A stretch of DNA of 64,000 nt from Warburgia ugandensis (Eukaryota > Streptophyta > Magnoliopsida > Canellales > Canellaceae). The notes under the pieces were generated by a model that ran no database searches, had not been told where the DNA came from, and saw only the letters and a program-made list of their open reading frames with translations. Location of the stretch: positions 56,393,880-56,457,879 of the forward strand of contig CP141132.1 of the NCBI GenBank assembly GCA_035236585.1, read 5' to 3'. A program made the position numbers and the translations under genes. Of this stretch, positions 1 to 64,000 are shown piece after piece. Positions within the stretch are counted from its first letter, which is position 1; every line of letters starts with the position of its first letter.

Positions 1-297
1 TTGATAATGCATGAATTATAAGTAAGAATGGAACTCATGGTGGACATGATTATGAGATGAACCTAAGATAAAACACAAATATATAAGCATGAAAGGAATA
101 ACTAATAGCCATGAAAAACTAATTACAAGGGTGATGCACACCCTCTAAGGGAAGTGCGCACCCTACTTAGAACTAATTTCATTCCCCAAAATCAACTTTT
201 AATCTATCTTCAATCATCCAAATATTAAACAACAATGAACATGCATATGAAATGGACAAGGGAATTTAAGGAGAAAGATGGCAAAGTACTTAATTTA

Positions 298-364
298 AGA
301 ACTACACACACACACACACACACACACACTTCCCACCTCATGAAATGGACAGGGAAATTTAAGC

Positions 365-398
<34 letters not shown>

Positions 399-400
399 CC
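298..400 (+). repeat. (CA)n arrays in a short tandem duplication
   Basis: Two CA runs (about 304..329 and 367..396), each followed by CTTCCCAC and preceded by GGAAATTTAAG-like sequence. The unit of about 65 bp is duplicated. Confidence 0.85.
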
Positions 401-1229
401 CACATCATAATTTAATCATCTTATTTTGCTTAAAGTTCTTTTATTACTACTGTTTTTGTACTTCTTTGGTTATCACATTTCTTTAGTTCTATAGGAGTGT
501 TTCTACAATATTTTGTGGTACAAGTAAACTTTGGAAGCTCAGTGTCAATCAAATATGTTCTAAATTTGGAAAGTAAACTTTGGTTGCATCTTTTCCACTA
601 AGAGATGTGAACTCGAAGTAGTGGACTTAAAGACTAGTGAAAGGTCAATGGGATTTATAGCCCTTTTACAAATATCTATACTAAGCAGGCTTATATTTTC
701 ATGCATCCTTTATCTGTTTTGCTTGTGGTTTGTTTGTCACATATCTTAGATATTATATATTTATGCGAATGGATGGAGACGAAGGCTCCTTTATTTATTT
801 ATTTTACTTAAACTATGTTTATCAGGGACATTACATTTGCATGCATTAAATTTCTAAGTTTGAAAAACAGAGGAGTCCTTGCTGATTTTTTTGTAGAAAT
901 GTGGGGATAATTTCTCTAAAAATCTTGATTTTTAGAAAAGAAACATGACACTCGAGATCTTTAAAGGCCAATTCACCTAATCGTGTTTAAGAACAAAAGA
1001 TGGGTGTATGTATGTGCTTGAGGACAAGTGGTAACTCAATTCTTAAGAATGACAAGTGGTCCTAGTGCACACTTGATCATTTTGATAAGAATGACTTATA
1101 ATGCATGACATACATGCAGGTTTACTACTAAATGCTTTAAGATGTATCTCTTGATTGTCGAATCGTAGTCGTAGTTGCTTACATAAAGCTAGATTGTTTC
1201 AGTCATATTTATATGAGTGCAAATGAATG
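401..1229. other. No gene recognised
   Basis: AT-rich sequence downstream of the copia relic in element orientation. RT and the 3' LTR of that element would be expected here but I see no motif. Confidence 0.5.
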
Positions 1230-2290
1230 CTACAAGTCAATAGAGGCGTACTGCCCTGATAAACCATTAGAACTACCAAAAAGATGTGCAACATTAGTGG
1301 GAGTAGGTGAGTTAAACCTAAGAATTATCATCATCATCTTCCATGATCGTCCATTCTGGAAAGGTGGAAACTTGTTTATGAACTTGAGTAGGCTCAAACA
1401 AATTAGGTGTAGTAAATGGGTACAAGCCTTCATCAAATACATCATGAGAGGCGACGTAACCAATGTCAGGCTAAAGACATAGATGCCCCTTATGCTTATG
1501 AATGTAACCAAGGAAAATACAAGGCAATGAACCTTCGTTCATCCTTGTTAGAAATATATTCATGCCAATAAAGAAAACATCTGCAGCCAAATACTTGAAG
1601 AGATGTATAAATAGGCTCTCTTTGAAAGAGTTTCCTATAGGGATATTTCATATAAGGCAATGAGAGGATGCACAATTTAGTAGAAACACTTGCAGAAAAT
1701 GCTTCAATACAATATTACTTTGCTAATCATGCATTAAAGTTCATAGAAAGTTCGAATTCCTAATATGTTGATGCTTCCTTTCAACGACACCATTTTGTTG
1801 AGGTGTTCCAAGACATGAGAGTTGAGGATTGGTACCATTAACAGCAAAATATTCTAAATAACTCTCCTCCTTGTGCTAACTGAAAATGTTTATCTTATGA
1901 TCCAAGAGATTTTCAATATACTTGTCAAAAGTAGCCCACAAAGTCTTTTTTCCTTATAAGAAGATACAACCAACTAAAATAAGAATAACCATCAATGAGC
2001 AAAGTACAATATTCAAAACCTTGAATAGATGAAATATGAGGCTTTCCTATAAATCACAATGTACTTTCATTAGCAGTTTATTATACAAATGTTTTGATCT
2101 TGAAAAAGGTAACCGGCACTCTTTCACATTTGGCAATTAACGCAATTGTCAAAATAGTCATTATTAACATCAATAAAATCATGGCTGGGAAGAAATCTAA
2201 TAATACATTGATGAGGATGGCCAAATCTCTTGTGCCATATTGTTCAGCCCAAGATCATCATATCACATTCAAACCTTGATAAAACTAAAG
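1230..2290 (-). pseudogene. Ty1/copia pol relic (pre-integrase and integrase)
   Basis: Minus-strand reading gives a GAG-pre-integrase-like RFGHPHQCIIRFLPSHDF with following CVNCQM (about 2230..2100). It then gives a near-perfect integrase motif GTPQQNGVVERKHQHI (1804..1757) and a CIFLGYIHKHKGHLCL block followed by VFDEGLYPF (about 1530..1400). These are in copia order. Stops and frameshifts lie between them. LTRs are not identified. Confidence 0.82.
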
Positions 2291-3170
2291 ATTATAAGAT
2301 CAAGAACTTACCTTCTAGAGTATGAAAGTCCTTGTCAGTCCACTCTAGTTGTGATGGCAAGCTTATCAGAAAAACTCCAATCTTTTCCTTCATGTAGAGG
2401 TGGCTCCAATTTGAACATAAAACATTAAACTTCAAACTTGACAAGAGAGAGAGATAGAAGAAGAAGAAGAAGAAGACTAGTGGAAGGGTACATTTTATCT
2501 TGTAATGGCTCTAGGTCGCCTCATCATTTACGTAGTAGTTTGGGTGAGTTTACAATATGAAAACTTCCACTAAACCTTCCGTTTTTGTGTTCAACACCAA
2601 TTAAGAAAGTTCTTTGACTTCTCTTTTTTATTTAACTTTCCAATTGTAGCTACAACAAGTTTATGTGTAATCTTTTAGGTTTCTTAATTTTGGTGATTTT
2701 TTTCTAATTAATTTATTCTAAGTGGGTCCTACCCAAGTTAACTCAAATATATTAAATCAAGTCTAACTTTGACTCTCTATGCTACACTCAATTTTGTCAT
2801 TAGATTACTATGGAAGGAGTCTTACATATGTAGGACCCACTAGTGATTACTATGAAAGAGATACAATAATATAATTATGTTATCCACCAATAATTATATT
2901 ACATTATCCTTCGAATTAAAAAAATTGTAATATTGATCTTATATTATCAAACTAGTAACTTTTGAGTCATTTTATCAAATTGCACCCTTATATTTCCAAA
3001 CTCACCTATGTAGTCTATTTGGGGCTTGCGGATTACATTTAACTAGATGCTCGAGGTCATATGCTCATGGGCTTCTCATCATTTATTAATGACTCTATTA
3101 GATCAATTTTATCAACTACTATACATGAATTTCTCAAGTCTACTTATGATGGTCCCCTCCTAAATATTGA
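2291..3170. other. No gene recognised
   Basis: AT-rich, with a short GAA run at 2458..2475. Nothing coding. Confidence 0.5.
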
Positions 3171-4858
3171 TGTGGTTTTAAGTTAAAACTCACAAGTGCA
3201 CGAATCAATTATAGTAATTCACATGAGTAGGTCCCACAAGGAATCGAACAGTTGTGATGTTAATGATCCTTAGATCATTCAACCTAGCCAAAGATAGTGA
3301 AATCTTTTTCATAAACTACAAATGGAAGATTAATACATGAATAATGGAATTATGCTAAAACTAAAACATGCTAAAATTAACAACTTTTCCTCAAAACACA
3401 CACTTTCTAAAAATAAAATTTTCCTAAATTAAAAACTTTCTAAATTTGAAATTAAGTAACTTTCCTAAATCTAACTTTCCAAACATGAGATTTAGCAACT
3501 ATGACAAAATCAATTATTTTCCTAAACTAAGAATTAGAAACTAACTAAGATGCAAACTTGTAAACAATGGAATGTAAATTAACTACAACTAAACAAGAAA
3601 ACTAATGGAAAAGAATCACTAATCAAGCAATCAAAAGAGAACTATCCAAGTATCATGCATATGACCATAGAATGGTACACATGATTTATGGGATAGGAAT
3701 GGGTCTACTTAACTAATTTAAAAACCTAGAACATGCAATTTAACTTAAACCTTAACTAAGCAATCTAACACTCTAATTAGGACCTTGAAAAATCAAGCAA
3801 ACATGAAACAGAGAGGGCTAGAAATTAAACAAACAAAAAAATCCATCCAAAAAATTCCACTAGCATGCAATTTTGATCATTCAACTAATGGGCATGGAAA
3901 AGATCTAATTAAGCACTTCTAATGCAATCGACATTCAAGAATTAAGATCATTAACTACTGGAAACAAGTATGAACTAGAAATTTCAAATCACACTATTGA
4001 ATCAAAGCAACATCCATCAACATAGCAAGCATATACATGTAATCCAAATCTGAAATTTATGTTCTATTACAATGAATGCTCCTTGTTATTAAAAAACCCA
4101 AAAATAAATGCTAAACCTTCTTTAATATTCTAACATCAATCCTAAGATCAATGAAAAACCAATAGAAAGTATAGGCAAAGCTTGAGGAACACTAAGGAAA
4201 CCAATAAGGAGTTCAATGAAACCAAAGGAAACACTAATGACAGTGAAAAGCAAGGAAAAGAATAGATTCAAGGTAAATTTTTCTTGGCAATCACTTCAAG
4301 GGGAAAATGACCTTGTATCTAAGCAAGAAGATGCAAAAGAATGGAAATGCAAGATAATTGCCTAAGCATGAAACTAAAAAGGATTCAAAAGCAATGAAGA
4401 TTGAAGATAAGCAAGTAACCTTTAATGAAGAACTAGAGGGCAAAGGCTTGGAATCATGCAATGGAACACTAGGAAGAAGAGAGCAGCCACCATAGGAGAA
4501 AATATGGAATGCACAAAAGGGAAGAGTTGAAGGAAAAGGATGCCTCCTCACTTTGGAGTAGGTGTTCTTTTCTTCCTCCAAAAATTGTTCTTGTTAAATC
4601 CTTTTTTTGCTCTTTTATATTTTGTTTCCTAAGTTTTTTAGGGTAGCTCCAAGTACAGGTAGGGTGGGGATGAAAAATAAAGGGAATTGGATAGCTAGGA
4701 TTATATTTAGAAGGCTGCCTAGTGTTTTAGCAAAGAGGAGACAAGGTTGTCAAAGTTAGAATGCATGAAAGTGGAAGATGCCACTCTTTTGGGAGGAGGC
4801 ATCTTCCCCCTTCAAAAATCATGGATCTCCTTAAAAATAGCATTGCTTGGTTGGATAA

Positions 4859-4922
<64 letters not shown>

Positions 4923-5675
4923 GATTGGTAAGGTAGTTTCCTAGGAAGTGGGGATTGGTTGGATGGTTGGAATGAGAGTTTAAGAAGGTGGGGAAGTCTT
5001 AGAAAGATAGGACTCTTGAATCGAAAGTGAAATTCATAGTGATATTTAGTGGCGAGGTGGAAAATAAGAAAAAAGTGGGGAAAACATTAAAATTGAAGAG
5101 CTATCTTCCTATTGGTTCTAATGCTACCTTATCCTAATGAATTTTCTTCAAAATATCTTCATAAATTCCAAGGATAATTTTTTAGATTTTTCTCCAATCA
5201 TAGCTTTCCATTTAGCTTGGCTTATGTGGCTTAAGTGAAACCCTTGCAAAGGTAGTGGACTTTGCATGACTTATGTATGGATCCACTTTAGCCACCTTTG
5301 GCTCCTCTAATTGCATCCATTGCTTGTCCTAAAGATGATCTTGACCTTTGACTCACTTTGGATTGATGATTGTGAAGCTTTGACTCAATCTTTTGATCTT
5401 AATCTTCCATCTTCTTCTCAATCGATCTCAACCATCGAATTACCTTCTTGCTTCCTACAAAAAGTTAAAAACTTTAATTAAATCTTTAAAAAATGTCATT
5501 AATCACATACTTACCTTATATTATCCTTTGGACCTAAAAAATATCAAATTTTTGAGTCATTAGGTTAAAAATGCATAAGTTACAAATTTTTGGTTAAAAC
5601 TCTATTTTACCCCTATAAGTTATAACACGTGTGTAACTAATTGAGTAGTTTTTATGCAAAATTGAACGCTTATCA
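3171..5675 (-). repeat. Long LTR of Athila/Tat type, apparently solo
   Basis: On the minus strand it begins TGATAAGCGTTCAATTTTGC and ends near GATTCCTTGTGGGACC, GATTCGTGCACTTGTGAG and TTAAAACCACA. Both ends match those of the LTR at 58230..60920. Length about 2.5 kb. No primer site follows its 3' end and no gag or pol is next to it, hence probably solo. Contains a 60-bp GA microsatellite. Confidence 0.55.
4862..4921 (+). repeat. (GA)n microsatellite
   Basis: About 30 GA units inside the long LTR. Confidence 0.95.
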
Positions 5676-6341
5676 AAAAAAATTTCATGAGAGTGGGTTC
5701 TGTATTGAGCATCTCATACTCTCGCTGAGTCTAATATCTTTCTTAAAGTATCTGTGTATCACCTGAAGTTAGATTTTATATCTTGATGGCTCAAAAAAAT
5801 ACTGGGTCCACTTTAAGTTATTGACCTCCCAAATCTAAGAGCACAAATGGTTATGTTTTGTCTAGATCATTTCTTTAGTAATGTCCACCAAATCTTCTAA
5901 CATGTAGTGCTCATGTCCAATGTATAGATACACTTTAGTTCGTCATCATATGTGCCTTAAGGCTCTACCAAAATGGTTGAAAAAGTTAGTTTTTAATCTT
6001 AATAGTAAAATCACATGTAATTAATATTCTCGAATGTAGATTCCTAGTTCAATTCTCACTCAAGGATGATTTTAGGTTTGTAAGAATCCAATATTTCATT
6101 TCTTCTTGTCTGTGAAATTGCATCGCCTTACATGGAATTCCTACAATGTCTTTTAAGGGTCATGATTGTGATCTCATGACTAACCACTAAGTGACATTAG
6201 AGTATAACTACGAAGTTGTAGCTAGAACACAGAATTAATGTAATAATAAATCTTATTCATGATGTAAACTTTTGATTAATTAATTATTGACTTAAGAGTG
6301 CATACATTCTCAACACATACATCACTAGATGTTGTACAACT
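5676..6341. other. Spacer between two LTR elements
   Basis: AT-rich, no motif found. Confidence 0.5.
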
Positions 6342-6908
6342 TGTCACAAGGTTGCAATTTCACCTTTGTTAAGCTTGTGCCGCACTTGTGCACAATTCCT
6401 TTGCAAAGCACAAGTCAGCCTTCAACTCCCACTCTCACTTGCTAGGGCTACATTCACTCACCCACAAAAGCAAATAGAGGAACTCAGAAATGAGACTTAC
6501 TCAAAGAGAACCTATTATCCCTTACTTGAACTCAATTGAGTAATCTAAGTTGAGCTAATTACAGATGAGAAGCTAACCCCTAGTTATGCATGCTCACCCC
6601 CATCCACTTCCTCAAGGGACAGCTAGTATTATTCCAAGTGTCAATACATCAATGGTCTAGATCGCATTCTAGAACCCTCCTACTCTTTCTAGATTGCTCT
6701 ATTATTCTCCTAGAATATTCTAGACTACTACATAAGGTCTAAGATATTTACAAGGATTTCTCCAGAAACCAGGCCTTCTAGAATCAGCCTTACACCAAAG
6801 ATCCAAGAACACAGTCTTATGTCCTTTCGGCCACTTTCATGAGTTGAGCAAACCTCCCTTAGAGCTTGCAAGCCTTGGTCATAGGTCTTGTAAAGCAAAT
6901 ATGTGACA
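6342..6908 (-). repeat. 3' LTR of the short LTR element
   Basis: Begins TGTCACAAGG and ends ATGTGACA on the plus strand; partner of 7821..8386. Confidence 0.82.
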
Positions 6909-7820
6909 TTCTCTCCTGCTTGATAATGTCGACGCCCTCGTCGACACATCTCCACTAGTGTCTTAAGCTTCCCCTTTGGCACATCCCATGTTGTCTTATG
7001 ATCCTCATGAGAAGCCCTATCGCTCCTCTCTTCTAATACATTGGCATGCAGTCACTCTTGTGCTCCATGGGGACTTTCTTTGTCTCCTTTATATTGTGTG
7101 CACTCTTGCACACTTGTGCACCATTACACCGACGAGAGTTATCATGCCTCTTGCGCCCCTGCACTATTGACCTTCACGTTGTGCTTCCCGCAAGTCAATG
7201 TGGCAACTACCAGCCACTGTGCTCCCTGCACGTCTCTACTTGGTCTTGTTCCTCTTGGAGCTCACTTGTTGTGGCACACTCCTCACTATGCCATTGGTTG
7301 TATCAACCTCCTTGTTGATCATCATTTTCCCCTAGGACTTATGAGACCTAAGCCACCTGATAACACCTAAGCATGGTAAGCCTAGTGGTGCTGTCTCCAC
7401 ACTCATTGTGAATTCCCTTGCTAGTTCCAAACTATCCATTTTCTCATCTAGACTGATGCCTTGCATTCCATAGACTCAAGGCAATCAGACATGCACTCCA
7501 CTCCTTTAGTAGACTTAGCATCCAGAACCTTAGATGCCTCAAACATACTTTGCATGATGTCTTTGAGGCTATGCAAGGCATCTATGAATGAAAATAGTCA
7601 AATAGAGTCTATTCGAACTTACCAAACCGAGCATCCAAAGGAGAAAGTCGAGCATCCAAAACCAACTTCGATGATGGGTTTCTAGACTTCTCTCACCTAG
7701 ACTTTTGTTGAACCTCCAATGGCATGTTGGTCACTTCTGACTCACTTGCCATGATATTGCCTCTAGATTTCACCAATTCTTGAATAAGTAGCTCCCACTT
7801 AGATCTGCTCTGATACCAAC

Positions 7821-8386
7821 TGTCATAGGGTCATAGTTTCACCTTTGCTAAACCCGTACTGCACTCATGCGCAACTCCTTTGCAAAGCACAAGTCAACCT
7901 TCAACTCTCACTCTCACTTGCTAGGGCTACACTTACTCACCCACAAAAGCAATGAGAGGAACTCAAAAATTAGACTTACTAAAAGAGAACTTGTTATCTC
8001 TTGAACTCAATTGAGTAATCTAAGTTGAGATGATTATAAATGAGGAGTTAATCCCTATTTATACATATGCTCACCCCCATCCACCTCCTCAATGGACAGC
8101 TAGGATTTTTCCAAGTGTCAATACATCAATAGTCCATATCGTATTCTAGAACCCTCCTACTCTTTCTAGATTACTCTAATATTCTCCTAGAGTATTCTAG
8201 ACTACTACAGAAGGTCTAAGATATTTACAAGGATTTCTCTAGAAACCAGGCATTCTGGAATTAGGCCTTGCACCACAAATCCAAGAACACAGTCCTAAGT
8301 CCTTTAGTCCACTTCCATGAGTTGAGCAAACCTCCCTTAGAGCCTGAAGGCCTTGGTAATGAGTCTTGCAAAGCAAGTCCATGACA
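7821..8386 (-). repeat. 5' LTR of the short LTR element
   Basis: Begins TGTCATAGGG and ends CCATGACA on the plus strand; adjoins the primer binding site. Confidence 0.82.
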
Positions 8387-8472
8387 AACCACTCTAATTT
8401 AACATTACCTTTATTACCACTAAGTCATACAAAAAATGTAAGTCACCCCTGTGCCAAAATCCTTTTTTTCCT

Positions 8473-8627
8473 AAAAAGGGCAGCCCTGGTGCACAAAGCT
8501 CCCGCCTATGCGGGGTCTGGAGAAGGGGCAGGCCACAATGGCCTAAAGTAGCGAGCCTTACCTTGCATTTTTTCAAGAGGCTGATTCCACGCCTTGAACC
8601 CGTGACCTCAAGATCACATGACAACAA
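8473..8627 (-). mobile_element. Au-type SINE, 5'-truncated
   Basis: tRNA-derived SINE read on the minus strand: B-box-like GGTTCAAGGC, then GCAAGGTAAGGCTCGC and the GGGCTGCC-T end. The A-box head is missing. CTTTTTTTCCT flanks both sides (8462..8472, 8628..8638), an 11-bp target duplication. It lies in the copia gag-protease relic. Confidence 0.88.
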
Positions 8628-8663
8628 CTTTTTTTCCTCTAATCCTTTATACAACATCCACAA

Positions 8664-9783
8664 ATTAGTATAGCAGGCCTTCTGAATATTAGGAACAACA
8701 AGAACTCTTTTAAGGGAAGAGAAGTATGTGCATAAGAAATGAAACCTTCACGGAGATGTGATATCAACAAATGACTCTATTACCAACCACAACTGTGTCA
8801 AGCCCGAAATGAGAAGTTAGATAATTGAGAGTAATTAGATTGACATTTATGTGGGCTCTAGTGTTAGGCTTCCATTTCTTATAATCTTGAGCAAATTGCA
8901 TCTCGGCAAAGTGCCTAAAGGAGATCTTCAAGTTAATAGGAAAATTTGAGATGATGCAACCGGTGAAGTGCATCATAACCCCTCTTCTTGCAAATTTGGC
9001 AAGTTTAAAAAATAGTTGATCCTTATATACTTGTTTTTTATCCTTGAGTATCATTGCGAGGCACCATTTTAAATTGTATAGTAGGCATAAACCATTTTTC
9101 TTTTGAATTATAAGATTTACCAATTTTCTTGGGAAACCTATTACCTCCATTTGAGGGTGGATCTCCATATGATTTTTACTATAGAAGGCTTGGATGTGAA
9201 CAATTGATTTGCCTTTGTTGCGTAGATCGTGACTTTGTAACAACGGCAAGATCTCAGCAATATGAGATAGGTGGTTTCAATATGGTAGCAGTAGAGTCCT
9301 CATACTGCGATCCTAAACTAATCACAAGGCAAACACCTTGGTTCTGTCCTGAATTGGCTTCCCGGTTGCAATTTGTTCATTGTAAGTAAACTTAAAAAGA
9401 CGAAGATACTCTGACAATGGAGACGTATCCTTTTAGAGAGACTGAAGTTCTTGTAGAAGACCAAACTCTTGTGCTTGACAATCTTGGGCAAAGGCATATT
9501 CTAATGCTCTCCAAACTTCAACAGAGTTACAATGCCAACTACACTTCCTAGTACTTTAGATAAAGTCCCCATCCATGCAACCAGATATGGATTCTCCACG
9601 TTTCATTATAAATCTGATGAGTCTATTTCTGAGACAGTCGTCGTTAATGAAGCCAAGCAAATGCTGGCTCTCTATTAAGGCACAGATATCTGCATGCCAG
9701 AGCAAGAAGTTGGATTGCTTGTGTTCAAGCAAGAACAAGTTTGCAATATTGAGCTGTGAAGGATTAAGGTAGCGTGAAGTCAC
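8664..9783 (-). pseudogene. Ty1/copia gag-protease relic
   Basis: Minus-strand pieces in order: gag N-terminus LEHKQSNFLLWHADICALIE (9783..9556), gag core EVWRALEYAFAQDCQAQEFG and EYLRLFKFTYNEQI (about 9520..9350), the remains of a zinc knuckle, and a protease-to-linker region ending TLNYLTSHFGLDTVVVGN (about 8790). VLVVPNIQKACY (about 8690) then corresponds to the LKNVLHVP-type block. Several frames are used. The element is interrupted by a SINE at 8473. Confidence 0.75.
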
Positions 9784-9925
9784 TAATTTCTAACTAGTTG
9801 AAGAAGGAAATAATAGTTGTTAAAAGAAAAAGAAAGCACGTCTAAGACTCCTACTAGAAAAGAAAAGAGAATCATTTTAAGAAAAAGAAAAAAAGAAAGA
9901 AAGAAAGAAAAAGGGACGATGCTTG

Positions 9926-9940
9926 TGCCTCTCATACCAT
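9926..9940 (-). other. Degenerate Met-tRNA primer site of the copia relic
   Basis: Minus strand reads ATGGTATGAGAGGCA, close to TGGTATCAGAGC. It lies about 150 bp upstream of the gag start, where a primer site is expected. The LTR before it was not delimited. Confidence 0.4.
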
Positions 9941-9944
9941 CAGC

Positions 9945-10636
9945 ACAACCAAGATAGAATTGTTTTCTGAGCATACTAATTGAGGTGGAGGACAAACAGA
10001 GGTCATTATAGTATTTATCATGTACATTGTATTTCATGCAAGTGTCTCTCACAGATCACATATAAGTGTCGTGTGAATGAAATAATGATATCATAGTAAT
10101 TATCGAATCACATAATGAACTAACATCGAGTTATCATATTCTTATGGGTTGTTGTGATAGGGTTCCACTATCATTGGGTTGTTGCGATGGACTTCATCCT
10201 TCGACTATTCCATGAGTGAGACAGACATCCTGGGTCACCAATACCGTATTAGTTGACATCTCTTTGCAACAAAAAGATCATCTGGTTCTATGATGCCATA
10301 TGAACCAAGCTGTGTATGCAAAAATATTAAGCATACTTCTTTCAATCTGTCTTTTATAAGGAATTCTTTTCCTCGATTCATCAAATAAGGATAGTAATTA
10401 TTCAAATGAATAGGGTTACATTAACGACAAGGAATGCACATTTCCATGCTTTCCTAGCTCTTTAGCAAGTTAATGATGCATGGATCACAGATTCCTATTA
10501 TTGATTGTCACATGAAAATCAAAGAGTAGAAGAGAGATTTGGAAGAAAACCCAAGTTGTTCCAGTAGGAAGTTCTCCACAAGGGCCTGCCAGAAAAATAT
10601 ATTCACCCTTGGTTGACAAGACAATTGCTAAAGAAG
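9945..10636. other. Possible LTR of the copia relic
   Basis: Lies upstream of the copia relic's primer site and could contain its 5' LTR, but no partner repeat was found. Confidence 0.3.
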
Positions 10637-11072
10637 TTAGTCATTTGGAAAACCCACCACCATCAACGAATGATTGTTTGTAAGACAAACTCTTCTATCC
10701 ACGCTATTACTGATTGATAATTGTATGCTTGAAATGTCCCAGGGAATAGAAGTAGACTCTCTCTCTCTCTCTCTAATCAATTTCTCATTCCAATTACCCT
10801 CAGCAGTAATCAGGATATCCATTGCTTCAATCAAATCAGTAGCAACATGGCCCATACCAGCAAGAATATCTTTCAAACCCAGCACCCACATATCCTGCCC
10901 AATCTTAATGTTTCTACCGTCACCCACTTGCCACCTTAGAGACTTTGCAATACCGCTCCTCACTTCAAAGATATTTTTCCACATGATAGAGACTACTCTG
11001 GTGCACCTTCATAAAAGAATGGTTATCCAGGTATTTAGGCTGAATACACCTCTTCCACAAGGTGTCAACTGA
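10637..11072 (-). pseudogene. L1-like LINE fragment (after the RT domain)
   Basis: Minus-strand reading KYLDNHSFMKVHQSSLYH (one frame) then MWKNIFEVRSGIAKSLRWQV, GDGRNIKIGQDMW (another). This is the conserved W..I...R..I..G.RW.VGDG..I....D.W block that follows reverse transcriptase in plant L1 elements. Remainder of the LINE is absent. Confidence 0.75.
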
Positions 11073-11186
11073 CACCTCATTTCTAATCTAATTATATCAC
11101 AGGCCATTAGACTGTTTGATCTGATCTTAGTTCACTTGGAACCATTGGATGTAGACCGCCAATCATTAAAGCATCAAATCTTAGTA

Positions 11187-12425
11187 GGGTTTTTTGCAAA
11201 AGTGCCATTACATTTTTCCCATTTTACAAAAAAATCCAATATTTTCTTGATTTTGCAAATTTGCCACATAAGTTTTACACATCTTTGCAACAATACCATT
11301 ATGTTGCTTTTTCATTCCTAATTCTCATTTAAAATTTTCATCTTTGCCCTCATTTGCCACCAACAGCTCCCCATTTCTGGTAACATCCACCTTCACCGGC
11401 CCCCACCCTACTGTTTACGACCCCTGCGCGCCCGCACCCCCCAAACCAAACCCCCCGCCCCGCCCCACCCCCAAATCGCCATTTCTGTCACAGTCCCTCC
11501 CCTGTGTTTCTGGTGCCCAGCCACCTGACCCCTATTTCCCATGCATCCCCACCACACCCCTCACAGCTCCCCCTCCAGGCATTTCCATCACCGCCCCTGC
11601 ATTTCAGGCGCCCGACGGCCTCCCACCCCATCGTCCATTAACAACCAGCCATACCCCCAGCCGATCGACAGACTGCTTGCCTCGCACCCTTGCAGCCTCT
11701 GATTCTGACGCATCACCCCCACCCCCCCCCACCCGCCGGCAATCCCTGTTTTCGATGCCTCCCCCGGCCGCACCCCACGTTGGTGTCTATGAGTTACCTA
11801 GTCTGCCAGACAAAGATAATATCAAAATTTTAGTAAAAACTAATAGGGAATGGCATTTTTGCAAAGATGTGTAAAAAATAATGGCAAATTTGCTAAATCA
11901 AGAAAATGTTCGATTATTTTACAAAGTGCCCAGCCACCTGACCCCTATTTCCCATGCATCCCCACCACACCCCTCACAACCCCCACTCCAGGCATTTCCG
12001 TCACCGCCGCTGCATTTCAGGCGCCCGACCGCCTCCCACCCCATCGCCCATTAACAACCCGCCATACCCCCATCCGATCGACAGACTGCTTGCCTCGCAC
12101 CCTTGCAGCCTCTGATTCTGATACTTCCCCCCACCCCCACATGATCAGCAGCCTGCTTGCCTTGCCCCTAACCCCCTGCTTTCTGGCTTATCCACCCCCC
12201 GCAATCCCTGTTTTCAATGCCTCCCCTGGCCACACCCCCATCGGACGTTGGTGTCTATGAGTTACCTAGTCTATTAAAGACGGATAATATCAAAATTTCG
12301 TAAAAACTAATAATGGCATTTTTGCAAAGATGTGTAAAAAAATAATGGCAAATTTGCTAAATCAAGAAAATGTTCGATTATTTTGCAAAATGGGCAAAAT
12401 GAAATGACATTTTTGCAAAAAACCC
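11187..12425 (+). mobile_element. MULE-like transposon with internal tandem duplication
   Basis: Terminal inverted repeats of about 115 bp (11187..11303 and 12311..12425) start GGGTTTTTTGCAAAA. A 9-bp flank ATCTTAGTA/ATCTTAATA (11178..11186, 12426..12434, one mismatch) is the length expected of Mutator-like elements. The 9-bp duplication and long TIRs support the class; no transposase is present, so it is non-autonomous. The interior is very C-rich, unlike the AT-rich surroundings. Strand is arbitrary. Confidence 0.8.
11513..12355 (+). repeat. 423-bp tandem duplication inside the MULE
   Basis: Unit 1 (from 11513) and unit 2 (from 11936) share CAGCCACCTGACCCCTATTT, CCCATGCATCCCCACCACAC and the downstream GATCGACAGACTGCTTGCC. 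The unit includes part of the right TIR, so a partial TIR copy (about 11850..11935) lies in mid-element. Confidence 0.85.
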
Positions 12426-12434
12426 ATCTTAATA

Positions 12435-13208
12435 TTAGATCTTTGACTGTTAGATTTTAATCTTAGGCCACCTAAAACAAATATGATAATTTATACTTTA
12501 CAAGCTTAAGTTACGTTATTGGACATTAAATAGTAACCACGGTTACATAGACCTGATGTATCTTAATCGGAGTAACTTGAATTGATGCATATTGATAAGA
12601 CAATGTATGTACTGTTAGATTCATCACAAGTCATTTGGACTTGAGATTCATTTGAAACGTTGGATAAGCAGTCCTTTAGACTACTAGAATTTGATCTGGT
12701 CTACTAGCAGTATTGATCAACGGTCAGTTGAAATGTTGGACTAGAGATCACAGTTCATTACTTCTTTAAGACCATAAGGGTCCATTTAGAACACCAAATA
12801 TTGACTTCGGGTTGCTTGGACTCTACTACGATTTCGTCGAGGAAAAGGTCTTCTTTCTTTGAAAGAGGAAGAGGAAGAAGCACAGCTACAAAAAACGATT
12901 TGATCCTCACTGTTTAAAATATGACAGGATAGCAATACCTCACAAATAACGCCATTTCAGTCACAGACTTTTTTCATGGGATTTAAGCATGGGAGTACTG
13001 AACCAAAACTGAGTTTGATAAAGCAGGGATATCTAAATTTAATACATTTCCAACTTTTGATTCACTAATTGTAAACATTAAAAGATATCATATGTAAAAT
13101 TTAACAAGCACAGAAATTCTTTCAAGCTATCGATGATCTGTTAACGTACAAGGGATTCCAATTCCTGTTTCTCAACAAGCACAAGCTTCCATGTCCCGCA
13201 AAAGGAAA
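12435..13208 (-). other. 3' flank and 3'UTR region of TRAPPC2
   Basis: Roughly the last 200 bp (to 13208) should hold the 3'UTR on the minus strand. The rest is AT-rich and unremarkable. Confidence 0.4.
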
Positions 13209-13301
13209 CTAGAGATATTTTCGTGAAAGAGCACGGACTTTTGTGTCAAAATGTGATGATGTAATACGAGACCCTGGCAAGTATAGGGGGTTTAGAAGGA
13301 T
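13209..13301 (-). CDS. TRAPPC2: TRAPPC2 exon 5 (last coding exon)
   Basis: Encodes the conserved C-terminus [20 protein letters not shown] then [10 protein letters not shown] and a TAG stop. The acceptor GGCTTGGGCAG|ATC is canonical. The 3'UTR should run into 13208..about 13000; I see no clear AATAAA there. Confidence 0.92.
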   Translation of the reverse strand: MLLNPLYLPGSRITSSHFDTKVRALSRKYL

Positions 13302-16300
13302 CTGCCCAAGCCACAAAATAAGCAATAACCAAATAAGTGATAGAGAATAATCATATAAGTGACAGAAGATGATCGAACAAATCAATAAAGATTTAGAAAA
13401 ATGCAAATGCAATAGGAATGTACTATTCGTGGAGTAGATTTCTTTTCTTTTTCCCTTACAAACCAACCCATGAACTCCTCGAACCTAAAAGCTTTTATAA
13501 TTCTAACTGTGACTTCACATTTTCCAGAGTCATAGATAGTAGTTGATGAATTCTCTTCAAGTTGCATTCAGGATACTCCGATGAAGACCCTCATTGAGAT
13601 TTTGCATTAGGTCTCATTCAAGTGAAAGAAAAAGCTAAGGAGAAGAAAGCTTTCTATTTCTCCTTCATAACGCCATTCCAGGAATCAACTTTATCAAGGT
13701 ACTAGAGCAGGTTAGCTCTGCAATCCATTCATATATTCGAGAATTTGTAGTTATAAGAACCATACAACCATTGATATGGTTATCATGATTCGCATTCATC
13801 AACCTCTTCGCATGGTCCCCTTGCAGTTACCTCTCTGCAGGGTGCCCTTGCCAACTGCAAATGGTCCTCCTCCCATGCCTCAAGCTTTCTCTTGTAATTC
13901 CTTTATGTAGTGAAGTTGTTGATCCCACTTACATCTAATTGTCATCTTAGCAAGCATGGTAAACTCGCAATCTCATTTCATACAACTCATTCATTTATTT
14001 GGGGCCATTTTCCATCATATACTTTTCCGGCCATCATTTTTGTATGATTCTCAGCTTTCCTATGTCTTCAATCTATATCTTGGTGAGAAAACATTAGTGG
14101 GTGAATTTTTTATCCGCAATGTGGTTGAGGTGTTCGGGATATACATCTTAGCCTTTCAAAGAGTTCTATTGATCTCGGAGGCTGTTTCCTTTTTAGACTC
14201 TATGCAACATTTTTCGTACTCACATGCTCTTTCATTGAATTACAAGGCCAAGAGCATACAATATAACTGCCAATTTTCTCTTACATGGTGAAGGCATTTT
14301 ATACCATTAATTCATGTGATTATAGTGCTAAAGCTCTTTTGTGCTTGGAAATTTCAGATACACAGAAAATATTCCAAGCTATTCTTCTCTATGTTCTTGG
14401 GGTTGCTTGTAGTATATCCAAATTCCATCCCTTTACTTGAAAGTTCTTCTTGACAATGAAGATTACCAATAATATCTTTCATCTAGCAAAATTAATCTCC
14501 CACAATTCACCGTTTAACAGAGCTCTCTATTTAACTCAAGTGACAAGTGAAAGATTAAGGAGAAGCAACGTCATAATACTGTCTACCATTATATCCTAAA
14601 CAGTGTGTTAATTCTGCATAGAACAACTTTCATATCATTAGACCTGTAAAAGCAAAAGAAGTGTAGTAATGGTGGTGACTTCTAAACAAGGAATGCATAA
14701 ACCACAGATGCTAGAGGCTGTGCAAGACTGCCAAGACATTCCAGCAAAACTAGCAAACAGAAATATAGTAGGCTACAAGTAGGGTTAAAGAAACAGCAGA
14801 AATGAGATGGCTCAATAGGCACATACAACAATATGGGTAACAAAAGGATTGATCCAGTGATATGATTGATTATGAAGAGACATACATGCCTGTTGTTGAG
14901 GGTGCTGTAATAGGACTTGTTCCTTCATAGCTTTAGTTGGGTGGGCTTGTATGCTGGATGTGAAAAATGTCCTACATCCTCACAAGAAGAGGCATAAATG
15001 AAGCGCAAGTATATCAACCTGAGCTGCTCATCTCAGTAGATATTTTAACTCCGTAAGGTATGTTCACACAGAAAGTCCATTATGAATGCAGCCAACCTAT
15101 TCCTCAAACTGTTTTATTTTAGTCATGATGACAAAAGCAATGCCAAAGCTGGACGTACATTCAAGACTAACTCTCATACCCAGCAAGAACAAGGTTCCAT
15201 ATAGTCCTAAGGCCACATCAAATACGGCAGCCAGTCCCAACAGCAAAGCTGATGAAAATATAGCTACTGATAGTTGTTTTGATCCTCTAGCTAGGGAAAA
15301 AAAAAAAAAAAAAAAAATTATTCCACATTAATCTTGATGATGACAAGATTGAGGATGATTTGGATTCTGATCTAAATAGAGGACACAGATAGCATGCAGA
15401 ATGTTGTGAATACTGAGCAATGAGATGTTGACATAAGGAAGATGGTATTGATTTGGTGCAGACAATTCTAAAGAAGAGAATGAAATGTTCACATGGACAG
15501 CTCTGAACAAAAGGAAAATTAAAGGGCAGCCCCAGTGCACAAAGCTCCCGCATACATGGGATCCAGGGAAGGGGCGGACCACAAGGGTCTGTAGTATGCA
15601 GCCTTGCCTTGCCTTTATGCAAGAAGCTGTTTCCACATCTTGAACCTGTGACCTCAAGGTCACACAACAACAACTTTACCGTTGCGCCAAGGCTCCTCTT
15701 CAACAAAAGGAAAATTAATGATCAAAATATGAAGGCATTACTATGAAGCAAAAGAAGGATGACACCAAAGCCAAGACTTCTAGTCTAGGCCTCCATCACA
15801 TCAAAAGTTTATGCAGCTAGAACTGGCTCCACGAAGAAGAAGAATGAAGATTTGAGTATTACTTAGATGTTTGGATGTGAGCTATACTCCGTGAGGAGCC
15901 ACCTAGACCTATGGCCTTGCTTTGCCATTTGACCTCTCTTGCTTGTGAAGTGCTCCTCTCAATTGTCACTGCCTGACCTCCCTTACTACCAGGTAGCACT
16001 TAGTGTGGTCAGCACCAATCGTGTTAGACAATGACGCTTAAACTAATTCACATTGATTCATCCTGCTATGCCCCGGGCCTTTTGCTCTTCTAACATAAAG
16101 GTGGTTGACCATTCGTCAAGGCCTAAGAATCCACTGGACATCTTAGCAGCAGGATTGGATACCCACATCCAATTAAAGTTTCATTATAGTGTCCCCTTAA
16201 CATAAAGGAGAGCCGTTTCTACGTAGGTCACTTCACGGAAGACATTGCTTAGGATCAACGAGTCACATGACAGGTGCATGATTGACTTTGCACACTCCAT

Positions 16301-19300
16301 CCTCCTGCCTCTCACCTCTCACCTGTCAGCTTGGCAGACAAGCTACCTCAACCTGCCTTAAGCTTCGATTCATTATGCTCAGCGGCTCCCACAAGCTCTA
16401 AAATTTCTTGCTGCCAAAACTCTGCCAGGAAAGCACTACTTTACATTTGATACTATGAGCCTAGAGAACAAAATGTGTACTCCACTTTCGGACCTTGCAA
16501 AAAGAGAATGTGTTTTTTCCTCTTAGTTTCTCTCTCATTCATGAAGCGAAGAAAGCGGACTTTGCTCAGATACTGCTATCCTTGAGAAACCAAAAGAGCT
16601 ACTGAAGGAAAGGGATGCAGTCTCTCCCTTGGCCTTCAGAGAGAGAGGAAAAAGAAGAAAACATCCTTCACACAAATTTTTATCATTAGGTGGATAGCAG
16701 CATTGACTCTGTCAACTAGTAATTAGCTTTCCCCCTTTGTGTCTTGATTAGGACCCTAGCTTTATTGCGAGCCAAAAACCTCCCTTCTCAGTTAGAAAGT
16801 AGTTTAGTTTACTTGCTGGGCAGGAGGGCTTTGCAATTTTGCGGGCCAAACCCTCTCCTCTAGCAAACCATCGATGCACACGTGTAATCGCATGAGCAGC
16901 CTCAAACCTGTGACCTACTGCAAGAGAGGCCCCTTCTCTCACCACCGCGCTATCCATCCTCTACAGCAGAAATTGCTCACTGACAACAAAGCCATCTTTC
17001 AAACCCCTTTCAAGATAATAAATTGAATGCCTCATTAAAATTTATGCCAGTATGGCAAATAGGAAATTGCTGATTGGCAACAAAGATGAACTCTTGCTTC
17101 AAGAAACCTCACCAATCTCCAAGCTGCATGTAGATCATTTCCCACTTGATAACATCCTCACAATGAGAGGCTTACGTTAGCAAGGAAAAAAGAAAGTTGT
17201 ATGGAAGTAGAGAAAAAGACATAGAAGTGGTAAAAATTAGCAATGAAGCTAGAAACGTGAAAAAGCTTACCAAAAACAGAGGGTGAAAGGAAGAAAGAGG
17301 AGGTTATAGGCAAAGCAGTGTTTGGGGAAGGGATCTGTGGATGCAAGAAGAACAAAATTATTTACAGCAAAGAAAATATAAATACCTTCTACAATTATAT
17401 AGGTGAATACATACATAGATATTGCATAGACAATTACATATACATAGAAAAAGCTGGTAGTTACTAGACCAGAAAGTTCAGTAGGATGGCCAAAGGTACA
17501 AGTGCAGTTTCGTAACTCAAAATCATTCATCTTTTGAGCCATACCTTCTTAGATAGGCCATGCTGCAAAAATTCACTCTACTAGCTGTTCCGACATATGA
17601 ATTGGACAACTAAGTTTTTCCAAAAAAGAAATAGTGTCAAGAGCTTCAGAATGTAAATGGTTTGTTTGGACTTTTTAATGCATGAGAATTTCAAGCATGG
17701 ATTAAAGAAGATGGGGCCAAAAAGATGAATGGTTTTGATTGCTGAAACTTGGGCCCAATTTGTACTTCAAACTACTCAACTAAACTTTTACATTTTGGTT
17801 GGGCAACCACAGAAAATTTCTCATGTACACCGATTTTGTACAGAAATATCATGTCTCCTAAAAGTCTTGGCATAACCAAATCATTTATCACATACATAAA
17901 AACATGGTTTCATAACTCCAACACCATAACCTCTTTTTTTCTTTGTTCTGGGTTAGTAAGAGGGATTTTTTACTCATCCCTAACTATAATATACATAAAG
18001 CAGAGACATGAACATTACACCCTGAACAATTCTCTATCCCTACCATCTTCAATTCTACATACTAAATCATGGATAATGGTAGAAAATTTGATATTTATGG
18101 TTTTGAATACGTAACCACATCTTAATAAAAAATACATAGCTCAATTGAATTAGTTGAGTCACCTTCCAGTAGATGAATAAATGCCAGGGTCTTCTTTATT
18201 TCTGTTAGGTGCTGAATGTTAAGCCTTTCGACACATTGGTAGGCCTAGACAAATCGTTTGAAGTTTCAGAATGAGGATTTCATGCTTGGGACATTTAGTA
18301 AGAAAGCAGAAATGAAATCTCCGGCCTGAACTTCTGAGCAACCAAAGATCCAACAATAGACATGAGAAATCCTAATCAGGCCCAGGTGAGGTTGGATCCA
18401 ATTGCAAAACAGACTCTTAGTAGAAATGAGGATAAAAAGGCCACCAAATCTGTTGATAATGAGGTGATGTTAAGATCAATAGCTATCTCTTGTAATTGAA
18501 TATGTCTGAGCTTAACAAAGATTTCTTCAAGATTCTCGCTGAGAAAGAATCTTTTTCGAGTGATTTTCCCCCAAAAAACTCAGCTATTTCTTTATGGCCA
18601 ATGTGATGAAGAGAACCAGCAAAGGAAAGCTTTACAGCAGTAAAAATGTGATCAGAGCTTTGAAAGTTTTCAGGGATCTTAGATGTCTTTGTGAAACACC
18701 ACATTATACTCCATATCTAGAGTATGAATATCAATGTCCTTTGGAGAAGATGAGAACAGCTTCCATCTTGAGTTCACATTCATACCAAACTGGATGAGCT
18801 GGTCTTCAGAATAACAGACTATGATTTGAATGAATGGTGAAGGACGTATCCCCTTAAATCAAACATGATTATACAAGTCAATTCTTAGATGCTTTCTCTA
18901 ATAGAATCTCAAGAAGATGAAAAGAAGCTTGGCTTCTGTACAACCTTATTTTTTCAACTTTCATAGGAGGAGAAAGCCTAGAAAGGAAGCCTTGGCACAA
19001 TGGTAGATTTTTTGACGTGTGACCCAGAGTTCATGGGGTCAAGGCATGAAAACAGCCTCTTGCAAAATGCAAGGTAAGGCTACATACTATAGAACCTTTG
19101 TGGTCCACTCCTTCCCCGAACTCTACATATGCAGGAGCTTCGTGCACCGGGCTGCCCCTTTTTTATATAGGAGGAGAAAGCCTCCTCGATAGTAGATTGC
19201 AGATCATCTAAAGATGAAGAGAAAGAAAAGTTTCATATTCCAGCTCCCAAGTTGAAAACATCCTTGATTTGCATGATGCAGAATTTGTAAATTACTTCAT

Positions 19301-22300
19301 TAGAGGCCTTTTTGAATGCCACAAGTCATTCCAAAAATTGATGCTGACCCCATCCTTGATGCTGTACAGAATAACAGGTAATGCTTCTAACCTCATTTAG
19401 AATACTGTGCATGCCCAAGACAATTCAGATATTCAAGCCCTATATGGTTCTTATCTTACATACTTGCACTGGCCAATTGAGAAGCAATTCTCTATTGGAG
19501 ATAAAACACAACGGACTTGTTCTGAGGACTGCTTACAGACTTGTCATGAGGGCTGCTTCATTCCAATTCTCAATAGATCCAATGCCAGGGCACCTTCCAA
19601 CTTTGGTCTGTGTAGTAAGTCCAGATAACAAGGTGGATTCCTTTTTCTTCATTTCAGATCCATACTTCGAGGAAATTCATAAAAGGTTTTTCCACTTTAA
19701 GGATCACAAATTTCATACTATAACACCAGGTACAAATAGAAAAAATTTGATGAGCTGTAACCAACCTACTTGAGAAAGCAATGAAGATTTCCAACCTGCA
19801 ATACAGCTTTCAATTTTCTTAATCAAGAGCTGGCAGTTGAATTCCTTAATCTTGAGGCAGAGGAGATTTCCCTCCATCGTACAGCATGTCAAGAATGGGC
19901 AGAATTAATATCATGATTTATATTGGCGAAGAAGAGTGCACCTTTTTGCTCGGTGCACTTATTGAATTCAGCGAGCACTACAGGACATCCTGCAGCACTA
20001 TGCTCATCTGCTGAGACATATGACATAAGGTCAACAGTGAAGAACAAGTGGAACATGGTATTGACCATTGCAGAAATTTGTTTTAATCTTTTTCTTCTAG
20101 CAACGACCGCCTCCAATTTTAATGGATAATATCTCCTTTACAATACACAAAAGATAGGCAAGAGGGGCCACCCTTGGTGGATTTCTTTTGGTATTGAAGA
20201 AAAACCCTGAGGTGTTCCAATGATGAGGACAGAAAAACAAGCAGTATCTATGCAAAGAAAACAGGTATCATTGAAGTTTTGAAGCTTCATGAACTAGAGA
20301 AGTGAAAGGGGGCATCTCACGTTTTTTCTTTCCTTGTGATTTATCTTATAGTTTAGTTTTTTTTTTTTTTTTTTAAACTGAGGGTATTGGATTTATTATT
20401 GTGTTGTGACTTGAGTAGGGGCAATGTTGTCTTTTCTTCTAGATTAGGGTTGGAAGTCCCTTACTTAATATCTTTTCTTCTTCTTTATAATTAGTTTTTG
20501 ATAAATAACCAATAGAAACTACTTTAGACTTGGTGGATTCCTTGTCAAGTTTTCTTCCCGTGGGCGTGAAGACGCGTTCAGTACAAGGTCGAGGTAATAC
20601 CATTTCATCACTATCTATCATTCAGTAGTTTTCCACTATCTTTTATTAGATCGTTTATGTGCTGTGTTTGGTTACATGGCTGTTTTTTTTTTTTTTTTAA
20701 TTCTTAATCATCAACTAGCGCCAAATTCCCAAAACCCTACATCCGAAGCTTAATCGGGATGTTCACCAATCAGAGGGACGATCTGAATTAAAACATCAAT
20801 CTTACCTTAATCATTACAAATATGAAACAATTTGCAGATCCTGTAATTCATTGTAGGCAATTCATGCTTATTAAGGCTGTTTTTTTGCATGTTAATAGTG
20901 CTAGTGGTAGTTTAATTTATGTTTTCATTTTTAAATTGATTTTTAATCTGGTCTTAGCGTATAGATTAGGCCATTTTGCATATTGAAGGCTTCTTATTTA
21001 TGTACAATTTCATCCAAAAGAAATTTTTCTTAACAACCTTTATTAGTCCATGCTTTTATGTTTACCTCAAAAACTCTATTATTGCACTCTTCTTTGAAGG
21101 AATGAAGTACCAGGATTATCAATTTCTAAAAAGTTCCTGCACATTGCATTCAATTCCTTTGACAATTGATTTTGCCATCGTTTTGAAGTCAAGAACGAGA
21201 GAACACATTCAATTTCTTTGAATTCAAAGAAAAACGAATCAAGAGATGATTATTAAATTTCTCATTCAGATAATACATCCCACACCAATGCATTATTAAT
21301 GTAGCAAATGATCTCTAATTAATGCACAAGGATGACCACAGTTAGGTTGAGGACACCCATGACCCAGCTTTCATCTAGCAACTAAAAATACAGCTATTTA
21401 AGAACAAAATATCCTAGGAATTTACAACCAGATCCATCAATAGATCAAACATATGTGCAATCTAATTACAAAAAGAGGTGCACAAGGTGTCTACCTCACC
21501 ATCCCAAAGGTTCTAATGAGGTCTTCATACAACCTAGTTCCACCTTATGATAGTAGTTAACCAACCTTTTGATAACAAGAAAAGAAAAGAAAAGGGCAGC
21601 CTGGTGCATGAAGCTCCCCTGCTTGCTGGGTTCGGGGTATGGGCAGGCTACAAAGGTTCTATAGTATGCAGCCTTACCTTGCATTTTGCAAGATGATGTT
21701 TCCACGCCTTGAAACTGTGACCTCCAGGTCACATGACAACAACTGAACCATAATATGCTTAAACATAACCCAACTTCCAAGCCAAGGGTTACATCAGTTC
21801 ATGGATATGCCTCTACTAACACAAATGAAGCAGTTAAAGATAGTAAGACCAGAGGTTAATTACCCAAGTGACTCATAACAATATACGCTAGTAATCAAAG
21901 TTAGTTCAGAAGTTAGCTTGCTAGGACATTCACTTTGCTAGGATAGCTATGCTCTCAACCACTTTAAAATGAAATAATAGATATAGACAGATAAGGACAC
22001 ATCACCAGCAGAGCTCAGCACATTCAAGAATTACAATATAATAACATAAAGAAACTAGATATATCTTAGAGAATGCTATGTAATAAATAAATTTTGAGCT
22101 TTCTACAACACAAAATTATAATTATAAGTATTTGACAGAAACAAGCAAACGAATGATCATTAATTAAAGAGTGTATCATGTGTTTAAAACTTGATAGTTA
22201 TTTGTCCAATAACTGTTATTCTGTACCCATAAATGTTATTCCAGTATCATGATGTATTTGACACAAGTTGGTATCATATCATGTTGGGTATATAATATGT

Positions 22301-24337
22301 TGGATCTCCCGAAGTAACTGAGAATGGCAGGCTCATCCAAATACAAGACTGTAAGGAAAGTCATTTGAGACAGTTATAATTAGCATAAAGTTCTAAAGCC
22401 CAGATAAAAATCAATTAAAAGTGAAACAAGATTCCCACATATTCATGCGGTTCAGGAAGTATAGGCATTTTCAGCAATGACGAAAGCAGTTGACTTTTTT
22501 AACAGCCAAGATTAGCAATATGGCAAACTCTCATAATGCTACATAAATTGCAGAAAATCAACTTTCAGAAAATATGGGTAATAACTACTTTACCTTTATA
22601 TAGAGCTCATGGACTTCTTGGAAAAAGCTCTTTATCCCATCTTCATTGCGGGAGTCATGAAGAAGCATCAATCGAGTTTGTATGATAAAGACCAGTTAAA
22701 GAAAACAATATAAAAGGGCAGCCCGGTGCACGAAGCTCCCGCCTAAGTGGGGTCCAGGAGGGGCAGACCACAAGGGTCTATAGTATTACAAGTTTATCAT
22801 GCACCATAAATAATATTACAAGTTTTATGATCAATACATAAAAAATTCCACAGATAATAACATATAGTTAACTAGAAAAGCAAATGGTGATATTGTGATA
22901 GTGCATCCATGCGCACTGACATGGCGCGGATATGGGTGTCTGAACTGTATTTCTTTAAAAACCATACATAGGGACATGGGAAATCAATATTGCAAAAGGC
23001 TAAAGCAAGGGCAACTGAGTGCACGAAGCTCCCGCGTTTTAGGGTTTGGGGAAGGGGTAGACCATAAAGGGCCTATAGTACACAACCTTACCTTGCATTT
23101 TGCAAGAAGCTATTTCCACATCTCGAACCTATGACCTCTAAGTCATACAGCAACAACTCAACCATTGTGCCAAGGCTCCCCTTCTATCGCAGAAAAGCCA
23201 AATTAAACAAACCTAGCAAAAAGCCAAGTAAAATTGTAGCAGCTACATTGAAAGGGTCCAAAGTCCCCCATGAAAGGCTGTTTTCGAGTTGGATGCTTGT
23301 TAGTATGTTTGGAGTGTCCACACAAGTACCGACATGGCTGTCGTGTAGATTTGTGTCCGACATGGACAAAAGAGAGAAATAGAAGTATTTGACAAAATAT
23401 AAACATGAACTATCGGGGTTTCTTAAATACCAAGGTGTCGTGTAGATTTGTGTCGGACATGGACACAAGAGAGAAATAGAAGTATCTAACAAATCATAGA
23501 CATAAACCATGGGGGTTTCTTAAATATCAATCTAGAGTGTTGGGCAGTTAAGGAACATCATACTCATAGGATGAGTGTCGCAGAAATGAGGATGTTGAGA
23601 TGGATGAGTGGTAAGACAAGAAAGAATAGAATTAGAAATGAAAATATTAGAGGAAATTTAGGGATAGCACCAATAGGTAACAAGATGAGGGAGATTAGAC
23701 TTAGATGGTTTGGACATGTTCAAAGGAGACCAACAACGGCACCAGTTAGGAGTGAGGCAATACAAGTTGAAGGTTCTAAAAGGGCAAGGGGAAGGCCCAA
23801 AAGAACGTGGATAGAAGTGGTGAGGAAAGATTTAAAAACTTTAGGACTAAATGAAACCATGGTATTTAATAGAGTGGAATGGAGGAATAAGATTCATGTG
23901 GCCAACTAATTGGGATAAGGTCTTGATGATGATGATTGCTCAAGGGAAATGATATGATGGAACTTGCCATTACAATATAATTATAAAAGGTAATAATCAA
24001 TATAGGTAAAAACACTAAAAGAAAACATTTCATGATAGAGTAGCAGTAACATTTTTGTTCAACAGGTTCAAGCTGCCGCTTTCTAACCAAGTGGCATAAG
24101 AAGGTACGAAAACCCAACTGTTCTCATCATATTCAGCTTGATTTCCCCAACAAGTGAAATAAAACAAACAGAAAGGTTTACAAGGAATCAAAAAGCCATT
24201 TGGGGATGTTTGGACATGTGGAAACTCGATTTCTGGAAAGCTTTCTCCCCCAAAAAATCTTTCCTTGAATATTTTTTCCCTACTATTTTTTAGATTATTA
24301 AATTTCATAATTTCATTAATATTAGCATTTTTCCTTT

Positions 24338-24381
<44 letters not shown>

Positions 24382-27300
24382 TATTAGCACTTTCATGGAG
24401 ATTGTCCATTAATAAAATGAAGTACTGTCGCTAAGCTAGTCTCGGGTTAAAGTCCAATGATGATAATAATAATAGAGGCAGTACACCACAAGGATCAGTC
24501 CTGACAATCTATTTTCTGGCCCAATGGGGACACATGTGTAACCAAGAGTTTGGATCGCGTAGACTTCATGAAGCAAAACACATAGATATCTCATTCATAA
24601 GGAATCTAATGGAGGACAATCCCTTAAAAATACTACGGATACTGTCATCAATTTCATGGATAAGTTTCAGCTTCCAGAGCCATCAATGTATATGAGAGAA
24701 GGGGAAGGAAGATGCAAGATTAAAAAGTGTTTTCCAGGTTTCTAGAAGAACACTTCAATTTTGAAAAGATGGAAGTGCTTTTTGGCTTTCCAGAAGAACA
24801 AGTTTGTTTATTAATGTTTTTCCTGTCTCTACTTTTCCAACTCAGAAAACATAATTGGTTTGAGTGGTTTAATCAAGTGGTAGTCTGAGTTCCCTATTTG
24901 AGTTGGTAATTTGGTCAAGTTATTTCTGGGTTTTCTATTTTAACTTAGATGTTTCTACGATAAGTTTCTGATTTCTGCAAAAAGTTTTCTGGGTTTTAAT
25001 TAGAAATTCCTTACTGTTAGAGTCCTATTTCTTTCTTTTTTTTAATCTGCAGGAATCTCTAAGAAGCAAATTTATTTATTCAAAGATTCCTGGATAATTC
25101 TTTTCTTCTTTCTTTTCCTATTGTTCTTCTTCTTGCTGTCTTTTGCAGTTCTTCTGGTTGTCTCTAAGGTTCACCAAAGCAAAGATTGTGATTTCAGTGA
25201 GAATCCCTGGCATGTTTCTTGCTAAGGAATGACCATCAGTAATCTAACTTTGACCTGAAATCAGATTTTTAAATCAAGGTCCAGAACTATTGAACAGAAT
25301 AGTTTCCTGTTCTGGAGATCAGTTTATGGCATGATTAACACAGTTCATGACTCTGTTTACTAACTCGGGATACTTGTGCTACATCAGAGTCCTACTAAAA
25401 TGACGCTTTTATAATTTCCTAGTGCAACCTAAATCAAGCCTTCATAGATGAGGGGATGAAGGTTCTATGATCAAGGTGTGGTCAACAAAACAGGCTAACT
25501 CTATGCTCTCTGGTGAGGTCTAGATCCTTTCATTGTCCATTTGGTATATGTGAGGTCCATAATGGCTATTGGGAAAAAGCCTAACAAACACAGCTTAACA
25601 AAAAGGAGTTGGATTTTGTGACCAATTCAAGAGAAGACAGATGAAGCAAGTTTTATAAGTGGGAATCTTTGTTTCCTTTAGAAGGAATCACATGTTAAAA
25701 GGAGGATATTTGTGTTTTGCGCAAATTGCATTCCAATAGAAAGACAAAATAAAAAAGAAGTATATTGTTACATCAACAGAACCTAAAGAAAAGAGATTTG
25801 GCAGTTATTACACAAGAAGAAGTAAAGAATAAAAATAAACGACAGACAGTTATATTGGTTTACCAGCTATAGAGGCAGTTACTCTGTTGGTTAAATCAAA
25901 AGGTTGTTACGAATGGAAGGAGCGGGGGACATAAGAAGAGAGGGAGAACAGAAAGAGGGGAGGAGGATTGAAGGATTGAGTGGAGGTTCTAGCTCCTCGA
26001 GAGCTAGAGAATTGTAATCGTAGAACCTTGTATACAGAACAGTGTAATCATAGAATCTTGTATACAGCAGAACCTACAGAGTTCTGCATTCTTTCTTTCT
26101 GAGTGGAATTGAAATTCTGTATTCTAATCTTTTGGAATTTGAATTCGATTGAAGTTTCTATCAGTGGTATTAGAGCCGGTTCGTACCAGGGAATGGTTAG
26201 AACCAAGATGGAAAGAACAGAAAGTATGGAGAAAGAGATAGAAGGAGTTAGAGGCGAAATAGGAGACGTGAGGGAGCAATTGGGGAGATTGCAAACTAAT
26301 GTAGGTGCACTAGGAGAATACCTAGTCGAAATCAGAGAATGGATCAAGAACAAGGAGTTACCGGGCAAAGGTACGAGTAGCCACCGAAACCCAGAGATGA
26401 GGGAACCATCGGAAAACCCCAAACGAAGCCCTTTTCCGTCAGGACCCCACTATCACCAAGATTGGCACGGTCGGAGACTGGATTTACCAGTGTTCGACAG
26501 CCAAGAACCATACGGTTGGCTGTGCCGGGCGGAAAGGTACTTCCAGGTAAATGGAATCGCCAACTCTGAGAAGATTCCGGCACCTTCCATCTACTTAGAA
26601 GGTGATGCACTCCACTGGTTCTTGTGGGCAGAGAACCACACTCCATTCCGATCTTGGGAATCTTTCAGATCTGCTCTTCTCCGGCGTTTCCGATCATCCC
26701 AATCGGAAGACGACTATGGAGCCCTCTTGGGCCTAAAGCAGAGCAGCAGCGTGCACGAGTACCTCTGGTCCTTCAAGCTGCTCTCCGGCCACTTGGGAAA
26801 TCTTTCCGACATGGTGATGAGAGGAGCCTTCTTGAATGGGCTCCGGGAGGATATTAGGACGGAAATAAAAATCTTCAGGCCCACAACCCTATCGGGAATG
26901 ATGGAGCTGGCCCAAAAGATAGAAAAGAAGAACCGGGCGTTGGACCAGATACGGGCCAGCCCAGTAAGAAACGATGGTGGGCCAAGAACATCGGGGCCCT
27001 TCCAGGCCCACTCCAACTCGGATCAAGCCAAGGTTTCTCCGCAAGAAAATGATCGGGAAAGGCTGTCCATCGATCAAACCGTCGGAAAAAGGGGAAATCT
27101 TAGGAGGCTCACCGAATTCGAGCTGCAGCACCGAAGATCACAAGGGTTATGCTACCGTTGTGACAAAAAATATCAACCGGGACACCGGTGTAAAAACCGT
27201 CTATTGCAGGTGCTCCTACTTGCAGGGGACGATGAAGATGGGATGGAGAACTTCTCTTTCCCTCCAGCAGAGGTGGAAAAACCTAAGGAGAAAACAACCA

Positions 27301-30300
27301 GTTGAAACTATCTTTAAACTCTATCTTGGGGTTTACATCTGGTAGGACGATGAAATTAAAGGGTATGATTGAGGGTAAGGAAGTGATAGTGTTGATCGAC
27401 AGTGGGGCTTACCACAACTTCGTCTCTACCCAGCTAGTCAAGGATCTGGGGCTAGCAGTGGATAAATCGCGCCGATTTGGAGTGCAAGTGGGAGATGGCC
27501 ACTACATCCAAGAAGAAGGCATCTGTAGAGAGGTTCGATTATAGATACCAGGGGTAATGGTGATCCAAGATTTTCATCTTTTTGATCTAGGGGAAGCAGA
27601 TATAGTATTGGGGATCAAATGGCTGGGATCTTTGGGAGATATCTCTGCCAATTTCCGTGATCTGACCATGCGCTTCAAAATAGACGATCGGCAGATCATC
27701 TTGAATGGGGACCCAACTCTTTCTTGTTCTTTAGCATCTTTCAAATCGATTCTTCGAGTCATGCCGAGGGCAGAATTTGGGTGTATGATTGAATATAAAG
27801 GCATGGAAGTCAATAAACGCCAGCCCCAAGAGGAGGACAGAGCAGTCACTGACTCTATCTTACAGCAGTTTCTACATGTGTTTGATCAGCCTCTGGGATT
27901 GCTAGTGGCATGTTCTCATGACCATGCCATTAGGCTGGTCGAAGGAACTCAGCCCCCTCATAGTAGGCCATATCGATATCCGCATGTGCAGAAAGATGAA
28001 ATTGAGAAAATTATCAAGGAAATGTTGAATTCAGGCATCATTCGACCCAGCAAGAGCCCTTTTTCGAGTCCTATGCTTTTGGTCAAGAAGAAAGATGGAA
28101 GTTGGAGATTTTGTGTGGACTATAGGGCTTTAAATAAAGTGACAGTGCTTGACAAATTTCCGATCCCAACCATAGATGAATTGCTGGATGAATTGGGTGG
28201 TGCTACCATTTTTTCAAAGCTGGATTTAAAATCAGGCTACTATTAGATTCGAATCAAAGACGAAGACATAGCAAAAACTGCCTTTCGAACTCATGAAGGG
28301 CACTATGAATTTTTGGTTATGCCTTTTGGGCTAACCAATGCACCGGCTACTTTTCAGGCATTGATGAACGAGGTATTTCGTCCCCATCTCCGCAAATTTG
28401 TATTGGTTTTCTTTGATGATATTTTGATATATAGCAGAACTCTTTCTCTTCACTTGGAGCATATTGTTATTGTCCTAAAGTTGTTGGAGGAACATAAGCT
28501 TATTGCCAATAGAAAGAAATGTTCCTTTGCACAACTTTCTTTGGAATACTTAGGACATATTATATCTGCCAAAGGGGTCGAAGCTGACGAGTCCAAGATA
28601 GCATGTATGTTATCATGGCCCAACCCAAAAGACGCCAAGGCGCTGCGTGGATTTTTAGGTCTCACGGGATATTATAGAAGGTTTGTCAGAAACTATGGAA
28701 TCATTGCTGCTCCATTAACTAGATTACTCAAGAAAGATGGCTTCAGTTGGACTGGAGAAAGTTAGTAAGCATTTGAAACATTGAAAATAGCCATGACAGA
28801 GGTTCCTGTATTAGCCATACCTGATTTTTCAAAAATCTTTATGCTGGAAACAGATGCATCAGGAAAAGGGATTGGTGCTGTCCTCATGCAAGAGGATAGA
28901 CCAATTGCTTTCTTCAGCCAGTCTCTCTCTCCAATCACAATCCAAATCAGTTTATGAAAGAGAATTGATGGCTATAGTGCTGGCAGTGCAGAGATGGAGA
29001 CACTACCTCATGGCCAGAAAATTCATCGTTCATACTAACCAGAAAAGTTTAAAGTTCTGCATGGATCAACAATTATTAAATGAAGAACAGCAGAAGTGGC
29101 TGACTAAACTCATTGGCTATGATTTTATCATTCAATATAAGCAAGGATCAGAAAACCGAGTAGTGGATGCATTATCCAGGAGGTAGGAGTATACCACCCT
29201 CAACAATGCAAATAGCAAAACAAAGGAGGAAGAAACGACCAATGGTGGATCACAGCTTAATAAAGAGGACGACCTATTATTATAGCATCTTGCCCTATCC
29301 ATTGTTCGATGTGATGATTTGGATTCTTTAGCTGCTGAAGTACAAAACGATCCTCACATTCGTCATATTACTCAGGACATATTGGCAGATCCAGACAGCC
29401 AACCAGGGTATACACACAAAAGAGGCCTTTTACTATTTCATGGCAAGCTAGTTATCCCAAGATTGTCATCTCGCATTCCGACCTTCTTACAAGAATTCCA
29501 TTCCACTCCAAGAGGAGGGCATTCAGGGATTACACGTACTTATAAACCCATATCCCAGGTACTTCATTGGGAAGGAATGCGACAGGATATTCAAAATTTC
29601 GTATCCAGTTGTGATGTCTGTCAAAGAAACAAATATATGGCTACTAAACCAGCAGGTCCTCTTCAGCCTCTTTCCATTCCCCAGGAAGTTTGGAGTGACC
29701 TATCCATGGATTTCATCAGTGGGTTACCTAGAGCTCATGGTTATGACACGGTGTTAGTAGTTGTTGATCGCTTATCTAAGTACAGGCATTTCATTCTACT
29801 CAGTCATCCCTACACAGCCAAAGAGGTAGCCAACCTCTTCAACAAGGAAATGGTTCAACTACATGGTTATCCTAAGTCCATTGTATCTGACAGAGATAGA
29901 GTTTTTATCAGCCAATTCTAGACTAAGCTGTTTAAACAGGCAGGCACTGCCCTCAAGATGAGTTCTTCATATCATCCGCAAACGGATGGATAGACAGAAG
30001 TGGTAAATAGATGCTTGGAGACCTATTTACGATGTTTTAGTGGTAACAAACCAAAGTCCTGACCAAAATGGATCTGTTGGGCAGAATATTGGTACAATAC
30101 CACTTACCAACATTCAGCAGGAATGACTCCATTCCAAGCTCTATATGGAAGAGAACCACCCAAGTTGCTGACTTTTACAGGGGGAGAGTCATTGGTGGAG
30201 GAGGTTAATCAACAAATGGCTAACCGTGATTCTATTCTAAGTGAACTCAAGAACAATTTAGAGGCAGCTCAATTGAAGATGAAATGACAGGCGGATATAC

Positions 30301-33300
30301 ATAGACGTCCTCTCCATTTCCAACCAGGAGACTGTGTCTATTTGAAGCTCCAACCTTATTGTTTCAAATCCCTATCAGCAAAGTCCAATGAGAAACTACG
30401 ACGCCGTTATTATGGTCCTTATGTTGTCCTAGAAAAGATTGGACAAGTAGCTTATAAATTAGAGCTCCCACCACAGTCGAAAATCCATCCTGTTTTTCAT
30501 GTATCCCAACTTAAATCTGCCAATGAACCTACTATAAAGCCGCAACCCATACCACAGACCTTGATTGATGAGTTGGAAGTGAATGCATACCCCGCAGACA
30601 TCAAAGAGATTAGGCAGGCTACTAATTGACAATATGAAGTACTGATTCAGTGGGAAAATCGTCCAAACCATGACAACACATGGGAGCCACTGGAGGACAT
30701 TCTCAAGCAATTCCCTGACTTCTACCTGGAGGACAAGGTGCACCTGATAGGGGGGGTATTGTTACATCAACAAAACCTAAAGAAAAGAGATTTGACAGTT
30801 ATTACACAAGAAGAAGTAAAGAACAAAAATAAACAACAGACAGTTATATTGGTTTACCAGCTGTAGAGATAGTTACTTTGTTGGTTAAATCAAAAGGTTG
30901 TTACGAATGGAAGGAGGGGAGGACATAAGAAGAGAGGGAGAACAGAAAGAGGGGAGGAGGATTGAAGGATTGAGTGGAGGTTCTAGCTCCTTGAAAGCTA
31001 GAGAATTGTAATCATAGATCCTTGTATACAAAACAGTGTAATCATAGAATCTTGTATACAGCAGAACCTACAGAGTTCTGCATTCTTTCTTTCTGAGTGG
31101 AATTGAAATTCTGTATTCTAATCTTTTGGAATTTGAATTCGATTGAAGTTTCTATCGGTATACCTAGTATAAGATAACTAAGTTTCCCTTGAAAGCTTAG
31201 ACAAGGAATTCATAGACCCAAATACCCCCTCCATGCATTTATATCATCCTGCAGAGCTCCATTTAGATAGTAAGATATTCCAACAGAAGGAGTTCTCGTC
31301 TTAGTTTCTTCAAGTAAAATAAACAGAGAATATCCTGAATCACCAATAATTAAATCCATGTTTACATGCATAGGCTGGATATGACCTGCAGTAACATATA
31401 CGGACACCCACATGTCATTGAACCTATCCATTGACTTCAGGAACCTGCATTTGAAATATCACAGGAATGAATAAGTTGTAAGAGACGGAACAGGAAACTG
31501 GCAATAGTGGATCATGTCCCAATTTCTTCATGGCAATAAAGGTGTCAGAGCAAAAATGGTGATACAACTTACATAGCACTAGTAGTCCATGCAAGGTCCT
31601 GAACAATATCCAGGGCTGCGTGTAATATGAATTGGTGCTCATGAGCAGCTTCTTCTATCTATAGATGCAGGTATAAAGTCTTAATATAATCATATTGACC
31701 ACAGTCAACAAATTGATTCTAAAGGCAATGCACAAAATAAACCAAATAGAAGCAACTGAGAACCCTGAAACATTAGAATGTCCTGAGCATCAAATATTGT
31801 CAAAAATAAAATTTTAGAACATATTATACCACAAAAGTCATCAAATTTGAGAACTACACAACAAAAGCAGGTGCTCAACCAACCACATCAAAACTAATGT
31901 GAAATCAAAATTTCTGTAAGTGACATATAACTCATTACAAGATGTCATATCATATGATATCTTAAGGTTAGTTTTAATAAATATAATGGCATACAGATGA
32001 ATCAATTAAGCTACAACAAAAAGTTTGTTGAATGGACATCTCATGACTGCCCTATGCATCTAATTCATACCTTACATAGATTGAAACTAGGTTGATTAAC
32101 ATCGAAACAGCCTCCCACCTTTGAGGTTCTTACTGAAAGTCAACATAAATATCCAAACTCTAAATTAATATTTCAAACAGTTATAGACTACAAGTGCAAC
32201 AGCAACACCCTAATCCCACATCCCTCTCTCTCAAGTATCACATTTCCCTAGCCTCAAATGGCATCCTCAATTTCTCATTAAAATCTAACCCTCCTTTCTT
32301 ACAGATCTCTCTTTCTAGACAAGAAATTCAAAGGAAAAGATAATAACCAAAACTGGAAAGAATACCAGTGTAAGTGTTGGAGAGCTTTTCTCATATTCAT
32401 CTTATGAAGAATTAGAATACATATGGACTAATTCACAAGATTTTCCCAAAAAAGAAAAAAGAAAAAAGAAAAAAGATAACAACAAAATAAGAAGAAGACA
32501 AATATTTTACTATTAGTCCTTTTTCTTCAGAATACTAAATAAGCAGATTCATCATCATCATCAAGACCTTTTCCCAATTAGGGGTCGGCCACATGAATCT
32601 TATTCCTCCATTCCTCTCTATTAAGTACCATGGCTTCATTTAGTCCCAAAGTTTTTAAATCTTTTCTCACCACTTCTATCAACGTTCTTTTAGGCCTTCC
32701 CCTTGCCCTTTTAGAGCCTTCTACTTGCATTGCCTCTCTCCTTCTAACTAGAGCTGTTTATGGTCTCCTTTGGACATGTCCAAACCATCTAAGTCTAATC
32801 TCCCTCATCTTGTTACCTATTAGTGCTACCCCTAAGTTTTCTCTAATGTTTTCATTCTTAATTCTATCCTTTCTTGTCTTACCACTCATCCATCTCAACA
32901 TCCTCATTTATATGATTCTCATCCTATGAACATGATGCTCCTTAAGTGCTCAACACTGATCCATAGAGCATGACCGGCCTTATAGCCATCTTATAGAATT
33001 TTTCTTTTAGTTTGAGTGGCACCTGCCGATCACACAAAACTTTAGTTGCACATCTTCATTTGTTCCAACCTGCTTCGATTCTTTGGGTAACCTCCCTCTC
33101 AATCTCTCCACTATAATGAATCATTGAACCTAATTACCGAAAGTAGTCTTTTACGAGGACTTCTTGGTTATCAATCTTAATTGGTGTTCCACTCCTACTA
33201 CTCTTCATGCTAAAATTGCATGCCATACATTCTGTATTAGTTCGGCTTATTTTAAATCCTTTAGATTCTAATGCTTCTATCCATAACTCTAGCTTTATGT

Positions 33301-36300
33301 TTACGCCCTCCCTTATCTCATCAAATAAGACTATATCATCTACAAATAGCATGCACCATGGAATCTCCTTGTGGAGATGTTTTGTTAACTCATCCATAAC
33401 CAACGTGAAAAGGTATGGGCTCAATGCCAATCCTTGGTGCAATCCTACAATAACAGGAAAATCATTGGTCTCGCCACTAGTAGCCTTAACATTTGTTATT
33501 ACTCTCTCATATATATCTTTAATTATGTCTAAATATCCCCACGAAACCCCTTTCTCGCCCAGCACCCCCATATTAACTCTCTCTAAGGACTCTATCATAA
33601 GCTTTCTCTAAGTCGATAAAGACCATGTGGAGGTCATTCCTTCTCTCCCTATATTTCTCTATCAATTATATTAGTAAGAAAACAGCTTCCATGGTAGACC
33701 TCCCAGGTATGAAACCAAACAGGTTCTCTGATATACTTGTCTCATGTCGTAGCCTCTTCTCAATCACTCTTTCAAAATGTTTCATAGTGTGGCTCATAAG
33801 TTTGGTCTCTCGATAATTAGTGCAGCTCTATGTCTCCTTTATTCTTATAAATTGGTACAATAGACCTTTTCCTCCATTCATCCAGCATTTTCTTTGATTT
33901 TATAATCTTGTTAAACAACTTGGTCAACCAAACTACTCCAATATCTTCATATGCTTCCAAACCTCTATTGGTATACCATCGAGCCCCATGGCCTTTTCTT
34001 ATTTCATCTTTTTCAAGGCCTCTTTCACTTTAGGTATTCTAATTCTACATTCATATCTATAATGTCCAATGTTATTTAGGCTTACAATATTTTCAATCCT
34101 TATATTTTCAAAGCCATTGTCATTTAACAATTTTTGGAAGTAAGTTTCCCGGCTTTGTTTGATCTCGTCATCTTTGACTGGTACCCTTTGACCATCACTT
34201 CTAATGCACCTAACATGATCTAAGTCCTTACCCTTCTGTTCTCTAATTTTTGCAAGTTTAAACACATCTTTCTCACCTTCTTTTGTTCCTAGTCTATTAT
34301 AGAGGTCCTTTCTCACCTTCTTTTGTTCATAGTTTTCATTATATTTAGTCTTTTTCCATGCTTTAAAACACACCAGTTTTTCTTTAATAACTTTTTGCAC
34401 TGTTTCGCTCCACCACAATGTTTCCTTTACTAATTGCCTTTTACCTTTAAATATTCCTAAGATATCTTTTGTCACTTCCTTAATGGACTCAGCCATATTA
34501 ATCCACATAGTGTTTATTTCTATTTTATAGTTCCAATTTTCTTCTACCATCAACTTATTTGTAAATGAGGTTATTTTCTCTCCTTTTTAAGTTCCATCTC
34601 TTAGTTTTTGGATACCTATTAAGTTCATTTCCTTTCTTTCATCTTTTAATATAGATATCCATAACCATTAAGCTACGTTATGAGGTTAAACACTCACTGG
34701 GTATCACCTTACAATCCTTACACATTGATCTTTTAGTATTCCTAAGTAGAAAAAAGTCTATTTGGCTTTTATAAAGTCCACTTTTAAAGGTTATTAGGTG
34801 TTCATCCCTCTTCTTAAAGAATGTGTTTGCAAGAGCCAGGTTATATGACAAAGCAAAATCGAGGATAGTTTCCCCTATCTCATTTCATTCACCTATACCA
34901 TACTCTCCATGTATCCTATCATATCCTCCCTTTTCTTTTCCTACATGGTCATTTAAGTTTGCTCCTATAAATATCCCCTCAATGTTAGGAATTTCTTGCA
35001 TGACTCCATTTCTTTCCAAAACTATCTTAGCAGATTGTTCAAATTAAAATTCTACAAGTTAAACATTATATTAAATAAATAGAAATGCTAGGCCGAAGGT
35101 CCTACACAGAACTTCCCTACAAGCACTTCTCACTTTTTCCATGAAGGGGCCCACCTTTGAATGATCCCACCAGCTCATCTAATTGCTTTAGCCCTAGATA
35201 TCTAGTATTTCAAACAGCAAACAGACGGGATAAATCTAGCATCTGAAAAAGTAGCTTTTCATCATCAGTAATAAACAATTATGAAATTTATATAAACAAC
35301 AGTCTAAATGCAAGTCCCAAACAAATGGATTTTAGAATGCTAAGCTCATGCAGCCATTGTGAATTTTTGTTTATGAGATATTCAAAGGATGGCCTTTTCA
35401 TGAAAAAATGAGGGCGCTTCCAAGGACGTGCTTTATAAAACCTTTGGCCTAGCATACCTCTTAAATAAAAACATGAAAAAAAACCTTCTGTAAATATTTT
35501 TCACTACTTTTTTATCTATCCAATAACAACAAAAGAAAAGAAAAGAAAATTCCAAATCATATATAAAAGAGAATTAGCAAGACTGAAAATACAAAAGAAA
35601 AATAAGCACGCTTTGCTATATGTATCCTTTGTGTTCTCCTACTTTTTGCGTTATAGGAAAAAAAAGACGCCATAAATTTTAAAACTAACCATCGAAAGTA
35701 AAAAGAAAAAAGAGGCAGCCTGGTGCACGAAGCTCCTGCGTATGTAGGGTCAGGGGAAGGGGCGGACCACAGAAGGCCTATAGCACGTAGCCTTACCTTG
35801 CATTTTTGCAAGAGGCTGTTTCACACCTCAAACCTATGACCTCCAGGTCACACAACCACAAACTGAATTCCACATAAATACTTGTACTTTATTGGATCTT
35901 TTGAAACTAAAACTTTAAGACTTTGAAAGGAAAAATTCCTAGTTTTCAATATATTTCCTAGCCTTCCTTTGAAACATAAAACTAAACTGAAATGGATGCA
36001 AAATAAACTATGGTTCAGCAAAAAAGAGGAAAGAGAAGGACCAGAAAAGGAAACAACAATTCAAAATTAGGAAAATAAGTAAAATGCAGCCCCGGTGCAT
36101 GTAGCTCTCGCATATGTGTGATGTGGGGGAGGGGCAGACCACAAGGGTCTATAATATGAAGCTTTACCTTGCATTTTTGCAAGAGGCAGTTTCCACGACT
36201 TGAATCCATGACGTCAAGGTCACATGACAACAACTTTACTATTGTGCCAAGGCTCCCATTCTAGAGTTTAAAAAATAAGCATTGTCTGAAAACTAGCCAA

Positions 36301-39300
36301 GTCACTTAATGACTTATCTAGAAAGATTCAGTTTTACCATGCCCAAAGGTTTTTCCCTGGTACAAGTTTGTCTTGGAGCATCCAAGTAAATAAAACTTGA
36401 CCAGATCGATCATTGATTAGTACAAACTGATTTGGTTATGCATTGAGCAAGTTCTAGTCAGGTCTTGAATGTCAAGAGACTAGAAGAAACCTATGCATGG
36501 GTGACTATAATCTATAGGAAAGTGATCCCACAAAAGAAATCGATAAGGTGGACATTTCCTAACTGAAACCTTAAAAGAATGCACAAAGAAACCTAGAAAA
36601 GCCCTCAAGGTGTTGATCCTTTCATTAGAAATCAATAATCACGTTTTAACCCTAATTATGATATTTAAACGAGAAAACATAAACAAAAGACTAAAATTCC
36701 CCTACTTCAGACACTTATGGAGGGCAGAAACATCAAAAACAAATTTGTAAAAGTAAAGTAAAAGGCTCCTAGCTGCCGTTGTCTTCAATTGTAATCATTC
36801 TTCCTAGCTTTGGGTCGATCTAAACTACCTAAACAGGCTTGGACATACTTCCCTACCTCAGTGCCCACCATTTGGAGAGAACTCGTCCTAGTTACCAAAG
36901 GAGATTCACAAGTAATGTCAATGAAGTAAGCTTTGTTAATCCAAAAATACACTTTCTCAATCTCTATAAGCTCTTCTGCAAATTTTTGCATAAGAAGACA
37001 GAAACACCCCTCTACTTGAAAAGTTCTAGCCCGGTCCTTGGTTCTCATAGGAGACAAGCTTTTCCTCATAGTAGTTGGCAATCCTTTGTTGATATCCATT
37101 TTGTATCCAAATGGCTAGATAGAGATTTGATGAGATGTTGCATTCAGCCCCACGTCGTGAACCACAACTTAAGGTACAAGATTCTTGTCATAACCACTGT
37201 CCACTGTAACCTTACATACCAGCTCCTTCACATTGCATTCAGTTTGGAACATTCTATAGCACTGTGAATATGGCAGATGTTGTTTGCTAGTGTTTAAACA
37301 TCTCTCTTCTACCCAAAAACTTCTCCCACCAGCTGTGGAAGCCCAATGTGCATCTCCTAGTACATCATCCTCCATGTTGCCATTGAAAACTTGTTTATTT
37401 TACTTCGACCCCAAAACATGAAATAATGATACAAGCATGTGGCCGTAGTAGCATGTTAGGCGTTAAATCTAAATCTTCAATCTGCATGTTTGGAGGAAAA
37501 AAGCTTCTAGCATTTTAGCAAATCCTTGTGGAAGGATGATGGAATCCCCAATTCTAGTTCTTTTGCCAAGACTAGGGCTCTCCCAAAGGGCATTTGTGTT
37601 TATATAAATGCTCACATCAAGCATCTATGTATAAGTGTGGTGGGAGACTAGGAGAAACTTTAGGAAAAAGTCTCCCCCACGATGTTAGCACTTCAACAAG
37701 CACCAATAGAAACAGTTTAATTTAAATACTTGATTTTCTCATAATCACTTTAGGTTTTCACATCAAATAACTTTCTGAAATACAAATATAGAAGACTTGA
37801 TGTGCCAATGTGAGCTGCATTACGACTTTCATTTAAAAAATCTAACAACCATCACTATCCAAATCATCTGCTACTGGTCGAGATGTTCATCTTCTTGCTG
37901 GACAACATCATTGTCTACTCTAATGCGTGGCTGCAAGCAATTACCAGAGATTCCCATAATTAATTATTTACCATGGGTTATGCATAAGTGCGAGGCTACT
38001 GATTCTGTGGCCGTACTTGTCGTGTTTGCTACACTTGCGCTACGCAGCTCTTTTGAAATGTAACTGAGAAATGTTCAGTATTGATTTGAAATATGCACTG
38101 AACTTTCCCCATAGTCACTTCTTTCCCTTTATTATGCGCCTCATCAAAACTTGAGAAATCCTTTGTATAAAACCTCCCAGCTGATTGCTCTCTTTGGGAA
38201 ACCAATTAAGTCTTCTTTTTTTTCTTTCTTTCTTTTTTCTGTGCTTTCATGAGCAATTGAATAGCTTCACTTACATTCCAAACTTTCTGCCTAGCTACTC
38301 TCTCCTGTAAACTAGTTTCGACCCTCCAATAAACCTGGCAAGCTTTTGTGATTCAGTCTTGAACACTTCATAGTAAGCAGAGAGCCTCAAAATCTCATTG
38401 GCATAATCTAAACACCTCGCATGCCTTGTAGACAATTCGAGTATCGTTAAAACAACTAGTTACAATCTCTATGAATGAATTGCATCCTTAACAATCTCTT
38501 CATGCGTGCAAGGATGCGATTGGTGTCTTCCCGAGACCGGTATTTGTCACTTGAAGTTGCTCTCACTATGTACATGCTCTTCCTTCGAGGTTGTACGTCA
38601 CCACTTGGCTTTCTAATGTACTAGGGTATTGCCATGATTGAAAAAACACTCAACTTTTACCAGCCAATCGAAGTAGTCCTTAAGGTGGAGTTGGCTGTTA
38701 ATAGATGGAAGGGAAGCATGCTGAGGGGCAATCATGTTTCTTGTTGTTGTACGCCTGGAACAAGTGTTGGATGAGTAGTCAGTTGATTCACAACACATGC
38801 TGGCTGAACCCTAATCTTTTACATATTCGCTATCTATGAAAGTACTCCACCACATGCCCATTGCAGGTAGGAATAATTCATTGATGCTGGATTTGCAGAT
38901 TCGTCATTGCCTCAGGCATCCAATGCACAGAAGTTTGCAAACCTTGCAGAGTTTCTAAAATACCTCCCAAAACAGGACTATTTTCTTGAAAACTAGCACC
39001 TTCTTGATGCATGTCAGAAGCCATCATAGAGATCTTCTTGTTCTAACACCATTTAATGCAGTCGGATATCGATCGAGCAAAGATGTTCTACTAAAATCTC
39101 AAAAAGGTGTACAAAGAAACCTTACAAAAGCCCTCCTTTCATTAGAAATAAATAATAATTACATTTTACAAACCTAATTGTGACAATTAAACATGACCAC
39201 TCCAAAAAAAAAAAAAATAGAACTTATGATATTCACTCATGAAAACATAATCAAAAGACTAAATACCCCTACTTAAGACCACTTATAGAGGGAATAAACA

Positions 39301-40133
39301 TGCAGAACTCTCTTATTTATAAAGAAAACTATAAAAGGAGCCTAGCTGCTGTTGTTCAGTTGTAATTCTTTTCCTCAGCTTTGGATCAATCTAAAAGTCT
39401 AACAGGCTTAGGCATGCCTCCCTATACCAGAAAAATAATGATAGTATCATCCAAATTGTGCGATTATTGGGAAAGGGCTCATCTATGGCAAAGTAAATAA
39501 TAAGAATGTTTCAAATTAACAAAAAGATGGGCCCTTCCGGTGAATATACCTCAAAATCCTAGAGGAGGGTGTGGGATTAGTCATAAAAGGGCGTGCAGAT
39601 GTCACTTCCCTTAATAAAACACAAGTGTCATCCGAATATTGTCCTTTTTGAACCATTATGCATGCATGAATTTTTCCAATATCAACTGCAATACTTTGAT
39701 GGTAAAGTTAAGTGGTTCACCTTCCATTGCCACAGCCCCTACCATAGTTATGTAGCTACAAGAAACATGTTTTTCTTTTCCATTTTTTGTTACTTGGCTC
39801 TTGGAGAATTTCATTTTCTAGTTTCCTTTCCCTTTCACTCATAGCATGAAGCTAGTTTATATAATGACAACAAAGGTAGGACACCACATATATATGTTCT
39901 AGGATAGTTCATACACCCTAAACTTTGGCAAAGAAACACCAATAGAGTTGTCAACATCACAAGGACATTAAGTTCCAATTGAATGTGACATCAAGCAAAG
40001 ATTCCAACATACATATGCAATAAAAGGGGTACCTAAACAGGAAGAAGCAGACCTTGATTGCAGAGCCCACTTCAGCTTCATATATAGGAATATCATTCCT
40101 ACTGACAATAATAAAACAAGCAGTATTGGCCAT
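13209..40133 (-). CDS. TRAPPC2: TRAPPC2/sedlin-like TRAPP complex subunit (five exons)
   Basis: Join of minus-strand exons 40133..40053, 31658..31573, 31444..31383, 22679..22594 and 13301..13209 (81+86+62+86+93 = 408 nt) gives 135 codons plus stop without any break. It starts [20 protein letters not shown], has the core [17 protein letters not shown], then [22 protein letters not shown], and ends [20 protein letters not shown]...RKYL. This is the sedlin/Trs20 family throughout its usual length of about 135-140 residues. Known role of the family: a longin-fold core subunit of the TRAPP complexes, which tether vesicles and activate Rab/Ypt GTPases between ER and Golgi. The start Met precedes the conserved N-terminus; an in-frame ATG 12 nt upstream (40145) is less likely. 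Introns 1, 3 and 4 are 8.4, 8.7 and 9.3 kb and full of transposons; intron 2 is 128 bp. The intact frame and splice sites argue for a working gene rather than a pseudogene. Expression is not shown by sequence. Confidence 0.9.
15523..15701 (-). mobile_element. Au-type SINE, full length
   Basis: Complete copy with A-box-like TTGGCGCAACGGTAAAG and B-box-like GGTTCAAGATG on the minus strand and a GGGCTGCCC-T end. A perfect 17-bp target duplication AACAAAAGGAAAATTAA lies at 15506..15522 and 15702..15718. Located in TRAPPC2 intron 4, sense to the gene. Confidence 0.95.
16743..16970 (-). mobile_element. tRNA-like SINE of a second family
   Basis: Minus strand begins GGATAGCGCGGTGGTGAGAG (A-box-like TAGCGCGGTGG) and has GGTCACAGGTTTGAGGC (B-box-like) about 35 bp on. 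These are RNA polymerase III promoter elements spaced as in a tRNA. The rest does not resemble the Au SINE. No target duplication found. Confidence 0.5.
18980..19166 (+). mobile_element. Au-type SINE, full length
   Basis: Plus-strand copy with GCCTTGGCACAATGGTAG (A box), GGGTCAAGGC (B box) and a GGGCTGCCCC-T tail. Perfect 17-bp target duplication ATAGGAGGAGAAAGCCT at 18963..18979 and 19167..19183. In intron 4, antisense to TRAPPC2. Confidence 0.95.
19260..20290 (-). pseudogene. L1-like LINE reverse transcriptase relic
   Basis: Minus-strand reading [20 protein letters not shown] (20050..19990) corresponds to the ISHLLFADDLM catalytic motif of plant L1 RT; the first catalytic Asp is lost (FTVD). 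Further on, [15 protein letters not shown] (about 19580) and [15 protein letters not shown] (about 19350) match the later L1 blocks, in L1 order. Many frameshifts. In TRAPPC2 intron 4. Confidence 0.65.
21594..21748 (-). mobile_element. Au-type SINE, 5'-truncated
   Basis: Same family; tail GGGCAGCC (complement) at 21594, B-box region TGGAGGTCACAGTTTC on the minus strand, head degraded. No clear target duplication. In intron 4. Confidence 0.88.
22594..22679 (-). CDS. TRAPPC2: TRAPPC2 exon 4
   Basis: Encodes (Q)[19 protein letters not shown] then QEVHELYIK, ending in phase 0 at AAG|GTAAAG. No AG acceptor lies near the required start. Instead the exon follows TTATCATAC, which fits an AC-ending U12 intron. 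A truncated SINE ends only about 30 bp upstream of the exon. Confidence 0.9.
22712..22786 (-). mobile_element. Au-type SINE 3' fragment beside a splice site
   Basis: Only the 3' third of the SINE remains, from the tail to TATAGACCC. In TRAPPC2 orientation it ends about 10 bp before the U12 branch site (22703..22694). Confidence 0.88.
23009..23181 (-). mobile_element. Au-type SINE, near full length
   Basis: Minus-strand copy with A-box-like TTGGCACAATGGTTGAG and B-box-like GGTTCGAGATG. More diverged in the tail (GTTGCCC for GCTGCCC). In intron 3. Confidence 0.9.
23340..23530 (+). repeat. 97-bp tandem duplication
   Basis: Two copies (from 23340 and 23437) of a unit beginning GTCGTGTAGATTTGTGTC and ending GGGGTTTCTTAAATA. 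In intron 3, directly before the RTE fragment. Confidence 0.85.
23535..23937 (+). mobile_element. 3' end fragment of an RTE LINE
   Basis: A 0.4-kb, strongly 5'-truncated copy carrying only the C-terminal coding part ([44 protein letters not shown]) and a GATGATGATGAT tail. This frame is still open over about 110 codons. It is antisense in TRAPPC2 intron 3. Confidence 0.9.
23938..25764. other. Unassigned part of intron 3
   Basis: AT-rich with the TA array at 24341; no coding motif seen between the RTE fragment and the gypsy 5' LTR. Confidence 0.5.
24341..24377 (+). repeat. (TA)n microsatellite
   Basis: About 18 TA units in intron 3. Confidence 0.93.
25765..26163 (+). repeat. 5' LTR of the gypsy element
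   Basis: About 399 bp. Begins (T)TGTTACATCAAC and ends TTTCTATCA. Repeated at 30759..31157. Confidence 0.93.
26165..26182 (+). other. Primer binding site, initiator Met tRNA type
   Basis: TGGTATTAGAGCCGGTTC starts one base after the 5' LTR. It matches the usual plant TGGTATCAGAGC primer site with one change. Confidence 0.85.
26193..27305 (+). CDS. gag polyprotein of the gypsy element
   Basis: Open frame of 370 codons from ATG at 26193 (start [12 protein letters not shown]) to TGA. N-terminal part is a charged coiled-coil-like helix. The central retrotransposon gag domain is visible as [14 protein letters not shown], then [13 protein letters not shown]. Near the C-terminus lies a zinc-knuckle-like [15 protein letters not shown]. 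Role: structural shell protein that packages element RNA in the cytoplasm. Pol follows in a different frame (offset -1), overlapping by a few bases. In related elements gag and pol are usually one frame, so this may be an indel rather than programmed frameshifting. Confidence 0.9.
   Translation: MVRTKMERTESMEKEIEGVRGEIGDVREQLGRLQTNVGALGEYLVEIREWIKNKELPGKGTSSHRNPEMREPSENPKRSPFPSGPHYHQDWHGRRLDLPVFDSQEPYGWLCRAERYFQVNGIANSEKIPAPSIYLEGDALHWFLWAENHTPFRSWESFRSALLRRFRSSQSEDDYGALLGLKQSSSVHEYLWSFKLLSGHLGNLSDMVMRGAFLNGLREDIRTEIKIFRPTTLSGMMELAQKIEKKNRALDQIRASPVRNDGGPRTSGPFQAHSNSDQAKVSPQENDRERLSIDQTVGKRGNLRRLTEFELQHRRSQGLCYRCDKKYQPGHRCKNRLLQVLLLAGDDEDGMENFSFPPAEVEKPKEKTTS
27302..30755 (+). pseudogene. pol (protease-RT-RNase H-integrase-chromodomain), broken
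   Basis: Domains in order: protease [15 protein letters not shown] (about 27390); RT with [32 protein letters not shown] and catalytic FFDDILIYS (27970..28760); RNase H with [12 protein letters not shown] then [15 protein letters not shown]; integrase zinc finger H-H-C-C ending CDVCQRNK (29480..29630) and DDE core with [16 protein letters not shown] and SDRDRVF (29700..30020); tail with [16 protein letters not shown] and [10 protein letters not shown], which is chromodomain-like (30630..30750). In-frame stops lie at 27542, 28244, 28763, 28766, 29184, 29283, 29919, 29991, 30060, 30285 and 30627. A frameshift in RNase H lies between about 28925 and 28955. The frame changes from phase 2 to phase 0 there. 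Confidence 0.93.
30759..31157 (+). repeat. 3' LTR of the gypsy element
   Basis: Same length as the 5' LTR. Preceded by a seven-G purine run. Its last base is G where the 5' copy has A, so the canonical CA end is lost here. Confidence 0.93.
31383..31444 (-). CDS. TRAPPC2: TRAPPC2 exon 3
   Basis: Encodes (M)[20 protein letters not shown] plus the first base of the next codon. The acceptor is AAATGCAG|G. Its 3' edge does not end at a usual GT site. The next intron bases are ATATCC, as in a U12-type donor, and C joins AA of exon 4 to give a Gln codon. The exon lies 225 bp from the 3' LTR of the gypsy element in intron 3. Confidence 0.88.
31445..31572 (-). other. TRAPPC2 intron 2 (short)
   Basis: A 128-bp GT-AG intron, GTAAGT at the donor and ATGCAG at the acceptor. 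It is the only short intron of the gene and holds no recognisable repeat. Confidence 0.9.
31573..31658 (-). CDS. TRAPPC2: TRAPPC2 exon 2
   Basis: Encodes [20 protein letters not shown] then DLAWTTSA plus two bases of the next Met codon. The acceptor is CTATAG|ATA and the donor is a perfect GTAAGT. The last two bases (AT) join the first G of exon 3 to make ATG, so the phase agrees on both sides. Confidence 0.92.
32550..35028 (-). mobile_element. 5'-truncated RTE LINE
   Basis: About 2.48 kb of the same family as 43910..47181, starting from the (ATC)n tail. It carries the C-terminal region, RT with [15 protein letters not shown] and catalytic [10 protein letters not shown] (33134..33598), and ends within the endonuclease region. 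AGCAGATT occurs at both edges (32542..32549 and 35029..35036), a likely 8-bp target duplication. It is broken by frameshifts and sits in TRAPPC2 intron 1, same orientation as the gene. Confidence 0.88.
35712..35866 (-). mobile_element. Au-type SINE, 5'-truncated
   Basis: Minus-strand copy, tail at 35714, body GCAAGGTAAGGCTACG and TGACCTGGAGGTCATAGG visible. The A-box head is degraded. In intron 1. Confidence 0.88.
36085..36257 (-). mobile_element. Au-type SINE, near full length
   Basis: Minus-strand copy with TTGGCACAATAGTAAAG (A box) and GATTCAAGTCG (B box). In intron 1. Confidence 0.88.
36523..39429 (-). mobile_element. Degenerate Ty3/gypsy element with gag and protease only
   Basis: Direct repeats at about 36523..36860 and 39057..39429 share AGCCTAGCTGCTGTTG-like and CAGGCTTAGGCATG-like blocks and act as LTRs. 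On the minus strand the right-hand LTR is followed by TGGTGTTAGAACAAG, a mutated Met-tRNA primer site. Inside: a gag-like piece [18 protein letters not shown] (38613..38798) and a protease-like piece [13 protein letters not shown] (37169..37375). RT and integrase are absent. Flanks GAAAG/GAAAA could be a mutated 5-bp target duplication. In TRAPPC2 intron 1. Confidence 0.65.
40053..40133 (-). CDS. TRAPPC2: TRAPPC2 exon 1 (coding part)
   Basis: Encodes residues 1-27, [20 protein letters not shown] then EVGSAIK, ending in phase 0. The donor reads AAG|GTCTGC, a GT donor but a poor match to GTRAGT. The next GT donor, 20 nt further on, would shift the frame, so this one is preferred. Just upstream a TTACAG acceptor (exon edge near 40155) suggests the 5'UTR is itself spliced. 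Confidence 0.88.
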
Positions 40134-40383
40134 TCTACTCTCCAAAATAAATTACCTGTAACCTGATATATTTCAACCAGTAAAAGATCTTGGTATAAGA
40201 GAAAAGTAGAAGCGGGACAGAAATTAAGTATGTTAAACAATAATCAAGTCCCTCCTAAAAATAAGGTCTTTCAATAAAGGAAATAGACATAAATCTTATC
40301 ATATACATACAAGGAAGAAAAGCTATGAACCTGATGATAAGCAAGGGCATCTGAAACAGAGGACCAACATTAAATTTAAGAAG

Positions 40384-40523
40384 TCTGAGGTCACGGGTTC
40401 AAGGCATGGAAACAGCCACTTGCAAAAATGCATGGTAAGACTACGTACTCTAGACCCTTGTAGTCCGCCCCTTCCCTAGACCCTGCATATGCTGGAGCTT
40501 CGTGTACCAGGCTGCCCTTTTTT
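40384..40523 (+). mobile_element. Au-type SINE, 5'-truncated
   Basis: Plus-strand copy starting at the B-box region TGAGGTCACGGGTTCAAGGC and ending GGCTGCCC-T6. Lies just upstream of TRAPPC2 exon 1, in antisense. Confidence 0.9.
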
Positions 40524-40579
40524 AACTTTAATCAACAAATCTTTAACAGAAAATTTAGGGACACAAAAAGCAGGAAAAG

Positions 40580-40729
40580 TTGTTGTCGTGTGACCTTGAG
40601 GTCACGGGTTCAAGGCGTGGAAACAGCCTCTTGCAAAATGCAAGGTAAGGTTGTGTACTTTAGGCCCATGTGATTCGCCCCTTTCGTAGACCCCACATAG
40701 GCGGAAGCTTTGTGCACTGGGGCTGCCCT
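40580..40729 (+). mobile_element. Au-type SINE, 5'-truncated
   Basis: Plus-strand copy beginning TTGTTGTCGTGTGACC. Perfect 15-bp target duplication AAAAAGCAGGAAAAG at 40565..40579 and 40730..40744. Only about 60 bp from the preceding SINE, same orientation. Confidence 0.93.
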
Positions 40730-41376
40730 AAAAAGCAGGAAAAGAGGACTCATTGATAATAAAAAAAATTAAGATGACTTCAAAATAAGATGTTAGGAAT
40801 GCACATTAGAAATGACCAAAAATTCCCCACCCACACACACACGCATATGTGAAATTGTAGCAGTGGTCTCTTCTCATATAGACACATGAACATAGTTTTT
40901 GGGAGATCTAATCCACTCATCATGCAGGTCTTATTTTAGATAGGTTACACACCAAAAACCATGAACTACTTGATGATTTCAACAACTAGGCTTCTAGGTT
41001 GTAAGAGATTAATGGTTGTGATATCACAAATGACATGAATGTAAATAAAATAGCAATGTAACTTGACCACGTATGTTCCTCATGTGGAATGGAAAATATG
41101 AGAGCAGCCTAGCTTTGGGAGTAACAACAAATATTCTTCAGAACTTCGAATGAGAAACCATCCTGTCGAATGTAAATGAGATGCCTTCGATAGCCTTAAA
41201 AGGAACCTTTGTGATAATTTGGGAAAACATCAACAATTTCCCATCTAGCCGGCCAAGTACATTACCATATCGGTCATATGGATTCCTTAGCAAATCAAGG
41301 GCCACAGCCATCCCAAAGAAAATCACCTCTTGTTTTGCCCTCTTTTATGCTTAACAATTCCTTGAGAAGATAAAAA

Positions 41377-41526
41377 GGGCAGCCCCGGTGCACGAAGCTC
41401 CCGCATATGGTGTGGACCACAATGGTCAACAGTACGCAGCCTTACCTTGCATTTTGCAAGAGGCTATTTCCATGCCTTGAACCCATGACCTCAAGGTCAC
41501 ACGACGATAACTCTACCATTGCGTTA
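41377..41526 (-). mobile_element. Au-type SINE with internal deletion
   Basis: Minus-strand copy lacking about 20 bp of the GC-rich tail segment between CCGCATATG and GTGGACC. B-box region GGGTTCAAGGC is intact. Confidence 0.88.
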
Positions 41527-43894
41527 AATGCAAGCATTGGAATCACATAAGGTTTTAATGGTAATACTCACTAATGAGGATTAGAAAGGTGACATGTTGG
41601 AGAACTACGGAAGATCCCCTAGGTTAGGGTGCATATATCGTAGGTTTTGAATAGGCAACCTTGACTAGGATATTGATCAAATGTGAATTCAGCCTTTGAT
41701 CTTTTTCCCATCTTTATCCAGGTGCCCATGAAGTTGAATCAAGGAATGCACCATGGGCCACAATGTTAGACAATGAATTTATATATTGCTACTTTTCATG
41801 GAGAATGTGTGAAACCCCATAGCCAGAGCATTAAAAGTAACCCCAAAAGGACTAGCAATGGGTCGAATGCTTTTGAACCATGAGTTAGACCAAGAATAAA
41901 CTGCACTCTGAAAAATCACTTTAATTCTAGCAAACAACTGGAGATTATTTGCCCTAACCAGTTACTATCAAAATTTGAATCTACCAGCCCCTTGGGACCA
42001 AAATTCGAAGTTAATTTCTCCACATAACTTGGATGTCATAAGAGCATGCCCTAGAACATGACCTCTGTTAAGTTGACAGTGGCAAGATCCTCCTGATTCC
42101 TGAACCATTCACTTTGAGAAATGACCCTTGCTTGCTCTTCAATTGTTGTTCTTAGAGAAGTTGTGAAGATCAAACCAAGTACTTACCACAAAGGAGCCAC
42201 ATGTACTGGTCAAACTCTACATCAAGCCTAGGTGTGCTGACTTGTAGTCTTCATCCCTTGTTGCTTATGCAACATTTGTATACCTTCTCACGCCACCCTA
42301 TAGGTTGTTCAACACTTGGGTGATCAGCTTGTTATTGTTATATATTTTAATTATCCAGTTGGTTTGCTAAATAAGGAGTGGTTATTTTGTTTTAACATAT
42401 GATTCCTCCCTAATCTTTCACCAACAGAGGCATCTATAGACACCTCCTAGATTGACAATTCAATATATTTGATTTTTTTTTGCAGGCAAGTAAAGGAATG
42501 GTGAGATAAACTGAGGGGTTTCTAAGCAATGAGTGAGGAAGCAACATGTTAACCAAGGAGTACCAGGGGATGAATGTCAATATAACTCCAATTTAATACC
42601 AGTAGGTCAACTCAGCTAGACAATGGTGTGAAGTAAGGTGATCAAAGAAGTCATCAACAATGAGTGAGACTAAGAAGAACACAAACAAAAAGAAGGATGG
42701 AAACCACCACAACGTTAAATTGAGCCAAGGAAGTGTAATAATATCATCAATCAAAGGTGAAGTTATGAGTTGCATGCTTCTATTTGACATCAAGGGTCCT
42801 GTAATGAAAATTGAAGGAGATCACCAGCTCAAGCTACTCCAAATATCAAACTACATTAGAATCCAAGTATCTTTTTGGAGTTCCCACCTGTGATATGTGC
42901 ACCCAAACCAAGGGATGTTGCCCAATCCCTTGGCAAATATACTCCTAAATAGCACCTCTCATATCCTCATTAATAAGTGCGCTTTGACACATTAAGCGTA
43001 GAGAGAACATTGTGGGAACTCTATAGGAGTAAAAGTTATGAGGCCCTTTTAGGCTACAAGCATTAACTGATAATGCCTAGTAACATTAGTGATGGTATTC
43101 TTGTAATACGTGAAAGCACACATCATAAATGCAAGAAATCATAGAGGAGGCAGAATACTCCGTGAGAAGTTTCTAAATCTTTTTTTTCATTCTTCTTCCC
43201 CACTTCTTTTTCCCTGAGAGGTTGATCAAGTGAAAGAGCTTAACACTAACATGACCAAAGCTCCAGGTTGGATCCTCTTCTCTACATCTTCCCGCCCCAC
43301 TTTTTCCATAAATGTCCATATCTTTTCACTACCTGAACCATAAATCTATGATATTACTCAACCTTGATGTCAACCTTGCAGTTTTTGTTGCTACACATCA
43401 CCGTTTGTGGTGCTTTTTGACAGATCTATATCTATATAATGTCTCTGATTGCTTATAGTATAGCAGAAAAACAACAAATAAGTATAACATGCTGTTTTTA
43501 TTGTGGATAGGACAAGAGCAATGTGTTCTTTTATTAACAAACTAGTAGATTGTGCCAAACAGGGTAGTGATTGCTAATATCATGTTGTATACATGTTAAA
43601 GTTTGCTGTCTTATTGTATATAGCTGCCTTTTTGCAGCCCATATTGCTCTCCACTATCTTTTAGAGCCTCTATAGTGAAAGCATTTCTGTAGCAGTTAGT
43701 TCTACCCTATTTACGTAACAAAAGATAACCACCTTTCCTTCTGTACTGTAGAAGGACACAAGAATTACATATCAGCGTTCCTGTCCTAAGACACCTTACA
43801 AGATGAGTGACAACAAACTCTGTGTCTTGGATTACAGAATTTCAACTTATAACAATTAAGTTAAAAGGGATAACTACCTTTTACAGTCAACTTG
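41527..43894. other. No gene recognised
   Basis: Within the probable 5'UTR intron. Just beyond it, a 62-codon minus frame at 41138..41326 has ordinary amino acid composition but matches no family I know. Confidence 0.5.
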
Positions 43895-46843
43895 GTGCTA
43901 AGAAAAATTCATCATCATCATCATCATCAAGACCTTATCCCAATTAGGGGTCGGCCACATGAATCTTATTCCTCCATTCCACTCTATTAAATACCATGGC
44001 TTCATTTAGTCCCAAAGTTTTTAAATCTTTCCTCACCACTTCTATCCACGTTCTTTTGGGCCTTCCCCTTGCCCTTTTAGAACCTTCAACTTGTATTGCC
44101 TCACTCCTTCTAACTGGTGCCGTTGTTGGCCTCCTTTGAACATGTCCAAACCATCTAAGTCTAATCTCCCTCATCTTGTTACCTATTGGTGCTATCCCTA
44201 AATTCCTTCTAATATTTTCATTTCTAATTCTATCCTTTCTTGTCTTACCACTCATCCATCTCAACATCCTCATTTCTGCAACACTCAGCCTATGAGTATG
44301 ATGTTCCTTAACCGCCCAACACTCGATCCATAGAGCATGGCCGGCCTTATAGCCATCCTATAGAATTTTCCCTTTAGTTTGAGTGGCACCGTGAATCACA
44401 TAAAACCCCGATGCACATCTCCATTTGTTCCAACCCGCTTGGATTCTCCGGGTAACCTCCCTCTCAATCTCTCCACTCTCATGGATCAATGATCCTAAGT
44501 ATCTAAGTGGTCTCTCATGGGGACCTCTTGGTTATCAATCTTGACCGTGCTCCACTCTACTCTCCTTGCTAAAATTACATTCCATATATTCCGTCTTAGT
44601 TCGGCTAATTTTAAATCCTTTCGATTCTACCGCTACTCTCCATAGCTCTAGCTTTATGTTGACACCCTCCCTTGTCTCATCAAGTAGGACTATATCGTCT
44701 CGCAAATAGCATGCACCATGGGGAATCTCCTCATGCGGATGTTTTGTTAACTCATCCATAACTAATGTGAAAAGGTATGGACTTAATGCCGATCCTTGGT
44801 GCAATCCGACAAGGACAGAAAATCACCATCACGCCACTAGTGGTCTTAACATTTCATACGCTCCCTCATACATATCTTTAATTATGTCTATATACCCTCG
44901 AGAAACCCCTTTAACACACTAACACCCTCCATATTAACTCTCAGGGACTCTATCATAAGCCTTCTCTAAGTCAATAAAGACCATGTGTAGGTCTTTTCTC
45001 CTCTCCCTATATTTCTCTACTAATTGTCTTAGTAAGAAAATAGCTTCCCATGGTAGACCTCCTGTGCATGAAACCAAACCGATTCTCCGATACACTTGTT
45101 TCATGTCGTAGCCTCTTCTCAATGACTCTTTCAAAAAGTTTCATGGTGTGGCTCATAAGTTTGATCCCTCGATAATTAGTGCAAACCGAATGTCTCCTTT
45201 ATTCTTATAGATTGGTACAATAGAGCTTTTCCTCCACTCATCGCATTTTCTTTGATTTTATAATCTTGTTAAACAACTTGGTCAACCAAACTACCCCAAT
45301 ATCTCCCATATGCTTCCAAACCTCTATTGGTATACCATCGTGCCCCATGGCCTTTCCCGATTTCATCTTTCTCAAGGCCTCTTTACTTCAAGCATTTTAA
45401 TCCTACGTTCATATCTATAATATCCAAGGGTTATTTAGATTTATAGTATTTTCAATTCCTCTATTCTCGTGGCCATTGTCATTTAGCAATTTTTTGGAAG
45501 TAGATTTCACCTTTGTTTGATCTCGGCTGCCTTTGACTAATACCCTTTGATCATCGCTTCTAATGCACCTAACATGCTCTAAGTCCTTACTCTTCTGTTC
45601 TCTTACCTTTGAAAGTTTAAACACCTCTTCTCACCTTCTCTTGTTCCTAGTCTATTATGTAGCTCATCATATGCTTTAAGTTTAGCCTCACTTACTATTC
45701 TCTTAGCAACGTTTTTAAGCATTCTTATATTGTTCATAGTTTTCATTATTTCTAATCTTCTCGCCATGCTTTAAAATGCATTCGTTTTTCTTTTAATAGC
45801 TTTTTGCCTGTTTCATTCCACCACCATGTTTTTCTGTTAATAGCCTTTTACCTTTAGATACTCTAAGACATCTTTTGCCACTTTCTTAATGGACTCACCA
45901 TAGTATTCCACATGGTATTTACTCGCTTCATAATTCCAATTTCCTTCTACCATCAACTTATTTTTGAATGAGGTTATTTTCTCTCCTTTTAAGTTCCACC
46001 ACTTAGTTTTTGGATGTGTATTAAGTTCGGCTTCTTTTACTCCATCTTTTGATATGAATATCCATAACCATTAACCTATGTTGTGAGGTTAAACTCTCAC
46101 CGGTATCACCTTACAATCCTTACATATAGATCGTTCATTATTCCTAAGTAGAAAAAGTCTATTTCGGCTTTTATGAAGTCCACTTTTAAAGGTTATTAAG
46201 TGTTCATCCCTCTTCTTAAAGAGTGTATTTGCAATGGATAGGTTATATGACAAAGCAAAATCGAGGATATTCTCCCCCATCTCGTTTGCTTCACCTATAC
46301 CATACCCCTCCGTGTATTCTATCATATCCTTCCTTATCTTTTCCTACATGGCCATTTAAGTCCGGCTCCTATAAATATTCCCTCAAGTGTTGGGAATTTC
46401 TTGCATGACTCCTCCATATCTTCCCAAAACCGTCTCTTAATTATATCTTGTAGTCTCTACTTGTGGTGCATATGCACTTATAATATTTATAATCTGCTCT
46501 CCTAGAATCATTTTTATTATTATTATTCTATCACCGATTCTTTTAACGTCCACAACTTTATCCTTTAATTCCTTATCCACTATTATTCCTACGCCATTTC
46601 TATTATTTTCCTTTCCTACGTACTCATAATTTATACCCATCTATTTCTCTAGCTTTAGCCCCTTTCCACTTGGTTTCTTGGATACAAGCGATGTTGACTC
46701 TCCCTACGCTTTATCGTGTCTACCTAACTCCAAACTCTTACTGTCAATGTCCCTATGTTCCATGTAGCGATGCGAATCTTATGATTTGGAGATTCCCTAT
46801 TTACTATCGCCTTTCTCGACCTCCATGGTATGAACCCATGTCC

Positions 46844-47032
46844 ACTTTTCACCGCACTGGTTCTCGATGCAGTCGCTTCGAGGGGACGCTCTAGCAGCCC
46901 TTGCCCATTTTTCACTACACCCGGGATCCGATGTAGCGCGTCGCTTCTGGGAGAACGCCCTAGCAACCCTTGCCTATTTTTCACCGCATCCGGGATCCGA
47001 TGCAACGTTGCCGCTTATGGGGAACGCCCTAG
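46844..47032 (-). repeat. Three tandem units in the RTE 5' region
   Basis: Three imperfect copies of a 57-68-bp unit (46844..46907, 46908..46975, 46976..47032). Each contains a TTTTCACYRCA start, a CCGGGATCCGATG-like core and an AACGCCCTAGC end. On the element strand they lie just upstream of the endonuclease start. Confidence 0.75.
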
Positions 47033-47089
47033 CTTGAGCGAATTTCAGATTTCGATTCATGTCATGTTGGGGTTGCCATAGTTTTAAAA

Positions 47090-47150
47090 GCTGAAGATGA
47101 TTTTCATTAAAATCATGAAAATCATTACAATCATTAAAATCATCTTCAGC
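47090..47150 (-). repeat. Inverted repeat (hairpin) in the RTE 5' leader
   Basis: Perfect 15-bp arms GCTGAAGATGATTTT (47090..47104) and its complement (47136..47150) enclose an AT-rich spacer of repeated ATCATT-like words. It lies about 30 bp inside the element's 5' end. Confidence 0.8.
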
Positions 47151-47196
47151 TTCACCCTTGCCGGCTGGCTACCTGACGCAAGTGCTAAGAAAAATT

Positions 47197-49168
47197 GAAA
47201 TTCTTAAAAGATTGTGGACAGGGAGTCAGGCAACAGGCATGGTGAGCAGCTTGGGAGAATTATCAAATTAGGCTGTGGCTGTGGAATACCATGTAACCAC
47301 AATTTGTAGAGATGTTATGGATCTTTCCGCAGCCAAGGAAATCAGGAAGGTGATTGTAAAGTAGTAATTATACTCCCTGGATCGCAATAGTAGTCATTCG
47401 TGGACAAAGCAAGCTAGCAAAGTGCTTACTTTCAAATACAACTTCAAATTTCAAATCCTAATCCTCTATTAATATTGAAGAAGAGGACTGTCTGAAATGC
47501 TGAGGATCATCAACAGTTAGGGGAGCTGGTGGTGGTGGCAGAAGATGTACACATTGTGTAAGAAAAATGATGTACTTCACAATGTACACATTAGCAAAGT
47601 TAGCATAGGCAAATCAAGTGTTGATCGAAGTGACTGAGGTGATAAAGATTTGTTGAAAACCAACAACATGGAACCTCAACAGATGATTTGGTATTAATCT
47701 TGCCAGACGAATACAAATGTTTACAGAGTCTCAACAATTGTCCAACCAATGATCCAGATCCACCCCCACTCTAGTACAATCAGGTAAATTCTCCTCTGTT
47801 TTCCTAACAAGTCCTTCCAATGGGTCATTGACTCAAGAATCTCCAGCAGAACTTCTAATTTAGTAGCTTTTTCTTGTTTTAGAAGTTGACTAAGGATGGT
47901 TATTTGGTACAAAACTTACTTTGTGCAGGAAGTTTAATGAGAAAATTTTTTAGGGGCCAATATAAGAATACAAATCTTTTGGAGAGCTGCATTATTCTTG
48001 GGTCCTACTCATTTGCCTTCCACCAATTACCATTCACCTGATTGTTTCTTTTAAATATATACCACCAGGCCTGCTTTCAATTTTATCATCAATTTAAGGT
48101 TGGAAGCTACCAAACAACTTGTGACAAATCTTTCATGCATTTTTAACTTACAATCCCCACTGATAGCTGTTTTTTACATTCTGTACTGGTGGAATTTTGG
48201 TGCAAGAATTAGTTTATTTCAGTATATAAAAAGAAAGACACTCTTCTATAGAAAGATATAGAAGGGAATACAAAAGCTTCTATTTTCTTTGTCATTTGCT
48301 AATGCTTTTGCTGTAGGCTTCTTTAAGAAGACAGATCATAAATTCAAGTTTGCTCAGTGGAGACATAGGTTTACACCTTCATTCTAACCAATTAATATAC
48401 TCCAGGAGGTAATGCATATGAAGCTCTCCTATATGGTGATTGCAGCCATTGTTTAAATTCCTGAAGTCAATCATTGCCATGACCAAGGCGACTCAAGTTC
48501 TATGTTGGAGGACAGTTTGTACAAAAAGCTGGTCAAAACTCCACCAATGTGCCAATATCAGTCATAAACTAGCCACGTCAATTAGTGACAATCCTAGGCC
48601 GACTCAATTTTCCCCGAGCAATATTTCACCCATGTCTAAGTTTCTTAAGTGGATTTTGATCAAGAGGCAGTGAAATCTGCCTACCAAGAACGTGTCCAAT
48701 GAGTGCCTCAATCCTCGATAAATTTATCCCTTCAGAAAAGCTGTCTCACTGCTGTTTGTTTTCAAATTTAACACGCTTGGTTCTTCCCACTCCTTGAGTG
48801 ACATTCCCATTGTACAATAGGCCTTACCAGATGCTTGCTGCTTCCATCTGTTCAGCATTCCAACCCCATTCATCTCTCTCTCTATCTCACGTCCATCATC
48901 CATAATCTTCGCCAGACTTTTTTTCCAGTTGCATCACCGTTTCTAAAGCAGTTAAGTATGAAAACTGCCCGTTTCTTGACCAAAGGAAAATATTATCCAA
49001 AAAATAATGAGATCATCAACATATGGAGTTTCTGGATATTTCAACAAAAGGAGGGCCAAGAAACCAGTAACGACAAAATATATAGATGATTTCTTGCGAG
49101 AATTTAAGAATCACAATAAATAAGATTTCAAGGAACAAAATAGAGAAAAGTGGAAAAGAAAATGCTAC
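47197..49168. other. No gene recognised
   Basis: Between the full-length RTE and the candidate first exon. No motif or repeat seen. Confidence 0.5.
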
Positions 49169-49290
49169 CTTATTCCAGCAAACGATCTCTGCGAGATGAA
49201 GATGCTGGATCCAAACTCTACCCTTCGGAGATCGAGCTTTGAAACACCCAGAAAGATACAAAGAAAAAAAAAAACGAAGGAAAGACACCA
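49169..49290 (-). other. Candidate 5' noncoding first exon of TRAPPC2
   Basis: In minus orientation this GC-richer stretch runs from a T-rich tract through GGGTGTTTCAAAGCTCG and TTCATCTCGCAGAGATCG to GGAATAAG|GTAGCATT, a plausible splice donor. It contains no long ORF, as expected of a leader exon. A matching acceptor lies just before the TRAPPC2 start codon (near 40156), about 9.0 kb away. Linking the two is inference. Confidence 0.4.
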
Positions 49291-49321
49291 ACCAACTAAT
49301 TAAACAACCTTAATTTTAACC

Positions 49322-49330
49322 AAAATATAT
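49322..49330 (-). promoter_or_regulatory. TATA-like box upstream of the candidate first exon
   Basis: Reads ATATATTTT on the minus strand, about 30-40 bp before the supposed start of transcription near 49290. AT-rich surroundings make chance matches common. Confidence 0.3.
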
Positions 49331-51056
49331 CTTGCTCACTTCAAATCAAATAATTATTGAAGATTAAAGCGCGACATATACATCTACGTCTGTGCAACTC
49401 CTCCACATGCCATTGCTCACTGCCGTTTATCTGACTCGTCTAGCTATGGATATGCATTGGTGCAAAACTCATTCCAAAAGGGCACCTTTCAATTCAACAC
49501 CGCAGAAGACCCAAGCAGGCAAGGGTATTGCGGCCCAACTTAACCATGGTAGACCCACCGTTGGTTGATCGCGACCATTTATCTGATCTCTCTAACTCCC
49601 TGTATTCTACATAATAAAGATCACCAGGATTGAACAATTGTAACATTTACAACCTATGCTTTCAACTCATTCATTTTGAACCGTCCCTTTAACAGTGTTT
49701 TGACCGTACATGTTCTGCAAGGTTGAAAGTACCCCTTTCAGTTTCCATACTCAACCAGTAACATTGTTTTTAAGGTTAATAGTCATCCTCAGCAAGCGAA
49801 ATAAGATGAATCGCCCTGATCAATCGAAGGTGGACCCCACCACAGTAAAGTGCGGAGCAAGCACCCTTGTGTGCTGCACGTAAGACCAAGTATTCCTGTT
49901 TCTAGAATGCTACAAGCGCCCTTTTGACATGATCTTTTCGCCATTAGACATCCACGGTAAGAAAATCACATAAACGGGCATAGATCAGAGTACATAAGGC
50001 CACCATATAAAAGTGGAGAAATTCCTCAATAAATTAAATAAACGGCCATGGATCAGAGTACATTTAAAACACTTAATGGGTATGACATGGCTATGAAAGT
50101 GTTTATTAGATGAGCTAGGCTATATATTGCTCTTAAACTTGAGGTTAAGCATGTCCAATCCCTATCTTTAAGGTGCCAATTGGTAAAGCTCATTACAGGC
50201 TGTATCTAGGGTATTTTGAGATATGCATTGAAGCCATAAGAATCATAGGATGCCCAATAAATGATCAATCCTCCTATTGAGAATGATCCATCTTAAACGA
50301 GTGACCATCATTGGCTAATATTATGTAAATTCAAGGCCTTAGCATTAATATATTGTTTATGTAAATTAAATTTACATTCACCAATGGGGCCATTATGATT
50401 AGGTTATGTTTGGGGGTATCCAGTGAAATCTACAAGAGCCCTTAAAAGCATAAGTGGAATATGAAATAGTGAGAGGGCATAATAGTAATTGCCTTAAAGG
50501 ATAATTATTTAATATAATTAAATTTTCATTAATGGGTTACATATGATAATTGTTGTGGATATCTTGACATCACACATGATAATTTAATGAAATTTACCCA
50601 AAATAGGGAGGAGTTTTTATTGGGATTGAAATTACTTTTTTTAAAAAGTGGAATGCAATCAGAAACCTATTGAAGAGAATTCCTAGAGAGATCATACCTT
50701 ATGGAATATGTAGGCTATAGAGATCTTTGATTTCTCTTCAAAAGAAGATTTGAAGAGAAGGAAAACATATAGCATGTGTTCTTTATATAAGGCCCTCTCC
50801 TCTCTCTTTTAATAAGTTGAAAAACCCTAATTAAGTATTGATTAGAGAGTTGTTTTTGAGTCACCTCTTAGCAATAGAGAGGATTAGGCAAAAAGCTTGT
50901 ATTCACATACTTTGGTTGCTTGTTCTAAGCCCTCTTAACTTAGAGGAAGGGACCTAATCCCTTGGTTTATTTTATAAAGTCGTAGAAATTGTGTGATCCA
51001 TATGATCTGAGGGTTAAAATATTAAGATGCATGGTATATTCCATCCCTGGATTTTA
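49331..51056. other. No gene recognised; possible old LTR
   Basis: AT-rich. A TTTATATAAGGCCC TATA-like box at about 50781 followed by a leader-like tract suggests LTR sequence, but no partner was found. Confidence 0.35.
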
Positions 51057-51200
51057 TTTAGGGTTTTTTTTTACAAAAATGTCACTATATTTTGGCATTT
51101 TGCAAAAAAATCCAACGTTTTTACTTTTTTGTAAATTTTCAATTATCACTGTTTGAATTTTTAAAATTCCAATAATACCCTTCCATTGTTTTTGTGTTTG
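51057..51200 (+). mobile_element. Solitary MULE-like terminal repeat
   Basis: Starts AGGGTTTTTTTTTACAAAAA and shares TTTTGCAAAAAAATCCAA with the left TIR of the element at 11187. No matching inverted end was found within the next 2 kb. Confidence 0.45.
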
Positions 51201-51384
51201 TTTAACATTATAGACAACACGCCCGTGAAAGAAGACCGAATATAAATGACCGATGACGGCCCAGAGATCAACAACACAAAGACCATGCATGGCCCCATCC
51301 CCCATTTCTCTCGCCATCCATGCACCCGCCACCTCCATTTCTCATGTTCAGCCCTCTTCTATTGCCAGAGAGTGACTACACGAT

Positions 51385-51385
<1 letters not shown>

Positions 51386-51453
<68 letters not shown>
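51386..51453 (+). repeat. (CT)n microsatellite
   Basis: About 34 CT units between the solitary MULE end and the helicase fragment. It creates spurious Ser/Leu-repeat open frames. Confidence 0.95.
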
Positions 51454-51455
<2 letters not shown>

Positions 51456-51510
51456 GTGTGCGCCTGTGTCAATTGTTTGATTTTATGCTCCAAATAGATC
51501 AACCACTATT

Positions 51511-51875
51511 GGTCTTGCCTAAACCTGTTGGTGCACAAGCAAAGGATTCTGGTCCGTAAAAATTTTTAACAACAGCAACCAAAAGAAATTCTTAAATTAC
51601 AAAATAAATGTGATAAAGATTGTTTGCGAAAAGAAAATCCGAAACTAGTACAGAAAGCCTATAACAGCAAAAGAAAGAAATACAAGTTTAATGCATAAGA
51701 GGATTGGAACTGCATGCCTTTGGATAGGTGTTGGCTCTTTAAATCCCAGTTCTAAACGATTGCATAATCGAACCATCAATTGCCTGCCTTTGGACAGGTG
51801 TTGATTCATTCTAAGCTTTATTAGCCTCATGTGTGGAGACAATTTAAGTTTTACATGGTGGAAACCATGCTCCAT
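51511..51875 (-). pseudogene. DEAD-box RNA helicase fragment (Rok1/DDX52-like)
   Basis: Minus-strand piece 1 (51770..51695) reads RLELGFKEPTPIQRHAVPIL, the Q motif of DEAD-box helicases. Piece 2 (51555..51511) reads GPESFACAPTGLGKT, the Walker A motif I. They are separated by about 140 bp of intron-like T-rich sequence. FACAPTGSGKT is characteristic of the Rok1/DDX52 (plant RH57) group. The Ser to Leu change in motif I, the loss of an obvious acceptor before piece 2, and the absence of motifs II-VI show a fragment. Upstream of piece 1 the PTPIQR stretch is partly duplicated (51790..51815). The family's role is ribosomal RNA processing in the nucleolus. Confidence 0.7.
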
Positions 51876-52198
51876 TTCATTCCTTATAGCATCATATAAG
51901 TTCTATGAACATGAAGATCAGAAACTAAAAACTCCATGAGAGTTGATAATATAGTAGAAGACAAACTTGCAGATTTCATGCTTTGCTACTTCATTTTATG
52001 CCAGAAATCAGTTTGCATCTAGATAAGAGTTGATAATATTGTAGAAGATAAAAACCTACAGATTTCTTGCCTTACTACTTCATTTTGTACCACAAACTAG
52101 TCAGCATCTAGATACAACTAGGAACCCAAGTTTACCGAGTTATTGCACATGTTTTCTTAGCTACAACTACTTAAGGATATGTGATACTACTTTTATAA

Positions 52199-52762
52199 CT
52201 AAGTCAATTCTGACGATCTCTTATAAAACAGAAAGATTCGATTAACTTCTTTACTACTAGAGGTAACAAATTTCTCTGCTCTCTTCTCTCTCATTTCTAG
52301 AATTCCACGATCAATATTCACTGTAGGAATAATGAGATAGTCTATAATTTCTGACTCTTCTTCCATCTCTACATAGTTTATAATTGTCCATGCCAATCTA
52401 TTCTTGAAATCATAGTTTTATTGTTGGAGGTCCTTGTACCCATACCTCACAATACATCTAAACATGCGGCATTCTTTTGGGCCAATCCTTCTTATAAGAA
52501 AAACTTGAATAGATTTTATGTAAACAAAGACTACTGCCTAACGGGAAGCAGGAAAGTTTTTCACAGAGTGTCCAAAAATAGCTGGAAACCTTGTCACCAG
52601 ATGAGTGTAAATAAGTCCAACTCTGGGTACACGAACCATTCCTAAACTCGAACCTGAAGCCAAAATCCATTTCACTAAGATCCTGTTTTCCATGTCAAAT
52701 TCATGTTTCTCCAATGCATCGTAGTTCCAAACATACATAACAGCCATGAATATCATGGACAA
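52199..52762 (-). pseudogene. KUP/HAK/KT potassium transporter C-terminal fragment
   Basis: Minus-strand pieces in two to three frames: YVWNYDALEKHEFDMENRIL, VRVPRVGLIYTHLVTRFPAI, then [20 protein letters not shown] and DFKNRLAWTIINYVEMEEES. These follow the order of the C-terminal half of plant KUP/HAK/KT potassium transporters ([35 protein letters not shown]). Stops and frameshifts separate the blocks. The family imports potassium across plasma or vacuolar membranes. Confidence 0.85.
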
Positions 52763-53192
52763 AATTAGAGGAAACTATGCCCCTTAAGAGACCTTGGTAA
52801 GAGATGGTGAGATGTATAATAAATCAACTGACCCAAAAAACACAAGAAATTTGAGAGCCACACTGATCCTTTCCTTCCATACAATTATAATAAACAAAAA
52901 TTCAATCATGTTGTCACAAACATAACAATAGAGAGCCCTACAATTCAAGCAAACAAATCAAATATTAGGTGAGCTAAATTCAAAACAAGCACTCATGAAA
53001 GATACCAGAAGCCATAGTAATAGCTTAAGATCATACATTATATTTTCTGTAGTTCAGTGAAGCATTTTGTAAGTTTGCACAAATTGTTTGAAATATAACC
53101 TTGCATGCAATTAATGTCATTTCAACTAGGTAAGGCAATTCATTATCGTGATGGTCATAATGGATAGGTGAGGTGAGTACTCATGCTTCCTT

Positions 53193-53427
53193 ATTCTTGG
53201 GACAATTCATCCTCTTTTCAACATCATGGAACACACAGGGTTGCATTCATGTTTGCACCTATTGCCACGGCATGGCTTTTATGTATCTGTGGAATTGGTT
53301 TATAACATCTTGAGATGGAACCCAAGTATATACTATGCACTATCTCCATCCCACATGTTTAGGTTCCTAAGGACCATTGGCTTAGAAGGATGGGTTTCAT
53401 TGGGTGGAGTGGTGCTCTGTAGTATAG
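53193..53427 (+). pseudogene. KUP/HAK/KT potassium transporter internal exon fragment
   Basis: Plus-strand reading [20 protein letters not shown], a one-base deletion near 53303, then RWNPSIYYALSPSHMFRFL and GWVSLGGVVLCSIG. This matches the central KUP/HAK region (QHYGTHRVGFLFAP, WNP..Y.ALSP, GGW.SLGG.LLCITG). It ends at a GT donor (53428), where these genes often have an intron. It points away from the C-terminal fragment at 52199..52762. Confidence 0.85.
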
Positions 53428-53929
53428 GTAACTATTTAAAATTTTGTATCCCTCCAGATTTGTAAAAACAAAAGAACTATTTTTTTTCTAGTTTTTGAAC
53501 TATTTTTTTCTAGCTCAAACACAATCTTTGTGGCTTTGGCCATTTCTCCCCACTTTCAATATTGTTTTTTATAAACTATATCAATTCATGCAATCTTGTT
53601 CAGTGTTGAACTTGCATATGTTCAATGACAAGTTGCTTTCACGTTCCTAGTGTATCCCTATTTGGTTCTTGCATATGTGTCTGTCTTTGTTTGTCACGAT
53701 AGGATTGAGGAACACCAACATTAATGTAGTCCTAGTAAACATAATTAATTTCTAAGAGTTCCCTTTTTTTTTTCCTTTTTCCAGAATGGAGCAGACTTGA
53801 ACTCCCTCTTGAATGTGAAATTAGGCAATTTTCAACTTGGACACATGCTCAAGGGACTTAATTGCTTAAAGTCTAAGACACGCATTCCATACATACATAA
53901 ATGTGTATATGCTAATTGTGGCAAAATAT

Positions 53930-54325
53930 GAGACATCATGAAAAGAAGTGGATAGTCGAACTGGAGAAGCAGATAGAAGAACTAAAAATGTTTAGTTCCT
54001 AGGATTGTTGGAGTGAGTACCCCATCACCAATTACTATCGGTGTCCTAGTAGGAAACAAATCCTAGTACGTATTACTATTGTTGTTTGACAAGGAAGTGT
54101 GACTACTTTGCTTGGTATGAAGAATATCACTCTTTATCTTCACCAACACATACCATCAAGAGCGATCATTTTCATCAGAAGCATGATCATCATCATCAAG
54201 AGCAAGATCGTCATCATCTGGAGCAGGATCCTGAGCTACAGTTAATAAAGGCTAATCTTCAAATGATAAAGATTCTACTTGTTGTCATCATATATTTACT
54301 TTTTGTATACTCTGCATTTGAATGA
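53930..54325 (+). pseudogene. Possible GRF-type zinc-finger protein fragment
   Basis: Broken plus-strand frames read KKWIVELEKQIEELKMF, NYYRCPSRK and CDYFAWYEEYHS; the last two resemble the second half of a GRF zinc finger (CP..K...C.YF.WYDE). An open frame continues through a His-rich stretch (KHDHHHQEQDRHHLEQD) to a hydrophobic C-terminus, LLVVIIYLLFVYSAF, probably a membrane segment. Small plant proteins with GRF finger, helix and C-terminal hydrophobic segment are common, but the first cysteines are not seen. Confidence 0.4.
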
Positions 54326-54417
54326 ATGTTTTTGATGTGTTCTAATGGGATTATAATGTGCTTGCAAACATTATCTGTAATGGAGTCAATGCACTTACCT
54401 TAAGTGTGGGTGCATCT

Positions 54418-54491
54418 GGGTCTTTAGCTCAAATGTGGTAGAGCGCTTGGGAATCCATCTTAAGAGGATAGTTCAAATCCACCAAAATCCA
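54418..54491 (+). tRNA. tRNA-like pseudogene
   Basis: A 74-bp block with a GCTC/GAGC D stem, A-box TAGCTCAAATGTGGTAGAGC, B-box-like GTTCAAATCC and acceptor arms pairing at six of seven positions (GGGTCTT with AAAATCC). The anticodon arm has an enlarged loop and the T stem does not pair well. A dead tRNA gene or the head of a SINE. Confidence 0.5.
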
Positions 54492-55664
54492 ATTACTAAC
54501 AAGCCCCTATTCTATATATTATGGTTATTACTTTTATAGTTCATTTTCCCTCTCCTGTTGGACTCTCCCTATATTGATAAGTATGACTGTAATTTTTGAA
54601 TCATAAACATGAAGCTTTGGCAACTATGCCAAGTAGATCAACACTCAGATAAAGGAAAATAAGGTAGGGGGATGATTAAATTGAACAAAGATCATGGTGG
54701 AAAGATCTTATTCATGGTTTGCATAAAAAAGAGAGGTACAATAATCTATTCAAATAAATTTCCATTGATTTGCACAAAGATAGAGATGTAGTAAACTGTT
54801 CATATACATTTTGTCACTATAAGAAAACTTCAGAAGGTACTTCTATTTTAATATTTTCATAAGAACTTCATGTTATTACATCGAATCTTATTTTTTGTGA
54901 AGAGGCCATTGGAAAGTAATGTGACCAAAGACTATCAAGGACTTTATTAATAAACACTATCCAACTAGTCCATTTTCTTGGCAACTTCATATAATTCTTA
55001 TACCAATCCTCTTCTTTGGTAAGAAGCATGCTAAGACTGGATCAACTAAATAATTTGGACTGCATATGGAGGCCCAAAATGTAGACTATTGCTAATTTCT
55101 TTAACAATTCAAGGTAATTTTCTTAAGACTGTCTCAACCAAATGGTCTCATGTTGAAGGTCTAGAATCATCGAGTAAATCAATGTAATGTGTACTGGATT
55201 CTGAAGAATGAAGAAAAAGAAGAAGTCAAGGCATCTCCTCTGTAGGCCCACTTAAATAAAATTGATCATCTTCTCACAACCACGTTGATACACCCACTCA
55301 CTGGTTGTTGAAAACAGCACGTAGAAACCCAAAAAGTTTTCGCCAAGTAAAGGAAAGGTTTCTTCAAATTGAACCTATTATGTAATGGGCCTGTTCTATG
55401 TGGACCTAATTTTGGTGGAATTTCAAGAATTATAATGTACTACGTTGAAGTTTTCATATGATGTCATTTGAGAAGGAAAAATAGAAACTAAAAAGCTTAG
55501 ATGTAAAAACATTAATGCTATACATGTGTGAAGCATAATCCTTAATTGCTTAGGAGAGAGATGGCATCATCTTCTTCCCCCTTTGTTGCTTCACACATAG
55601 GTCTTCATACACATACATAAAATCAAACACCTGATATACACATGTAGGTAGAAACATAGAGGTG

Positions 55665-55668
<4 letters not shown>

Positions 55669-55729
<61 letters not shown>

Positions 55730-55734
55730 AGAGA
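55669..55734 (+). repeat. (CA)n-(GA)n microsatellite
   Basis: About 29 CA units followed by four GA units. Beyond it (to about 55910) a GAAGGAAGAGGA block occurs twice. Confidence 0.95.
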
Positions 55735-56684
55735 TTACCTCCCAGTAGAGGGACGAGGGAGCTTCGTGTAGTTGCTCTTTGGTGAAGGAAGAGGACTGAA
55801 TAGAAGAAATGGAAGTAGCGGGTGTGCGAATGATAAGAGAAATGGGGTTGGGGGTGTGCGTGGTCTTCGTGTAGTCAATCTCTAGTGAAGGAAGAGGACC
55901 ATTACAAATGTGGAGCCCCAAGTTTGGGAAACTATTTATAAAACAAATAATGGAAAACATTTTTCAGGAGAAGATCTTTAAAAATCCAAAGTGTCATTGT
56001 TCTTTAAAAAAAAAAAAAAAAAGATTTTCAGAGAAATGAGCACTATTTTTTTTATTTAATATCTAGCAAAGTCTCCTCTATTTTTCAAACTTAACGCAAG
56101 TCTCCATCCATTCACTTTAATACATAATTTAAATATGTATAGTTTTAAAAATAAAGTTTTTAACTATTCTCAATCATAACTTCAATTTACATGTCCACAT
56201 GTCCATAAAGCAAATTCATAATAATCAAAGTATTACATCAGTTCACAAAATTATCAACTATATTGTAAACCTATTTGATATACCTTCTATGTCCTTCCCC
56301 TGAGATCTCTAGCACAGTCTTTTGCTCCTTTGTCTTGTTTCTTCAAACGTGAGATATTGTAAATAATTTATTACATCTTAACAAGCTTGCACTTGTGTAG
56401 GTACTTCATCATCAAAATATAGAAGTTTATACAGTTTTAAATCCAAAATGGAATTCATAATCACATGTTATGTAGTTCTATAAAATATGATACATAATGA
56501 GTAGTATAATGAAACTTTGAAATCTCAATCATGTTTTACAAATCATTGTCATGCCAAACCAATTCCATTTATCAATATCAATATACATGCATGTTGTTTC
56601 AAGGGCAATAATAATAACCTTTGCGAGGTATTTTACAAAATATGAGTAGTCACTATAGCTCATGTCATGCATCATCTCAAAAGT

Positions 56685-56687
<3 letters not shown>

Positions 56688-56780
<93 letters not shown>
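56688..56780 (+). repeat. Compound (CT)n-(TA)n microsatellite
   Basis: About 25 CT units followed directly by about 22 TA units. Confidence 0.95.
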
Positions 56781-56781
<1 letters not shown>

Positions 56782-58229
56782 CACCATCTGATCCTCCTCA
56801 AGGACTCATGAGTGTAGAACCACTCGAAATCTAGCTGTTTACCATTGGCCATGGGTACTCATTATTGACTTGAAATCTCAGGGTGCCATGCACCTTCTAT
56901 GTTAACACGCTATATACATCCAAATCTCAAAATAAAAGGACCTTCTAAAATGCTAACAAGACCTGAACAAGTCCACACTACCACCTGACACTAGAATGGG
57001 TAACTAATCATGTCATGTGCATGGGAGACACGGCATACAGGCCATGACCTGCCCCATGATATTATCATAACCTGATTCGGCCTATTGTGACTAGGTATTA
57101 AATATATGAAAATTTGAAAGGGGGATGATTAATCCTCAACCTCCTAGCACATCATCCATTGGACAGCCATATGCCCTTCATAACATAATCATACTATGCA
57201 TCATCACATGCCAATATAACTAATGATACCATAGAAATTTATGCACTATTAAAATCCAGCAAATCAAATCTCATGATACGATATAGCCATGTAAAAACAA
57301 CCCTCACAAGGGTTGAGTTTAAGGATTCCTCACTTCTCATCATTTCATGAATCACAAACTTCATGTAATTTCAAATACTATTTCATGTACAAGTTTTTTA
57401 ATTTAATAATAAATCAAGATGGCATTCCAAACTGAAAAGTTGCATAAAATACAAGTATAGTCACTGTATAAATCAAAATTCTCAAAATTCTCAATTCTAA
57501 CCACTTTCAAACATGATAGAATAGTCATGAATAATATTCATGTTTCAACTACCTACCCTCTTGGTGATTTTCCACAAGTTCTTCCCTTTTAGGTTTAGCT
57601 TTAGACTTAACTTCAATTTGGTCAAACTGTGCCTGAAACTATGTAGCACATCCAATATCCAAATTCCCACATCAACAGAGAATAATAGTAGCATCTAAAT
57701 CAAGCTTGAATTTAGTCAACATATAACAATATTTTTTAATAATATTTTCATGTTTATATTTTATGCCATAACTTCATGATCTTAACCATTTAGGTTGTTG
57801 GTCTGACTTAGTATTTTAGAGTCTGATCTTATACTCAAAGTCTTCATGTCTAAGCTTAAGATCATGATCAGATAATCAAATATTTTGATTTGATAATTTC
57901 ATCTATGATCCATTGATTTTGAGTAATTGGATTTGTTATTTAGGATTAAAAATAAGAACTCTGGCAAGGTTGTTGGAGTTTTGATCAATGACCAATCAAT
58001 ATCCAACTTAATGATTCTCATTTAGTCTACCCTATTTCCCTAGTCTTTGACCCTAAACCTATCTAATTTTTAGGAATTTATAGTGTCTTTAAATCATATC
58101 CACACAAGGATTTCCATGGATGGTATTATTTCAATTCTCAGTTTTTCTACTTATTCTTGATTAAACCTGTTGGTTTTTCAATGCTTTCTGATGATTAGTA
58201 CTGTCATCATGAAATTTTCATAATATCAT

Positions 58230-60920
58230 TGATAAGTGTTCAATTTTGTATAAAAAGTACCCAGTTAGTAGCCAATGTGCTATAACTTAGTGTTAAATTA
58301 GGGTTTTTGGCCAAAATTTATAACAAAAGCATTTCTGACCTAAGAATTTAAAATTTTGATTTGCAGGTTAAGAGACTAATCCAGAGTAAATATGTGAATG
58401 ATCATAAATTTCCAGGATTTAATTAGGGTTTTTCTTCTTTTATAGGTATTGAGAAGGCGATCCAAAGGTTGAGACCCATTGAGATGGAAATTGAAGCCAT
58501 TCATGAGGTTTCCTAGTGTAACTTGGAAACCTAAGCAAGCCAAACCTAAATGTCATCAATCAAAGCTGTAAAGAAGGTTCAAGATCATCCTAGGGTGAGA
58601 AACCAAGCAATTGAAGAAGCTAAAGGTGAGTAAAATAGGCTCATGAAGCAAGCCATGCATTTCCACCACCTTTGCATGGGAGTCATTCAAGCTATGTAGC
58701 CATTAAAGGGTGATAAGTCATACAAGCTACTCAAGCCTAAAAGCCAACCATTGAAGCTACTTAAGCCACCAAGAAATGAGTCATTAGAGTGAGTAAGGAG
58801 GAGTTCAACATGGATCCACACTATTGGAGCTTCAATTCAAGTAACTTTACTATGTCAAAAGTGTGATTTTTAAGGGATTTTGAGATATTAATGTAAAATG
58901 TAAGGTGATCATGCATTAAGGGACCTATCAAGAGAGAAAAACCCACTTTCTTAATCCATTTCCTAACCCTAATCCACCCATCTTACTAAGGTTCCACGTT
59001 TTTAAGTCAAGGAGGGGGCAACCATCAAAGAGGAGGACGCCCCCAACTTAGTTGACAAAATTAAGGAATTTTCAAATTAGGAAACAATAGATCTAAATCC
59101 ATGCAAACATGTTAAAACCCTAAGTTTCCTTCCAGATTTTTCTCTTTATTTCCCTCAATCCTCCCACCATTCAAATTTCATACAATTAGGAGGGTGGAGA
59201 GCCACTTTCCTTCTATGAAAAAGGATGCCTTCCCCCTTTCTAATTTAGATACCAGCCAGCTCATATTTATTTTTCTCTCTTATGTCATCTTTAATAGCAT
59301 CATTCCAACTTAAATTTCCTTCATCCTCACCTTCCTCATTCAATATCCTAACCCTAGGGCCACTTTACTCATGTTTTTACCCCTTCCTAAGTTAGGAAAC
59401 CACTCATCTACATATAGCCCCATGCTCCATACGAAATTTTGAAGTAGAGGTGGGTAACACACCTTGAAATCAAGCTTTCCTTTAGTATTATTGCATATTG
59501 GATTTTGAGATTTCTTAGATTTTTTTTTCTCCCTTTGGATTTCTAGTTGTTGTCTTAGTTATTTGATCTCCCTACTTGCTTTGATTTAGTTTTCATTGCT
59601 TAGTTTCCATTGTTTTGCTTTCTAGTTTTGTACCTTTATTTCGATCAAGCTTTCTTATTTCTTCTTTACCTCAATTCCACTTGTTTTATTTATTATTCCC
59701 TCAAGATTTAAGTTAACTCATCTCTGGTAGTGATAGCCAAGAGAAGAGCTGGCTTAAATCCTTAATTTTCCCACTTGAATTCCATGTTTTCTACGCTCTT
59801 TTTTCCTTAGTTTTGGGTAGTTTTTCATTAGTTAGTTCACACACTTGGATTTCTTTTCTATAAATTCCTCTCTAGGTTTGCATTACATGTTATTGTACTT
59901 TACTTTGTGAGCTTTATATTGCACTTTTGGACGCAATTTCTAGCTTTTGAAAATGTATTATGCATCTAATTTTTTGTGTAATTTGGAGATGATTCAATAG
60001 AAGTTTTTTGGAATTATTATTATGGAATGTTTATTCTGCATAAAAGTTAAAGTTTCAATAGCTTTCCAATGCAAGATTTATTGACTATTCTTAAGTACCG
60101 AAATTCAAAAATTGGGTTTTCATGAATCCTAAGGTACCCATTTAGATTTTCATGTTATTTAATAGATCCCATAGTTAATTTGCATAATAAATCACTACAA
60201 ATAATTAAATTTCACTATCTTTAGGGCTCCAAAATCATGGACAGAATCTAAAAACCCATGTGCATGGTTCTAAATCTCATTCGTTTTAGATTTTTCTTAG
60301 TTTAGTAGTAATTAATTGATTATTTGCATCTTTGTTTAGGTTTAGAAAGTTTTCCTTTTGAATTTTAAGAAGTTCCATCTTCAAGAAGTTCTAGGATTTA
60401 GAAAGTATTAAATTTAGAAAATCATTTTAACTATTGTTTCTTTTCACATGCATGTTTCTAATTTCTTATTAAAATTAGTTGGATCTCATTTGTTACTTGT
60501 TTTTGCTAGTTACTTTAATATTAAAAAAATTTCTAATTTAGTTTTAGAAGTGTCTAATTCTAGTTTAGGAAAGTTTTCATTTTAGTAGTTTCCTCAGTTT
60601 ATGTTTTCTAGATTAATTCATGCTTGTTTTGATTTGTTTCCTTTAGTTAATTGCATATTAGTTAGGTAAATTTATATTCTAATTGCTTAGCTTTAGTTTT
60701 TAGAAAGTTTCTTTTAATTCTAGTTTCTAATTCCATGCATGTTTCCATTTCATGTTACTTTAAATTCCTAATTTATCACATCTCTATCTCTTTAGCTGAA
60801 GTTAATCAATTTGAATAAAATTTAATCCATTACAAATTTGTGAGATTCCTTGTGGGATTGACCTCGTTTACGTGAAAATATTACATTGATTCATGCATTT
60901 ACGAGTTAATTTTAAAGTCA
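58230..60920 (+). repeat. Long LTR of Athila/Tat type (5' LTR)
   Basis: Begins TGATAAGTGTTCAATTTTGT and ends with GATTCCTTGTGGGATTGACC, TTGATTCATGCATTTACGAG and AAAGTCA. A tRNA-Asp-type primer site follows 11 bp on. Length about 2.7 kb. Coarse architecture and both ends match 3171..5675 in opposite orientation; the middle is diverged. Confidence 0.55.
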
Positions 60921-60931
60921 TAAGAAGTTTT

Positions 60932-60949
60932 TGGCACCGTTTTTGGGGA
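60932..60949 (+). other. Degenerate tRNA-Asp-type primer binding site
   Basis: TGGCACCGTTTTTGGGGA matches 14 of 18 bases of TGGCGCCGTTGCCGGGGA, the primer site common in Athila/Tat elements. Confidence 0.6.
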
Positions 60950-62179
60950 ATCGTAATGAATTTGTGGTTGGATCCCTATTTAGGTTGTTTACCTTTAGTG
61001 TTAATTTTAGGTTACATTAGGTTAGGGTTTTTCATCATAGTTTCTGATTCTTTTAATTCCTCACATAATTAATCTATCTTACTTGCTTTGTGCCATGGGA
61101 AATTTGGTAAAGGTGCAACTTCATCAGCTTAGGATTTACTTGCTTTCTTATATTAGGAATTTTCTTTTCTTTAAGTGAAACTTGTAGTGAGGCCTATTGT
61201 AACTTGCATTTTTAATTTCAATTTTAAATGTGTTGTATTAAAATAGGTAAAGTGTTTAGTATGGATGCTCACACTTAATCTTCATCAGAAACCCTACCAT
61301 AGGTATCCCTCACTTTCTTTTTATTTTCCTAGTTTATGTTGCATTTAGTGTAATTTGCATTTGGTTGGTAGTGTATTTCATATAGATTAGGATCATTCAT
61401 TTTAATTGTTGCATCTTTATTTTGGGTTGTTGCATTAGAGAGCACATATCTAATCTTAGTTGGATAGCACATAGGTTGCATTAGTTTGTTTTCTTGTATT
61501 TTATTGAATATTTATTGTTTTATGGTAGATGTGCACATTGATAGTAAGGTCCCCACAAGAACCCTTGTAAGATAAGGACCAGATCTCATCACCAGCTCCT
61601 TTGCCTACCTAGTAATCAATCAACATCTATGTATGTGTGATCTTAAGCCTTGAACATTAACTAAAATCAAGTAAAAAGAGACTTAGAGTATCGAGCTTAT
61701 TGGACCCCTTTAGAAGGACATAATGTATTATCATTCCAATGGCTTCTGAGTATTGTGGTTATATTGGGTGTCTTAAAATCCAAATGATTTTCCCATGCCT
61801 TCTGTTGATGTCAGTAGAGGTCTAAATGCCTCATGACACTAGGGTTGTATTAACCACTTTTGAGGAGAACCTAATTGGTAAGCAATGGTCAAGCCTAGAT
61901 AAAAGGAGGAGTTGTCTAGATTTAGGTCTAAAAGCTACCACCCTACACATTATCAAAGAACTTAAATTTAGCTCATTAATGAACTACTATGGATTGATTA
62001 GTTGTTCATCATTTAGAGTTAGGAGTCACGTTTAACATATAGTTCAGGTTTTCTATAAAAAAAAAAACTCATTCATTGTATATAACAATCTATTTCATTG
62101 TATACAAAGTTGAGAACAAAGCTTATTAATAAGAGGATAGATTTCATAGATTAGATACATTGGTGGATAAAATAGATAA
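60950..62179 (+). other. 5' internal leader of the Athila/Tat-type element
   Basis: Sequence between the primer site and the gag remnant. No intact ORF; long leaders are usual in this group. Confidence 0.35.
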
Positions 62180-62530
62180 TATGGAAAGTCAATTGATTAG
62201 AATAATAGCTTTTAGGCAACCCACGCCACAACCTCAGTACCATAATGAATATACCTATTCTGAGCATCACTATCCCACTCCTTCATGGCCATCAAGCTCC
62301 ACATACAACTGCTATTATTAGTAGCAATGGATGCACATAATGCATTCACATACCCTAAGCAATGACTACTATCCTGACACAAATTATAATGGATGAGGTA
62401 GGCATCATGAACAAACATGGTCTCAGAATTACCAATATCAGGAAGAACCACAACGCTCCCACCCTGGTCAACACTATCGTGATTATCAAGAATATCAAGG
62501 TCAATCATCATGGGTTCAACCTACTTAGCC
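62180..62530 (+). pseudogene. gag C-terminal remnant of an Athila/Tat-type element
   Basis: One frame reads SNDYYPDTNYNG, a stop, GRHHEQTWSQNYQYQE, then HYRDYQEYQGQSSWVQP. Family knowledge: Athila/Tat gag proteins carry an asparagine-, tyrosine- and glutamine-rich region with W..HP.F.W before the zinc knuckle. The fit is loose and stops are present. Confidence 0.4.
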
Positions 62531-62802
62531 ATTTTTCTAGACCTAAAGGCCACAACAATACCAACCTTACAAGTCGTTTCCTTTACAGTATGAAGAACCA
62601 CCATCCAAAGAGAATATGCACCATATTTGTGAGATAATAGAACAAGGCATGACTGCTCTTAATAAGGTGAATAAAGAAATGATATGAGAAATGGAGGAAT
62701 AGGAAGTGGAAATGAAACTAATATAAGAAAATACTGACAGAAACATGGCTGAATTTATAAGAAAGGACTAAGGAAATGAAATAAATTAGGGATAATGAAG
62801 AG

Positions 62803-64000
62803 TGTTAAGTGTTCAATTTTACCTAAAATAACCCTTAATTAGCATTTGATTAGATCATCTAATTAATTAATTTTGTAATTTTGAATTAATTTTAGCTTTA
62901 AGTGATCATCCAACTGTTGATTTGAAAATTTAACAGTTAGATGATCATTAAGCTAATTAAATGGGTAATTAATGATAAGGATGATTCTAAGTCTACTTTG
63001 ATGGGCCTCACTTCATAAGCAAGGTTGCATCATGCGTGCCAACCATGACATGGGCACCCGCATGGGCAAGTCTCCTTTATATAGAAAACCTCCACAACCC
63101 AACTGAAGAATGCTTCTTTGGGCTCTATTCTTCTTCATTCGCCCTCCTCGAGGAGAGAGGTGGATGGACTGTTCCTCTCCACCTCTCTCTCTCGTGCTCT
63201 CCTTGCCTCTTCTTCTTCACTCTTCCTCCTCAAGGTCTCCACCTCTCTCGTGTTCTCCTCTCACTCCCAGTCTCTCTCTTTCTCTCAGATCCCTCTCTTT
63301 CATCCCATCCACTAGCCGTGCATGACACCTTAGGCCTAGCTTCAATCTCCCTCCTCAAGGAGAGAGGTGGACGAATTGTTCCCCTCCACCTCTCTCTCTT
63401 GTGCTCCTACTTCTCTTTCTTCCGTTCACCACTCTCTTCCTCATTCTCCTTCCTCGAGGAGAGAGGTGGATGGACTATTCCACTCCATCTCTCTCTCGTG
63501 CTCTCCTTGTCTCTCCTTCTTCTTGTTTTTTTCATTTTCTCCTCTTGACGAAGGAGAGGTAGGGAGGACTGTTCCTCACCCATCTCTTTCAATCTCGCTC
63601 TGTCTCCTGCCCAGTTCCTCTACCTTCACCTCCTCTCTATTGCTCTGTCTCTAGCCCCATTACCAGTCACTGCACAGACCCAGGATTGCACCCCACCTTC
63701 CAATACCATCCCAGGCCAACCCACTTCCTATCAGCCGCACCAAAGCCAAGCCGCACCCATCTCCTCCTCTCCCTCTCTCTCTCTCTCTTGCTCCCTTGTT
63801 CACGCCCTCACAAGATCTCCCATTTTTCGGCAAAACCCATCATCGCATCGAGCTAGGGCCAACAACCTTCACAAAGCCCCTTCTTCTCTCTTAACCTTTG
63901 TTCTCTCCACTGGCTCTGCACTGGAGTTCCTCCACCCGTCGGGCGACGCCCATCTCCACTAGCGTCATCTGCTTCCCCCATTCTAGGTTCAGTTGCTGGA
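62803..64000 (+). other. LTR-like start and CT-rich leader
   Basis: TGTTAAGTGTTCAATTTTA at 62803 resembles the start of the long LTR at 58230. A TATA-like CTTTATATAGAAA lies at 63073. Downstream is very C- and T-rich with no convincing ORF. Imperfect units beginning CTCGAGGAGAGAGGTGGATG occur near 63146, 63353, 63452 and 63546. It could be the next LTR and leader of the same retroelement group or the 5'UTR of a gene beyond the window. Confidence 0.4.
63143..63600 (+). repeat. Imperfect tandem repeats of about 100 bp
   Basis: Four units with the block GAGGAGAGAGGTGGAYG, then TTCCYCTCCACCTCTCTCTC. Spacing varies from about 95 to 205 bp. Confidence 0.7.

Follow-up and report, generated by a model that had tools for sequence, protein, structure and literature searches.

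A TRAPPC2 gene of Warburgia ugandensis with long, transposon-bearing introns and an AT-AC junction shared with two compact paralogues

The window analysed here, a stretch of 64,000 nucleotides of Warburgia ugandensis DNA, carries one of the three TRAPPC2 copies found in the 1.12-Gb genome. Its five exons join to a TRAPPC2 protein, the third intron has AT-AC termini in all three copies and occupies a site shared with the human gene, the growth of its introns is specific to this copy, and its coding sequence has been under long-term purifying selection. Judging from the DNA, this is likely a genuine TRAPPC2, stretched partly by transposons, which would be transcribed and working, with intron 3 spliced out by the minor spliceosome.

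Gene Structure and Protein Identity

The gene lies on the minus strand, from 40133 to 13209 (Table 1), and its exons join to 408 nt, namely 135 codons and a stop. They were matched one by one and in colinear order by tblastn with a protein query (E 2e-7 to 3e-14); these matches, the 91% identity to a plant relative and the Sedlin_N score given below show that the exons are real and not due to chance. An earlier note on this DNA had proposed five exons joining in frame to a full-length sedlin/Trs20 protein, which is borne out by the colinear matches, the 135-codon frame and the Sedlin_N domain. Its figure of 1.5% coding sequence (408 of 26,925 bases) and its three introns above 8 kb agree with the measurements, and its remark that the exons are invisible as ordinary open reading frames was fair: a genome-wide Sedlin_N search pointed to eight places, none of them a window exon. 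When the window protein was the query against the whole genome, all five window exons were listed. That note was right on which gene this is, how far it extends, how many exons it has and that its introns bear transposons; it overlooked the AT-AC (U12-type) nature of intron 3 and the two further copies in the genome.

The joined protein matches Sedlin_N at E 1.3e-40 (139 bits, cut-off 23.1), with residues 9-133 aligned to profile positions 1-129. In the PDB, TRAPPC2 chains are matched at E 3e-37 to 5e-33 and a TRAPPC2L chain at 4e-8, and therefore the window protein is nearer to TRAPPC2 than to TRAPPC2L. A BLASTP-type comparison, suggested earlier as a check, gave 91% identity over the full length to the best listed plant relative. 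The Arabidopsis gene AT1G80500 is named TRAPPC2, sedlin or Trs20 in PMC11907232. Plant TRAPPC2/sedlin/Trs20 proteins have the same full-length Sedlin_N domain, and 135 residues is the length of many of them; the window copy differs in its three introns of 8-9 kb and in the unusual residues I28, W68, Q77 and S131. The gene product is expected to have the longin fold and to serve as one of the small subunits of TRAPP, the tethering complexes.

Table 1. Features of the TRAPPC2 gene and of the elements in its introns (window positions)
Feature	Position	Strand	Remarks
Exon 1	40053..40133	-	81 nt; start codon ATG at 40133; donor of intron 1 AAG/GTCTGC (exon/intron)
Intron 1	31659..40052	-	8,394 bp; GT-AG; 38% identified repeat
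LINE copy	32549..35022	-	in intron 1; reverse-transcriptase piece; relative outside the gene at 43915-46430
Exon 2	31573..31658	-	86 nt
Intron 2	31445..31572	-	128 bp; GT-AG; human exon 4 (c.94-238) has no counterpart of it
Exon 3	31383..31444	-	62 nt; 3' end GGTC, followed by the ATATCC donor
Intron 3	22680..31382	-	8,703 bp; AT-AC; U12-type by motifs; 72% identified repeat
U12-type donor ATATCC	31377..31382	-	AG follows at +7/+8
Ty3-type LTR retrotransposon	25763..31156	+	antisense in intron 3; frames broken
Truncated SINE-like piece	22712..22786	-	ends some 6 nt short of the branch motif and some 32 nt short of the acceptor
Branch-site motif TTTTCTTTAAC	22695..22705	-	15-16 nt before the AC end
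Exon 4	22594..22679	-	86 nt
Intron 4	13302..22593	-	9,292 bp; GT-AG; 6% identified repeat
Exon 5	13209..13301	-	93 nt including the stop codon

Paralogues and Selection

The genome protein search gave 17 matches, of which 15 are the exons of three loci and two are weak (37-38% identity) and perhaps represent TRAPPC2L; among these 17, all of them scored, no fourth or intronless TRAPPC2 copy was found. The Sedlin_N genome search also listed L001, L006 and L008, and only L001 resembles the window protein (36% over 39 residues). The two paralogues lie at 12.77 Mb on C8 and at 69.75 Mb on C7 (copy C7b). The best match of C7b is 93% identical, among the best 120 of 572 relatives, the protein database having been clustered at 90%. 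Both paralogues have five exons of the same sizes as those of the window gene and the same AT-AC termini at intron 3, and their exon DNA is 84-85% identical to that of the window. Conversely, the introns differ strongly: in C8 and C7b intron 3 measures 232 and 209 bp, and the paralogue introns 4 and 1 measure 544 and 757 bp and 3,802 and 3,306 bp, respectively. The three long window introns exceed these counterparts by about 2- to 40-fold, partly through transposons, and since both paralogues are compact, the gigantism is specific to the window copy.

The dN/dS of the window copy against the paralogues is 0.067 (bootstrap 0.030-0.130) and 0.074 (0.034-0.132), which indicates that purifying selection has acted on it through most of its past; like the two measures that follow, this is an average over the whole history, compatible also with a loss dating from the last few million years. 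At 83 conserved columns the window protein deviates twice, within a range of 0-4 across the 54 relatives that are regular at the exon 3/4 junction. Its root-to-tip length in the tree is 0.362 as compared to a median of 0.361, its placement being poorly supported (0.275). Long-term relaxed selection was rejected on these three measures, and a processed pseudogene was rejected on account of the introns present at the paralogue intron sites.

The AT-AC Intron

The exon 3/4 junction has the form ATATCC...TTTTCTTTAAC...AC. The consensus of the U12 donor is ATATCCTT; the first six positions of the window donor ATATCCAG fit it, and its +7/+8 are off. The paralogue donors read GA (C8) and TA (C7b) at these positions, and the drift from consensus thus concerns all three copies, at +7/+8 in two and at +8 in one. 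Among 31 read-through database models, 30 imply T at donor +7, where the window has A. The branch motif TTCTTTAAC at 22703-22695 shows one mismatch to TTCCTTRAC, and its branch A lies about 16 nt from the intron end; the corresponding paralogue motifs are CCCTTGAC and CTCTTGAC.

Human TRAPPC2 has a U12-type AT-AC intron, intron 4, located at c.238 (PMC7260818). This is codon 80, phase 1, which aligns with window codon 77, phase 1. The comparison of intron positions with an orthologue, also suggested earlier, therefore finds site and phase of intron 3 in common with human intron 4, together with the A at donor +1; the window intron differs in its 8,703 bp, in the retrotransposon inside it and in the AG at +7/+8. 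It has been reported that U12 introns are common to animals and plants (PMC2426677) and that the major spliceosome removes some AT-AC introns (PMC7072748), and for the latter reason AT-AC termini by themselves leave the machinery undecided. By its motifs intron 3 is of U12 type, and we infer that the minor spliceosome splices it out.

Two other pairs of ends were set aside. AT-AA is described as the commonest unusual pair of minor-intron termini in plants (PMC10639083). With it, codon 77 would read H, as is usual; it was dropped by hand because the donor would need to start with ATCC, not ATATCC. A second AT-AC pair also yields 135 residues, but it is without a U12-type donor and breaks a conserved VTAG stretch.

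Intron Growth and Transposons

The sites of the three enlarged introns (8-9 kb) agree with those of human introns exactly or to within one residue, and the other intron has remained short, at 128 bp. Recognisable transposons are present in introns 1 and 3; intron 4 is mostly without recognisable repeat. The gene span is 42% of the window. The claim that the introns hold most of the window's repeats is borne out only in part: self-repeats amount to 5,456 bp in the span and 6,639 bp outside, which puts 45% in the span, and with the interior of the LTR element added the share is 60% (10,050 of 16,689 bp). The identified repeat of each intron (Table 1) is a within-window measure, which transposons present once in the window escape.

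The LTRs of the Ty3-type element (25763-26162 and 30757-31156) are 96.25% identical, and GTATA, read by eye, is its likely target duplication. Retrotrans_gag, RVT_1 (two pieces), RT_RNaseH and Integrase_H2C2 score above the Pfam cut-off, in Ty3 order, and the rve core scores below it. Four of the ten window pieces compared with Pfam matched nothing. Over the window, Rfam gave no match at the gathering threshold and a tRNA scan no gene. An alignment of 11 pieces from the window displays a tRNA-like GGGTTCAAGGC box and a T-rich tail, and the SINE-like piece is a candidate Au-type SINE.

The pre-mRNA would most likely be at least 27 kb long. Introns 1, 2 and 4 would go to the major spliceosome and intron 3 to the minor one. 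Such growth was probably tolerated because the splice signals sit near the exons: at their nearest, the insertions in intron 3 are 226 nt away from the U12 donor at one end and some 32 nt away from its acceptor at the other, and donor, branch motif and acceptor are unbroken. In rice, IBM2-dependent genes with transposon-bearing introns have been described, with intronic heterochromatin in over 10% of genes (PMC7145194). The window gene has in common with them that it is a conserved gene with long introns that bear transposons.

Alternative Explanations

Most introns are GT-AG and GT donors are present near the end of exon 3, so intron 3 might be spliced by the major spliceosome through some GT-AG pair, the AT-AC signals being coincidental. 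This is very improbable, as none of the GT-AG or GC-AG pairings tested, drawn from 28 donor and 17 acceptor positions, preserves the frame, and AT-AC is the only pairing tested that has a U12-type donor and yields 135 residues. In the paralogues such GT-AG or GC-AG pairs do occur, but they give 125, 138 or 149 residues and a damaged junction; moreover, human shares the site, the phase and the A at +1. It is scarcely credible, despite the proneness of repeat-rich sequence to misassembly, that the gene is in truth compact and had repeats wrongly set between its exons in the assembly. Indeed, the window lies within an 82.8-Mb contig and contains no N, the two LTRs of the Ty3-type element have diverged and a likely target duplication goes with it, and the exons, at 84-85% DNA identity, are not displaced pieces of a paralogue.

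A recently dying copy has to be weighed more closely. The gene would have been functional for most of its history and, since the insertions, poorly transcribed or mis-spliced, the compact copies carrying the function. The earlier note had counted another intact TRAPPC2 locus taking all expression against its own reading; half of this is found, two such loci existing, and they could make the window copy dispensable. The intron 1 donor is GTCTGC, as compared to GTATGA in the paralogues, and we take it to be a poor fit to the major donor consensus; together with the U12 donor drift at +7/+8, it speaks for decay. So do the unusual residues, two of which adjoin splice junctions: residue 28 is I, as against K or R in all 120 listed relatives; residue 131 is S, as against A in 119 and T in one; W68 is found in none of the 54 regular relatives; and residue 77 is Q, as in three of these 54, 46 having H. 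The human variant p.H80R, aligned with residue 77, is listed as pathogenic in PMC7260818; Chaetomium TRAPPC2 also has Q there in the PDB comparison. Against decay stand the absence of any stop or frameshift in the joined frame, the intact splice dinucleotides, the dN/dS of 0.07, the lack of a long branch, just two deviating columns out of 83, and the C8 and C7b donors, which likewise depart from TT at +7/+8 or +8. A dying copy is accordingly somewhat unlikely, and we infer that the window gene is transcribed and working today.

Implications

An ancient minor intron is common to the three copies and is about 40-fold longer in the window copy. It may be suggested, as a distinctly unlikely idea, that recognition of the U12 donor past ATATCC is relaxed in this lineage and that the long copy is a slowly spliced, regulated version and not a redundant one.

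U12 introns (PMC2426677), transposon-bearing plant introns (PMC7145194) and non-canonical introns missed by annotation (PMC5716242) have each been reported singly. Gene-finding software is often wrong on TRAPPC2, in part because this junction follows the rare AT-AC rule; 30 of the 120 listed relatives read GHIL, which is GGTC followed by ATATCCT translated, with the donor read through. The AT-AC junction thus helps explain the annotation failure independently of repeats, and the practical fault to correct lies in the 66 of 120 listed TRAPPC2 relatives that are irregular there. The three copies, with the same exon sizes and side by side in one nucleus, offer a natural experiment, in which the minor intron measures 8,703, 232 and 209 bp.

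Gene Structure and Protein Identity

The five exons of the minus-strand TRAPPC2 (sedlin/Trs20) gene together make a coding sequence of 408 nt, 135 codons plus the stop, and the coordinates, the exon count, and the coding share of the span claimed in the earlier note are right. The joined protein, which was there called TRAPPC2, is indeed such: it gives a full-length Sedlin_N match in a profile search (139 bits against a cut-off of 23.1), matches solved sedlin structures with an E value of about 3e-37, and reaches up to 91% identity with plant TRAPPC2 proteins among the best 120 of 584 database relatives. Three introns (1, 3, and 4) exceed 8 kb, as had been claimed. The observation on the locus is thus confirmed and its interpretation only partly: the exon structure stands, but the AT-AC junction between exons 3 and 4 was overlooked.

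When all 1.12 Gb of the genome were scanned with the Sedlin_N profile, eight places were listed, and none of the window exons was among them. All five are recovered when the genome is searched with the protein itself, which gives 17 matches: five exons at each of three loci and two weak ones. The two further loci are compact paralogues, C8 and C7b, which have an AT-AC intron 3 in common with the window copy, and also its exon sizes (81, 86, 62, 86, and 93 nt). Both (L009 and L011) carry an acceptor-like TTGCAG 20-30 nt 5′ of the ATG, a sequence feature which suggests that their 5′ untranslated region is interrupted by an intron; the start of the window gene, too, may lie beyond 40133. Further Sedlin_N-type matches are L001, L004, L005, L006, and L008, among which L001, L004, and L005 are weakly like the window protein (36% over 39 residues) and are perhaps TRAPPC2L.

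Coordinates and intron sizes of the window gene, its two paralogues, and the intron 3 retroelement
Feature	Position or size	Orientation	Remarks
TRAPPC2 exon 1	40133-40053	minus	part of joined coding sequence
TRAPPC2 exon 2	31658-31573	minus	part of joined coding sequence
TRAPPC2 exon 3	31444-31383	minus	part of joined coding sequence
Intron 3	31382-22680 (8,703 bp)	minus	starts ATATCC, ends TTTTCTTTAACTGGTCTTTATCATAC
TRAPPC2 exon 4	22679-22594	minus	part of joined coding sequence
Intron 4	13302-22593		longest intron
TRAPPC2 exon 5	13301-13209	minus	part of joined coding sequence
Ty3-type element	25763-31156	antisense to gene	in intron 3; gag, reverse transcriptase, RNase H, integrase zinc domains in order
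C8 copy	C8:12776720-12771621		five exons; whole-genome protein search
C7b copy	C7:69752676-69757472		five exons; whole-genome protein search
Window introns 1/2/3/4	8394/128/8703/9292 bp
C8 introns 1/2/3/4	3802/114/232/544 bp
C7b introns 1/2/3/4	3306/117/209/757 bp

The AT-AC Junction of Intron 3

Introns 1, 2, and 4 have GT-AG termini. For intron 3, candidate donors (28 positions) and acceptors (17) near exons 3 and 4 were paired, and no GT-AG or GC-AG combination preserves the reading frame. Two AT-AC pairs yield 135 residues, and only the ATATCC pair keeps both a U12-type donor and the conserved residues; the other lacks both and was rejected. Taken alone, ATATCC and the branch motif are unremarkable, since their counts in the window (42 on both strands against 38.0 expected after shuffling, and 27 with at most one mismatch against 24.6) are near expectation. 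If the two are independent and the branch motif may take any of eight placements, the chance of finding both where they are needed is, by a hand estimate, on the order of 5e-7.

Database relatives, whose rows include near-duplicates (e.g., several from Malus) and are not independent, were judged at this junction among the best 120 of 584; 110 carry organism names, all of which we take to be land plants. By pattern, 54 models are regular and 66 irregular. Thirty-one of the irregular ones contain GHI, extended to GHIL in 30, a reading which matches the translation of GGTC|ATATCCT, that is, a donor read through. Nineteen rows, overlapping the GHI set, fit a loose branch-like pattern (FSLT....HTR, for example) that a U12 branch site gives when translated, and 23 irregular models show neither. 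Where an irregular model ends in HTR (55 cases), H is preceded by I, L, T, V, or A. Each of these has codons ending in A, as the AC end requires, but the test is weak, as most residues have such codons. The junction codon of the regular models encodes H (46), N (4), Q (3), or R (1), and that of the window Q. Non-canonical introns are missed by ab initio prediction, as stated in PMC5716242. No report of plant TRAPPC2 as a U12 gene was found among the papers listed by literature searches or in the main text of PMC2426677, whose supplementary lists may well include it.

Comparison with Human TRAPPC2

According to PMC7260818, human intron 4 follows c.238 and begins with A (c.238+1A>G), and the tables of that paper give variants at this donor as causes of spondyloepiphyseal dysplasia tarda. 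The mutated TRAPPC2/SEDL donor is termed U12-type or minor-intron in PMC8199999, PMC7644725, and PMC3584512, the last citing the IVS4+1A>G paper. Because c.239A>G is p.H80R, codon 80 begins at c.238. Intron 3 of the window gene divides codon 77 between its first and second bases, and this codon aligns with sedlin residue 80 in the structure alignment; the human and plant introns therefore share site, phase, and A at +1. The comparison of intron positions with orthologues suggested in the earlier note also places window intron 4 exactly at the human c.324/325 junction (codon 109 starts at c.325) and intron 1 within one residue of c.93/94, in the same phase and in a gapped region. In contrast, intron 2, the only window intron staying short, has no human counterpart, because human exon 4 spans c.94-c.238.

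Intron Growth and Transposons

Relative to the paralogues, intron 1 of the window copy is about 2-fold, intron 4 12- to 17-fold, and intron 3 about 40-fold larger; the growth belongs to this copy and not to the genome. Shared repeat families aside, homology with C8 covers the exons and intron 2 and elsewhere reaches at most about 31 bases past the exons. A domain search matched six of ten pieces, five from the Ty3-type element, whose integrase core is below its cut-off, and one from the LINE inside intron 1. Over 400 aligned bp, the LTRs of the Ty3-type element differ at 15 sites (13 transitions, three of these in CpG); with rates assumed to be 1.3e-8 or 0.7e-8 per site per year, this divergence amounts to roughly 1.5 to 2.7 million years. 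Comparison of the window with itself identifies only 6% of intron 4 as repeat. Outside the gene, a second LINE copy (43915-47182) is related to that of intron 1 and shares about 85% identity with a LINE found upstream of C7b; positions 46872-47033 hold a 69-bp tandem repeat.

The edge of the Ty3-type element is 226 nt away from the U12 donor. Near the other end of intron 3, a truncated SINE-like piece stops at about 22712, next to the start of C8 homology at 22711; its distance is about 6 nt to the branch motif and about 32 nt to the acceptor. U12 introns are recognised via the donor and an acceptor-proximal branch site and do not need a polypyrimidine tract; such recognition fits a tolerated insertion this close to the 3′ end. 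Minor and major intron lengths correlate across species (PMC10639083), which makes a long minor intron unremarkable in itself when its major neighbours are long too. Plant genes whose introns carry heterochromatin and transposons can require IBM2 for transcription (PMC7145194), and by analogy the window gene might share this dependence.

Functional or Dying Copy

From the sequence, the window copy is tentatively judged more likely functional than dying. The donor of intron 1 (GTCTGC, against GTATGA in the paralogues) would suit decay, as would I28 (K or R in all 120 best relatives of 584), S131 (in none of these 120), and W68 (in none of the 54 regular relatives). The U12 donor, with AG at +7/+8, points the same way, but C8 (GA) and C7b (TA, departing at +8) depart too, and drift of this donor is therefore not confined to the long copy. 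Against decay, the frame is unbroken and all splice dinucleotides are kept, 2 of 83 conserved columns deviate (0 to 4 among the 54 regular relatives), and the root-to-tip length is ordinary (0.362 against a median of 0.361). The dN/dS values against the two paralogues, 0.067 (bootstrap 0.030-0.130) and 0.074 (0.034-0.132) at dS of 0.89 and 0.78, also favor a functional copy, although such measures are blind to the last few million years; between C8 and C7b dN/dS is 0.101 at dS 0.19.

Rest of the Window and Significance

At 51648-51902 (minus strand), a reading frame contains a stretch like the DEAD-box helicase Q-motif (LGFKEPTPIQRHAVPILL); its best solved structure is DDX52 (weak E, 0.028), no other helicase motif was found nearby in a simple six-frame motif scan, and it may be an isolated exon or a fragment. 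Perfect dinucleotide arrays, each 26 to 68 bp long, occur at 304-396, 4862-4920, 51386-51453, 55668-55726, and 56688-56780 and account for long spurious reading frames at some sites. The TRAPPC2 locus belongs to already known kinds; its AT-AC intron, and the presence of two compact paralogues elsewhere in the genome, make it more instructive.
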